A stretch of DNA of 64,000 bases, taken from Deroplatys truncata. Its lineage: Eukaryota > Arthropoda > Insecta > Mantodea > Mantidae. This document shows positions 1 to 64,000 of this stretch, in pieces. The notes below the pieces were generated by a model, which saw nothing but the letters and a program-made list of their open reading frames with translations, was not told where the DNA came from and ran no database searches. The position numbers were made by a program, and so were the translations under genes. Location of the stretch: positions 58,140,364 through 58,204,363 of the forward strand of contig CM060980.1 of assembly GCA_030765065.1 (NCBI GenBank), given 5' to 3'. Every line of letters starts with the position of its first letter. The stretch's first letter is position 1.

Positions 1-779
1 ATCGCTTTGCTACTGTATCCTACAACGAAATGTATATATTGAGTTGAAAGGTTGTCTGCATTAACAAGAGGTAGACTGAATAATAAATTTTTGTATGTAT
101 AGTTTCTAGAAGAGTGAGTATAGAATATCATGTGGATATAGCACATTATATTTATACTGAGTCTATTTGTTTTTATTTCGTGTACTTTCAGCGTTTCAGC
201 CGCTTAAGTTTAATGATTTTAAGCTATATTTTAGTAAAATGCCATTAACATAAGATTTTATAAAATTTTGGCTTTAAAAATATTGGTGTCTGTAATAAGT
301 GTTTTGCATGAACCTTTGTAAAATTTAAGACGTTAAGAATGTAAGCTCCAGAAAATGTGGGCAAATGTATAAAACGCTATTAAGAACTTGAGCGTCCTAA
401 TTAATGCAAGCATGTTTGGTAGATATTTATGTAACAAAGTATCATGCGACTACTGCAGAATAAAGAAGAGTCCTTAGCTTGGTTGTTATATACGAGATCG
501 GGTACGAAACATTTGAGTAAATTCTATCCTTAATAGCATCAGCAGCATAGTGTATTTCACATAGCTGTAAATTTCCTCTGTATACCTGAGTTGGGAAGTT
601 TCCGAACTTGATGCTACATATAAAAATCAGAAGAGAAATTTATTTCAGGAATGATACACTAGTCTGCGTGATATCGGATGACTGAAAACTAATAAGTGAT
701 TCTGACTCACCTTTTTATGCTGATTTCAGAACTGCTTTTAGTTTTTTCTATCATGTACAGTTTGTTCACAATTTTACTT
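1..779. other. AT-rich stretch, nothing recognised
   Basis: I see no coding similarity, tandem array, tRNA-like promoter boxes or match to the other repeat families of this window here. Confidence 0.5.
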
Positions 780-1372
780 CAAAAATATGGAGATACAGAG
801 ATATAAAGATATTGCTTCCGCCACTACACATAAAATTGGGCTTGATGAAGCAATTTGTAAGGGCTCCACCACAGGATGGACCCTGCTTCAAGTACCTTTC
901 CAAGAAATTTACCTTCATTACACAAAACAAATTAAAGGCTGGAATTTTTGTTGGTACTCAAATAAAGACATAGATAAAGGATGAAGATTTTGAGAAGACA
1001 CTGAATGAGAGAGAAATAGAAGCATGGTCCGCCTTCCAAAACTGAAAACCTCTTAGGCAATAACAAAGACCCTATTTACAAGGCTATTGTCGGAACAATG
1101 TGGAAAATTTCAAGAAGATGGGTTGTAACTTGAGTGTAAAGGTGCATTTTCTGCATTCACATATCGACTACTTTCCAGAAAATCTGAGACATTATAGTGA
1201 AGAGCAGGGTGAACGTTTTCACCAAGATATTAAGGAAATGGAGAGGGGGTACAAGGGGAGATGGAATGAAACTATGATGGCCGACTACTGTTGGATGTTG
1301 AGGAGGGACAGCCATCTTCAAGGATCTGCAAGGATGTCAAAAAAGAGAAAGTTTGAAAAAAAAAATAAATGA
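780..1372 (+). pseudogene. Broken copy of a multicopy arthropod protein family of unknown function
   Basis: From about 812 one frame reads LLPPLHIKLGLMKQFV, followed by CFKYL and KLKAGIFVGTQI. A later open stretch at 1100-1372 gives GCNLSVKVHFLHSHIDYFPE, EQGERFHQDIKEME, MMADYCW and a basic SKKRKF end just before the stop. From memory these blocks occur in this order in long 'uncharacterized' proteins that are very numerous in spiders and some insects; I know of no biochemical function. The pieces lie in more than one frame, so this copy is not expressed as one protein. Only the C-terminal part of the family's usual length is present. Whether the family is a host gene family or cargo of a mobile element cannot be told from this window. 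The AAATAAA-like stretch at about 1362-1368 may be coincidental. Confidence 0.7.
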
Positions 1373-4300
1373 AACACTTTGGTTTCTTGTTTTGTTAAAA
1401 TGTAGTCATGAAATAAATTAGGGGAGTTCTTGAGAGTATTCTTAAAATGTTTCTTGAATAAAAACTTACCTTGTGTGAAATGGTATTTGAATACTTTTCT
1501 ACGCTCGTTAGTAAAATTGTCAAAACATTACTTCTTATTTAGTGTAAAAACCTGACGTGATAGAAAAAAACGGAAGTTATTTCTGGAATCAGCGTAAAAA
1601 CGTGATTCAAGAACTCCTACTTTGAAATCATCTGACAAAAATGTTGAAATTGCAGACTAATGTAATGCATATTTTTATTTATTTGCTAGGTTTAATAAAC
1701 ATTTCGACACTTTGTACAAGGAAACTACGCTTGAATTCTGCTTGAGTGCACAATTACACTGCTGCATACGGAATATATGAGGCGCTGTTTTGAAATTTAA
1801 ATTAAGAAGCAACGTAAGAGCTATACAGCCGAAACATTTCCGTAATTCACCAACTTCTATAGCAAGCGCATTTCTCATCCAAGCTAGAAGGAAGCAGGCG
1901 GTAGTAAACGATACGTGCATGAGAACTAATGAGAATGAAGATTCCTCAAGCGAGATAAGACTGTGAGAAACCGCCAAGACAGGACTTGATATAACATTTT
2001 ACAATAAAAAAAAAACCCGTTTGTGGCTCCTCGCAGAAAACAATAACGAGCGGAAGAAGCGCAAGTCCACGCCTCGATGGTTGCTTCTCAACAACGGATG
2101 ATGAGAATCCTCCCGTTAACTGTATTGTTGCGTGGAGGGAGGGTCATTTCGAGGTGCTAATGATTCCTTGCGGTGGATGGTGACAGGCTGCGCAGACAGG
2201 ACAAAGGCGAGAACTGTGCAGTCTTCTGTGAACACACTTCGCCAAAAAAAAACACAACACATGCGAGTTGCGCAGTGGAAAGCAATTCATGTACCTACGT
2301 ATTTATTATGCCACCAAAGCAGTAAAAACTACATTCTGATTACTGCTGATATCTCTTCAGGCGTTGCCAGCTCAGCGCTTCCGGCCCACTTGTTTGCTTG
2401 CACGAATGTAAAACGTATTAAGGATTATGTACTTCAAGTAGATTGGTAAATACCATTTTGAAATAACTAGAAGAAAAAAATATCCATTCGATAAGCAGTT
2501 TAAACCATTTTTTGGTTATTAAGTCACATGCCTAGTGGAGATTACTTCCAAAATCTTACCCTTAGCAGGTATAAACAAAATTAGAAGTAAAACATCCTAA
2601 AAGAGTCAGATATTCACATCCTAAAAGAGATCATCGGATGTAGGCCCAACAATTTTCCCACCTCGGCAGCGAAACTGGAGTAGAGAACGAAGAAAGTTCT
2701 CTTTATCCATATCTACATTCAATACAGAAGAATCACCACTGACTTTCACATGTTAAGGCTACGGAACCTGAAGAACGCGTCTCGCGACCAGCGATGATCT
2801 GGATATGACGTGAAAGGCTACTGCAGGCTTACTGCAGGATAAGGAAAAGGCAATGAGCCGGATGTGCTCCCCAACAGTTCCAGATGGAAACTCTATCGAA
2901 AGCAGGTTCGCATTCCGGTGCCCCTCAGTTAGGACGTATGCTCCGATACAAACGACACATTTTACCGTATCTGTGAGGTTATCCCTTACAGCGCTAGGGG
3001 AACCTCACACAAAGCTTACATAAATGCATCATATCACCGCCATAACTTCGACGTACACCCAAACAACTGAGCAAAGTACTATGGAACTGAAATGAATTGA
3101 ATAAGGGGAAAGGATTGTGAAAATTCATGAAAGGCAATCCAAAATTTACCTAAGCAACTAAGTAAAGGAAAAGCATTCTTAGGGTGGTTTGTTTCATCGG
3201 TTCTTGGGATTCCCACCAAGGGACTCCTCAAAGCCTGCTGCAGGTTCTACACCTAAGCTACCTTGTGCTCAGTAACTCTCCTTTAATGCGTATTCCTGAA
3301 GGTATGAAAAACCTATCATTGGTCTGAACATATGCAAGTATAGGTATATTTAGAGCCAAGTGTATCCTATGACGACAAACTGAGGGTTAGGTACCTCATT
3401 TACAATTACATTTAACGAGCTTCCAGTTGAATGACAAGGCTGAAATGCAAAGGAAAAGGGATGTATTTTCCAGTGATGGATAAACAAGATGGGATTTCTC
3501 TGTGGATGAGAAATTAATTTTAGTGTGCAATGCCAAATAAAATATCCTGATAGACTTTTCTTGAACAATATTCATTCAGCTGTACAGCCAGTATGACATA
3601 ACTCAATTAAGTCAGGAAATTGAAGTGATTACAAGGTTTTCCAAAAATCTAATAACAGTTCGGCTTGAAGATAGATGGCGTTTACATGCAGAAACAAATT
3701 TTTTAGACAGCAAGGCCTAAAAGTAGGACTTCTAACACAGTGTACACTAAAGAAAAGCTTTAAATAATTGTACTAGTGCGATAATCTTTATTGTGATCAC
3801 CTTTGTTTCAAGTTCAATCACATGGCAATTACCCTTTGTATTTACACATGTTTAATAACTCGACTTGGTTTAATTAGGCTTTACTTTTCATTATGTCTTT
3901 TACATGATTAATTTCTCATAGCGCTTGCATTATCTGTTCCAATATAAATTATCATACTTAAATTTATCGCAATTCGTTGTACAGTTAAACTGTAAGTTAT
4001 ATTGGCAGCCTTCTGCTTTCTTTTATATAAAATGTCATTCTTTTATAAAGATTAAATGTCGGAAATTATGTCTTCAGAAGAAATTGAAATGGAAGTGAAA
4101 TTACAGAGGCAGCAGAAAGAATAACACTAGAAATGCTTACTCAGAAAATCCATAAAGCAATATGATATAGCATTTTATTGCTTCATTTGCCTGATCTAAC
4201 GCAAAACATGTTGAAAATAATTTCACTGAAAAATGACTGCTAGGAAGCCAACAAAACATCAAAATATCTGACATTTCGCTTTTTAAGTATTTCCCTTGTT

Positions 4301-5574
4301 TCTTGAACAGCGTTCTAAACTGATTTCCCTTAGTTTCGGGAATAAATATAAAAATTATTGATATTTTACAAAATTGAACGCCGTCTAAAAATGTACACGA
4401 CACACGTGTTTAAAGTGGTTTTATTTTGCTCGTAGGTTTAAGATCTTAGTTTCGGAAACATTCCTACTAGCAAAATGAAACCTACTTTTACCCCTGGAAT
4501 CATAACTTACTATTTCCAGATTCAAATCCTGCTGGTTGATTTCCGTTCTAATAACATTATATCAAGTCATAGATGAGAGACCTTTAATTTCAAGCAGGTT
4601 GTTGTCATTTTCCTCCCTTCGGAGTTCAAGAAAATCTTTAATTTCTGCAATATCCTAATTTGGTTCGTCCAATTGAGATTCAGTCTTTTGTTAATATTCA
4701 AGTTCTTGTTTTGGAATATTATTTGGCAGACGTAAATATTTTTCCTGTTCTTTAATTAACTCTCTCAAATACTTTTCGTTCACTAAGCTGTTTCAAAGTA
4801 CCAAGTATGTGATCTACTACCACTGCAAAGAAATTATATAGGTTATCTTAAGAGAGAAAGAAAGGCAATAAGAAGGAAAGTAAGAGAAAACAAAATCTTA
4901 CACTGATGGTTCGCACAGTAGATTGTATCTATGTTCTGTTGGCGTTTTTTGTCTGTCTCTAAGATTAAATCTTCTGTAGAATGAGTTGTGCACACGAAAA
5001 ACATAATAATGTCACACGAAAACCAGAATAAGGGATAGTTCATATTTTTTGCGGGGGAGGGCTCGAAGACTTATATATACCATTAAAGCAAAACTAACTA
5101 TAGAAAACATATAAATAGAAAAAAGATTTAATATTCGAAAGTATGAAACTGTAGAGTTATTTTGTAATATTCTATTAATGTGCATCCAATACCACGTAGT
5201 AATAAAGGTATCATTTCGAAGAATGCGGCACGTCTTTTGACAATATAAATGCAAGTACGCTTTGTATCTATTATCCATTTTTGGATGTAAAACTAGCACG
5301 AACACAAATGTAATATACGACTCTTGAAGTAGAAAAGTTTGTGTTTGAGGTTCTTTCACAGTAGGTGAGGGTACAAATGGCTATAATAGCTACATGTAAG
5401 GATTACATACTCTGAGAGTTTCCATTGTATTTTGTTGTTTTAGTGTTTTCATAATTCATCTTGTAAGGAATGCTGTAGAAGAATCATTATAAGTATAAAT
5501 GTTATAATTGTTTTACTTACGCTTAAGCAACAATTCAGTTAATTATTTTTCAATTACTTCCCTTGCCTCATACC
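1373..5574. other. Unassigned non-coding stretch
   Basis: This 4.2-kb stretch has short open frames on both strands but none with recognisable domains. Its base composition shifts: about 1990-3300 is richer in G and C than the AT-rich flanks. I see no SINE promoter boxes, LTR ends or Fam-A similarity. It could be unique intergenic DNA or very old repeats. Confidence 0.4.
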
Positions 5575-5582
5575 GCTTATAG

Positions 5583-5738
5583 CAAGGGTGGCGAAAACGA
5601 CTTCCTTCCGCGAGTCACCAAATATGCAACACGCACTGCATCACTCATGAGCATGTGAAAATTAAACGGACGGTTGCAGAGAGGGAACATGAGCCTGCGA
5701 GTCAAAATGACTCGCGAGTCACGTTTTCGCCACCTCTA
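5583..5738. mobile_element. hAT-type MITE, 156 bp, complete
   Basis: The left end reads CAAGGGTGGCGAAAACG and the reverse complement of the right end reads TAGAGGTGGCGAAAACG, giving near-identical terminal inverted repeats. Both flanks carry the same 8-bp duplication GCTTATAG (5575-5582 and 5739-5746), as hAT elements make. The interior has further inverted pieces around CTCGCGAGTCA and no coding capacity, so it needs a transposase in trans. It looks intact at both ends. Confidence 0.88.
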
Positions 5739-5971
5739 GCTTATAGTATGCGTAGCTATAAAGATGGAAGTACTAGCCATTAAGTAAAAGAGTAATTAAA
5801 ACCCAAAGTTTAAATACATAGATTTAGTTGTTTTATCCATTCTCTTGTGAGGTTTTACCGCATTTCTTATTTTAGTGTAAATATTTTAAAGTTTAGTTTG
5901 TTTTATTTACTTTATCATTGGATTTAGCATATTATTTTAGTCCAAACATTTTTTTTTGTAAGTTTAAGAAG

Positions 5972-6508
5972 AATGCTGTAAGCGGAAGCGACAATCAAAT
6001 CTTTCCAAAGCCGATCGCTATGTAATGCCTTTGCACTTCGGCTCTCTTCCCATGATCACGAAAAGAAAAAGAAGAAAAACAAACGAATAGCCATTTGCAG
6101 TTGCGATAAAGCATAAATAAAAATAACAAAGAAAATCTCGGAAATGGTTAATGCCAAATTTATTTGACATAAATTGTGTGCTTTAAGAAAAACACTGTTT
6201 TGTCTCTCTCTTACGATTTACCAAGCATACAATAGGCAATGAGAATAAACAGGACTTCAATTCTATTCTCAGAGAATTAAAGATATACATTTCTTGTAGT
6301 ACCAAAATCTTAAACATGTTTTATCAAAATCGTTTGAACCATTCTTGGGAAAATAAGAAATAAGGCAAAATTTTCCATGTAAAGGATAATTTTGGGGTAG
6401 GAGATTTTCTTGGAAGATCCTGAAATTAAATAGCAAGTTTAATATCGATATCGACTTATTGGGTAGAATTCAATTACCTTCTCTAGGTACGTGGTAGAGA
6501 AAGTAAAA
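5972..6508 (+). repeat. Fam-A copy 1 (5' part missing)
   Basis: It shares with the other copies the blocks ATCTCGGAAATGGTTAATGC, CCATGTAAAGGATAA and the end GGTAGAGAAAGTAAAA. The 5' third and the CA-rich tract are missing. It belongs to the older, more diverged subgroup. Confidence 0.7.
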
Positions 6509-6550
6509 AGTAAATCAACAACGCTTTTTGACCAAAACAATTTTAAAAAA

Positions 6551-7416
6551 TCTGATGTGATATAGCCACATTAGTTTCTATACCCTCTGTTGTTTATTAG
6601 TGGGTATACAAACTATTCTTACTAAATGTTATTTTTCCATCTATTACATTTTAGATGGATTTTAATCCAAACAAACCTTTGCTGAAATAGCTATGTGACA
6701 CATTTCGTTATAAATATAAACGGAACAGCGATGTTTAAGAACTGGACGCTATATGCTGGCTTTAAAATTCCATACTGTTTCCATGCAATCGAGAGAAACA
6801 ACTGAATGCTGACAGGACTTTTAAGAGAGTAACCAAGAAATGAACAATTCGAAACCTAAATAACCGATACCTCACAAATGGATTTTGCCACAAAAAACTT
6901 ATTTGAAAGAAACTGTGTGTTTTTTTAAAGAGATCTACATTTTTTGTGCAGTACGTTTTCGTCTATCACTTAAGGTTTACCAGTTATACAAGATTACACA
7001 AAATTCCTTCAGAATGAAAAGGACTTCACAGCTATTCCCAGAAAATTCAAGTTATACATTTCATTTGCCATTAAATATCTTTCAAATATAGTATTTTAAT
7101 CAAAATCATTAGAGCCATTTTTGGAATTAAAACAATTCGAAAAATGTTTAATGTAAAGAGGATTTGAAGTTGGGGGATTTTCTTGAAAGTTTTCTGTCGC
7201 ATCTTTGGAAGATACTGAACCTAAATACCAAGTTTGGTACTTATCCAACTTTTCGTTTTTGAGTTATACTGTTCACACACACGGACCCTTTTATAAAAAT
7301 GCTTTTTTTGGTACTCTGGAACCCCAAAACATGTATTTCCAGTGAAATCGCAGTATGAATTTTTGGGCGGAATGCAATACTCTCATTCTGCTATGTACGT
7401 GGTAAAGAAAGTAAAA
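6551..7416 (+). repeat. Fam-A copy 2 (near full length, old)
   Basis: It starts with TCTGATGTGATATAG and ends with GTAAAGAAAGTAAAA. Internal blocks include TTCCATGCAATCG, GGTTTACCAGTTATACAAG and GTTATACTGTTCACACACAC. It lies head to tail with copies 1 and 3. Confidence 0.8.
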
Positions 7417-7430
7417 CAAAACAAAAAAAA

Positions 7431-8240
7431 ATTGATGTAGTACACTCACATACTTTCTCTATCATCTATTGTTTATTACTGGATACACAAACTAATCTTA
7501 CTAAGTCTTATTTTTCCATCTACTTCATTTTAATCCAAATAAACATGTGCAGAAATAGCTACATTACACATTTTTTTATAGATACAAAGGGAAGGGATAT
7601 TCAAATGTTTAAGATCTGGGCGCTATATGCTAGCCTTAAAATTCCATGCTGTTTCCATGCAATCGCGATAAACAATTGAATGTTGGCAGGACTTTAAAAC
7701 AATGACCACGTAATCAAAAATTCGAATCATTGATAACGATACCTCAGAAATGGCTTATGCCACAAAACGTTATTTGACATAATTTGTGCGTTTTAAAGAG
7801 ATCTACAATTTTTGTGTGGCACGTTTTCGTCTATGACTTAACCTTTAGCAGTTAGACAAGGTTATATATAATTTCTTCTGAATGAAGAGCCCTTCATAGG
7901 CTATTTCCAGACAACTCAATATATACATTTTATTTGTCATTTAAATATCCTTAATATATCGTATTTTAATAAAAAACGTAAGAACCAATTTTTAGAAAAT
8001 AAAAAATTTCAAAAAAATGTTCCCATGTAAAGGATAGTTTGGTATGGGGGATTTTATTGAAAATCTTCGTGTCGCATATCTGGAAGGTACTGAACCTAAA
8101 CACTAAGTTTGGTGTTTATCCGACTTTTCGTTTTTGAGTTATGCTGTTCACACACACAGACCTTTTTCTAAAAAAAACTTTTTTTTGGATTCGGAGCCTT
8201 AAAACATGTATATCGGTATCGAATTTTTGGGTGGAATACA
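7431..8240 (+). repeat. Fam-A copy 3 (3' tip missing)
   Basis: It starts near TTGATGTAGTACACTCACAT and runs in register with copy 2 up to GAATTTTTGGGTGGAATACA, where similarity stops before the usual 3' end. It is the third member of the head-to-tail trio. Confidence 0.78.
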
Positions 8241-9008
8241 AGTAAATGTTTGCAAAGCTTCGATGCTTCATAATATAATAGAAATCAACTACTATAAAAA
8301 TGAACATATCTCCATTATTTCTTTAGCCTTCCTATAAAACAAATATAGATTAATATTCCACAAATGAGTGTCGACCTTCCTGAAAACTCTATAGCTTTTC
8401 TTGCCACAGATATCAATGATTAATTGATGCAAGTGCAGTTCAACGGAAAGGAATCGACCAGACCTACACAACTCTAATTGCAGGTGCATCTCCCTGGTGA
8501 TTTAGTGAACAGGGAATCGTCACACTGTCTGAACACTTCTCTTGTTCCAAGAAAAGAAGAGTGGAATGTACACAGACAAAGAGAGAAGTAAAATGTATCG
8601 AGATAGCAAATCTTGTATAAAGTGTTACGATAATAAATTATATTGCGTACCGGTGCGCGAGCATCCGGAGAGGGCGCTGAACTCTTCCGATGTTCATCAC
8701 GGTGAGAAGTCGGAACTACCCACTCGCGAAAACAATGGGCAAACTCGGTCGTCAAACCTTTCGTTTAACAGGTTGCCGCAATTAGGATCCACCACACTCA
8801 CTATGGCAGCCAAACAGAAACGCAAAAAACAGTTTCGATCAAAAACAATCTCCCGAGTAATGGCTAACTCCCATAGACATTATTTTTAATGAAAAGTTAA
8901 CCATTCCTATTAACAATCTAATTCAAAGAGGTTGGACTTGGGCAAACCCATAAAAGGAGTATAAAATCTTAAGCGTATAAGAATCACTGATCTTTTAACA
9001 AATATGCT
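8241..9008. other. Unassigned spacer between Fam-A copies
   Basis: The more GC-rich part (about 8470-8830) gives overlapping open frames on both strands. None shows a known motif, and both-strand openness argues against coding. Confidence 0.4.
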
Positions 9009-9838
9009 TATTACTTTCTCTGCTACGTATAGTAAGTAGGGGAAGTATCGTATTCCACCCAAAAATTCGATACCGAGATTTCACCGGAAATATATGTTTT
9101 GAGGTCCTCTGAATTCAAAACAAGCATTTTTGGAAACATGTCCGTGTATGTGTGTGTGTGTGTGTGTCTGTGAACAGCATAACTCAGAAACGAACAGTCG
9201 GATAAACACCAAATTTGGTGTTTAGGTTCAGTATCTTCCAGAGATGCGACCCGAAGGTTTTCAAGAAAATCTCCCCACCCCAGATTACCCTTTACATGGA
9301 ATATTTTTCGAAAATTTTAATTTTCTCAAAAATGGCTCTAACGATTTTGATTAAAATATCATATGTTTAAGATATTCTCATGACAAATGAAATGTATATC
9401 TCGAATTTTCTGGGAATGTCTCCAAAAGTATTCTTCATTGTGAAACGTCTTTTTTTTACTACATAAATAATGTAGATCGCGTTAAAATACACAATTTATG
9501 TCATATACATTTTTTTTGTTGGGTGAACCATTTTCGAGATATTGCTTGTTATTCCCTTAAATTTTCCAATACTTATACTTTTTTTAAATGGTAATTCGTT
9601 ATTCATTTTTTTTTGTCCTGGTAATGCAAAGAGATTGGAATACTCCACATAGCAACCAGCTCTTAAAATATTTGACTATCGCTTAAAGCCAACGAATTAC
9701 CGTTGCATCTACAAGAAAATTAGCAATAAGATTAACATCTCGATATCTCGATTAACATGAAGCATATGGAGAATAAGCGTTTGTAGGAATAGCTTGTACA
9801 AGAGTAGAGAAAGTCATGTGAGTATAGCACATCAGATA
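9009..9838 (-). repeat. Fam-A copy 4 (full length, younger subgroup)
   Basis: Read on the minus strand it starts at ATCTGATGTGCTATACTCAC and ends with GCAGAGAAAGTAATAAG. A CA-rich tract lies at about 9147-9170. With copy 5 it forms a head-to-head inverted pair. Confidence 0.85.
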
Positions 9839-9896
9839 TTTTTTTTCATTTGTATGCTGATTCAACAAACTATTGTAATCTTAATTAATAAAAAAG

Positions 9897-10708
9897 TCTG
9901 ACGCGTTACATTTACATGAATTTCTCTACCTATTATATTTAGTTTTATATAGCCTTAGAATATTCTCACAAAAGTCTATTTCTCTACCTATTTCATGTTA
10001 ATCGAGATAAACGTTTGTAGAAATGGTTTCAGAAGACATTTCGCTGAAGGTACAAGAAGGGATAGAAGAAACTGAATAGAAGTAAAAGTTTAAAAGCTGG
10101 CCTGGAGTTACATACCTTTTCCATACAATCGCGAGAAGAAACAGAATATCGAAAGAATGACAAAGTACTGAACATTTCGAATCATTAATATCGGATTTCT
10201 CAGAAATAGCTTTGGCAACAAAAAGGTTATTTGAAATAATTTGTATGTTTTACAGAAATGTAGGTACAGATTTTGTGTAGTGTGCTTACGTCTATCGGTT
10301 AACGTTTACCAGTTATACCCAGAAAATTCAATATATACATGTCATTTGCTATTTAACCATCTCAAATATATAATATTTTAATAAAAATCGTTACAGCCAT
10401 TTTTAAGAAAATGAAAATTTCGAAAAATGTTCGAAATAAAGGATAGTTTGTGTGGAGGGATTTTCTTGAAAATCTTTGTGTCACTTCTTTGGAACTTGCT
10501 GAGCTTAAATACCAAGTTTGGTATTCATCGTTTTTAAATTACTTGCGTGTTCACAGACACACAAGCGCGCGCGCGGGCACACACACACAATCATGCAGAT
10601 CGTTTTCTAAAAATTACATATTTTATTCCGGGGTCTCATAATATGCATTTTCGGTGAAATCTTGGTATCGAATGCAATAACTTTTCTACCTGTTAGAGAA
10701 CGTAAAAA
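9897..10708 (+). repeat. Fam-A copy 5 (full length, older subgroup)
   Basis: It begins TCTGACGCGTTACATTTACA and ends GTTAGAGAACGTAAAAAA. The internal simple repeat has drifted to mixed CA and CG (about 10556-10590). It is separated by about 58 bp from the oppositely oriented copy 4. Confidence 0.8.
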
Positions 10709-10740
10709 ATACAAATTTTGAAAAAATCAAGCCTATAACA

Positions 10741-11196
10741 ATGTATATCTTGGAAATGCCCAGTGCTTAAAAAGTTATTTGAAATAAAGAGATCTGCAGT
10801 TGCTGTGCAGTACATTTTTAACTATGTCTTATGGTTTACCAGTTATACAAAATTTCTTCCGAATGGGAGGACTTCAATGCTATTTCCAGAAAATTCAAAA
10901 CACACGTTTTATTTGGTGTGTAAGCAACTTAAACATGTGGTATGTCAACCAAAATCGTTAGAGCCTTTTTTGAAAAATCGAAAATTTTGAAAAATATTTC
11001 ATGTGAAGGGTAGTTTGTGGTAGAGGATTCTTTTGTCGCATCATTTCGTGTCGCATCTTTGGAAGATACAAAACCTAAACATTAATTTTGGTGTTTATCT
11101 GACAATTCGGATGCATTTACGATGGAATCTCAATATCGAATTTTTGGAATACAATACTTCCTCTATGCTGTAAATGCTTAATAGAGAAAATAATAA
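10741..11196 (+). repeat. Fam-A copy 6 (3' half only)
   Basis: It runs from the AAAGAGATCTGCAGT block to TAATAGAGAAAATAATAAAA. The 5' half and the CA tract are absent. Confidence 0.7.
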
Positions 11197-12120
11197 AACA
11201 ACATTACTGTTTTAGATATTCGTTAATTACACGAATGTTTATTTTAATATCTCTGTTTAGCATTCCAGGAACCTTAGAAATTGCGAAGTTTTCTCTCCGA
11301 GGCATGTACTAAACGAGTTCACAAAACCTATTGCTGGCGATCTAACCACTGCACCGCCGAGGGTCTGCACTGCCTTATTTACAATCTCAATGATGCAGGA
11401 ACACAACTATGTCACTCCTGTTGATGGATGAACAAACAATTAGACTGAGAGAAAACCTGACACATGTTTTCTCCCAGATTCTGGGAATTGTATTTTTGTT
11501 GAGAAACCCACTTGGCTGGGTCGAGGAATAGATCTCCGATTTAAATGCTGAATTCGAGCGTAAATATCGCGCGACGTCTTTTCTTGTTACATTCTTTGAG
11601 CAGTGACTCATCCGGACGCACACGAAGTGTCCCGGAGTACAAACAAGAGACGCTGCGGCTCCGTCACGCCAGAACTCTAGCGACGCTTGTTACAGCATGA
11701 ATCACGTCAATCAAACTGGGCCGTGACGAATGAACGTACCTAATTCCAGCCAGATGGCTTACGTGGATCGTGAAAAATATGACATAATTATGGAATTAGT
11801 CACTGGGAACTTTTCTTTTGAGAGGATGGTAAACAGGATGATGGCCTAGGAGATGAAATATTGCCTCGTAAATGTGATGAACACCTTGCTTTGCCAAAAT
11901 GGTTTTGTCATGGAACAAGATAGCTTTCCTACTACTGTGCTTGCACTAGGTGCTATCTTCATTTGTTAGTTACATGCTTACAAAATAGTTAATATCCTGA
12001 ACAGCAAATGTTATGTGAGTTAATTAAAAGATGAAATTCATATCCTTCGTAATGGTTTACAAAAGGTTCTTACATTTCTACCTTAAGATATTTCTGCAAT
12101 TATTATTATACAGCAAGCAA
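11197..12120. other. Unassigned stretch
   Basis: It includes a GC-richer part at about 11270-11780. I see no recognisable coding block or repeat match to the rest of the window. Confidence 0.4.
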
Positions 12121-12675
12121 GCAACGTCAGTTACCTAGGTTTCAATATTTTACACTTTCAGAAAAATTATATCAACATAATGGTTCAGAAATGTCAAAAA
12201 ATGCACAGAACCATAAGAAGAACATTGAGACACAAAACAAGACAGAAAACATAATTCAAATTTTAAAAAGTAATGGCAGTTCCACTGATAACCTATAACT
12301 GTGAAAATTGGTTATGATAGGAGAAGAATCCTGCCTGCTGAAATGAGATTTCCTAAGCCACTGGCAGATTACACTATCTTGGGTTTAAAAAAAACAGAAA
12401 AAAACAAGGAAAGAAAATAAGCAAGAAAGAAAGAAAGAAAAAGAGGTGAACTGCACACATTTTATCTAACAGAAAAAAATAGATGAAATGAGGAGAAACT
12501 GGCAAGAACATCTAAGACTAACGCCATCAGAACGGAAGCCAAAAATAATTGACTCAATTATAATTCAGCTAGTTTTCGAAGCAGAGACAGACGGTCCACT
12601 AGATGGATGGTAAATTGGAAGAGGTCGATGGGCCTAATCCTTGTTGTAGATGATGATGATGATGATGATATCTCT
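12121..12675 (+). mobile_element. LINE 3' end (reverse transcriptase C-terminus), decayed
   Basis: Pieces in the plus-strand frames read HRTIRRTLRHKTRQKT, VMAVPLITYNCENW, RILPAEMRFPKPLADYT, then MRRNWQEHL and RRSTRWM. These match, in order, the tail that follows the RT domain in many insect non-LTR elements. Frame changes and stops interrupt it (for example after RQKT), and a lysine-rich simple stretch (AAGAAAGAAAGA, about 12420-12442) has expanded inside it. It ends in a (GAT)n run at 12647-12670, as the related fragments at 57 and 63.5 kb do. It is 5'-truncated, the usual LINE outcome. Confidence 0.72.
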
Positions 12676-13942
12676 GCATAAGTATGAATCTGTTAGTTTT
12701 AATGAACACAATATCTGGTTAAAAGAAAGTATTATGAAAATGGCGTCTCTTGATTTTAGAATTCGCCTTGTCCGCTGATATCACTCATTTTTACTTTTAG
12801 ATATTTTGTTTCTCTGGTACGTAATAAAGTTAATGATACTGGTAATAATGATGAAGATACCAATTAAACTAACGTCTCATGATATTTTGCTTGCTGCTTT
12901 GTAATGCGTTGCAAACTGTCTAGAATATATCAGATTGCAATTAAGTTTAGAATATTTTGTCAGTTATTATTACCATTATAAATATTATTAACTATTTATA
13001 CGTCCATAAATCGTTGCCTCCTTTAAGTATAATCATACTCACCAACCATACATAATTATTATTTTACTGATAGAAAAACTCAGAGATTATGCATGAAAAT
13101 ATGCATATTGACGAAAATTAAATCACCATCGGTGGGCTAGACGGAGAAAGTAATTTATGACAGTTCATACAATGATCATTCTTTATTCCTAAGCTGCCTC
13201 CACTAATTATACTTCGAAAAACAGTTCTCCTTGTGGTTGACAGTTCTCTTGAAATCTCAATGACGACGGAATGAAACCTTTGCCTTTAGGTTCAAAGTTT
13301 AACGTGTTCATAATAATTAAATTATCTTCTTTTCTACATTCCTTCCTTAGTTCATAATTTAGATATATCTACCTGCTGCAAACTACATATGTTGGTCCTT
13401 GAATAGGTTGTCCTATACGTTTCTACACTTCTGTAATTTCCTAAGTAATGTGGCAGGTTTTATAATTTTTTTATTTTATTTCATTCTCTATATACCAAGC
13501 AACCACTGTAACGTTTTAATGGTTCTATTTTATATCCTTAAACTCCTCATAAGAATTTAATTTCATTTACTATAAGTTGGTTTCTTTTTGTCGTAAGCCA
13601 AACTTCACAATTATACCCAACAGTGACATCATTATATCCAAGCATTTTGATGCAGTCCCGCTTCTTACTTTATTTGTTAATGCTGTTCTAATAATGCTAT
13701 TTATGTCATTAAACCCCTTTTATATTCAGTGTTTGATCTGTATTACTTTTGATTTTCAAAGTTACAATTTCCTTATCTTCACTTTTATTCGTAAACATTG
13801 TCATACTGCTTTTCAGTGCTACCTTCTTAAGTTAACATCGAATGTTGAAGTCTGCATGTCGCAAACCGGAGGATCATTCTTAGTAATTGATATTCCATCA
13901 AAAATACGTTTTAGAGATAGATAATCTATTTGAAAAAAATTA
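12676..13942. other. Unassigned AT-rich stretch
   Basis: One open frame of 115 codons (13577-13924) is hydrophobic by composition of the T-rich DNA and has no motif that I recognise. Nothing else is seen. Confidence 0.4.
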
Positions 13943-14990
13943 TGAGCTTCATTCATATGCCTTTCTCTATTCACTCTTATGCAACTATTCCTACAATGCT
14001 TATTATTCTATCCACCTCTTGTTAATACAGATTAACTTTAAATTCATATTTACACATTTAATTACAGGAGTCAGATAGTCAGATTTTTAAACAGCGTATC
14101 GCTATGCGATGTCTTTGAAATCTATGTTTTTTGCACGACCACGAGAAAAAAAGGCAAAACAATAGTGGTTTCCCAGTTGAGAAAAGTATAAATATTAGAA
14201 AATTCAAACCATAACAAGGAACAGCTCGGGACTGGCTATCTCCAAAAAATGTACCTATTTGACATAAACTGTATGCTTTAACGAAAAACTGAAATTGACT
14301 TTTTATTTATGGACGCTCTTTAATACTATGGTTGTTGCTGTCCCGTTCTCGTATATTGGGCGTGAAAGCCGGGAAGTTTGCTCAGAAGCCTCTTTATCAG
14401 GCTTGGGGTTATTTTACGTGTCGTAAATCTAGGACACGGGACCACCGGCTTTACTTCCCTTCCGAAGGATGCCATGCTAAGAATTTTTACGCACGAAAGA
14501 ACCCATCGCCCTCCGCCGGGTTTGAACTCGTGACCTCGGAAACTAGAGGTTAACATGGTACCCTTAGACCACGGAGAACGGCATGCCTTAAAGAGATCTT
14601 CATTTTCTGTGTAGTAGATGTAGTCTACCTCTTACGGTTTACCAATTATACAGACGTCATTTAGAATGAAGAGGGCTTCACAGGATATTCCAGAGAACTC
14701 AAGATATGCGTTTCATTTATCATGCGAATATCTTATACATGGTATTATAATCATTATTAGGACAATTTCTTTAAAAAATTAAAAATAATGAAAATCCCCG
14801 TGTAAAGTGTAGTTTGGGGGTATTTTCTTAAAAATCTATGCGTCGCATCCTTGGAAGATGCTGAACTTAAATACCAAATTTGTTTCTTAAACTAGTTTTC
14901 GTTTCTGTATTACGCTATCCATTCACAGACATGTTGGGTTGAATACAATATTCCCTTTACTCACCGTAAGCACCTAGTAGGGAAAGTAAA
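13943..14990 (+). repeat. Fam-A copy 7, split by a SINE
   Basis: The 5' part starts near CATTCATATGCCTTTCTCTA and the 3' part ends at AGTAGGGAAAGTAAAA. A 300-bp SINE (14282-14582) interrupts it in the block that elsewhere reads TTTTAAAGAGATCTACA. The 3' end touches the left flank of a solo LTR. Confidence 0.8.
14282..14582 (-). mobile_element. tRNA-derived SINE, family S1
   Basis: Read on the minus strand it has an A-box-like GTGGTCTAAGGGTA and a B-box-like GAGTTCAAACCC in the right order and spacing, followed by a body shared with the copy at 54015-54301. Flanks ATGCTTTAA (14273-14281) and ATGCCTTAA (14583-14591) look like a 9-bp target duplication with one difference. It is inserted in Fam-A copy 7. 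It is not a working tRNA gene: the body continues well past the tRNA part. Confidence 0.82.
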
Positions 14991-15433
14991 AGCTGAGGCA
15001 GTATTTTTAACACTTAAATGATTTTAGTCTAATTATATAACATAAAATATAAACAACAGCCCGCCTTAAAGCAATATGTGTATAAATAACATATAAAATG
15101 TATGTAACAGTCATTGTATAATGTTTACATTATTATGTACATGTTTAATAATATTATGTGAATGTATTAGGTAATTTAACAATATAGGATCTGTGATAAT
15201 AATAGGTCAAAAGTTGCTAACAATGAGGTAACGTTGAGGCAATAAGGAATTGGAAAGTTTAGTAATACTACTAGTAATTCTTGGAGCAACAATAATGTAA
15301 TTTTTGACACAGTTTATAAATAGCTAATCAACAATCAGAAACCCTGAAAGTAAAATAAAGGTATTCTATTGGAGTAGGATTAGCCAATCAGAGACTTGAG
15401 ATAGATGAAGTTTGCAAATTCAGGCGGTAGAAA

Positions 15434-15467
15434 TCAGTTGCTGGTAGACAGCGTTCCTAACCGGACG
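15434..15467 (+). promoter_or_regulatory. Inr plus DPE core promoter in LTR copy 1
   Basis: TCAGTTG matches the arthropod initiator. Counting its A (15436) as +1, GGACG falls at +28 to +32, where the downstream promoter element (RGWYV) is expected. A CCAATCA box lies at 15384-15390 and AATAAA at 15573-15578. This divides the repeat into U3, R and U5-like parts. Confidence 0.65.
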
Positions 15468-15754
15468 CGAGACACGTCCTCGAGAAGTTTAATACGTATT
15501 CAGTGTGAGACGAAAATTACATATACGAATATTATAAAGTTTACGTTTACGTGTTAAAAAGTGCAAGTAATTAATAAATAATATCACAGCTCTCTATATA
15601 AGTGAAGTGTTATTTAATGGTGTGAAGGATTAATAAAAGAAGTGAAGTAAAAGTTATAATCTGTGTAAGCCTACATTCTTTAGCCGCACCACTCCCTACA
15701 AAGAGACACATGTTTCTACAAATTAATACTGACGCAGCCGAGGCAAACATAAAT

Positions 15755-15782
15755 AAATATATATATATATATATATATATAA
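15755..15782. repeat. (TA)n microsatellite
   Basis: A run of about 14 TA units lies inside LTR copy 1. The other two LTR copies have only short TA-rich sequence at this place. Confidence 0.9.
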
Positions 15783-15967
15783 TATTTAAAGAAAACATAA
15801 ACTTGTGGCGAAGACCACCGGAAAATGAACATTGGGGCGAAGGTCACCGGAAACTTTGTGCAATACGTGGTTGCAACTCCTACTTCAAATTGGCTTTCCA
15901 ACAGTGAGACATACAATTTTTTCTCAAATTGGCTTTTCATACGTGAAGCAACAATAATTCTTTCTCA

Positions 15968-17270
15968 AAGCGATGTATATGTAGATGTAGCTGTGCGACA
16001 TATTAAAAGGAAAACAATCATAATGAAACAAAGAAAGTGTGTTTGCACCTGTCTTCATGCTTGGCTTGGCCTCTTCGAGGGAGGAAGTCATTTAATTGGT
16101 AGAGAACAGTGGCGCCCCCTGTCAGCACAGGCGCCACGACTCATTTGGTGTGCTGGGATCTCCCTGTTCGCAACTAATGGCACATCACTTGATGGTTCTT
16201 GTCATCCGCTTCATTCTCTGTCTTCGATCCCACGAAATCAACTATTTCACTGTAACCCACCACAGCCCTTGAACACGTGTTTAACACAGATGTCTGTGCA
16301 CATGCTGCATTATGCTTTGCCATTAGGGAGTATCACTCATGTACATTCACCTATATTTCATGCCAGCTATGATCGTGTTATCCTATCTGATGAGTTCTTT
16401 CTCTGTCTCTCTGTTCCTTTATTTCTGTCTTTCCATTTTTGCATCGTGTCTGTTAAAATCTATTTTGAAAGATAACAGCAATGTTCATTTTTACGGTATA
16501 ATATAAAAATGCAAATTAATAACTAGATAAGTTGAGATTAAAAACCTATCCCTCCAATGTTAAATTCATGACCCATTATCTCAGTAATTAGTTTAAGATA
16601 TGAAGCCGTCTCCAGCACCATTTTTGAAGCCGTGTGTTGGTAATCAGTTTTGAAGCCGCACGCTTTGCTTCAATATCTGCTATTGATTCTGCTGCCGGCT
16701 GCTACTGTAGTTTGTTATGAGATCTTTCTCTCACGGTATGCGTGGGCGTAGTGAAAAGATAACATCAGTTTAAATTGACTGAGGAATTTAATGTGATCTA
16801 TTACTTGAGCTAATGAAGCGAGTTGCCGACCGTTTGAAGATAAAGAATGAAACTGATTATGAATCCTAGTATTCAAAACTATAACAATTGACTTAGTATA
16901 CCTGCTAACTTCTGCAGTATCAATTTTACGGTTTGAAATGACTGTTTCCATAATAAAAGAAACTAGAAGCGTAAATTGCCGTGAGTCACTAAAATGCTTA
17001 CCGGCAGAACCTCTCGCGATGGCCGTTAAAGCTCCCAAACATAAGCACGGCACTGAGCGCTTAAAATAACACACGAGTAATCACCAGATTAAGTGACTAA
17101 TTCTCAACAAAGAGTGTCACAAATGTTTGCACGAACGAATGTCTCTGATTAGAATGAACGCTCTTATATTAACTCAAGCTCCGCTTACATACTACTTCCC
17201 TAACAAAATCCCTTTCTAAGCGCTCCAACCTTAAAACTCCTACGTATGCGTGTGGTAGGAGGTACCTCCC
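15968..17270. other. Unassigned stretch with a short TTAA-element remnant
   Basis: About 16534-16606 (CCAATGTTAAATTCATGACC, CCCATTATCTCAGTAA, TTTAAGATAT) matches the left part of the element at 50960-51913. GAAGCCG recurs three times at about 16601-16655. A 216-codon open frame starts inside the LTR and runs into this stretch; it has no known motif and I take it as chance. Confidence 0.45.
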
Positions 17271-18089
17271 CGACTTTCTCTACTCTTGTACAAACTATTT
17301 TTACAAACGCTTATTCCCCATATGCTTCATGTTAATCGAGATATCGAGATGTTAATTTTATTGCTAATTTTCTTGTAGACGCAAGGGGAATTGTAGGCTT
17401 TAACCTATAGTCAAATATTTTAAGAGTTGGTTGCTATGTCGAGTATTCCATTCTCTTTGCATTACCAGGACAAAAAAAAAAGAATAAGAATTCCCATTTG
17501 AGAAAAAGTATAAGTATTGGCAAATTTAAGGGAATAACAAGCAATATCTCGAAAATGGTTTACTTAACAAAAAATGTATATGACATAAATTGTGTATTTT
17601 AACGCGATCTACATTTTTTGTGTAGTAAAATTTTGTCTGTCTCTTATGGTTTACCAGTTATGCAAAAATCGTTCACAATGAAGAATACTTTTAGAGACAT
17701 TCCCAGAAAATTCAAGATATACATTTTATTTGTCAGGAAAGTATCTTAAATATATGATATTTCAGTCAAAATCGTTAGAACCATTTTTTAGAAAATTAAA
17801 ATGTTCCATGTAAAGGGTAATCTGGAGGTGGGGGATTTTCTTGAAAACCTTCGTGTCGCATCTCTGGAAGATACTGAACCTAAATACCAAGTTTGGTGTT
17901 TATACGATGTTCGTTTCTGAGTTACGCTGTTCACAGACAGACACAGACACACACACGGATATGTTTCCAAAAATGTTTTTTCTGGATTCAGGGGACCTCA
18001 AAACATATATTTCTGGTGAAATCTCAGTATCGAATTTTTGGGTGGAATACGATACTTCCCCTACTCACTATACGTAGTAGAGAAAGTAA
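17271..18089 (+). repeat. Fam-A copy 8 (younger subgroup)
   Basis: It starts directly at CGACTTTCTCTACTC, lacking the 22-bp TCTGATGTG leader seen in other copies, and ends CGTAGTAGAGAAAGTAA. The CAGACACAGACACACACAC tract is at 17933-17958. Confidence 0.88.
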
Positions 18090-18379
18090 TAAATGTGATC
18101 AGAAGAGCTGCTTGCACCTAATGCAAAGTTAAAGAGCCAATGTTATTCAGTTCCTTACGCAGTATTAGAAATATCTTGAAATGTTCTTCCAGCAATCTCA
18201 AGCGAAAAATTAATTCCCGGGGTCAGGCCGTTGCTCGCCAACAATATTGCCAGGAGTATTAGCAAATCGAAACAACTGCGAAATGAATACAGAAGTATTC
18301 AAGCATACTAAAATAATTATTTACAGGCGCAGTAAATTTATATTTGGATCCAAACAGCCTTTAAAAATATATTTAAAAA

Positions 18380-19501
18380 TCTAATGTTACATTCACATGA
18401 ATTTCTCTGCGCACTAGTGTTTATTTTACATAGTTTCTACAAACTATTCGTACGAAAGTTATTTTTCTATCTACATCATTTAGTCGAGATAATCTATTGC
18501 GGAATCAGTTTAATTTCACATTTCGTTGTAGGCAAAAGGGGATAGTGAGTTTATAGTCAGATGTTTAAAAGCATGACACCGCCAGAAAAAACTGAATACA
18601 AACAGCACTATAAAAATGACAGAAGTATTGAAAAATTCAAACCAAGAATAACAGATATCTTGATAGTGGCTAATGCCAACATTTTTTATTTAAAAAAATA
18701 ATAAGCGCCTTAAACTTCTTAAGGTTAAAGGGTCCTTAGTAAAAGTTTTTTGTGGCCTCCCTTTAATTCTGTTATCATATCAGGAGCCTTGACTTATAGA
18801 AACAAGCTAACTCGTTAACTAGGTTTCTTGCTGTTTTTACTAATTTTCATTAGGAAACCCGCTCGTATTCACACTCATATTCATACTTCCAGACCCTGTT
18901 GAGGATAAGGAATAATTATAACGAAAGAAAGATTCCCCTGCCCTAGCTAGGAAACAAATCTGTACCTCTCAAGAAACGTTACTTTAACCAAATTCTGTAT
19001 ATTAAAGAGATCTATATTTTTTGCGCAATACAGTTTTCTCTGTCACTTATGGTTTACACGTTACACCAAATTATGTATACAAAATTCCTTCAGAATGAAG
19101 AGGATTTTGCAGACTAATTCTAGAAAATTCCAGATATTCGCCTTATTTCTCATTAAATATCCTAAATGTATAGTATTTTAAGCAAAGGCGTCAGAGCCTT
19201 TTTTTAAAAATAAAAAATATCTAAAATGTTACCATGTAAAAGGTACTTTCGGGTGTAGGGATTTTCTTAAAATCTTCGTGTCACATCTTTGGAATATACC
19301 TAACTTAAATACCAAGTTTGGTCCAAGTTTCGTATTAATTCGACATTTCCTTTAAGAGTTCTGCGGTCCACACACACAATAAAAATTCTCTTTTAGATTA
19401 AGGAGGGCTCAAAATATCTGTTTCCATGATATCTCGATTTCAATTTTTGGGTGGAATACACCTTTCTCTGACTTACTATAGGTAATTGGTAGATAAAGTA
19501 A
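18380..19501 (+). repeat. Fam-A copy 9 (older, with an insertion)
   Basis: It starts TCTAATGTTACATTCACATG and ends TTGGTAGATAAAGTAA. About 275 bp of foreign sequence splits it in the ATTAAAGAGATCTA region. Confidence 0.75.
18712..18995. mobile_element. Unclassified insertion inside Fam-A copy 9
   Basis: Fam-A similarity stops near CGCCTTAAAC and resumes near ACCAAATTCTGTATATTAAA. The inserted piece begins near GGTTAAAGGGTCC and ends near ACTTTAACC, giving a short inverted match (GGTTAAAG / CTTTAACC). I cannot place it in a family. Confidence 0.45.
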
Positions 19502-20079
19502 GTATTCAGTCATTGAACAAGTCCTAAACACAGAGTAGAGTTTCTTTGGACGTCAATCTTCAACTACTTGCATTCGTATTCATTAAATACACAATTGTGC
19601 AGTAAAGCCACTGGTGTATTTATAGAGATGTCTTGAGTACCTCCACTAAAAATGGTGGAGTTGACGTGAAGAAATTAAGTACCCTTAATTGCTTATATGC
19701 TTATTACTGACATTTCCCCAGCCAAACCTTTGAAACCTTTGTGTAATTATAGCGGGAGACGAACACTGCCAAGACAAATAAAACTTCTGTGTTAATGTTC
19801 TACAGACAGTGCATCTGGTAACCTCGATTAACTCAACCAGATTATTAATAAAACTGGATCATATAGCCAAGTTATAGGTTATTCTAGCGAACGCCTGCGA
19901 AATCTACAAGAATAAAGTATACGGACAAGATCGAGTATTGTATGGAAAGCGAATACCATTCTTCAGAAGTTACAGAATTTGTTTACTTATTTCCTATAGT
20001 AAAAAACTCTTATATGCGACCACTTCTAGCTATATTTAATGCCAATTGAAAGCACAGAGCAAGCCCCTAAATAAACACC
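19502..20079. other. Unassigned stretch
   Basis: Spacer between Fam-A copies 9 and 10. I see nothing recognisable. Confidence 0.4.
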
Positions 20080-20855
20080 TGATGAGTTGCAATCACATTA
20101 CTTTCTCTACTCACTCTTCTTCAAACTATTCTTACAATAGTTTATTCGTCTACTTCTTGTTAATTGAGACCATTTTATTGCACTTTTACACATTTCGTTA
20201 TAAGTATAAGAAGAAAACAACAGGCTAAAGCGGTAGTCAGTTTTTAAAAGGCGGGTAAGTATGCGATGGCTTTGAAATTCCATGCTTTTTAAGAAACAAC
20301 GAATAGCGACTTACTGCTTTCAAGTATTTGAAAGCTCAAACAAAGAAAAAAGAATACCTAGAAAATGGTTAACACAACAAATACTTTTAACATAAATTGT
20401 ATGATTTAACGAGATCTAGCTACATTTTTCGTGCATCAGACTTGGTCTATCTCTTACCAATTATACAAGTATTCCGATTGTAGTGGACTTCACTGACTAT
20501 CCCAGAAAATTTTAGATATACATCTTATTTGTGATACATATATCTTAAACATATGATATTCAAAATCGTTAAGAGCCGGTTTTGGAAAAAAAAGGTAATT
20601 TGGGGTGAGGGGGATTTTGTTGAACTTCCGCGTGTCACATTCCTGGATGATTCTGAATTAAATATCAATTTTGGTGTTTATTTGATGTTTGTTTTTAGTT
20701 ATGCTGTTCACACACAAACCGTTTTTAATAATCCTCTTTTGTATTTAAGGGAAACGCAAAATATATATTTCCGGATAAATCTCGGTATCGAATTGTTGGC
20801 TGGAATGCAATGCTTTCTCTACTTACTATAGGTAAGCAGTAGAGAAAATAAAAAT
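20080..20855 (+). repeat. Fam-A copy 10 (older subgroup)
   Basis: It starts at GATGAGTTGCAATCACATTA and ends GCAGTAGAGAAAATAAAA. The CA tract is reduced to CACACACA at about 20710-20718. Confidence 0.78.
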
Positions 20856-22640
20856 ACAATGTGTAACGATCATGACACAGATGTCTTCTTTGCATAAATA
20901 TTACAAATGATCTTCTATGCACTTAATCATGGTAATGCTTGCCTACATATAATTTCAAATTGGCAACACCAACTTAGTTGTATGTAAGAAGCGGAAACAA
21001 CATTCAAATGTTTATATCACAAGTGCATTTCTACTAGTAACACATCCCAGAATTCTAATAAATTTTAGCACACAAACAGGAATATTTCGGAAATGACTAA
21101 TGCTATGCAAAAATCTTATACGACAGAAATTCTGTGTTTTATACTCTATACTCCCTTCTTAATAAGCTGTAGTCTATTCCCCATGCTTCCCCAATTATAG
21201 GTATTGGTTTTAATTACAATGAAGTGTATTCCATAGGCTAATAAAGAAGCAGAGAGACTTAATGTAAGCCAAGTTGTGCTCGGGGAGGGGGGAGCTGTGA
21301 TGGGAGATGTTACTGACATGCTGAAAGAATATGCCCATGAAACTTAGACATATACTTGTAATTATAAATGTTAAAAGAAACGTACATATATAGAAATTTC
21401 TGAAGATTCTTCAGGGTTTTCTTACCAAGCTCAGTATTTCTGCTTAGTTATCCCGAATTATTTTAATTATGTCTGAGGGATACGTATAAAAGATAATAAT
21501 GGAGTAAGAGGGTAGGGGAAGGCTAGCATCTGATAGAATGTTCACCCTCCACAGGATTTTGACGCACCATTAGGCAAGAGCTTCCGATGCACCACTCACG
21601 TGGATTCCAGTGGCCAACAAGGCGGAAGATTGAATACGTTGGTTCGATTTTACAATCGGGAAGTTCCCCTCTCACATTCCAGGCGCCCGATCAAGTGAGG
21701 TGACTTGCGGCCTCACCGCATCCCACAGTTTGCTTGTTCTGGTTAACGTCTCCTTGGCGTCTGAGGAGAAACAGATCGCCAATTAGCGGCATCTCTACCA
21801 ACCGTTAACTCACCAGAAGTTGCCAGAACTGAGAGTGGAGACCAGAACATTAATGGACAGAAGAGGAAAGAGAGATGCGGAGCGATAACATTTGTGCCAT
21901 AAATGGCTTTAAAACAATACCTCAAACGCATCATTGTAAAAGGCTGTGCTATTATTTAAGTAGATTCCATGACTTTTTTAAACTATTATCATGTAGGATG
22001 CTAAAAGAAAGGAATAAAATGAACTTGTAAAGAAAAATAAATTATTGAGAAAGGAACCCTTTCAACTTTTATAAAGAAGGATGCTACCCTGAAAGAAAAA
22101 GTGTGATACACGCAGTTGATACGACAATAAACGCAGATGTTAAGAGTATTAGGAAAAAAGAAAGAGAGAAAGAAATTGAGACGAGGCGAATCTTTAAGCA
22201 AAGTGACATTTTAATGGTTACTAAAGAAGTATCGGTAATCAGTACAATTTCAGATAAAATCTTCTACAAAAATGAACTGGATATTGTACTCCATTGGCAT
22301 ATAAATAAACAATCATCATTTTCAATAACATCTTCACTCCATGGACAAGTGCCAGTTCCGCCCTCAAGCCATCGTTTCCTGCGTCTGCACACACATTTCC
22401 TTTCTGTAGGATTATATTTCATTATTTGTTTTCTGAGTGTTGTGTCAGGTATTCATTCGTGTCCTTTCCACTGATATTTAAATGTAAGGTTTTCAAATAT
22501 CAAATAACAAGTATATAAGTTTACTTATAAATAAGTGTTTGTAAAAGCCCTCCTTTATGAACAATTCTAAAAGCTTGAGATTAACAGCAGCATCCAGTAG
22601 GAGCCGTCCATAGTGAATGTAGAAAGCAGCATGGTAATAT
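20856..22640. other. Unassigned stretch with a degraded Fam-A piece
   Basis: About 21070-21240 resembles the middle of Fam-A (TTTCGGAAATGACTAATGC, CAATGAAGTGTATTC) but is weak. A GC-richer island lies at about 21540-21930. The open frame at 22103-22474 (123 codons) has no recognised motif. Confidence 0.4.
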
Positions 22641-23130
22641 CAGGTATAGGTTATACAACGGAGGGGGACACCTTGCGCACTGCGACCTGCGTATACCTAT
22701 TGCGGCTAGGAGGAAGGGATGGAATGAAAGAACCACAGGAGGCAACAGGCAGGCGCGGAAATCCCTAACAGTTCTAGGCTCGAAGACTCGCCCCACTGCT
22801 GGAGCTGCTTCGAGAGGGCGATGAACGACTCGACGACAAAGCAGCCATCTAGTGTCCACGGGGAGTACTCTTTCCGTAGAGCAAGCATTCCACGTCATCT
22901 GTCCGGCACCACCTTACGCTAGAAAATCTAGAAGTACACCTGAAAGATGAGAAGGAAACGGAATGAAAGGGAAATGATGGAAAGGAAATCATGGTAGAAG
23001 CCACCATAGCAGTCGTCTACCGACAAGGGAAACCATGAAAAACCCAAGTCCAGAGTGGACTGTCGACAGAATCGAACCCGGGACCTCCCATATGCAAGCC
23101 TCGCACGTTATCGAGGCTCCATCTCGCTTT
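22641..23130 (-). mobile_element. tRNA-derived long SINE, family S2, copy 1
   Basis: On the minus strand it has a tRNA-like head AGCGAGATGGAGCCTCGATA and a B box GGGTTCGATTC, then a body of about 400 bp. The body closely matches the copy at 38766-39248, including GGTTTCCC, ATCATTTCCCTTTC, CTTCTCATCTTTCAGGT, the CTTCGAGCCT block and the end TATAACCTATACC. At about 490 bp it is long for a SINE. Confidence 0.8.
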
Positions 23131-24990
23131 GTTAGTATTAGGTAAGGAAGTAACAAAATAACTCAGAGAGGGATATCTTTATTCTCGTTATTTTCGCATA
23201 ATGCGTTTTGACCATTACATCAGAGAATGCCAATAAGATGAAAAAGCACAGCGTTCATTTAATGTTTACACATTCTCTTACTTCGACATAATACGCTTTG
23301 ATGATGGCATCAGAGGGTGACAGTAAGTTAAAGAAACACGTAGTGTTAATTTAGTGTTCACAGATGATCAAACAGGATTGCCTTTGATGACAATAACTTA
23401 CAATGAAGAATATGGCCTCCTTAATGCAGTTTCAATGATTATGCGCTAAAATTAAACCAGTAATTACAGCCCTACATTGCTATATGTGTCTATATTGCAA
23501 TGAAACAAAGAGTGAAATCAGCTGATGCGAAGCTTTCAAAATCAGTATTGGATAAATGGTTAATGTCTTTATAGTATTTTGACACTGTCAATGTCTGTAT
23601 TGTACCTTACGTCATCGATATAATACATTATTTGGTAACGGCAATATCCAAAGTTGATCTTTATAAATAATGAAGAAATGAAAGATGTTGACTAAAATAT
23701 TCCACGAAACTGGAACTTATTCACAGTTGCATTTTTCCTTTGCTACCCCGTTCAGTTTTGATAGAGAACAAGATAATATTAAGTCATATTTACAGATTTC
23801 TCCAAAATGTTTTAATATGTGGATAGATTACTTAGTTCGCGCTTTATGAAAGTTGCAGGCAAACAAAGGACAAACAGAGGAAATTACTAGAGGGAAACAA
23901 GAGTGCAAACATGAAAACGTTGCGAAGTAAGGAAGAGGAGTAGGGAAAAGCAGCCTATGGGAGGTTAACAGAATCGTATTAGCGTTTTGCCAGCTTTATC
24001 TCGGTTGCAAATGCTCGACGCTGTCTAAAATTTCTACTTTGCTACTGCTGTTACAGACTCCATTGTTGTTCTTCCACCCCTCTTTAGCTTTTCCTTGTCT
24101 CTCCATGCGCTATTTCACCGCCAAGGCCAACAGCCATTCTCTTCTCTGCAATCAAATTGCGAACATATTTATTTGACGCTCCAACATCTTCGTCGACGTC
24201 CCCGGGACCTCCGCCGCGGTAGCTCCGGAAGCAGGTTTCATTAATTGAAGATCGCATTGCCGGAAAATTACTACCTTACCCCCACCAGCTGCAGCATCCA
24301 CCGACCAACCGAACCAAGAGGTAGTAAGGTTTCTGCCAGTCGTTTCGAGATGCTGCAACAAGGAGATTCCTAGCATCTCTCTTGCCGTTTTCCGGAGCAG
24401 ACACTAATGAAAACTCCAGTTCCCATACTTCTCCTTCTGCTTCCTTATGGAGCCCTTCCGGCATTCGACGCTTTACCCACGTGACTTGTTTATTTTAATT
24501 ACATCTATGGGGTTTCGGAGAAGACAAAGAACAAACTGAAAAGGTAATGATCCTTTTTTTTATTTTTTGCTGCCATAATAAGGGGACAGAAAAGACAAAT
24601 ACGATATACAGAATGATTCTGGTAATATACCTACTAGGCTTCCTTAAGGCAATGCATGTATATTTTTATGCATTTATAGGAATTAAAGAATCTACAGTTT
24701 TCTTACGATTTCTTTGACTTTTATATATATATGTATAGATATGAACATATTTATATTCTCAGAGCATCAAACATATAGTACGTACAAAAATTTAATGAGC
24801 TATGTCAAACAGTCATTAAGATATTAATTCTTCAATCATAATTAATCATTTTTATATGGCAATGCGAAATACTCCTTGGGCCCTACGATTTATTCTATCG
24901 CTCCCAAAATATTAACTTTAGCTTCGTATACAAACTTAAAGAAATCGTTGTGCAGGCATTTCTTAATTAAATTACTATAAGAGAAAAAAT
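23131..24990. other. Unassigned stretch with a GC-rich island
   Basis: About 23990-24490 is much richer in C and G than its surroundings (CGTCGACGTCCCCGGGACC at about 24191-24209) and holds short open frames on the minus strand. No protein motif is recognised. It could be a regulatory or exonic island of a host gene, or an old repeat. Confidence 0.4.
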
Positions 24991-25806
24991 TCTGATGTGT
25001 TACACTCACATGACTTTCTCTACTCTTGTACAAACTATTTTTACAAACGCTTATTCTCCATATGCTTCATGTTAATCGAGATATCGAGATGTTAATCTTA
25101 TTGCTAATTTTCTTGTAGATGCAAGGGGAATTGGTAGGCTTTAAGCAATAGTCAAATATTTTAGGAGCTGGTTGCTATGTGGAGTATTCCATTCTCTTTG
25201 CATTGCCAGGACAAGGAAAAATGAATTTCTATTTGAGAAAAAGTATAAAGTATTGGAAAATTTAAGGGAATAACAAGCAATATCTCGAAAATGGTTCACT
25301 CAACAAAAAAGAATGTATATGACATAAATTGTGTATTTTAACGCGATCTACATTTTTGTGTAGTAAACGTTTGTCTTATCTCTTATGGTTTACCAGTTAT
25401 GCAAAAGTCGTTCACAATGAAGAATACTTTTGGAGACATTCCCAGAAAGTTCAAGATATACATTTTATTTCTCATGAAACTATCTTAAGTGTATGATATT
25501 TTAATCAAAATCGTTAGAGCCATTTTTGAGAAAATTAAAATTTTCGAAAAATGTTCCATGTAAAGGGTAATCTGGGGTGAGGGAATTTTCTTGAAAACCT
25601 TCGTGTCGCATCTCTGGAAGATACAGAACCTAAATACCCAGTTTGGTGTTTATCCGACTGTTCGTTTCTGATTATGCCGTTTCCAAAATCCTTTTTTTGG
25701 ATTCAGGAGGCCTCAAAACATGCATTTCCGGTGAAATCTAGGTATCGAATTTTTGAGTGGAATGCAATACTTCCCCTACTTACTATACGTAGTAGAGAAA
25801 GTAAAA
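24991..25806 (+). repeat. Fam-A copy 11 (full length, younger subgroup)
   Basis: It begins TCTGATGTGTTACACTCACA and ends CGTAGTAGAGAAAGTAAAAA, with all internal blocks of the young subgroup. It lacks most of the CA tract, joining GATTATGCCGT directly to TTCCAAAA. Confidence 0.9.
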
Positions 25807-26694
25807 AGTTTTGTACATATGTTATTGAGTGTTTCAACTTTTTCAATGCGATTCATGGAAAGAAATTAATTTTAACTAAGCTATTTAATATTTTCACTAA
25901 TGTCAAACAATATTTAAATTCGTAATTCCCGAAGCTCTCCTGAAAATTTCAAGCTAATATGTTATAAACTGCGGTCCAAGAGCATTTTGAAAAGTAAAAC
26001 ATGCTAAGAAATAAGAACGGAGAAAAATAGAGGTTAAAGTTCATCGGTGCTTTATCTAAAGGTGCAAGACCGATTGAACAACCATTTGTGGCTTTAAAAT
26101 TTATTATATTAAAAAACAAATTGTGTAGCATGGAGGTACAAGTTATAGTAAGAATGCAGAAAACAAAAAATTTAAAGTGTTGACATTTTTGCCAACTTTC
26201 ACAAATACAATACCATAGAAGTAGCTTAGAACACATTAAAGCAAACCAATAAAAGCGCAGATAGTGAATCAGAGAAGGTACTTTATTACCCGCTTTTAAA
26301 AGTTAAGTTCTCACGAGTATCGATCTCTGATAGAGATTCTTTTACTGCGATTATGAGACCATAAAATTGGCATCTCTCTGCAATAATTCCAAAAGCAGTT
26401 GTAGCCCTAACAGCGGCCAGCGCTCGTAATGCGGCCAGGGAACGGTTCAGTCCTTGATAACATTCAAAGTTTTTAAGGTTTAGATTATTTGCAAATAACA
26501 CAGTAAGGAATAATAAAAGATAAGTTGTAATATTTCGAATGTAAGAGAAGAGGATTTAAACATTAAACAAAATCTATTATGCAAATGTAAATTATTTAAT
26601 TAAAAATTATATAAAGCATAACATTTCCACCATTCCAATACTGTTATACCATCAAGGAATCCAGAAATTCTACAACAATAAGATATAGAATATA
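25807..26694. other. Unassigned AT-rich stretch
   Basis: Nothing recognisable apart from short shadow frames. Confidence 0.4.
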
Positions 26695-26890
26695 GAAGAT
26701 ATAGAATTATGAAGCTAAAATATGTTTGGCATCGGTATATAACAAGTATGGAAAATAAGATATCACCCAAGAAGAAATTACAACATGCATCATTAAGAGA
26801 AACTAATGCTAGAAGGCCTAGATCACGGTGGTTACATGATATACACCTTGAAGACAGACTATTAGGAATACCTAATTCTTGCACATAAAG
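26695..26890 (+). mobile_element. LINE C-terminal fragment
   Basis: One plus-strand frame reads MKLKYVWHRYITSMENKISP, then KKKLQHASL, RRPRSRWLHDI and LLGIPNS. The order GHxxRM-like, PKK and RPRxRWxxD is typical of the region after the RT domain in insect LINEs. It is short and diverged. Confidence 0.5.
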
Positions 26891-27502
26891 AGGAAGAGAT
26901 TACTTTTACTGCTTCTGTAAATTTTTGCCTAAATTAAACTACGCAGTAGATCCGATACAGCATGTAATCTAAGTACATTTACATTGACTGAGCAGAAATG
27001 GGATACTTACGTTAATGCAAACAAAGAAAATGGCCAGATAGTTTTAAATTGAAGTGCTAATAGTCACAAATATTGTTGAAAGAAAATGTTTGAAGGAGAT
27101 GACATTTATACACACATGAATTTAACACGAGCACTTGATTCTAGAGGTGGAAGATTATAACACTCAGTGGAATAAAAATTTTACAACACTCCATTGTTAC
27201 CATCCTTGTTCCTTGCGATGTAAACTACGTGTATATTTAGCGGAGGTTTGTATGGATTACTGTAATAGCGAACTATGTGAATGACTCGGAAATAGATTCG
27301 GCGGAGGAATATGCAGCGCAGAGAATAACGTTGGAATGGTTAAGACCTTGCATACAACAGACTTCTTCAATGACGCAAGGTAGAAACGTTATGTTATGAT
27401 TGTGTGAGTGATCTCGTTGTCAGTACTGGTGCTGTAAAGATCAAGCAAAAACGAAGGCCAAACAATAATAGATAAAGCTCGCCATTACGCATGTGCGAAT
27501 GC
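26891..27502. other. Unassigned stretch
   Basis: Nothing recognised. Confidence 0.4.
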
Positions 27503-27700
27503 TGGCCGGCCCTCGTAGCCGTGGTCGCTGGAGTGTATAGCTCCGGCGCTCCGCCAAGCTGAGAATCGTGGGTTGGAGTCCCGCCATGGGCATGGTGTTT
27601 GTGTGTGTTGTGTAATTGCAATGATAAGCGGTAACGAAAACAGTAAGAACGCAGTGATTGTAAACTGGGTAAAACAAGGGAACTTTAAAGAAAGAAAAAA
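27503..27700 (+). mobile_element. tRNA-derived SINE, family S4
   Basis: GGCCGGCCCTCGTAGCCGTG starts the head, with an A-box-like TAGCCGTGGTCGCTGG and a B-box-like GGGTTGGAGTCCCGC at about 27571-27585. A short body with GTTTGTGTGTGTTGTGTAAT and an A-rich tail (AAAGAAAGAAAAAA) follows. Confidence 0.65.
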
Positions 27701-27987
27701 AAGTATACTACTATTTTCATACGAAGTTCAGCTGGATACCTTATAACTTAACATTCAGGGCTTTCTAAAAACGGTATATGATAATACATAGTCTTCCATT
27801 TAACTACATTATTAGAGGTTGTACAGCATCCATTGCAAAAGTGTTAGTGAAGTTGTATTCTTTGTTTTTTCTATCCTCTAAAGTTTGCACAGAAACATTT
27901 TAGAAGGCAAACTATAAGCATTATGTAGGGTTCAGTTAAGTTTTATTTCGAAGTGTTATGTACTTAATTTAAACAGATATTACATTT

Positions 27988-28160
27988 TTTACAAAAGTAT
28001 AGCCAATCATTGAAACATTACTAAAATATTCCCTGATGTTGGTTTACATCTTCCATTTTAAGCAGTATACTTTGAATTGATAAACGGTCTTTCTCACGAA
28101 CTCACGAAAAGAGCATGTACACATGACGCCACATCACTAAAAAACTACCTGTTAACTGTC
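27988..28160 (+). repeat. Upstream member of a 170-bp local direct duplication
   Basis: CAATCATTGAAACATTACTA, CTGATGTTGGTTTACATC and GAGCATGTACACATGACG recur almost unchanged at about 28635-28803. I do not see it elsewhere in the window. Confidence 0.85.
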
Positions 28161-28238
28161 ACCTCAATCTATAACCGAATATTAGGATACAAAACCGGGA
28201 AATAAGTTTTACAGAACCGAGGAAATAACCGAAAGCGA

Positions 28239-28239
<1 letters not shown>

Positions 28240-28304
<65 letters not shown>
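28240..28304. repeat. (TTA)n microsatellite
   Basis: About 21 TTA units lie directly against the 3' end of the minus-strand SINE that follows. Confidence 0.95.
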
Positions 28305-29015
28305 GGACTGGACTAGTGAACGGAGGGATACCTAGCACTGCGACTCTCAAGGGATCTATTGTGCGTACACCTCTAGGAGGAACGAATGAGGCGAGGGGAA
28401 CGCAGGAGACACGGGTTGCAGAGCGAAGCCGGCGCAAGTGGAGACGAGCGAAGTTCCCTAACAGTTACAGGCTTGACCGTCCGTTTGAAGACGTTCCTGC
28501 AGCAGGACCGTTCAGTCGTTGTCGGGCAGATGGTACAGAGGCTTGCGTTTTGGAAATGTTTGCATCCATAATAATTCAGCAACTCATTATGATCTTACTT
28601 GGCGGCAAACGCAGCTCCCCTAAACTTTTTACAAAATTATAGCCAATCATTGACACATTACTAAAATATTCCCTGATGTTGGTTTAAATCTTCCATTTTA
28701 AGCAGTATACTTTGAATTGATAAACGGTCTTTCTCTCTCACGCACTCACGAAAGGAGCATGTACACATGACGTCTCATCACTAAAAAGCTACCTGTTCAC
28801 AGCCCCGGAGTCAGCCTGAAACATTAAAGGGAAAGGAAATGAGAAGAAATGGGGGAGAAAGGAGAGCCGTGGTAGAATACACCACTCCAGCATTCACGTT
28901 TGTCAACCAGGGAAAACTACGAAAAACCCATAGTCAAATTGGGCGGCCACCGGGAATCGAACCCCGGACCTCTCGAATGCGAGACTCATACGTTACCGCT
29001 GAGACATCTCGCTCG

Positions 29016-29017
<2 letters not shown>
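28305..29017 (-). mobile_element. tRNA-derived long SINE, family S2, copy 2, split
   Basis: The head on the minus strand reads CCGAGCGAGATGTCTCAGCG with B box GGGGTTCGATTCCC (about 28950-28963). The body is shared with the copies at 22.6 and 38.8 kb. About 255 bp of non-SINE sequence sits inside (28557-28811). Both ends abut TTA repeats. Confidence 0.8.
28557..28811 (+). other. Mosaic insert built from two nearby sequences
   Basis: The first about 50 bp (GCATCCATAATAATTCAGCA and CTTACTTGGCGGCAA) match 30959-31005. The last about 170 bp match 27988-28160. It interrupts SINE S2 copy 2. Confidence 0.75.

Positions 29018-29054
<37 letters not shown>
29016..29054. repeat. (TTA)n microsatellite
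   Basis: About 13 TTA units lie on the head side of SINE S2 copy 2. Confidence 0.95.
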
Positions 29055-31381
29055 TCCAAAATCCAGTGAAGCACTTCGTAATGTTTACTGTACAATACAA
29101 GATTTGTGGTATCTTAAACAATGAAAGTTTAAATCTTAAAGTAATGTACTTTTGGGAATATACCAAGTAACTAAAATACTCTTGCTAACGTAAATTGATA
29201 TCATGATGGATTCAAATGTATGCATTTCGAAAGTGGTAACAATTAGCGTTTAATGAGGCAACGGATTTAATCGCGTAAATAATCAAACAAATGCAGTATT
29301 CCATATAGGCTGAACCCTGATCGGGCAAACAGATGCATATTACCACAGCATTATTTAATTTCCAAATATTAAGTGTATTAATGTTATTAGCTTATAAAGT
29401 ATTCATAATAAAATTATTATGTACTTAAGTTTATTTTAAAAACAAATCACTATATAGCAGCGTACTGTATCATTGGTACCAATTACTGAATTATGAAACA
29501 ATGCCCACCTCAAAAGTAATAGTAGAAGTTGACATTTGTTTTTAATCTTCCGTAATCGGAAACAAATGACGGACACTATTGATTTAATAAAAGTGTGTTT
29601 AAACATAGAGGAGCCATAATTATCGACGACAATTACCTCGTAATCAAGCTGCAATTGGTTGATAACCAAGATGTTCTTAATCCGATTAGGTCATTCGTTT
29701 TTACGCCATATGACTGAAATATGTAGGAGATAGAAACTGCTTTTTAAATAGTTTTTAGAAGAGGATAAAGGAAACATTACATGAATGTCATACATAAGAT
29801 GTTTTAATAATTTTGCATTCAGTTCTTTTATTTTTCTCGTTTTTTTGTTCTTTAGCTCTGACAATATAACACGTTGCAGCAGTCAGGATTCATCGTTTTT
29901 GGAAAACAATCTGTTGAAGATTAAAAGCGCAAACCTTTATTGTTCCTATATATCTGTGGAGTTTTCGGTTTCAAATACATTTTAACCTTGCATATAGCAA
30001 TAAACAGAACAAAGAACACTGACAAGTAATGAAAACCAAGGAAAGAAGATGATTACAAACTTTTGTATTGTGGATTCTGGTAGTAATCACATGCTTTTCA
30101 ATCGTACTTTCAAATAAATACTGTATTAACCAAGAAAAACATTGAACATCCAAGAAATATATCACGAAGTCCTTCTGGTAGTCTGGTTTTGTTCTCGAAC
30201 ATAAGATGTAATTGAGAAAATGCATTAAAAGGACCCAGCATTTCATTTCCTGAAGGAGGAAAGAAAGTATTCTCTTAGTGGCAGATATTCGACACATACA
30301 CACAGACCACTAAGTATTGTGGCAGTATCTTATATATAACTCACCCGCCACGCGTCCTCATCGTCGTCGTCGTCGTCGTCTGAAATGACGTCACTATATT
30401 CACATCCTTGAGCCTGAGGCAACATCTTCCATTTCATCCGAACCAGCAATCCCTCCTCCTCTTCCTACTTCATGGTGGAGTCTTTCAATCGCAGCGCCAG
30501 AAGCATTTAGAATGGATTACGTATCTATTACTCTACAAGAAAGCTCTCACGATAATCTCCGAGTTTCTAGGGAGTTCCTCAGACCCACGCTCTCATTCTC
30601 TGTAACTCTGGCAACTGATAACGTCACAACACAAGCACATCTCACGCCCACAGACTATTTATCCTAATAGTGTGATAGGAATTATGATGACATGTCAACT
30701 TTTAATTGCTTCATTGCTAACGTGTATATTAATCCTTATCGTGAGTCCCAGATTATGAAAATGCATATTTATTAGCTCATTTCTGGTCATTTTATGGCAC
30801 TTTTTAGGTTTTTCGATTATACGCCATTATTTTGTCATTTTCTTGCCCTTTGTGTTCTTATTTAGTCATTTTCGTGCATTCACATTGATATATAAAGAGG
30901 TTTTTGGTCGACCACACTATAATATGCTGATTACATGTGACGCACCTGTTCTGTTATGGCATCCATAATACTTCAGCAACTCATTATGATCTTACTTGGC
31001 GGCAACTTTTAACACCTTCAAACCAGCAGTCCACTAATTTCAATATTTTAATAACTAAGTTCATTTCATTGCTTCAATAAGTGTTGCTATCACGTTACCT
31101 GCAAAAAATCAATAAATGTACCGTGGACTCAGCAGTGCAGCCATCTTTTGCACTACTCGCAAACACGCTCAGAGGTTTCCGATCGGCATTAAATACAACG
31201 AATAACAAGGTAAGATGTGGTTTTTTGTAAAAATACAAAGTTTTGAAATTAAGATGGCCTACTAAAAGCAGTTGTATGCAGCTTGACTATAATGCTAATT
31301 AAGTCGCTCGTATGAAAACGTACTCATCTTAATTACTGCTATTATAGTCTTGTTGCATAATTTACTATTATATTAGACATT
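29055..31381. other. Unassigned stretch
   Basis: It contains a (CGT)n-like run at about 30360-30380 followed by a CRE-like TGACGTCA (30385-30392) in a locally GC-richer part (30340-30650), and the about 50-bp sequence 30959-31005 that recurs in the mosaic insert. No gene is recognised. Confidence 0.4.
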
Positions 31382-31395
31382 TAACATAAAGATAA

Positions 31396-31780
31396 AGGCG
31401 GCGCCGTGGCCGAGTGGTTAGACCGCTCGCCTTCCACCGAGGCGGCCCGGGTTCAATCCCAGGGACCTGCATGTGGGATTTGCGGTGGACGAAGCGGCGT
31501 CTGGGCGGGTTTTCTCCGGGTTCTCCGGTTTCCCCCGCCATTCATTCCACCAACTGCTCCATCATCACCTTTCCTTTCATCCATTTCACCAACATTTCGT
31601 TTCATCTACTTCCTTCATCCCATACCAGGCATCGGGCTGATCCCCCATCCTGGCTGTTCTGTCTGATCCATGAGTGTCTGCTCCTCGACGGGCCTCTGAC
31701 CCCAGGCACCCGCCTGTAAGTCCTGGGGGGTGTAAGTCCTACATAAGAGGAGGGTAACAGATAATGAATGAATGAAAAAA
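31396..31780 (+). mobile_element. tRNA-derived SINE, family S3, complete
   Basis: An A box TGGCCGAGTGG (31406-31416) and a B box GGTTCAATCCC (31450-31460) sit in a head resembling a Leu/Ser-type tRNA. A pyrimidine-rich body and an AATGAATGAATG tail follow. A perfect 14-bp target duplication TAACATAAAGATAA flanks it (31382-31395 and 31781-31794), so both ends are certain and the insertion is probably young. The sequence after the B box does not close a tRNA acceptor stem. Confidence 0.93.
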
Positions 31781-31865
31781 TAACATAAAGATAACTTTTC
31801 AAACACAAGAAATTTCACTATTCAACAGAAATAAGAGTAACTTTGTATATTTTTAGCACGCATTC

Positions 31866-32870
31866 TGAAGAAGTTATTGTCTTTACGTCATTTGCCCCAC
31901 GCTTTGGGGGCCAATTTGAAGAAGGTTTGTTGCTGCTACGTATGGAAAGTCAGTTTGAAGTTGATGTATTATATTTCGACTGTTGGGGAGCGGAACTTGA
32001 AGTAGTAGCAACCACACGTATGATAAAAAGTTTCCGGTAGCCTTCGCCCCAAATGTACTTTCAGGTGGTCTTTGCCCCAAATGTTTAAAAAATATTAACT
32101 TTGTAATTTTTGACTGTTTCATTAAATATTATATATTTATGTTTGCCTCGGCTGCGTCAGTATTTATATATTTTTTTAGAGACATGAATGTGTTAACAGG
32201 GAGTGGTGCGACTGAAAAATGTAGGCTTACACAAATTATAATTTTACTTCACTCCTTTTATTAATGCTTGACATGATTTAAATAACACTTCGCTGATATA
32301 GAGAGAGAGCTGTGAGATTTTTTTTATTAATTACTTGCACTTTTTAACACGTAAGCTATTTTTGTCTCACACAAAATACATATTAAATTTCTCGAGGATA
32401 CATCTCGCGTCTGGTTAGAAACTGTCTACAAGCAACTGACTTGATTTCTACCGCCTAAATTTGTAAATTTCTGTATTTCAAGTCTCTGATTGGCTATTCC
32501 TAATCCAATAGAATACCTTTATTTAACTTAAGCTTTTTTCTGGTTGTTGATTGGCTATTTTATAAACTGTCTCATAATTTACATTATTGTTGCTCCAATA
32601 ATGACTAGTAGCATTATTAAACTTTCTTACTCATTATTGCCTCAAAGTCACCTCATTGTTACCTCATTCTCACAGCTCCTACATTATTAAATTACGTAAT
32701 ACATCATTTACATAACATTATTGAGCACATATACAATAACATAAACATATACAATGACTGTAATATACACTTTTTATATCATACACATACTGCTTTAAGG
32801 AGGGCTGTTATTGAAAATATATATTATATAATTAGACTGAAATCATTTAAGTGTTAAAAATACTGCCTCA
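31866..32870 (-). mobile_element. Solo LTR, Ty3/Gypsy-like, copy 2 (fossil)
   Basis: Read on the minus strand it starts TGAGGCAG and ends TTCTTCA, flanked by the 4-bp duplication GAAT (plus strand ATTC at 31862-31865 and 32871-32874). It shares CCAAT boxes, the initiator TCAGTTG with AGACG downstream, AATAAA and the TTCAAATTGGC-type 3' units with the copies at 15 and 52 kb. No internal region is attached. Confidence 0.78.
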
Positions 32871-32874
32871 ATTC

Positions 32875-35400
32875 TTGGGAATAAATGTAATTCCTTGAGT
32901 TAATAGTGCGTACAATTAAGTTGTTATTGTTCTGTCCTTATGTCGTGTTGTAAACTGTGAAGTCCACCTTATTTGTATGAATTTTGTATAATCTGAGCAC
33001 TCAAATAAGTTAATACTACAGTTTTTAAGACTTGCTTTGAAAAACACTTACTTAACTTTCTTTTTAGATTCTTCAAATAAGAACGTAAAAACAAATATGT
33101 TTTTAATTAACTTCTAAATTGTCTTATCATTATTATTATATATACCTTTTCTGCTTGACCAGCAGTTATTTTATTTTTCCTGTGACCCGCGTGTGGCCAG
33201 GGACTGCCAACACGACTACCGACCTCACGCCTACTTACGCATCACAGAGTTGGGTGGTGGGCGAACGCCCATCCGATACGGGGAGGTGATGTGGCCAGCA
33301 TCACGCATTCCGAGCGGAAAGTTGATGCACAAGACCAGAGCCGCTGCCTATCGTAACACCTCATTTTCCTCACAATGCTGAGGGGACACTGGTACTATAT
33401 TCGGAACTTAAATCCGCACCCCGATCGATCTTGGAAGTATTTCGTGGACGGAAACGAAAGCTCCACGCTCTGGCCTCAGCGCTACAGCGTAGGACGTACA
33501 GTGATTATACCTATGTATAAATTAATTTCTAATTTTCTGTACACTAATTTTAATAAATTAAACAAATATTATATCACGTTTAAAATCATAGTCATTTTTC
33601 AAACATTTTTAGGCCATCAAAAATCTGGGCCCTGGTGAATAGTATCAGGGCTAACTTCATGCGAGACTGCATCATTTATTGTGAAGAATAAATACTTTTC
33701 TGCTTTATAGCTTACGTGCTTTGTAATCAGTGGAGCGTATACTCCAGGCGAACTGAAGCGGTAGTCTATTTAAAATTTAAGTATTGAACTTCTAACGCGA
33801 TAGCTCTACCGCACAGTCATAGCATACTCAGCCTCTACCATGGCGTTTTTCCCCCCTCCGACCGCTTTGATGCAGTTTCCGATATTGGAGTCATTGATAT
33901 CACACCAAGTAGCTCCTCAATTTGTCCCCAAACATCTCACGAGGTTAAGTGCTAAATGAAAATGTATGTATTAATTTATATATGAATGAAACATAAACAA
34001 TTCCTACACGTAGCGGTCACATGCCTTTCTCTACTCAGTGTACGAATTCACATGTACTGTTTATGTTTTCAAATATTCATAGAAAAAATCATTCCTCTAT
34101 TCACTTTACGAAAAGGGTGATAAGAAGGAAAGTTTAAATTAGTTGGTTTATTTAAGTAAATATTTATTGTATCCTATGTATCAGAGTATATTGAAACTAT
34201 AATTATAATTTTTTCTTCTCGAATTTGAGAGATTTAATTAAGTATTCTAGTTTTTGTATAAAAATATTAGAAATTATTTTTGGTGAAGTAATGTTAATCA
34301 CTTTCTGATTTTAATAAAAGCTTTTGTTTTTACAAAACCGTAATCTAATTAAGCTATTTGATATTTATTTCTATTAATAGTTTCATTATTCAACTAAACG
34401 GTATCAGCCAAATGAATGCTCTGTGACGTCAGCAAGCAAATCTCTCTTTTAGCTCCCGACTCTCAGCTAAAAACTTCGTGAGCCAAGAGGAAAGCGGAAG
34501 GTATTGTTGGCGGCGGATTAACGATGTAAGGGGAATGTATGTTGCACTGTTTACCTACGTAGATGCAAGACAAAGAACCTATTCTTCCCTTCCCTATACA
34601 CCCCTTGACTAGGAATCCCAGAACGATGTTATATCATACGATTGTAATTCGCCACGCAATTTATTAAATAACTGCAGTAAAACTTCCAATATTTAGCTAA
34701 CTTTAAGACCTAAAATACTAAAAATAAAGACTCTATTGTAACCTTATAAATACGCATATATAATCTCTTAGTATAGGATTTCAATTATTAGGGTATTGTT
34801 TCTTTAGAACATAGACTAAAAAAATTAACATAACACTTATAAGAAAAATAACTCAGGAATATTTTGAGAGAAAGATAGAAAATAAAAGAGGAGGGATTAA
34901 TTACCTCTTTATTATTACTAGTACCTTCTCTTATAATTTGCTTTATCGAACAAGGTTTTCCTTAATTATGATGGTAGTATTGCAGCTTGTGTTTTAGAAC
35001 GAAGGCAGTGGGCTCTACTGGCAGTTGGTTCAATTTCCTACTCGGAGTGGTATAAGAAGAAGATTCGCCCTAAAGGGAAACTCCGGATGGAAGGAAGAAT
35101 GAGGAAATAAAAATGCATCACCCTTAAATTCACCTGACGCGATATTGCTACCGCTGTACTCTTCTGGAAAGTTTGGGCCCTCCAGGCACTAGGAGTTCAA
35201 TATTTCTTAGAAGCTCCTGCTGTTGCACGTTAATCCGAATAGCAGAGCCATACCTTTCAACCTAATTGGAAAGTTTAAATTTCCACACGAGGGAGCAGAG
35301 TGCGCCCCTATTAGTTCGTTATCAGGATGGAAAGGATGGATTATCGCCATGTATCGCTAAAGAAATAATGACTACTATACTTGGGAAATAACTACCTAAT
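32875..35400. other. Unassigned stretch with a GC-rich island
   Basis: About 33180-33510 is clearly GC-richer than its flanks and contains two modest plus-strand frames (33193-33381 and 33375-33638) without a motif that I recognise. About 34005-34050 has a short Fam-A-like CACATGCCTTTCTCTACTCA. The rest is AT-rich and unassigned. Confidence 0.4.
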
Positions 35401-35575
35401 ACCGAGCGGGATGGATCAGCGGCAACGTCTATGACCAGCATTCGGGAAGGCTTGGGTTCAAATCCCGTGGGCCGACCAATCTGACAGGGTTTTTTTCGAG
35501 CTTCTGGCTTCCCTCAGTCCCATGTTAAATACCAGATTGCATATTTAATACCATATTTCACCTTCAGTTCTAAAA
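35401..35575 (+). mobile_element. tRNA-derived SINE, family S5
   Basis: The head ACCGAGCGGGATGGATCAGC has an A-box-like GATCAGCGGC and a perfect-looking B box GGGTTCAAATCCC (about 35454-35466). A short body with CTGACAGGGTTTTTTTCGAG follows. It abuts a Fam-A copy. Confidence 0.72.
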
Positions 35576-35587
35576 CAATAGTAAAAA

Positions 35588-36475
35588 TCTGATGTGTTAC
35601 TCTCACATGACTTTCTCTACTCTTGTACAAACTATTTTTACAAACGCTATTCTCCATATGCTTCATGTTAATCGAGATATCGAGATATTAATCTTATTGC
35701 TAATTTTCTTGTAGATGCAAGGTGAATTGGTAGGCTTTAAGCGATAGTTAAATATTTTAAGAACTGGTTGCTATGTGGAGTATTCCATTCTCCTTGCATT
35801 ACCAGGACATAAAAATGAATAACGAATTCCCATTTGAGAAAAAGTATAAGTATTGGAAAATTTAAGAGAATAACAAGCAATATCTCCAAAATGGTTCACA
35901 CAACAACAAAAATGTATATGAAATAAATTGTGTATTTTAACGCGATATACATTTTTTGTGTAGTAAAATTTCATATATCTCTTATGGTTTACCAGTTATG
36001 CAAAAGCCGTTCACAATGAAGAATACTTTTGGAGACATTCCCAGAAAATTTGTTATATGCATTTCATGTGTCATAAAAATATTTTAAACATATAATATTT
36101 TAATCAAAATCGTTAGAGCCATTTTTGAGAAAGTTAAAGTTTTCGAAAAATGTTCCATGTAAAGGGTAATCTGGGGTGGGGGGATTTTCTTGAAAACCGT
36201 CGTGTCGCATCTCTGGAAGATACTGAACCTAAATACTAAGTTTGGTGTTTATCCGACTGTTCGTTTCTGAGTAATGCTGTTCACAGATACACAGACAGAC
36301 AGACAGACAGACACACAGATAGACACACAGACACAAACACATACATGTTTCCAAAAATGCTGTTTTTGGATTCAGGGGGCCTCAAAACATATTTCCGGTG
36401 AAATCTCGGTATCGAATTTTTGTGTGGAATACAATACTTCCCCTACTTACTATATGTAGTGGAGAAAGTAAAAAT
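35588..36475 (+). repeat. Fam-A copy 12 (full length, younger subgroup)
   Basis: It begins TCTGATGTGTTACTCTCACA and ends GTAGTGGAGAAAGTAAAAA. AGTAAAAA occurs at both borders (about 35580-35587 and 36468-36475), possibly a target duplication. It has the longest simple-sequence tract of the family, mixed CAGA and CACA at 36284-36345. Confidence 0.9.
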
Positions 36476-37349
36476 ATAAATGGATTGTAACAGCGAATGC
36501 TTTGTCATCTATCCAAAGATAATAAAAGCACGTAGACTGGACGACACACTACTGCCATCTGCCCGACACGTGTAGAAGCAGAGATATAGTTGTCTAGCAC
36601 TAAGGACACTGTAGACATGCGTTGAAGCTGCCATTGAGGGTCATATGTAGCAGAGTTATAGTTGCCTAGCACAGGACTCTGTGGACCTTGACTAAGGAAG
36701 ATGGTACGGTACAGGAATGAGACCTAAAAGGCTGACTGCCTGCTACACGCCGATCCAAGGTACTTACAGATCCGTCGCTATATGATCATGTAGCAATAAC
36801 CTCTTAATGTTAGGAGTAACGTTAATTTCCATACTAAAGAACATCGAAACACTACAATTTAATACAAAACCTAAACAAGTTAATGCTTTCACTGCTATAT
36901 ATTTTGCGCTCCCATCGTCGATTGGTGCTAACTGGGTTACACCGACTGGTATACTCGATGTTGAATGAACTCCATGTATCGTTGCGCGACGCATATCCAA
37001 TATGTTCGACCCTGCATTCCCAGAAAGCCAATAGGAGCGATATTAGCAATCAGTACAATAACATACTCATCGCAAATATAAACAAGACAAGTAAATCCCC
37101 AAAATCGAGTATAAAAACCTGCACTTATTGTGAAAGTAGTGAAATTCGAAATCGTATGAGTATCCAAAATAAACGACAGGAAATTGAATCTAAATCATAT
37201 AACACCCATTATTTAGAATACAAACACTACACCGCAGAGCATGCAGATTTGTGCGTTTCTCCATGAGAAAAGACAAGAAAACTAACTTAATCGCAGATAA
37301 TGATCGTGACATATACGTCGTTAATAGTGAAAGGGATGGAAGATGAATG
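36476..37349. other. Unassigned stretch with a short tandem duplication
   Basis: CAGAGATATAGTTGTCTAGC (about 36571-36590) recurs as CAGAGTTATAGTTGCCTAGC (about 36650-36669), each followed by CACTGTAGAC or CTCTGTGGAC. The open frame at 36883-37266 has no motif that I know. Confidence 0.5.
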
Positions 37350-38176
37350 TCACTTTATCTACCACGTACCTAGTAGGTAGAGAATGAATTGCATTGCACT
37401 CGAAAATTTGAGGTAAGTATATGTTTTGAGGACCCTGAACCAAAACAAGCCTTTTTAGAAAAAAAAAGATCCGTGAACAGCATAGTTCAAAAATGAAAAG
37501 TCGGCTAAATATCAATTACCTTTCGAAGATGCAAACGAAAATTTTGAAGAAGTTGTCCCCTGTTTCCAACCTTTACATGGAACACTTTTCGAAATTATTG
37601 ATTTTCTAAAAAAATTGCTGTAACCATTTTGATTAAAATACCATATGTTACAGATATTTAGATGGCAAATAAAATGTATTCCTTGAATTTTCTGGGAATA
37701 GCCCGTGAAGTCCTCTTCATTTGGAAGGAATTTTGTGTAAACTTTGCTTAGGCGATAAAAAGTTAAGCAATGGACGAAAACGCACTACACAAAAAATATA
37801 TAAATAAATGTAGATCTCTATACACATAGTTTATTTCGAATAACCTTTTTGTGACATAAGACACTACCGAGATATCCGTTATTATGGTTCGAATTGTTTA
37901 ACACTGTCATTCTTTTAAGTCCTGTCGACTTTCAGTTGTTTCTCGCCTCTGCATAAAAAGAGTATACAATGCCCGCGTATAGCGTCTAGTTCTGAAACAT
38001 TTGATTATCGCTATTTCCTTTGAATTTGTAACGAAATGTATAATGCAGCTATTTTCGCGACGGTTTATCTGGATTAAAATGAAGTGGACATGAAAATAAG
38101 CTTTCGTAAGACAATTTTTTATACAAATTAGCAAATGATACAGGATAGAGAAAGCTGTGAATATAACACATCGGAT
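37350..38176 (-). repeat. Fam-A copy 13 (full length, older subgroup)
   Basis: On the minus strand it begins at AATCCGATGTGTTATATTCA and ends ACGTGGTAGATAAAGTG. The CA tract is lost. Confidence 0.8.
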
Positions 38177-38765
38177 TTTTTAAAAGTAATTTTCTCAAGC
38201 CCAAAAGAACAATCTTCCATTAAGTTTTACATTCTTCATAAGCTACTGATGCGATTTTTTCTTAAAATATCAGACATGTGCCATCACGTATAACATATAC
38301 TAATCCTCTGTAAATCTGTGCATTCGGGCTAAATTTTCGTTAACTGTAAAACCATAACAGGTTGTCATAATTTTGCTATGGAACAAATTTATGAAGTTAT
38401 TAAAATAATATTAAAGTCAAGTTAGAATTTTACCATTTCCAAAATATTCATTGTTGATCATATATTTTTCCCAGATTATAAGCACTGTGCTTTGAAAGTT
38501 AAGCAGTCATTCTATTGTTTCTCATGATTTGATGCAAAGTGTTTGTAATATCCTAGTCAATGTGATATTTCGATTTGCCTTTTTCAAGAGTTGATCACCG
38601 ACTCAGCCTCCATACCTGAAACAAAAATATTTCTGGAATAAATTTGTCGTGATTAATAGCAAGCAAAAATAAAAATAAGCTTTTATATGAATAATTTGTT
38701 GAATAGGTGTGAAAATGAATTATAATGGGTGGAGAAAGTTATGTAACTATTACACAGAACTTTTA
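38177..38765. other. Unassigned AT-rich stretch
   Basis: Nothing recognised. Confidence 0.4.
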
Positions 38766-39248
38766 CAGAGCGAAATAGTTCTACGATAACGTGTGAGGCT
38801 CGCATTCGGGAGGTCCCAGGTTCGATTTATGGCGCCCCCTCTGATCTTGAGTTTTTTATGATTTTTTCTGATTGGTTTCTGATCTATCATGATTTCCTTT
38901 TCATCATTTCCCTTTCTTTCAGTTTCCTTCTCATCTTTCAGGTTTACTTTTAGATGTCGTATGGCGGTGCCGGGCAGACGGCAGGGATGCTAACTCAAAG
39001 AAAAGAGTGGACTGCTTGGTGGATGGGTCGTTCATAGCCCTCGGTAGGCAGCTCCAGCGTGGGACAGGTCTTCGAGCCTGAGCTTTTAGGGACTTCCTCG
39101 CGTCTCTGTGGCCACTCTGCCTGAGGCGTGTAGCCTACTGTGATTTCTTCACTTCATCCCTTCCTTCCTCCAAGGGGATGGTAGCCACAATAGATTTCCG
39201 TAGGTTGCAGTCCGCGAGACGTCCCCCTCTGTTATATAACCTATACCT
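38766..39248 (+). mobile_element. tRNA-derived long SINE, family S2, copy 3
   Basis: The head is AGAGCGAAATAGTTCTACGA with B box AGGTTCGATTTA (about 38819-38830). The body runs to TATAACCTATACC and matches the reverse complement of 22641-23130 along its length. It is the reference copy for this family because it is uninterrupted and on the plus strand. Confidence 0.85.
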
Positions 39249-39729
39249 TTAAACACATAGAGTTTTTACTATTGTTTAACCCTGTAGCTTGGTCTTTGGT
39301 ACTGCTTAATTGAAATAATTTCTTGTGGACATTTTTTAAGATTAGCAGGTAGAAACAAGGAAAGTATGGTACACATAATTTTTAGAATAGCCATGAAATG
39401 GGTAGAAGAAAGCTTAGAAGTTGTTACACAGTTCTTAGTTCCATGTTCTATTCCAAGCTCCAGTTTCTGCTTGTCTTATTTTCTTTGAGGTTCTTCTGAC
39501 TGAGATTAGGTAAAATATACTAGATATATTGCTGACAGGCGAAATGAGACTTAGGTACAGCTTCTCTTTGTGTGTGTATTTTTCCTGTCATTAATTCCTT
39601 TAATGATCCTAATTCTCTCACTAACCTCTACTCCGCTCCCACATCCTCTAATGGGTACGTTATCATAATTATGTTACTTGTTTGCTCTAAACCTGTCGCC
39701 AAGATTAGTAAAACAGGTATTTAAAAAAA
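39249..39729. other. Unassigned stretch
   Basis: Nothing recognised. Confidence 0.4.
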
Positions 39730-40240
39730 TCTGATGTGTTACACTCGCATGACTTTCTCTAATCTTGTACAAACTATTTTTACAAACGCTTATTCTCCAT
39801 AGGCTTCATGTTAATCGAGATGTTAATCGTATTGCTAATTTTCTTATAGATGCAAGGGAAATGTGGTAGTATTTAAGCGATAGTCAAATCTTTTAAGAAT
39901 TGGTTGCTATGTGGCGCATTCCATTCTCTTTTTATGTCCAGGACATAAAAAATGAATAACGAGTTCCCATTTGAGAAAAAGTATTGGAAAATTTAAGGGA
40001 ATAACAAGCAATATCTCGAAAATGGTTTATTAAAAAAAATGTATATGACATAAATTGTGTATTTTAACGCGATCTACATTTTTTGTGTAGTAAACCTTTA
40101 TCTATCTCTTATGGTTTACCTGTTATGAAAAAGTCGTTCACAATGAAGAATACTTTTGGAGACATTCCCAGAAAATTCGAGATATACATTTCATTTGACA
40201 TGAAAATATCTTAAACATATGATATTTTTAATCAAAATCA
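39730..40240 (+). repeat. Fam-A copy 14 (5' half, younger subgroup)
   Basis: It begins TCTGATGTGTTACACTCGCA and is close to copies 8, 11 and 12 until TTTTTAATCAAAATC, where similarity stops abruptly, before the CA tract. Confidence 0.85.
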
Positions 40241-42139
40241 CACTGTGAATTGTACTCTGATTTTACCGATTTCAACAAAATGTTATTTAAACTCTTACAA
40301 TATATTAAGTTTAGACTTGTATGGCCAGCAGTTGCGAGTTCACTCAAGATAAAAAATGCTGGCTTCCCTCCTAGTGTTTCATCCTACAATCAGCAGAAGT
40401 AGTAAACCGGAGTCGGAAGTTGACCAGTGGCAGTGCGCACATGTCAGAAAATATTTCAATTTACTCTTCAGAGTAATAAAGTAGAACTGTACCCTACTAA
40501 TAGGCTATATAAGCATTTTATTGCTGCTTTTTATGACACTCTAATACCTTAAGGCATAGAAATATTTACACTATCATTATTTTGTACGATTTAATATATT
40601 AAGAACATAGTGAAGAAAGTAGCACGTTCTTTGTTGCATGTCTAAATATTTCCTCATAATCCCTTAGACATGAAACAATTTTTCCAATAAAATTAAGGTC
40701 CCAAGAAGCGTATTAAATGCGTAATTAGTAAAACTAACATTGATATGTTGTGAAATGGAAATGTTATAATGGAACTGAATACCATAAAGGTTTTTGAAAA
40801 ATGAGAATTAAACATCTTAACATTGTTCTCTATTATGGTTGCATTTTCAAAATGTAAAAATCATACTAATAATCTAGATGAGGAAGAATGTGTCGCTGAA
40901 GAGCAAAGTAGAAGAATTTTAATAAAAATACGTCTGTAAAATTAGACAGTTTGAGGGTTCGTTTTTTAGCACAGAAAAAATAAAATTACACAAATCTGTA
41001 GAAGTCATATTCATAAAGTATAGGTTGGCTAACTAAAATTTGTTTTATGAATGAGACATTTAAAGTTGTGAGTATTGATAGTTTTTGAGAAAAATTAACA
41101 CAGAATTTAGAAATTCAACGCGTGTCATAAGCTTTTGAACATCCTTGAGTAGGTTAAAGTCTAACGCACATGATTCAAAAACAGAAGTTTTGGTAAACAA
41201 CCGAAAACCAATTTGTATTGGTTCAAGTTATTTCCCTTTGAGTGGAAGCTATTATTATGAGCCAAAATAAGCCTAAATATTATGATTTACTGTTGTAATG
41301 ACGTTTATTTGTGAAAAAATCAACATTATTATACTTAAAAATGAATCATGCGAGTTTTGATTCTAACCTCGGACCATGAGAGTTTTGAAAAGTACTCTTT
41401 TGGAACATGTGAGTTTCAAAAATGATCAATCTGGAGCATGTAAACTTTGATAGTAAACATTTGAGATAATGAAGGATATCAACAAAAGGTACTAACTGAC
41501 AATAGACATAAATAAATAAATAAAACATTTAAATAACTGTTTAGAAATGCAATGGTTTATTTTATCCATGAAACTTGTTAGATAGGAACTTCTGCTGGCA
41601 ACTTCATCATTGATTGTCTCTAAATAGATTACAATTTAATATTAAAAACAAAAGTTAACAAAACGATAGAGCCAAAACCTAACTTCTAATTAGAATGCTG
41701 CGTCAACAATGTGAGAACTACAAGAGCGGGCCTAAAATAATACATTATTGAGCGTACAAATGATACTACATTATTAATAATTATTGCAGTTTGATTATAC
41801 ATTCCTGTAATGTGTAACAATGTTACAGAGATTAATGTAACGTTATCAGATGCCAATATCCCAGGCCCTGATTTGCTTTAAATTATTAATGTCTGGTCAC
41901 ATGCACAGTCGGGGGAAAAGCAATACTAACCTTGATAATTTGGCTTGGTTCCCCTCCCCCCCCCCCAACTTTCTAGAGCAGCTGCACATTTCCATGATCG
42001 TCCTCTTTCTGCCTTTCCTTCCATCACTATATGATGGAAGCCTCTTTGATTTAATTGTTAAACTTGTTGGTATTTATAAAAAAAAAAACTGAGAGCACAC
42101 GTAGAACACTCCTTCGTCAACCTAAGTACAGAGCGATAC
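40241..42139. other. Unassigned stretch with a degenerate tandem array
   Basis: Four degenerate units of about 30 bp, each opening with CATG and a GAGTTTTGA-like core, start at 41347, 41375, 41406 and 41437. A run of about 11 C lies at 41956-41966. Otherwise it is AT-rich and unassigned. Confidence 0.45.
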
Positions 42140-42856
42140 TATGGTGAATGGTGAAGGGAGGTGAGGGAACTACCAATCACTGATTGGCCGATAAAGCGAT
42201 GGAGCAAATGTCACAAATCAGTATCATTCGCCTGGACTCCGTCTCATGACGGAATTCTGGGAAATGAATCAGCTGAGCAGGCAGCCAAAGATACCATCAA
42301 ACACCTCCCTCAGTTCATCCAGATACCGCATACAAACTTCATGAATTTCATCAAAACGACTTGCATTAATCAATGAAGACAAACATCTAGAAGCAAGTTA
42401 CGCGATGTCTGCATTTCCGAGTCCAAACTTCAGCACTATCATTTCAACCGCAAAGACCAAGTTGTATTGACTCGACTGCGTATTGGACATACTTCTATAA
42501 CGCACAAACATCTCCTCAATCGTGACCTTCCTACTGCATGCGACCTCTGCAGATCCCACCTCACAGTTCACATCTCGTTACAGCCTGCCGTCGCTATGTA
42601 TAACCAGAGAAAGATGTGATATCCCCAACAGCCTACCAGACGCCCTAAATTCAGCACAACAAAGAACTTTAAACTTTATCAAAACGACAAAGTTGTATAA
42701 CAATGTATAGCACACCTATCTAGAGAATTTAATATTGCATGTACTATTACTGTTTAAAATATGTATTTTCATTGTAATCGTGTCCTGCATTATAAAGTAG
42801 TCGCGATATGACTTTAAAGTTGAAGCGACAATAAAGAATATATAATATAATAATAT
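42140..42856 (+). mobile_element. LINE 3' end with RNase H domain, 5'-truncated
   Basis: The plus-strand frame gives VSFAWTPSHDGILGNESAEQ, the C-terminal motif of a LINE-type ribonuclease H (W-PSH-GI-GNE-A). In the same frame after one stop (42374-42376) it gives RKDQVVLTRLRIGHTSITHK, then HLLNRDLPTACDLC, the cysteine-containing tail typical of I/Jockey-group non-LTR elements. Codons then run out, and the 3' UTR ends GAAGCGACAATAAAG followed by TA-rich sequence. It is a dead, 5'-truncated copy. Exact clade is not decided. Confidence 0.82.
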
Positions 42857-43180
42857 GACCCAAGGGATCAGGAGACTTCTGACAGAAACTGAGAAGTTTG
42901 TTGCCTATTTTAACAATAATCAAGTGAAAAATGAAACCAACTCTCCCCGGAATTGTATTCTACACTGAAAACTGAATCGTAATATATTGCTACTCTATTT
43001 TAAATTTTTTTCATCCTGTGAGTTATGACTCCAACCTGCTCCTATGTGTAAATATTCTGTACTGCCTAAGCAAAGCATCCCTGAAGTGGTAAAATAAGTG
43101 TAAAATGTTCACAACTTAGGCAATGTTGTAGATATCTTTCAATTTACAAAACCTCCAGTTTATATTTGCAGTGCTACTAA
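42857..43180. other. Unassigned stretch
   Basis: Nothing recognised. Confidence 0.4.
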
Positions 43181-44090
43181 TTTTTACTTTCTCTACTACG
43201 TATAGTAAGTAGGGGAAGTATTGTATTCCACCCAAAATTTCGATACCGAGATTTCACCGGAAATACATGTTTTGAGACCCCCTGAATCCAAAAAAAGCAT
43301 TTTTGGAAACATGTCCGTGTGTGTCTGTGTGTCTGTCTGTGTGTGTCTGTGAACAGCATAACTCAGAAACGAACAGTCGGATAAACACCAAACTTGGTAT
43401 TTGGGTTCAGTATCTTCCAAGGATGTGGCACGAAGGGTTTGAAGAAAATTCCGCCACCCCAGAGTACCCTTTACATTGAAGATCTTTCGAAAATTTTAAT
43501 TTTCTCAAAAATGGCTCTAACGATTTTGATTAAAATATCATATGTTTAAGATATTTTTACGACAAATAAAATGTATATCTTGAATTTCCTGGGAATGTCT
43601 CCAAAAGTATACTTCATTGTGAACGACTTTTGCATAACAGGTAAACCATAAGAGATAGACAAAATTTTACTACACAAAAAATGTAGATCGCGTTAAAATA
43701 CACAATTTATGTCATATACATTTTTTTTGTTGAGTGAACCATTTTCGAGATATTACTTGTTATTCCCTTAAATTTTTCAATACTTTTCTCAAATGGGAAT
43801 TCGTTATTCATTTTTTTGTCTTCGATATGCAAAGAATATTAATCTTTGGCAAAGCGAATGGTGCTGCACCTAGTAACCAGCTAATAAGAGATATGTATGT
43901 GCTTAAAGCCTACTGTATTTGTATATTGCCCTTGGAAATATATATTCCTCTTACATCTACAAGAAAATTAGCAATAAGATAGAGTCTGCAAATGTTTATC
44001 TCGATTAAGATGAAGCATATGGAGAATAAGCGTTTGTATAAATAGTTTGTATAAGAGTAGAGAAAGTCATGTGAGTGTAACACATCAGAT
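43181..44090 (-). repeat. Fam-A copy 15 (full length, younger subgroup)
   Basis: On the minus strand it begins ATCTGATGTGTTACACTCAC and ends CGTAGTAGAGAAAGTAAAAA. The simple-sequence tract ACACACAGACAGACACACAG is read on the minus strand. It carries a few dozen bases absent from other young copies near 43900-43960. Confidence 0.88.
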
Positions 44091-45117
44091 TTTTTATTAA
44101 ACAATGAAAGAATCAAAGTGTAACGAAACCGGTTTTGGAGACATTCTATCAACAACTTTACTGAGGCAATTTCCCTGTCAGAAAAAAATCTATTAATGGT
44201 ACATTAATGAGAGTTTCAGAACCATTTCCCTTGGTCATTAAAATGGACTAAGGACTGTAATATAATTTTAGAAACAAATTTTATCTTAACCCTCGCCGTA
44301 GTCGTAATTCTCTGGTAATGCGCAATCGCACGCAAAAAGATTAAAACAGATTAAAACCTCCTACGTCATTCGTTTCGAGATTTGAAAATTAATGAGGAGG
44401 ATCTTATCTGGACCAACACGGTTGCAAATCTGAGGTTATTTTCGCTGTTGCACCGGTTGCAGAAGTGCCACGGAGGCGAGGTGAGAAAAGTTACGCAGTG
44501 GGAGAAGAAGGGGAATGGCTTAGAAAGGTTTGAGACAAAGTTGGAGGAAAACGTCTCTTTCTTTATTAGGCGAGGTGATTTCTCGAAAATTAAAATTGCC
44601 CCAGGGTTTATCATTCCCTCTTCCTTCCCCTCCCCTCTCCCCAAACCTTAAATCTTCTTCCCTGGCGAGGCTACGTGTTGGACAACTTATCAAGAAAGAG
44701 TGAGTTACTGCCAGAGTTTTCATTACATGAAGAAGATATAACAAAAATAACGAAAAAATATTGTAGATCTAGAAACCCTCGCGAATCTTGGACTTGTCAC
44801 ACTTCTTATAACATGAACTTCATTGCATTTTCTGGAGAAATGAAAGCTTTTAAGATAACTTTCTGCTGGCAGAGAGGCACGAAGACATCAGATACGTATC
44901 TGTAAAAACTGTTGAAACGCAACCATTTTCACTTATAACATTAATATTTGCATATAAAATATTATTTGTGCAAGACCGTTAATCACTTTATGTTTCTGAA
45001 TACCATTTTCCTCATAATCTATGTTTTTCATAGATTTGATGCTTTGTGTCATAGATACCTATTAAGATGATTTATGACAAATTTTCAGTTTTATACCTTT
45101 AATATACAAATAATTAC
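44091..45117. other. Unassigned stretch
   Basis: About 44370-44690 is less AT-rich and is open on both strands (89 and 92 codons), which speaks against either being a gene. No motif is recognised. Confidence 0.4.
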
Positions 45118-45340
45118 CGAGAAGATGGTTCCACGCTAAACTTCGAGGTTCGAAATCTAGAGGGTCGTAGTTCGATTCTTGTCGGGCCGGTCGCTCAGAC
45201 CATAGGCTTTTTCGTTGTTTCTCCGGGTCGGTAGGCGAATTTAGGGGTGATTCCCCTTCTACTATGAATTTTCTGTCCATCATTCCTTTCATCTGTTTCA
45301 GGACATCAGGAAGTGATTGGATACCCAAGTTACATGTACA
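45118..45340 (+). mobile_element. tRNA-derived SINE, family S6
   Basis: A tRNA-like head with TGGTTCCACGCTAA and a B-box-like GTAGTTCGATTCTTG (about 45167-45181). It then has TTTCTCCGGGTCGG and ends in TTTCATCTGTTTCAGGACAT. That last motif also opens the tail repeats at 48.0 and 61.1 kb. Confidence 0.65.
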
Positions 45341-45904
45341 ATTCAATTTTAGTTTTTGTTGCCAAAATTTGCTTGATTAAAATGCAGTTTGGAATTTTTA
45401 GAGAAAAAGTGTTTCTGCATTTAATTACTATATAATGTTTTGGGATAAATTAAAAAGTTTATGGAAAAGTGGCATAAGTCACACCATGTTTTCTAACAAA
45501 AAAGTTTGTACCTCATGTTCAGGTGCACTTTTCTCCCTTAGGGTTGATTGTACAGTCACCATTTTTTCCTGTGGTACTTAACATATAACTTGAGGTCTGG
45601 AACTAAATTAAATTTGGATACCATAAATATGAGAAGGGAAATAAAATGTTGCTTATCTAATGACAAAAATGACCTATTTTTTACCAGTTATTATTTTTTC
45701 TATCCATCTTAAACTTAATATTCCAAGAAAAGGCTGGTTCACTGGCTACATTAGATAACTATACATGTACAGCAAAAACTTTCATGACAATAGCTTTGAT
45801 AGTTTTTGAGAGAAGTGCACCTGAAATGTTGAAAAATGAAGTTACGGGAAATTGAGACGAATGTTCAAAGTGTAGTTTTTGCTCATTTACTATTTCAGAA
45901 CATG

Positions 45905-47995
45905 CCAGCTCCATATTCCTCATCATTGTGGTCATTTTCAGCTCCTCTCTTCCTATACTTGGACCTAGCCTTGTCGCAAAATATTGGAGCTGTTTTTTTG
46001 CATCTGAGAGTCGACGTCTATCATTTTTTAAAAATGCTGTTTTCATATTTACACCAGTTTTGATACCCAATTTTTTTATAACTTTAAGCCTATCACTACA
46101 GCCTTCATTAAAATAAATTACACTATCATACACCCCTATTTTCAAAGTTTTTGCCCCAACATACACAGTTTTTGGAATCCTTTCCCATATCAAATGATGA
46201 AAACTTTCATTTGGATTTTGGGTACGCCCATGCAAACATCGTCTAAGCAGATCATCCTGAGAAAGTTCTCTAAATGCTGGCTTTATAGCTCAGAGAACTA
46301 CCTCAGGAAGAGAATGTTTGTGTTTATATGGTTGGTTTGTTATTTGTGATTTCTGGTACCCTCACCAGGAATCTTCTTCCTTAGGACACAAACCATGTTG
46401 TGGTTTGCTGTCAGTGGACAATTTATGAAAAAATATAGCCCAAATAGGCTGCTTCATTTTTGTAATACTTTTACTTGCATTCCTTCATATAGAACGTCCA
46501 TAATACTGCTGAAGGAGATCAATTTCAGTATCTGTCGGTCTTCCACGTCCTACAAGTAGTTTTCCATCAGGCAATATTTTTCCTTTCATGTTAGCTTTTA
46601 ATTTTCTAAGTTTAGTTTCTCTTTTCAACATGTTCTATACATTATAATTTTGTAAATTCAATGTCATCCCCATAAACTTTACTTTGTTTTACTCTTTGAA
46701 ATGCCTTTGAGTCCCCAACTCCAAGATATTTACATACCTTACTCCATACTGACTGATTGAAAATTTCCTGTAGCACAGAAGCTTCCATTCCCCCACTATA
46801 GCCCACATAATTAATTGAACAATCATACTCCTTACATTCCTTATTGCCATGGCATACACTGAAGCTCTTAGAAAGGTAAAATACATCTAACACTTTCTCT
46901 AAGTCAATGGAAGTAGCTGTTACTACACCATTTAATGAAATGTGACCACGTTTTTGCCATGTTCCATCAAAGGCAGCAGTAAAATTAATATTATCATCAT
47001 TTTCATTCACTGCCTCTTTTACTGGTTTCTTCATAGAATCTAGTGCTACTTCTGATACTTTTTAAATTAAATCTACGCATTGTTTGGGCTTTGTGGGAGG
47101 TGATGGCAAATCCATTACAGCACAGAATGTCTGAGCTGCAGCTACCCCTTTACCAATACATCTCAATGCATAAATTAACCTGACATTTACTTCAAAACAA
47201 GACCCCAAATATGGTGAGGTCATAGCATAACTTTAGGTGCCATATTTCTCACACAAAGCACATAATTTGAGGCCAAAGCCCTTGTACTATTTTCCTCTTC
47301 ACTTATTTTAATACCAAATTCACTGCCACAAAACTTGCATTTTGCACAGTTGTTGATCAAATTACATAATAAATCTAACTTTAATAACATAGCCACCTCC
47401 ATTTACTTCTGAGTTAACCAGAAAAGAATTACCATTCTACTCAGGAAGGTTTCTTAGCTTTTTTTCAGACGAACTCTCAGAGACACATTCACTAGTACCA
47501 GCTTCAGCAGCATTACCTACGCTTTTACACTCTTTGCCATGAAACCAAATGATTTCACTCTAACCATTATGTTTTGACAAGGAAATGTACTTCTACACAC
47601 TCACTAGTTGAATTTATAACCACAACATCCGAACACGTGCTCACAATAAAAAATTCAAACTACGAACTAGGAAACGGATGTTGCAGATGGCAGCACATTG
47701 CAGTGTATAGCAGAATGTCCAATGCACGCGCTATAATTTACCTTACCCCATGTCAATCGGTGGGTTCGTTCAGAAATTTTAAGCGAAAGAAGTATTCTAA
47801 CTCATTGTGCATAAGGTTGTGGAAGATGGGGGGGGGTGTCCTTGCACCGCGACATTTAAAGGACCAATTTAAACGGCTTACTAATCGTGTAATATACCGT
47901 ATTTTATATATACATATATACTTTTAAATCTAAGGAGTTGTGCTTTTTTACACAATAGAAATAAAAAAATATCTAATTTTCACTTCCCGGTGTCC
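45905..47995 (-). mobile_element. Kolobok-like DNA transposon with decayed transposase
   Basis: Minus-strand pieces read in order: CVRNM-type cysteine region (about 47220-47402), IYALRCIGKGVAAAQTFCAV, FTAAFDGTWQKRGHISLNGV (first catalytic D), YSGGMEASVLQEIFNQSVW, YLGVGDSKAFQRV (second D), CIEHVEKR, IWAIFFHKLSTDSKPQHGLC, LLRRCLHGRTQNPNESFHHL (probable catalytic E) and finally YGAGMF before a stop near 45905. From memory this is the TTAA-targeting Kolobok type of transposase, which some databases label 'Mutator-like transposase domain'. Several stops and frame changes break it (for example after IEFTKL and after YYGRSI). The 5' end, GGACACCGGGAAGTG read on the minus strand, lies at 47995; the 3' end is not clear and probably lies near 45350-45400. 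Confidence 0.78.
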
Positions 47996-48000
47996 TTCAT

Positions 48001-48350
48001 CTCATCTGTTTCAGGGTTATAGGATCAGGCGACGGCGGTTGGTGTGTTGCGGCAGGATGGTGGAATTTGCCCTCTGGAAGGATATTATTTCTGGCGCTTG
48101 GTGGAACTAGTGGGGCCTCCTTTCTTCCTGGGAGTGTCTTGTCTATTCCGGTAGACCCAGGTTGAGTCAGTATTGGTGTCACGTTGGAATCGTTTGAGAC
48201 CCGTCCTTGCTAGCGCACATTGTCGTCCGGATCAAGTGACCTTTCGAGTCTCCCCTTCATCCCTTCCTCCTATGAGTCACGTTGGAGGCACAGGGCCCTT
48301 GGTGCTATGCTTCAGTTACTGGAGGCTCTACGTCTGACTACTCCTAACTT
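48001..48350 (+). repeat. GC-rich tail repeat (relative of 61.1 kb)
   Basis: It opens ATCTGTTTCAGGGTTATAGG and then ATCAGGCGACGGCG. The sequence at about 61135 opens almost the same way, and SINE S6 ends in the same ATCTGTTTCAGG. The rest is GC-rich and diverged. It may be the 3' part of a SINE or LINE. It begins exactly where the Kolobok-like element stops. Confidence 0.55.
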
Positions 48351-50869
48351 CTAATATACAGATAATTAATTAGGTGAAAAATACAGTATATTTTAAAGCC
48401 AAATATGATTTAATACTTATGCTTTCTAATATATGCTCAAGCATTTTCAGCTTTTCTACAGAAACACTTTTGGGCAGGATGTATTTTACACAAATCTTTT
48501 GTAATATACCTGCCTAATGAACTGGGAAAAAGAAAATGAAAATACTTTAATTCCTTTAAATATACTACATATGTTCAATGTATAAAATTATTTAATATTA
48601 TCATAAATTCATTTTAATGCAGAAATACACATTTTGTTCCACATTCCTCAAATTCCAGTGATATGTCAGATTAAGTAGGTAAAATAACAAAAACCAAGCT
48701 AAATGAATGAGTTGACTATTCTATTTACGCTTGTCAAATAAGTTCAAATCAATTTAGAAAGAAAACACTCTCATACAGCAATTAATTTTATTATACAAAA
48801 TAAAAATAAATATTTGGGTGTTATAATCCGTAATGTTAAAAGGAAACATTCATAACTAATGACACGAATTGCAAAAGGAAATTCTGCTTTATGACAGGCT
48901 TAACGGCGTTTTGTAAGATAAACAGATAAAGAAACCAACATAAATATTAAATGTAATTCAATTGTTAAATCTGCTCTAAATGGGTCAGAGGTTAAACAAT
49001 TAACTAATACATATAAACAAAAATGTATAGCAATGGAAATGGAATTCTATGGAAAGAAAAGATTAGATATAATATAACAATACAGAAAATGGATGTAACA
49101 TTATTAACATGTCATATATTATACGATATTTAATAAGACAGCCAGTATGGTATTTGATGCAAATTCGATGGATTCCAGGAAGAAAATTAAAAACAGCACA
49201 ACCATAAACAACATGGAAGATGAGAATCATGGAAGTCGTGAATACAAGGCATTTACAAGATCGACTGTGGATGGGTAATGTTATTTTAAAATTATATACA
49301 TATTCGTATGTACTTGTATTTGACTGTCAGAATATGTTATGTATTGTAAACTAACGGAATAATAATACAAATAAAAGTCATAAAAATAAACTACTTAGGC
49401 GTTATGAAGTGACGGGCATTCTTGCCGTGATAGGGACGTGAGACCTGGATATTAACAATAAGGGACTGCCAAACGAACAAAGAAACGCAATTTCAGAGAA
49501 TTACAGATTATACACTTTCAATTATTTGTAAGAGAAACGAAGAATGAACGGGAATTGAACCTCGATAGTTACACATGGAAAGAATGAGGCAGTAAACGAA
49601 CACAAGTAGCAGATGGATAGAGTGAACCTTAACGTATTGAAAATAGCACAGGAAGAAGTGTCAAATCAGTGTTGGTGATGGTGACAACAATGATTGCGAC
49701 AAGGCTGATTACAATAATGATTATGAGGATGATGACAATAATGAAGTTTATAAAGATTAGTGGTAGTGCTTGTCCAATGAGGAAGATAATATTTATGTTG
49801 ATGGCGATGTTAATGATGACTATAATGAGAATAGCCCGATGCTAATGATCTGATGATGTTGGCGATGAGGTTGTCATTGGTTTGAAAAGGTCTGAGCAGA
49901 AAGTTATAAGTGACAATCTTCAATTACTTGTCACTTACTTATGTTGCAACCTAAATACGCTGACGATAATGTCGTATTTTGATTTAGGAGTGGATAGGTG
50001 AAAAACGGTACGCCCCCTTGACACAACACATAAACAAAATTGCCATGTAGAGTGAGATTTTAAAAACAAACATTGGGATCCGGTAGTGGCATTTGTACTC
50101 GATCGCATTCAACCATACATGCAGCTCTAAAACCTCTAGGACAATGCTTGCCGTATCTCATATTCTCAACTTGCTCATTCGAACTTTCGAGACTGTAGCA
50201 AGAAGCAGGTCGTGTCGATCCTCGCGCTCTTACCATCTTCTCTATATGGAACCCCTAGTATGTTAGGCAACTGATCAGTCTTTTGCTACCATCATATACC
50301 AGTACATTTTATTTTGAAACAGACTATACCAGTAATAAATGACATATGCAATTGCAATAATACATAGTTTAATTTTCCTGCTTGTGGATAAACTGAGTGA
50401 ACGTGCTTGTCGATAAACTGAATGCTAGTTAAGGTAATGTGAGTGGGATTGACTCGCTTCAGAATTTAAAGAAAAGTTTTGTGCCTAATAAATGCATTAA
50501 TTACTTGCAGTGTGGTTTTACGTACAAGGAGATGAGCATAAATGGAACCCTACTGTCTTTAATTATGAAGCTTTTAATCAAGTCTGTTGGCAGTGCGAGT
50601 GCATTTACAATAAATTTACAAAGTAATCATCCTCAGGTAAATTCGTAACCAATACTTTACAACCGCAGATTTGTTGTTGCCCCGTCACATAAGCCTATAT
50701 GTATTTCCAAACTCTTTGGATCTCGCCAAACACAGGCTTTGCATTAATTGAGCTTTAAAAAAAGGTATTTTATAAAAAATCCAGTAAAAATTAATTGCAG
50801 ATGCATGCACTTAGCTTTACCTTTCTCTGACACCGTTCAACACGGAGCTTCTAATTATAAGAATTTGCC

Positions 50870-50870
<1 letters not shown>
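48351..50870. other. Unassigned stretch with a probable LINE remnant and GAT-rich sequence
   Basis: About 49150-49275 in one plus frame gives WIPGRKLKT, then TTWKMRIMEV and RHLQDRLWMG, like the post-RT tail of LINEs, but this is weak. About 49660-49870 is cryptically simple, rich in GATG and ATGA. Nothing else is recognised. Confidence 0.4.

Positions 50871-50954
<84 letters not shown>
50871..50954. repeat. (ATT)n followed by (AAT)n, a self-complementary microsatellite
   Basis: About 20 ATT units (to 50930) turn into about 8 AAT units (from 50931), so the two arms can pair as a hairpin. It abuts the TTAA of the next element. Confidence 0.95.
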
Positions 50955-50958
<4 letters not shown>

Positions 50959-50959
50959 A

Positions 50960-51913
50960 AGGGAAATTAAAAGCCCTATACCATCAATGTTAAATCTACT
51001 GTATTTATGACCCATTATTTCATAACTATTTAAGATATCAGACTGAAATGTTTACAGGATGTAGTAGATGAATACCTGAAGTTAATGAATCGACCTACTT
51101 TTATCCAATATGTCCGCTTATTAAGGATTACAGGATTATTTTGTTAATTATACTAAGTTTTGAATAAAATTTATCAGAAACCATTTTTTTTTAAAAAATT
51201 ACCATCCCTCTTGTTAACACCAAAGCAGGTTGTTTTTACGTATAGTCCTAAAATTTAGCTATCATCACTACTTTCTGAGAAAACGGATCATTTGTACTAG
51301 AAAAAGTCGTCAGAGGATGTCTCATTCCGCCAACTATGACTGGACCTATTTTTGAGGCGAAGGTACCCAGAGGATGGAATCCGTTGCCTCCGATGGTAGG
51401 ATGATGATGATGAGGATGGCGGTGGAATGAGAGGACCTACAGCTTTCACCGTAGACTTGGAACCACGTTGGGCCTTGGGGATACTTCACATTAACAAATC
51501 AGAAGTGAAAGCGTGGATAGGGCGGACTTAAAATCTACACCACAGAGCAGGAAAGCGAACCCCTAACCCTCAGTACGAAAGCCAGAAACGAAAAGACTGC
51601 GCTACCCCTGCGCCCTTCTATAAAATGTCCTTTACGAAAAAAGCTACTTTATCTAACAGTAGTAATAATTTTTAGAGCAAAACTTCCCCTAAAAGATGAC
51701 TAAAGTTTACCTCTCTACTCCAAGGTGCCTAGGAGTTACAATTTTTTTCTGTGAAGTTGTGTAGAATTCTCAGCACAGAACGGCAGATACAGTACCATTT
51801 TTAAAAATATAAGTATTGTAAATATAAGCAATGATAAAATGTATGTCAAATTGAAGAGGAAATTCCAATTAAGATTGCACGAAACTACACAGTTGTCACT
51901 ATTTAGTCTTCCC
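50960..51913. mobile_element. TTAA-flanked DNA element (Kolobok-like, non-autonomous), carrying a SINE
   Basis: TTAA stands at both borders (50956-50959 and 51914-51917). The left end AGGGAAATTAAAAGCC and the reverse complement of the right end GGGAAGACTAAATAG are similar inverted ends. The right part, with ACTCCAAGGTGCCTAGGAGT and AAATTGAAGAGGAAATTCCA, recurs at 61720-62006, and the left part recurs in degraded form at 16534-16606. A SINE interrupts it at about 51340-51616. No coding capacity is seen. Confidence 0.65.
51340..51616 (-). mobile_element. tRNA-derived SINE, family S7
   Basis: On the minus strand the head reads GGGCGCAGGGGTAGCGCAGT (A-box-like GGGTAGCGCAG) with a B-box-like GGGGTTCGCTTTCC. 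The body ends in a CATCATCATCAT-type tail (about 51400-51411). It lies inside the TTAA-flanked element. Confidence 0.68.
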
Positions 51914-51932
51914 TTAAAACAAGTATGTCATA

Positions 51933-52796
51933 TGAGGCAGTATTTTTAACCCTTAAATGATTTTAGTCAAATTACATAATAAGTAAATTCAATAACAGCC
52001 CCCCTTGAAGCAATATGTGTATGTAATAATTTGTAAAATGTATGTAACAGTCATTGCATATGCTTATATTATTGTATATATATTCAAAATTTTATATGAA
52101 TATATTATGTAATTTAATAAGTAGGAGCTGTGAGAATAATAAGTTAAAAGTTGCTAACAATGAGGTAACAATGAGGTAACCTTAAGGCAATAATGAGTTT
52201 GAGAGTTTAAATGTTACTTGTGATTCTTGGAAGCATTAATGTGATTTTAGTGACAGTTTATAAAAATAGCCAATCAACAACCAGAAAAAGCTTTAGTTAA
52301 ATGCAGGTATTCTATTGGAGTAAAAATAGCCAATCAGAGACTTGAAATACATAAATTTACAAAGTTTAGGCGCTTGAAATCAGTTCAGTTGCCTGCAGAC
52401 AGAGTTACTAACCAGACGCGAGATGTGTCCTCAAGAAATTAATTACGTATTCGTGTAAGACGAAAATAATTTACGTATTAAAGAAAGTACAAGTATTAAA
52501 TAAAAGCATCTCACAGCTCTCGATATCAGTGAAATGCTATTTAATTTGTGTCAAGGATTAATAAAAAGGAGTGAATTAAAACTTAAAATCTGTGTAAGCC
52601 TACATTCTTGTCGCATCACTGGCGCCAAGACATCCATGTCTCTAAAATAATACTGACGCAGCCGAGGCAAACATAAATATTTAATACTTAAAGAAACTAT
52701 CTTCTTCAAATTGGCTCCAAAAGCGTGATGCAAATAAAGTAAAATACTCATCTTCTTCAAACTGACTTTCAATAACGTAACAAACCATCTTCTTTA
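51933..52796 (+). mobile_element. Solo LTR, Ty3/Gypsy-like, copy 3 (fossil)
   Basis: It starts TGAGGCAG and ends at the same CTTCTT-type terminus as the other two copies. Flanks CATA (51929-51932) and CATG (52797-52800) look like the 4-bp duplication with one difference. The initiator TCAGTTG is at 52385-52391 with AGACG at +28 to +32, followed by AATAAA. It is the shortest of the three. No internal region is attached. Confidence 0.74.
52385..52418 (+). promoter_or_regulatory. Inr plus DPE core promoter in LTR copy 3
   Basis: With the A of TCAGTTG (52387) as +1, AGACG occupies +28 to +32 (52414-52418), matching the DPE consensus RGWYV. The same pair in the same place in LTR copy 1 supports a real start site. 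Confidence 0.65.
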
Positions 52797-52800
52797 CATG

Positions 52801-53786
52801 AATCATTATATTGTTGGAAGTCAGCAAAGTGTCGTCTTGGAGAAAGTCTCAAAACCAAAGGAGTAAGGGATCATTCAATAGCTTATAAATTAAAAAAGAG
52901 AAGAAGAAATTTTCACTGCAATAATTACATTAACCAGCAACAGCTGTATAAAGATCTTTACCATTAGGAATCCCAGGCTTGAAGAGACGTCATCAGTGGC
53001 TTCTACTGCTAACTGCGCAGTTTAAACGCTCAGTAAGGGACGGAAAACTACGTACATACGCTTTAAAGTTTTCGTTTTGGGCAGCGACGCGGCCATCAGC
53101 AGTAAGGGGTGGATATTATTAAGGCTGTAGACGGGACTTCCCCCCGCAGAAGGCGGGAATACTCATGTGAGGTGAAGCGAACTTAATATAGAAATTAACT
53201 AACTCGTACCACGTACTTGCATTGGTGGGTTAACTTTTACCCCCTCTTGCTATAGTGTTCCGACGGCTGCTGAGGACACCAATGTCGCGTTGACAGAGAC
53301 GGAGACATCCACCTCCATAATAACCCTGCCTGCCCCTCTGTAATTAAACTATTCCGCGCTTGTTTCGGTGCTAGGTTCTGGTCCTGATGCTTCCCGTTTA
53401 AATGACGAATAACATTTACACATCTCTCTCTCTCTCTCGTAAACGATTCGATCTGGAAGCTAACCGAGTGCATGATTACGGGGATGCTTGCTTATAATGG
53501 AACACACATGGAACTGGGAGGGGGTGGATCTTGTCACCGAGTGGCTGCAGCGGACGTACGTTTCTAGAATGTTGTTTTGTTTAGAAAACAGGCAAAAGGA
53601 AAAGTAACGGATGTTGCGGTCACCATAATATATATCAAAAATGTTTTACTGTTGCTTTATTACGCTTTTACTTCTGGAAAATGCAATTTTCTGGAGACAT
53701 TCTTCAGATCAAAGTTGGAATTTTGAAAACAGCACTCAAATACCACTTTTGCATATACGGGATAGAACAGAATAAGTGTTTCTAAG
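52801..53786. other. Unassigned stretch with a GC-rich island
   Basis: About 52990-53560 is GC-richer, with a CCCCCGCAGAAGGCGGGA hairpin-like stretch near 53140 and a (CT)n run at about 53424-53438. Short minus-strand frames have no recognised motif. Confidence 0.4.
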
Positions 53787-54014
53787 TTTCTGATGTGATA
53801 TAGGGCATAAAATTAAACTTTTGTTTTCTTAATAAAGTAATGTCCGGAAATGCTTCGTTTTCAAGCGGCAGTAGTATGAAGCAAAACAAACAACAAAAGT
53901 ATCTCAACTTGAAGAATTAACTTTCTATGGTTATACTGTAACTTTCCTGCATAATATTCTGTGTTACGAAAAATGTATTGACACACTATCGGAACTTGCG
54001 AGCTTTATTGTTGC

Positions 54015-54301
54015 TTTTTTAATTTATGGACGCTCTTTAACTGCTGTGTTCCTTAGCGTCCCATTCTATATTGGGCGTGAAAGATCGGTAATTTTGCTCA
54101 GAGGCCTCTGTATCGGGCTTGAGGTCCTTTTACGTGCCGTAAATCTACGACGCGTGACCACCGACTTTACTTCCCTTCCGAAGGAAGCCATGCTAAGAAT
54201 TTTTACGCCAGAAAAAATTCACCGCCCTCCGCCGGGTTCGAACTCGCGACCTCAGGAACTAGAGACTAGCATGGTAACCACTACGCCACGGAGGAGCACC
54301 G
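54015..54301 (-). mobile_element. tRNA-derived SINE, family S1, nested in the mariner-like element
   Basis: It matches the SINE at 14282-14582 along its length. On the minus strand it has the A-box-like CGTGGCGTAGTGGTTA and a B box GAGTTCGAACCC. TTGTTGC at 54008-54014 and 54302-54308 is a 7-bp target duplication. Confidence 0.87.
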
Positions 54302-54560
54302 TTGTTGCAACTCAAAGTGTAGAGCCGTATGATTGAACCACGAATCGTGCGAAATATTTATGGTCGGTTACGAAGATCGTCAAAAGCAGTAATAATTCTA
54401 ACAACTAATTCTTCTACTGTATCGACGGGTGTTTTAACACGGCCCCAAACACAAAAATCAACTGGAGTCATATCTGAAGAGCGTGCTGGCCAAGCAACTG
54501 GACCTGTTCTCCCTAACAAACGATGCGGAAAGTGGGCATTTGAATAATTTCGGCAATTTA

Positions 54561-55893
54561 AGGGGACCTAGGACAGATTATATGATTTTCTACAATTTTT
54601 TTTTCAATGTTTTTAAATTTTTGCATGTTGGTTTCGCTTGTTCTAAATAGCATTATGTTTAAGTTTCAATAAAATTGATGAAGTAGTTTTTTAGATATGA
54701 GTTATTTTCTGTTTTTCATATCACGATATTTGAAAATTATGAAATACTCCTTGCAGGACAAATTTTATTTTTCATCAGTACCACTTTGTCACATTAATAT
54801 TTGAACTCCTAACAAATTATCCTAGTATTCTTTTTCATTTTGTGCTTTGAATAACACATTATTAATTATAATCATTAATGCAGATATTACAGCCTAAATG
54901 GTAAAAATTTTAGAATTAATAGCCCACTGTGTCCAGGTTTTACGTAGTAGCCCAAAAATGATACTACAACTTCTTAAGATAGAACAGGGACATTTGCCAT
55001 ATTGAAGAATGTTCTGAGAAAACTTAAATTTTATATTTAAAACCTTTATACAGGCTAATGTACCTGGTGTAAAGAGTTAAAATTGTCCAGAACCATAGAT
55101 CTTTCCCTCTTCCTTCTTCTTAGGCTCCTCTGATTGCAATTTCAACACCTTCTTCATCTTTCTGGTGGATCTCTGCTGTTGTAATGTGATTATTTTGAAC
55201 TTCTCTCTTCCTCTTCTTGGGCCTAGCCTTGTCACAAATTATTTGAGCTGCTTTTTTTTACCTCTGCCTACCTTAGACCGCAAGGCCATAAATCCCGATG
55301 TCGAAGTCAAGTTACAGATGGAAGCACATTGCAGTGTTCAATGCACGCGCTAAAATTTACCCCATGTCAATCGAGTCTGTGTTCGTTCAGAAATTCTAAG
55401 CGAGAGAAATCTTCTAAGTCATTGTGCACGAGGTTGTGGAAGATGGGGGGCGTGACCTTGCGCCGCCATATTTAAACCAATTTAAATGGCTTACTAACCG
55501 TGTAACATACCATGTTATATATATCATTTTAAAGCTAAGAAGTTGTACTTTTTTATAAAATAGAAAACAAAAAATCAATATTTTCGCGGAAATTCACTTC
55601 CCGGTGTCCTTAATCCTGTACCCATCCTCTTGGCACACTGACTATGGCGCAAATTTGAATGATTATTTTGGGAAGAAAGTAAGTATTTTTGCAAGCGAGA
55701 TAAAAAATAAGCGTGGCTGGCATTTAAATTTCCGTGCATAGTTTTTAAAAACGCCTGCCAAACTTTAAAAAGGTTTTTATCACCATCAAGCGCATTTAAA
55801 TGTTTGACTAAATTATAAAGAGTTGATTTTTGCAGAAATAAAAAAACTGAAAATGTTGGCCATTTTGGTTAAAAAAAATCTGTCCTAGGTCCC
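54561..55893 (-). mobile_element. Kolobok-like element, internally deleted, inserted at TTAA
   Basis: Perfect inverted ends GGGGACCTAGGACAGAT at both borders, each next to TTAA (54558-54561 region and 55894-55897). The minus-strand interior keeps a transposase C-terminal remnant: CDKARPKKRKREVQ and an end IYGSGQF before a stop near 55077, comparable to YGAGMF in the element at 45.9 kb. About 55280-55609 matches the 5' segment of that element (47685-47995), including its terminus GGACACCGGGAAGTG, here directly followed by TTAA. The catalytic core is missing, so it is non-autonomous. It split the mariner-like transposase gene. Confidence 0.8.
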
Positions 55894-56956
55894 CTTAAGC
55901 AGAAATGCGCGGATGCACCGTCGTGTTGAAAAATCGGGTTTCTGTGAATATTAATCAGGACATATTCAAGTAGCTCCAGAAGCATTTCCGCAACAATAGT
56001 GTCATACGCATATTCATTCATGGCATGGCACACGGCCACACTAGACAGCTATTAACAAATCCAAACCAAATATTTACTGAAAACTTCCACTGATTGCGGA
56101 CATTCTCCACAGCTTTAGGATTCATGTCACTCCAAATGTGCCTATTGTGTGCATTAAAAAAAAAGCCATCTCTTGAGAAACATGCCTCGTCTGTTCATAA
56201 TATGCGTCTAGCAAAATCAGCGGTAAGTATGTACCATACCGCATATTGGTGTCTCTTAGGGAAATCATTTGACATTAATGCCTGTGCTTTCTGGATGTAA
56301 AAAGGGTGCTTTTCATATTCACTTACGACTCTCCATAGACATGTGCTGGAATGCATAGAATGGACTGCAGCTCGAGTGCTAGATCGTGGATTATTTTCAA
56401 ACCTCTGCAACACCTCGTTTTCAAAGTTTCATATCTTCACATTTCGATTGTTTCCTGAATCTAATTTCTTTACCTGGAACTGCCCACTATCTCCAAGATG
56501 TTGATCAGTCTTGAAAATGTTGTATGGCAAGGAATATGGCGCCGAGGGTGTTGTTCCTCATAGATTCGCTTTGCCAATTAGCAATGCCGTAAGCTGCTCC
56601 GTTTGCATTTTTATGTCTACAAATTCAACATCTGTGTACGGATTAAAACTTATAAACAGATCTCACAGAAGATATTTTGTGACGTACAAGAACAAACTAA
56701 CTTCAGTTGTTTACTATTTCCATGTTAACAAGAATAGCTGAAACATGAATGTAGCTACACTATGAATGATGAACTCTACCTACGTCAGCCTTTTATACTG
56801 AAAACGAAGCACTTTCGGAAAATACTTTATTAAAAAAATGTTTAATTTTATTCCCTCTATCACATCAGAAAATCAGGAATAACATTCTGTAGAAAGAGAA
56901 GTTAAATAAAAAAATTGTTTCTTCAATTTTAGTTTAATTAAGTTTATGATCTATTT

Positions 56957-57400
56957 TCTCTGGAACCAATGAAAATCATCATTATCATCATCATATACTT
57001 TCAGAACTAGACCCGTTTCTCTCCAGAAATATTGCAGTGATTATTTTTACAGTAATTGTTCCAACCATCAGTTTCTAGGTCGTCCTGCTGTGTTTTTCCA
57101 ATAGGTCGATAATTAAAGATTTTCTGGATATTCAGCCAGTGTCCATTCTTAGCACCTGCACGCACCAGTGTTGTCGGAATCATCAATAGTATGTCACATA
57201 CATTGTATTTTAAGTTGGGATCGAATATCTTCGTTACTTTTGTGTTGATCGCTGCCAATGATCTCAGCAGTTACATTTCTGCTGCTTCAGTCCGCTTCCT
57301 CTGGTTTTTTGTTTGAATCCAGTTTTCGCAGACATATTACAAGGTTGGATTAGCCATTGTTTTGTAGAATATGCTTATTGTTTCTTTTCTAACTTTTCGC
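56957..57400 (-). mobile_element. LINE 3' end (reverse transcriptase C-terminus), decayed
   Basis: Minus-strand frames read KTMANPTL, YVCENWIQTKNQRKRTEAAE and LLRSLAAIN, matching the VxPTLxYGxExW and AAEMxFLRS blocks that follow the LINE RT domain. The 3' end carries ATGATGATGATAATGATGA (as CATCAT on the plus strand, about 56977-56995). Stops interrupt it. It begins less than 100 bp from the mariner-like terminus. Confidence 0.65.
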
Positions 57401-57674
57401 AACAGTGTTCATTTTATAATTACTAGTAGCTGTAGGAATTTACACAGTTTGAATTCTTGATCTTTTATTATATCATTTATAATTGGCAGACAAATAATTA
57501 AAATTAGACACCTGCTATAAAGTAGTACAATCAATAATAATGCTTTCCCTTAAAGGATGTGATCCTTTAAATCTAACGAAAATATCACAAAGAAACCTCT
57601 TTCAGGAATCGTCTAATGTTATCTATTTTTATTGGATTATCTCTTTCAGAAATTCAAACATAACTTAAAAAAAA

Positions 57675-58520
57675 TGGTATGTGTTATATTCACATGAGTT
57701 TCTCTACCCACTCTATTTTTATGCAGCTTCTATAAATTACTCCCACGAAAGCTTATTTATCTATCTACTTTATATTAATCAAAAAAAACTTTGTAATAGT
57801 AGTTTAATTTACACACTTCATTGTAGTTACAAGGGAACAGAGAAATCGAATCGTTAGCGAGATGACTAAAACCAGTCGGTATATGCTGGTCTTCCATGAT
57901 ATAGAGAGAAAGAACTTAATAGCGACAGCACTTTAAGAAATTGACAAAGTGTTGAAAAACGCAACCCAATGAGAATAACGGATATCTCGAAAACGGCTAT
58001 TGCCACAGAAAAATATTTGGAAATAAATTGCATGTCTTAAAGTGATCCATATCTTTGTGTAGTAAGTTTTTGTCTATTTGTAATGGTTTACTCGTTATAC
58101 AAAATTATACAAATTTTCTGCCGAATGAAGAGAAATTCACAGAATACTCTCAGAAAATTCAAGATATAAATTTTATTTGACGTGTAAATATCTTAAATAT
58201 ACAAATTTTAATAAAAATCGTTAGAATTCTTTTAAAGAAAATGAAAAATAACAAAATATTTTCCATGTAAAGGGCGGTGTGGAGGGATTTATCCGAAAAT
58301 CTTTGCGTCGCAACTTTGGAAGAGACCGAACTGAAATACCTAGGTTGATGTTTATCGGACTTCTCGTTTTTTAATTATTCTGCTCTCAAACATGGGACTT
58401 TATCTACATTTTTTTTAGGTTCAGGGGCTCTCAAAATATCTCTGTTGAAATCTCGATATCAAAATTTTGGATGGATTACAATACTTCCTTTACTTACTAT
58501 AAGTATGTAGCAAAGAAAGC
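57675..58520 (+). repeat. Fam-A copy 16 (full length, older subgroup)
   Basis: It begins GTATGTGTTATATTCACATG and ends TATGTAGCAAAGAAAGCG. The CA tract is gone, replaced by TCTGCTCTCAAACATGGGAC. Confidence 0.78.
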
Positions 58521-59975
58521 GAACAGTCGTTAAGTGTATTTATAGTATTGGCATTATTAAGCATTTTACAACATTGATATGAGGTCTGTCTCAAAAACTG
58601 TAGATCCGCAAGGTGTAAAAAATAAACGCAAAATATTTCTACATTCTGGTATGAAAGTTTACTAAGAACATCGGATTCCATTATTTCAGAAATTTCAATT
58701 TCAACAATAGTTTCAGACTGCTACTGTCTGTTAAGTAAAGTTTTATCTAGTGGGTTGGGGTGGCTTATGTCTCAGATAAAGCTTTAGTTAGTGGGAGGGG
58801 TACACAATATGCTGAACTCGTGCTGTGCTTGGCACACACAGTGGAAAATAGCCAAAAATATTGCACTATTGCGCAGATGGTCAGATCTCCCCCATCCACT
58901 AACCAAAGCATCGCTGAACAGACAATAACAGGAACTTTAGTAACAAATGATCTCAAGGCGGAAAGATGTAGATTTCAACATACATTTCCTATACAGTTGA
59001 AATCAAACTTTAGCTCTCTGTATAAAATAATCTTTATGATGTCAATACTGAGGAAGTGTATAATGCAGCATAGGTAAACGTTAAAACGTGCTAGAAAATA
59101 ATTGCAAAAATATATACTTAAACCTTTATTATCAAGTAAACTAATAAATTATAGCCCAAATTAATCAAGAAAACACATTAATATGGCAATACAAAAAATA
59201 ATGCGTTTTAAAATCAGTTGTTTTTTATTTCTTTTGAACAAAATTGGAAGAAAATAAAGACAGAAATGTAAAAACCTAAGGGAAAAAACTATAGGAAAAA
59301 GGAGTGGAAAAGTAGAAGAAATAATAAAAATAAACAAACAATAATCAGAAAATTAGAGAAAGAGCAACATCAAATACGTGGTGTGCTAAAAAACAAATCA
59401 TCAATTTTGAGGATATGAAAGCAAAGCTATATAAAAAGCAGTACCAGATAAACATCGAAAACCAGATAAATCAGAAAATAAACGTCGAAAAAAGTGGATA
59501 AAATCAAGTCAAATAGATTACAAAAGTAAGTACTAAAACATTAACAGAAAAAGTAAAATACTTGGCACTAAAACTAAGATTTATTTAATCTTCACAGACA
59601 TACAGAAATGCCTACATTTTATTGATTTAGTACAAAATTGTTAATGTATAAAATTTATCAAAAGTCCCACTAGGCCCTCTTAATCCCTTACTGCATAAAT
59701 TTCCATATTGCAAATGGTAGTAATTATTTACAATAGCTGTTACTGGTTGCATTGTTTATTTTATCACTAATACTTAACTAATGTTACACCAATGCAAAAT
59801 TCTGATCATAAGGGAACACAGTGTTGCGCACAAACTCTAGCCATGGATTTTCGACCTTCCTAATCAATGCTCCTCCCCTGAGCTACTATTACGATTCACC
59901 CGAACGCGCTGTTAAAGCCAGGAAACATCAGCAAAAAAGCCAGACTCGTGATTCAAATTCTAGTCGAGTATTGCA
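58521..59975. other. Unassigned stretch with a MITE-like inverted repeat
   Basis: Apart from the inverted repeat listed separately, the stretch is AT-rich. The 105-codon frame at 58760-59077 runs across that repeat and is taken as chance. Confidence 0.4.
58771..58917. repeat. MITE-like inverted repeat, about 147 bp
   Basis: CTTTAGTTAGTGGGAGGGG on the left and, reversed, CTTTGGTTAGTGGATGGGGG on the right are imperfect inverted arms of about 29 bp. A third, direct half copy (ATCTAGTGGGTTGGGGTGG) lies just upstream at about 58745. I see no clear target duplication. Confidence 0.55.
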
Positions 59976-60758
59976 TTTTTACATTCTCTACTACGTATAC
60001 TAAGTAGGGGAAGTATTGCATTCCACCCACAAATTCGATGCTGAGAATTCACCGGAAATGCACGTTTTGAAGCCCCTGAATAATAAAAGAAAAAGGATTT
60101 TTAGAAAAATGTCCAAACTGTTTAGGTTCAGTATCTTTCAAAGATGCGACACAATATTTTCAAGAAAATTCCCTCCCCTCAGACTACGCTTTACGTGGAA
60201 CATTTTTCGAAAATTTTGATTTTCCGAAAATGGTTCTAATGATTTTGATTAAAATATCATATATTTAAGATATTTTCATGACAAATAAAATGTATATCTT
60301 GAATTTTTTGGGAATGTGCCCAAAAGTCTTCTTCATCCTGGATGCTTTTGCATAACTGATAAACCGTATGAGATAGACAAAATTGTTCTCCACAAAAAAT
60401 GTAGTGTTCGTTAAAACACACAATTTATGTCACATACTTTTTTGTGGATTGAACCATTTCGGAGATATTCCTTGTTATTTGTTTGAATTTTCCAATACTT
60501 ACTTATACTTTTTCAATAGGAATTCGTTATTCGTTTTCTTATGTCCTGGACATGCAAGGAGAATGAAATGCTCCACATAGCAACCAGCTCTTAAAATATT
60601 TGACTATCGCTTAAACCCTACCATAGTCCCCTTGCATCTACAAGAAAATTAGCAATAAGATTAACTTTTAGATTACCATGAAGTAGATTGAAAATAAGCG
60701 TTTGTTAATAATAGCTTTACAAGAGTAGAGACAGTCGTATGAGTGTAACACATTAGAT
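59976..60758 (-). repeat. Fam-A copy 17 (near full length, younger subgroup)
   Basis: On the minus strand it begins TCTAATGTGTTACACTCATA and ends CGTAGTAGAGAATGTAAAAA. The CA tract and flanking 50 bp are deleted (CAGTTTGGACATTTTTC joins directly). Confidence 0.85.
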
Positions 60759-61130
60759 TTTTCAAAGTTGATTCTACCTTCCAAGCTTGGCCACTGCGAA
60801 AGATAAATTGTCGAAAATAAAAGAGAACAGTTTTAGTACATACAGTAGTGCTGTGCTATTTGAAGTTTGAATGGGTAATATTTTTAGTAATCAATATTCT
60901 TAACACATTTATCATCATCCTTATTAAGTCATATTTGGGGTATAAAATAGTTTTTTCATTCTTTCGTTTCGAAATAGGTGTTTGTGTGAATTATTTGTCG
61001 AAAGTTATTAATTTTATTCCTGAATGTTTTTTTCAGTTAAGTACCCAGGTATTGTTTATCTTTTGGAATATTTAAATTTAGGAATAAATATCTAATACTA
61101 AGGTGGTTGAAATATATCTTGGTCATTGGT
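60759..61130. other. Unassigned AT-rich stretch
   Basis: Nothing recognised. Confidence 0.4.
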
Positions 61131-61490
61131 TTCAATTATCTGCTTCAGGGTTGTAGGATCAGGCGATGGTGTTCGGCGGCTGCTCACGGTGTATGTCCGC
61201 TATGTAAAGGTTTCTTTCCTGGCATTGTTGTGAGACTGCTCAGTTAGGATGGGGTGGGGACCGCCGGGAGGCATGTGGGTGAGCCCGGACTGGTCGGATG
61301 CATCCGATCTGGAAACGTTAGAGAAACACTTCATGCTTGCGTCCGCCATCATTGGGATCTGGTCGCCCTTCGGGTCTCTCCTTCCAAGGGGTTACGGTGG
61401 AAGTGAAAAAGACCCTTGCGGCCTGCTTGCGGTGCTCTGCCCCCATTTCGGGAGCTACTCCCTTTCGTCCGTACCTTTACCTTTTACCTA
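61131..61490 (+). repeat. GC-rich tail repeat (relative of 48.0 kb)
   Basis: It opens TTCAGGGTTGTAGGATCAGG and then CGATGGTGTTCGGCGG, like 48.0 kb, and continues GC-rich with CATCATTGGGATCTGG and CTTCGGGTCTCTCCTTCC. The 90-codon frame in it has no recognised motif. Confidence 0.55.
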
Positions 61491-61719
61491 CAATATTAAT
61501 AATACAAAAGTAGATCAATAACAACACTTTGAGGTTGTTTTTATTATTCCTAACATCTAATTTAGTTATCTTCATTTTTCTGACAAAATAGGTCACATAA
61601 AGAAGAAAACGTTATTCACAGAAAGAGGTGTTCAAAGCAAAAATAGAGAAAACAAACTGGCATATATTTGCAGAGAAAGAAACCACATAGATTGAGCACA
61701 CAGAAGCTGGCATGTTTAA

Positions 61720-62006
61720 CAGTGGTGCCACTTTGTAGGGCAAAACGTCCCCTAAAAATGGGCTAAAGATTATCACTGTACTCCAAAGAGTGTAGAAGTT
61801 ATGATTTTTTCTATGAAGTGCTTCAGAATTCACAAAATTGCAGTAGCAGTATACATATTTTTTAAAAAATATGCTTAAAACATACATATTGTGGTTACAG
61901 TGATAAACCTAATAAAATATAATTAAAGAGGAAATTCAATTCATAAAACCGCAATTAAAACTAACCAAAATGTTATTTTTGACAATTACCGGCATTTAGT
62001 CTCCCC
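61720..62006. mobile_element. Partial second copy of the TTAA-flanked element
   Basis: GCAAAACGTCCCCTAAAAAT, ACTCCAAAGAGTGTAGAAGT and TTAAAGAGGAAATTCAATTC align with 51660-51913. It ends AGTCTCCCC before TTAA (62007-62010). The left end is not found. Confidence 0.6.
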
Positions 62007-62010
62007 TTAA

Positions 62011-62949
62011 TAAGGCATCAGGTATAGGAATACAAAACAATAACACAATCAAACTGCGTCGAAAATATAGTATTCCTCAAAACTATTTCATAAAAATTAT
62101 TGCATCACAACTTTCATCGGTGAGTCTATCGCTGTTGCAGATGTCCTCATTCACAGGTCTGAAGAAACTTCCAACTGGGTAGTAAATTAAGAGAAAAATC
62201 TTTCTTTAGTTCCCTCTTTCTTTCAAACACAAAAAATGAAGTGAGTTGAATGATTGAGCCATCCAGTTTTCTGCACGACTGAGAAAGCTGTTTTAAATGG
62301 GAAGGGCGAAGCCACTACAGTTCGTTTCTTTTAAATCAACTTCTTTTTTTTAAACTTTTCCTTCCTCTTAATAAATTTCAAATTCGCATCACGAACCTCG
62401 GAAATCACTGCTTAAGAGTGCCGAAGATTGCGCATAGAAAACGAATGACCGTAAAGAAACTCGGGGGAAGCAGAGAGGGAAAAAAATCGGGGTGGCCGCA
62501 ATAGGACGAGATTTTAAGAATTCCTTACGCGGTTCTCGATTGAAATGAAGACGAGAAGGCAATCGCGAATGGAAAGATGGATAAGAAGGGGAACCAAGGG
62601 GAACTGAAGTATAAAATTGGAGGGTATTGGCGCGATAAGAACAGGAAGGTTAAACAGACGAAAACTTGAGGAATAATAAAAAAAGAGACACAGATTGTGG
62701 AAGGTAGGAAGTTGGGGGAGAATAAATTTAGCGACGATGGGGGAAAGATCCCCTTTTTACTCCGTCACGTCTGTCAATTTCCTATTGGGTCTTGCCTCAC
62801 AGATATCTTTGCTCCTTTTTTCCCCCAGCATTCCGAAGAAAGGGGACTGCAACAGTAACAGCTGACAATCAGCAGTTTCTAGGTGACCTACTTCCCCATT
62901 TAGGGACGCACTTGCAAACTCCTTAGAATGATGGTATGTTTGCTATCTA
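62011..62949. other. Unassigned stretch
   Basis: About 62400-62760 is purine-rich (many GAAG and GGAA words). No gene or repeat is recognised. Confidence 0.4.
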
Positions 62950-63180
62950 CCATTAGCTAGAGTAGCGGAAATATTGCATTTTACACATAAATCTGATATC
63001 GAGCTTTCGAATACGCGCGCGCGAGTGTACATGTGCACTTGAACAATTCTGCTGAGCGAACATCTTAACTAAAAACCGAAATGTCAGATGTCAAATATTT
63101 TTTACGGATGCAAGGTGAAGATTTTAAGAAAATTCCTTCGAAACAGCAAACCTCTCCTTTCAGCAAACACAGTAGAAATA
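62950..63180 (-). repeat. Degraded Fam-A 3' end
   Basis: GTAGCGGAAATATTGCATTT and TCTGATATCGAGCTTTCGAA follow the order of the Fam-A 3' end, with a CG-rich simple tract where others have CA. Similarity is weak but colinear. Confidence 0.5.
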
Positions 63181-63429
63181 AAATAGATGATTTGAAGGAT
63201 GACTACTGAAATGAAGGCGTATATGAAGAAGTCAACAAGCAGATGATACAGGAAGGTGACTACGATACTATGGTCATCTGTGTTTGCTGCTGTGTTTCAT
63301 GATTAACAAAGAATCTAGAGGCAACTTGCGATATACTAAATAAGAACATTATAATCTTAATTCTATTATCTTAAAATCACTTTTTTGGAATAACGAGAAA
63401 AATAAAAAGTAATATACTGATTGGCTCAA

Positions 63430-63600
63430 AGTTTTCTTCTACATTCATATTACTATTATCACCATCATCATGGATTAGACCTTTCGACCTATTCAGTCTT
63501 CTCAAAGAAACGTATCCATTCATCTCTCCATGGGTCTGTCTTTATCTCTGGGATTCTGGCATCCATCGCATATGAACATAATAATTCTCTTGATATTATT
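63430..63600 (-). mobile_element. LINE 3' tip with GAT-type tail
   Basis: On the minus strand GAATAGGTCGAAAGGTCTAA then TCCATGATGATGGTGATAAT resembles GAAGAGGTCGATGGGCCTAA and the GAT run at 12.6 kb. The part upstream reads GACCCATGGAGAGATGAATG. Short and diverged. Confidence 0.5.
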
Positions 63601-63638
63601 TTATTACTTATATAAAATATGGATTTGGATTCCAGCTT

Positions 63639-63673
63639 ACTTGTTTTAAACTTGTTTTAAACTTGTTTTAAAC
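63639..63673. repeat. 11-bp tandem repeat, three units
   Basis: CTTGTTTTAAA occurs three times in a row. Confidence 0.92.
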
Positions 63674-64000
63674 ACATTCCAAGCACCTTCTTGTCCACCT
63701 TTTGTCTCGCCTACCTTTACTTCTTGCTGTGTCAAGTATTAGTCTAGCTTCATTTTGAGGCAATGCGGTAAATGAAATGACACCTGGCTGCATTATGAGC
63801 GCTACGTAGGGTGAGGACGTGATGGGGCTGCTACATTCAAGCTTCTGTCCCAGCTTCCCTGTGCATTAAACCCCTTCAGAGGGCTGCTGCTTCCGTTCTT
63901 CTGGCGAACACTTGGTTCCATGTCGCCTAAGCCAGCGGTTGCAGTCTCTGTATGTATCTCAGTGTAGACCGCCTCAATATAGCCTAAAGCATTGTAGAGG
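63674..64000. other. Unassigned window end
   Basis: Nothing recognised. Confidence 0.4.

Follow-up and report, generated by a model that had tools for sequence, protein, structure and literature searches.

Fam-A, a repeat family dispersed through the 64,000-bp stretch of Deroplatys truncata DNA analysed here (the window), is almost certainly a HINE (DINE-1-like) family: without coding capacity of its own, it is related to an autonomous Helentron (a Helitron2-type rolling-circle transposon) of the same genome, of which it has kept both ends and lost the gene; this assignment comes from sequence comparison. The first-pass annotation had described a dispersed transposon of unknown superfamily and mover. 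The former part of this description stands, and the superfamily can now be given as Helentron (Helitron2 type), an element with the same ends encoding Rep, helicase and endonuclease. Fam-A is a new family of a kind already known and, accounting for about a sixth of the DNA sampled, a large example of it.

Two profiles, built from six young and six older copies, assign 13,913 of the 64,000 bases (21.7%) to Fam-A, in agreement with the earlier estimate of about a fifth, and the reversed window plus 14 sample stretches gave 0 matches with these profiles. The profile of the six young copies finds the family across the whole window. Grouped by hand, the profile matches amount to 17 copies or long fragments on both strands, the number already counted at first pass together with degraded pieces, and to three weak pieces. 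The last copy stops at about 60,762, and not near 63,180, to which the family had been extended.

Strands are given here in the 5' to 3' orientation of the HINE element. Young copies lie at the positions first noted for the younger subgroup, 9.0, 17.3, 25.0, 35.6, 39.7, 43.2 and 60.0 kb: 9008..9845 (plus); 17272..18092 (minus), which lacks the usual tail past its 3' subterminal repeat and carries in its place a different palindromic sequence (about 17233-17271) with no second copy within the window; 24985..25807 (minus), the query of the genome search; 35587..36474 (minus), lying in another high-copy repeat; 39729..40239 (minus), truncated (39730-40239) and without the 5' part; 43181..44095 (plus), with an internal microsatellite at 43312-43351; and 59976..60762 (plus). 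The older subgroup, likewise placed as first noted, begins with three tandem copies in the same orientation, namely a fragment with the HINE 5' end (5951..6509, minus), a copy with both ends (6551..7417, minus) and, 12 bases from the latter, a copy that has lost its HINE 5' end (7430..8241, minus). It continues with 9897..10708 (minus) and an adjoining fragment in the same orientation (10704..11196, minus); 13942..14992 (minus), split by about 300 bp (14286-14584) that are partly another repeat; 18385..19504 (minus), interrupted at 18678-18984; and three copies with both ends, 20078..20854 (minus), 37350..38176 (plus) and 57675..58520 (minus). The weak pieces are a 3' terminal part at 15..148 (plus), 21060..21240 (minus) and 38237..38756 (plus). 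Distances from a consensus of 15 copies were taken for six young copies (all but the 39.7-kb one) and are 0.035-0.073 K2P for five of them and 0.157 for the 60.0-kb copy. Six old copies are at 0.13-0.28 from a consensus of old copies, a range that applies to those six. At least two age classes, as first proposed, are supported.

Common ends of the copies, as first claimed, are plain in the alignments, where the window copies show, in HINE orientation, a T-run, an 11-bp subterminal inverted repeat (subTIR), a spacer, the complement of the subTIR, the 3' subTIR, a short palindrome and a T-run. Both ends described at first pass are confirmed with the direction reversed, what had been called the end being the 5' end of the HINE element. 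In the 25.0-kb copy (minus) these features are the 5' subTIR ACTTTCTCTAC (25792..25802), its imperfect complement GTAGGGGAAGT (25769..25779), the 3' subTIR GTAGAGAAAGT in HINE orientation (25013..25023) and the 3' palindrome TGTGAGTGTAACACA (24996..25010), followed by TCAGA and a T-run. The short subterminal inverted repeats reported earlier, ACTTTCTCTAC and GTAGAGAAAGT, are borne out by word counts: with up to one mismatch ACTTTCTCTAC occurs 28 times in the window against 1.40 expected, and none of 100 shuffles reaches 28. In 10 of 15 window copies (the 57.7-kb copy being scored as a miss, as its row begins a few bases too far in) the subTIR pairs with its complement at no fewer than 10 of the 11 positions, which holds for 1.1% of 20,000 random positions. 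A GTCT/GTGT microsatellite is found between the complement and the 3' subTIR in some copies only, for example at 36282..36345 (minus) of the 35.6-kb copy. The 3' TGTG..CACA pattern is conserved; its stem is only 4-5 bp and is predicted there in 7 of 13 copies, and the DNA folding energies of 13 3' ends are no better than those of shuffles (z from -1.7 to 1.2), while the 5' hairpin of 13 copies (z from -4.5 to 0.7) is strong in some only.

Fam-A shows no sign of coding, as had been proposed: six of its longer frames, 75-114 aa in length and in two cases extending into the flank or a neighbouring copy, have no Pfam match, and no longer frame was located in any copy. A search of the window with Rfam (at the gathering threshold) and for tRNAs found nothing. 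Exact patterns gave no match, either for the core and ends in viral contigs or for the core in a collection of genome contigs, and the titles listed for papers matched by the end words as text were all on other subjects.

The 4.29-Gb genome does contain a longer relative sharing the Fam-A ends, for which the first-pass annotation had suggested looking. A PF14214 search gave at least 152 matches (291 candidates, 150 scored), and open frames as long as 2,108-2,543 aa belong to at least 18 of the Rep-domain matches listed. At the 44 loci examined, the motif RGSPHEH is present in 14, RGLPHAH in 7 and neither in 23. The best-scoring Rep matches, with frames up to 849 aa, were dropped as partner candidates; the seven of these loci whose motif could be read show RGLPHAH, and Fam-A DNA is present at just 2 of 20 of the best-scoring loci (L011-L030). 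The domain set of the partner (Rep, PIF1 helicase, AP-type endonuclease and a tegument-like domain) was read in pieces of two copies: those of copy A contain Herpes_teg_N, DUF6570, Helitron_like_N and PIF1 domains and a 21-residue repeat tract, and a piece of copy B contains Exo_endo_phos_2 (E 2.4e-7, 31.1 bits, the cut-off being 27.4). Helicase and endonuclease region were read in one frame in copy A only, where the frame then breaks, and the piece from this region gave no endonuclease match. The direction of the Helentron frame is the HINE orientation of Fam-A. The 3' terminus GTAGAGAAAGTTATGTGAATGTAACACATCAGATTTT is common to all 10 Helentron copies checked, with differing flanks, out of at least 18 listed long-frame copies, and the 5' end ACTTTCTCTACTACGTATAGTAAGTAGGGGAAGT to all six checked upstream. 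Positions 1-701/703 of the Fam-A consensus match the Helentron's own 5' region at 85.7 and 87.4% identity (copies A and B), and the last 37-38 bases match its 3' end at 95%. For about 110 bp in between (about 704-813) the Helentron pieces read offer nothing similar, and deletion alone therefore does not turn copy A or B into Fam-A. With a mean identity of 98.65%, the 10 Helentron copies are younger than most of the measured Fam-A copies. The Helentron protein pieces have no matching stretch in the window itself (tblastn, E up to 1e-3).

Fam-A occupies 16% of the sequence (bootstrap 9-24%) of 34 genome windows chosen arbitrarily, which by extrapolation would amount to some 0.4-1.0 Gb of the 4.3-Gb genome. 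Behind 7 of the 10 Helentron copies lies the 3' portion of a Fam-A copy, beginning at the internal T-run; the corresponding run in the 35.6-kb copy (TTATTCA-TTTTT-ATGTCC, with the T-run at 35811..35815, minus) marks the position that the Helentron occupies in other Fam-A copies. In copies A and B, the Fam-A units that surround the Helentron have 94-97% identity to the young consensus. It seems that one Helentron-in-Fam-A composite has been amplified, some of its copies ending at the inner and others at the outer 3' end. A bolder and tentative reading, to which we give slightly less than an even chance, is that the main amplifying autonomous unit is this composite and not the Helentron by itself. 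The Helentron would have settled in the internal T-run of a non-autonomous element derived from it, the composite would use the outer Fam-A 5' end for its moves and stop at either of two 3' signals, Fam-A would be landing site, carrier and passenger at once, and the genome would record the frequency with which a rolling-circle transposase runs past its stop signal. The probability of this reading is lowered because the Fam-A 3' halves behind five copies are only 93-98% alike and because one of the five copies in the group with alike 5' units can be read either way.

The insertion sites bear on the choice between a Helentron-type and a cut-and-paste origin. All 12 paralogous empty sites aligned to the 35.6-kb copy, chosen from matches reaching across the junction and representing one insertion, show a single A/T-run in place of the two that flank the copy at the filled site. 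By eye, the flanks of 15 of 18 copies share no word beyond the T-runs, the mis-parsed 3' sides of the 6.6-, 57.7- and 37.4-kb copies being left out. The T-run is the only thing repeated at the borders, which taken alone is still compatible with a TTTTT duplication, and the extra run of filled sites could also be read as a 5-bp duplication. Fam-A would then be a MITE moved by a DDE transposase, in keeping with the one run of the empty site and the two of the filled site and with the equal T counts in 4 of 11 copies with clean runs on both sides, among them the 35.6- and 60.0-kb copies with five and five T. However, the counts differ in the other 7, head-to-tail units share a single T-run (at B, L065 and L067), and the inverted repeats are not terminal but subterminal and asymmetric, directly following the T-run at one end and separated from it by about 22 nt at the other. 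Moreover, Rep, helicase and endonuclease are what the element sharing these ends encodes, and the pieces scanned showed no DDE transposase, which leaves the MITE explanation very improbable. Still less credible is a non-autonomous Helitron of the canonical type (Helitron1) in the orientation of the first pass, with a 5' TC after A and a hairpin near the other end. Young copies do have an A in front of a TCTGATG start, and a hairpin can form immediately ahead of their opposite end; RGLPHAH loci are also present in the genome (7 of 44), but the aligned copies have no CTRR end and a T-run target instead, several old copies have lost the TC start, and the same-ended partner has RGSPHEH, an endonuclease and a frame in HINE orientation.

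A variant of the preferred explanation keeps Fam-A as a HINE and takes the Helentron found as only a cousin, the mover being another, perhaps extinct, Helentron lineage. It would account for the Helentron's own 5' unit being 86-87% identical to the young consensus when the surrounding Fam-A units are at 94-97%, for the unmatched middle piece of about 110 bp and for the younger age of the Helentron copies, and the ends were checked in 10 of the at least 18 long-frame copies listed. Against it, both terminal signals are nearly identical to those of Fam-A, the Helentron seems to move together with Fam-A units in composites, and some Fam-A copies elsewhere (L006, L010, L004 and L009) are only 0.014-0.03 K2P from the consensus. 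We regard this variant as less likely than not, while giving it far more weight than the MITE or Helitron1 explanations.

For Fam-A as a HINE of the Helentron found here, the shared ends, the partner with its domain set, the T-run target at one insertion and the head-to-tail junctions with a single T-run are read directly from the DNA, and the following route may be proposed. The Rep/PIF1-helicase/endonuclease protein of the Helentron would nick at the 5' end, recognized by the T-run and by ACTTTCTCTAC with its complement; one strand would be peeled off while being replaced; transfer would stop at the 3' signal, formed by GTAGAGAAAGT, the short TGTG..CACA palindrome and CATCAGATTTT; and the copy, possibly through a circular intermediate, would be inserted into a T-run. 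The window's copies would probably have been moved by this lineage and not by a vanished relative.

A match to described elements, which the first-pass annotation had treated as grounds for refutation, exists at the level of kind (HINE/DINE-1-like). DINE-1/HINE elements are known from Drosophila, Metaseiulus and Culex and share with Fam-A the non-coding nature, a microsatellite, a 3' palindrome, a Helentron partner with the same ends, a T-rich target and T strings at the borders (PMC4067079). Their subTIRs are 12-15 bp, against 11 bp here; a short inverted repeat beside the 5' subTIR is present in DINE-1 and Fam-A and absent from mite HINEs; and Fam-A differs in its short terminal palindrome, with no sequence match to a published element shown (PMC4067079). 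Helitron2_Cv of Calliphora vicina (PMC3630058) and the oyster Cg_HINE (PMC7492417) resemble Fam-A in their 11-12 bp subTIRs, partial inverted repeat by the 5' subTIR and GTCY-rich or 4-nt microsatellite, and have a 3' stem-loop where Fam-A may form one. In contrast to that comparison set, no central satellite array was seen in Fam-A, and in contrast to Cg_HINE, to which an autonomous partner could not be related (PMC7492417), Fam-A has a partner. The partner itself resembles Helentrons with a tegument-like (VTD) deubiquitinase domain, reported from insects too (PMC9741609), in combining predicted Rep/helicase, AP endonuclease and tegument-related domains, and copy A adds the 21-residue repeat tract and DUF6570. 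For the composite FoHeli of Fusarium oxysporum, which also has Helitron2-type ends, self-insertion giving several 5' termini and one 3' terminus has been proposed; unlike FoHeli (PMC5148889), copies here whose outer 5' units are alike stop at one or the other of two 3' ends, inner and outer, and insertion is into one and the same internal T-run. As to abundance, the published share of all Helitrons together is 28% for the house fly genome (PMC6327564) and, for assemblies of morabine grasshoppers, 17-22% (PMC7754599). An abundant HINE family together with partner copies 98.65% alike makes a good system for the study of rolling-circle transposition, and if the composites are true as read, bypass of the stop signal would be countable genome-wide.

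The first-pass annotation had described a dispersed family of about 0.8-0.9 kb (Fam-A) on both strands, which is borne out by self-comparison of the window and by a profile built from six young copies. With this profile and a second one made from old copies, Fam-A accounts for 13,913 of 64,000 bases (21.7%), in agreement with the proposed fifth of the window, and the reversed window sequence yields zero matches to the profiles. Hits grouped by hand recover all 17 copies or long fragments previously listed and three additional weak pieces, and it is clear from the alignments that the copies have common ends; the right-hand limit assigned to the family was not upheld, the final copy stopping near 60.76 kb. 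The subterminal word is 20-fold commoner than chance (28 observed, 1.40 expected). K2P distances to the consensus are 0.035-0.073 in five of the six young copies measured and 0.157 in the sixth, and those of old copies to their own consensus are 0.13-0.28 (n=6); amplification likely proceeded in at least two bursts. At 6551-8241 and 9897-11196, old copies of like orientation follow one another head to tail, an arrangement that resembles the joins found at young Helentron copies; a brief T-rich stretch, 7417-7430, separates the first two. The window also contains a second dispersed repeat of approximately 0.75-0.97 kb (14994-15962, 31919-32870 and 51933-52697; 76-80% identity) with a sharp common end, TGAGGCAGTATTTTT, which at 14994 adjoins an old Fam-A end almost base-exactly, and a fragmentary Mutator-like transposase gene on the minus strand (45762-47061), where the frame 46645-47061 matches PF20700 (E 1e-19) and no Pfam match was found for the frame 45762-46289.

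Fam-A is informative when read in reverse of the orientation adopted initially. The 5' end then consists of a T-run followed by ACTTTCTCTAC, the 5' subterminal inverted repeat (subTIR), a short spacer, the subTIR complement (GTAGGGGAAGT or variants, with G-T pairs) and, in several copies, a GTCT/GTGT microsatellite; no Pfam model was matched by the six open frames of the body that were scanned, and the 3' end comprises GTAGAGAAAGT, the 3' subTIR, then CATGTGAGTGTAACACATCAGA and a T-run. Of 15 window copies, 10 have a complement that pairs with the subTIR at no fewer than 10 of the 11 bases, compared with 1.1% of random positions that pair this well. Folding energies of the 5' ends range from z -4.5 to 0.7 (negative in 12 of 13) and those of the 3' ends from -1.7 to 1.2 (n=13), weaker support than the pairing. 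In the 17.3-kb copy, the usual tail is replaced at 17233-17271 by GGGGAGGTACCTCC and a stem of 7 bp (CTCCTAC..GTAGGAG) that precedes TTTT; this tail, of which no further copy was found within the window, is possibly a foreign 3' terminus. By these features, Fam-A is a HINE, a DINE-1-like non-autonomous Helentron.

The target site is best seen at the 35.6-kb copy, whose host is a different high-copy repeat (2,146 first-look candidates with the joined flanks, 40 scored). In all 12 empty sites, selected from matches spanning the joined-flank junction, the repeat is uninterrupted and carries a single A/T-run, compared with one on each side when filled. The filled and empty states are accounted for by an element that inserts into a T-run and brings one T-run with it; at that site alone, a 5-base T duplication is indistinguishable from this. 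Across the 11 copies having clean T-runs, T counts differ between the two sides in seven, and inspection by eye of the flanks of 15 copies (18 printed, 3 mis-parsed and excluded) revealed no shared word apart from T-runs. Adjoining the 35.6-kb copy, 35410-35560 appears by eye SINE-like, with a tRNA B-box-like stretch, GGTTCAAATCCCG, directly followed by the repeat with 2,146 candidates, part of which is tandemly reiterated many times at G000:C13:180113403-180114742 and C12:35772184-35773388.

A Helentron partner is encoded in the same genome. A search with the Rep domain PF14214 produced 291 first-look candidates, of which 150 were scored, and at least 152 matches; among the matches listed, 18 have long open frames of 2,108-2,543 aa. 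At 44 loci inspected the Rep motif reads RGSPHEH in 14, RGLPHAH in 7 and neither in 23; a passage of PMC4067079 assigns S at this residue to Helentrons and L to Helitrons. The frame of copy A (C5) encodes Herpes_teg_N, a 21-residue repeat tract, DUF6570, Helitron_like_N and PIF1 with a 2B domain, continues for 112 residues past the helicase and is then broken, and no endonuclease match was found in the piece behind the helicase; in copy B, the same region is unbroken across 131 residues and matches Exo_endo_phos_2. Ten copies share a mean identity of 98.65% (97.7-99.9%) across 2,076 bases starting at the Rep domain. Tandem 21-residue repeats (63-bp units) occur in the N-terminal region of L041 (1093-aa frame) and L031, and differences in open-frame length between copies perhaps stem from this tract. 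Downstream of copy A, a transposase fragment (L057:1951-2505, minus strand) gives a weak HTH_Tnp_Tc3_2 match under the cut-off.

Fam-A-like DNA upstream of the Helentron frame was first seen on comparing young copies with two 5-kb flanks. A T-run followed by ACTTTCTCTACTACGTATAGTAAGTAGGGGAAGT marks the Helentron 5' side in six of six copies, each with two such ends, and the 3' terminus is GTAGAGAAAGTTATGTGAATGTAACACATCAGATTTT in ten of ten, beyond which flanks diverge. The first 701/703 positions of the Fam-A consensus are 85.7 and 87.4% identical to the Helentron's own 5' region and the last 37-38 positions are 95% identical to the Helentron; approximately 110 bp in between have no counterpart in the Helentron pieces read. 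Judged by these comparisons, Fam-A is a non-autonomous relative carrying the Helentron's signals and not simply one of these copies with its interior precisely deleted.

In seven of ten copies, the Helentron is followed by the Fam-A 3' part from the internal T-run onward, the landing-site context, ..TTATTCA-T-run-(A)TGTCCTGG.., being uninterrupted in window Fam-A copies. Since the outer 5' units are 97.5-99.8% identical among five of six copies read upstream (copy A's is 91.7-93.1% identical to these five), a single nesting event was probably then amplified. Less can be concluded from the Fam-A 3' halves, five of which are 93.0-97.7% alike, with copy A's 89.4-94.0% identical to them. Within the alike group, B and C9 stop at the inner, Helentron 3' end, and C5b permits either reading. 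C10 and C13 both read through to the outer 3' end, that of Fam-A, and have different flanks on both sides; C13 is then followed by another Fam-A 3' half, which is what insertion of the composite in a T-run would produce. L065 (C5b) and L067 (C3) run directly into a new 5' end through one common T-run, and copy B has a comparable join at its 5' side. Stops and joins of this sort would be expected of a rolling-circle element whose stop signal is leaky; self-insertion as the origin of two 5' ends is proposed in a passage of PMC5148889. At most one of these composite locations is the founding site.

Common terminal signals, the Helentron domain set of the partner, T-run insertion and head-to-tail joins can be read from the sequences, and the remaining steps are modeled on the Helentron family: at the 5' end, Rep would nick one strand, which the helicase would unwind while synthesis replaces it; the round would finish at the 3' signal, and Rep or the endonuclease would cut a T-run, to which the single strand or circle would be joined. 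The two ends would be all that Fam-A requires. Mobilization of the window's copies by the present Helentron lineage is only likely, because most measured copies predate it.

HINEs and Helentrons with a tegument-like domain, to which the partner belongs by its features, are both known kinds; an excerpt of PMC9741609 reports tegument-like domains in Helentrons, so on that account the domain is not new here. The window corresponds to C6:58140364-58204363 in an assembly of 4,289,915,091 bases and 818 contigs, where a young Fam-A query gave 7,078 first-look candidates, and all of the best 40 scored, including the window's own copy, match. In 34 windows at round coordinates chosen blind beforehand (82,000 bases including 668 N), Fam-A occupies 13,197 bases (16.1%, bootstrap 9.0-24.3%), with matches in 14 windows, consistent batches (5,892/42,000 and 7,305/40,000 bases) and no match in the reversed sequences. 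It is this abundance, together with the composites, that makes Fam-A noteworthy.
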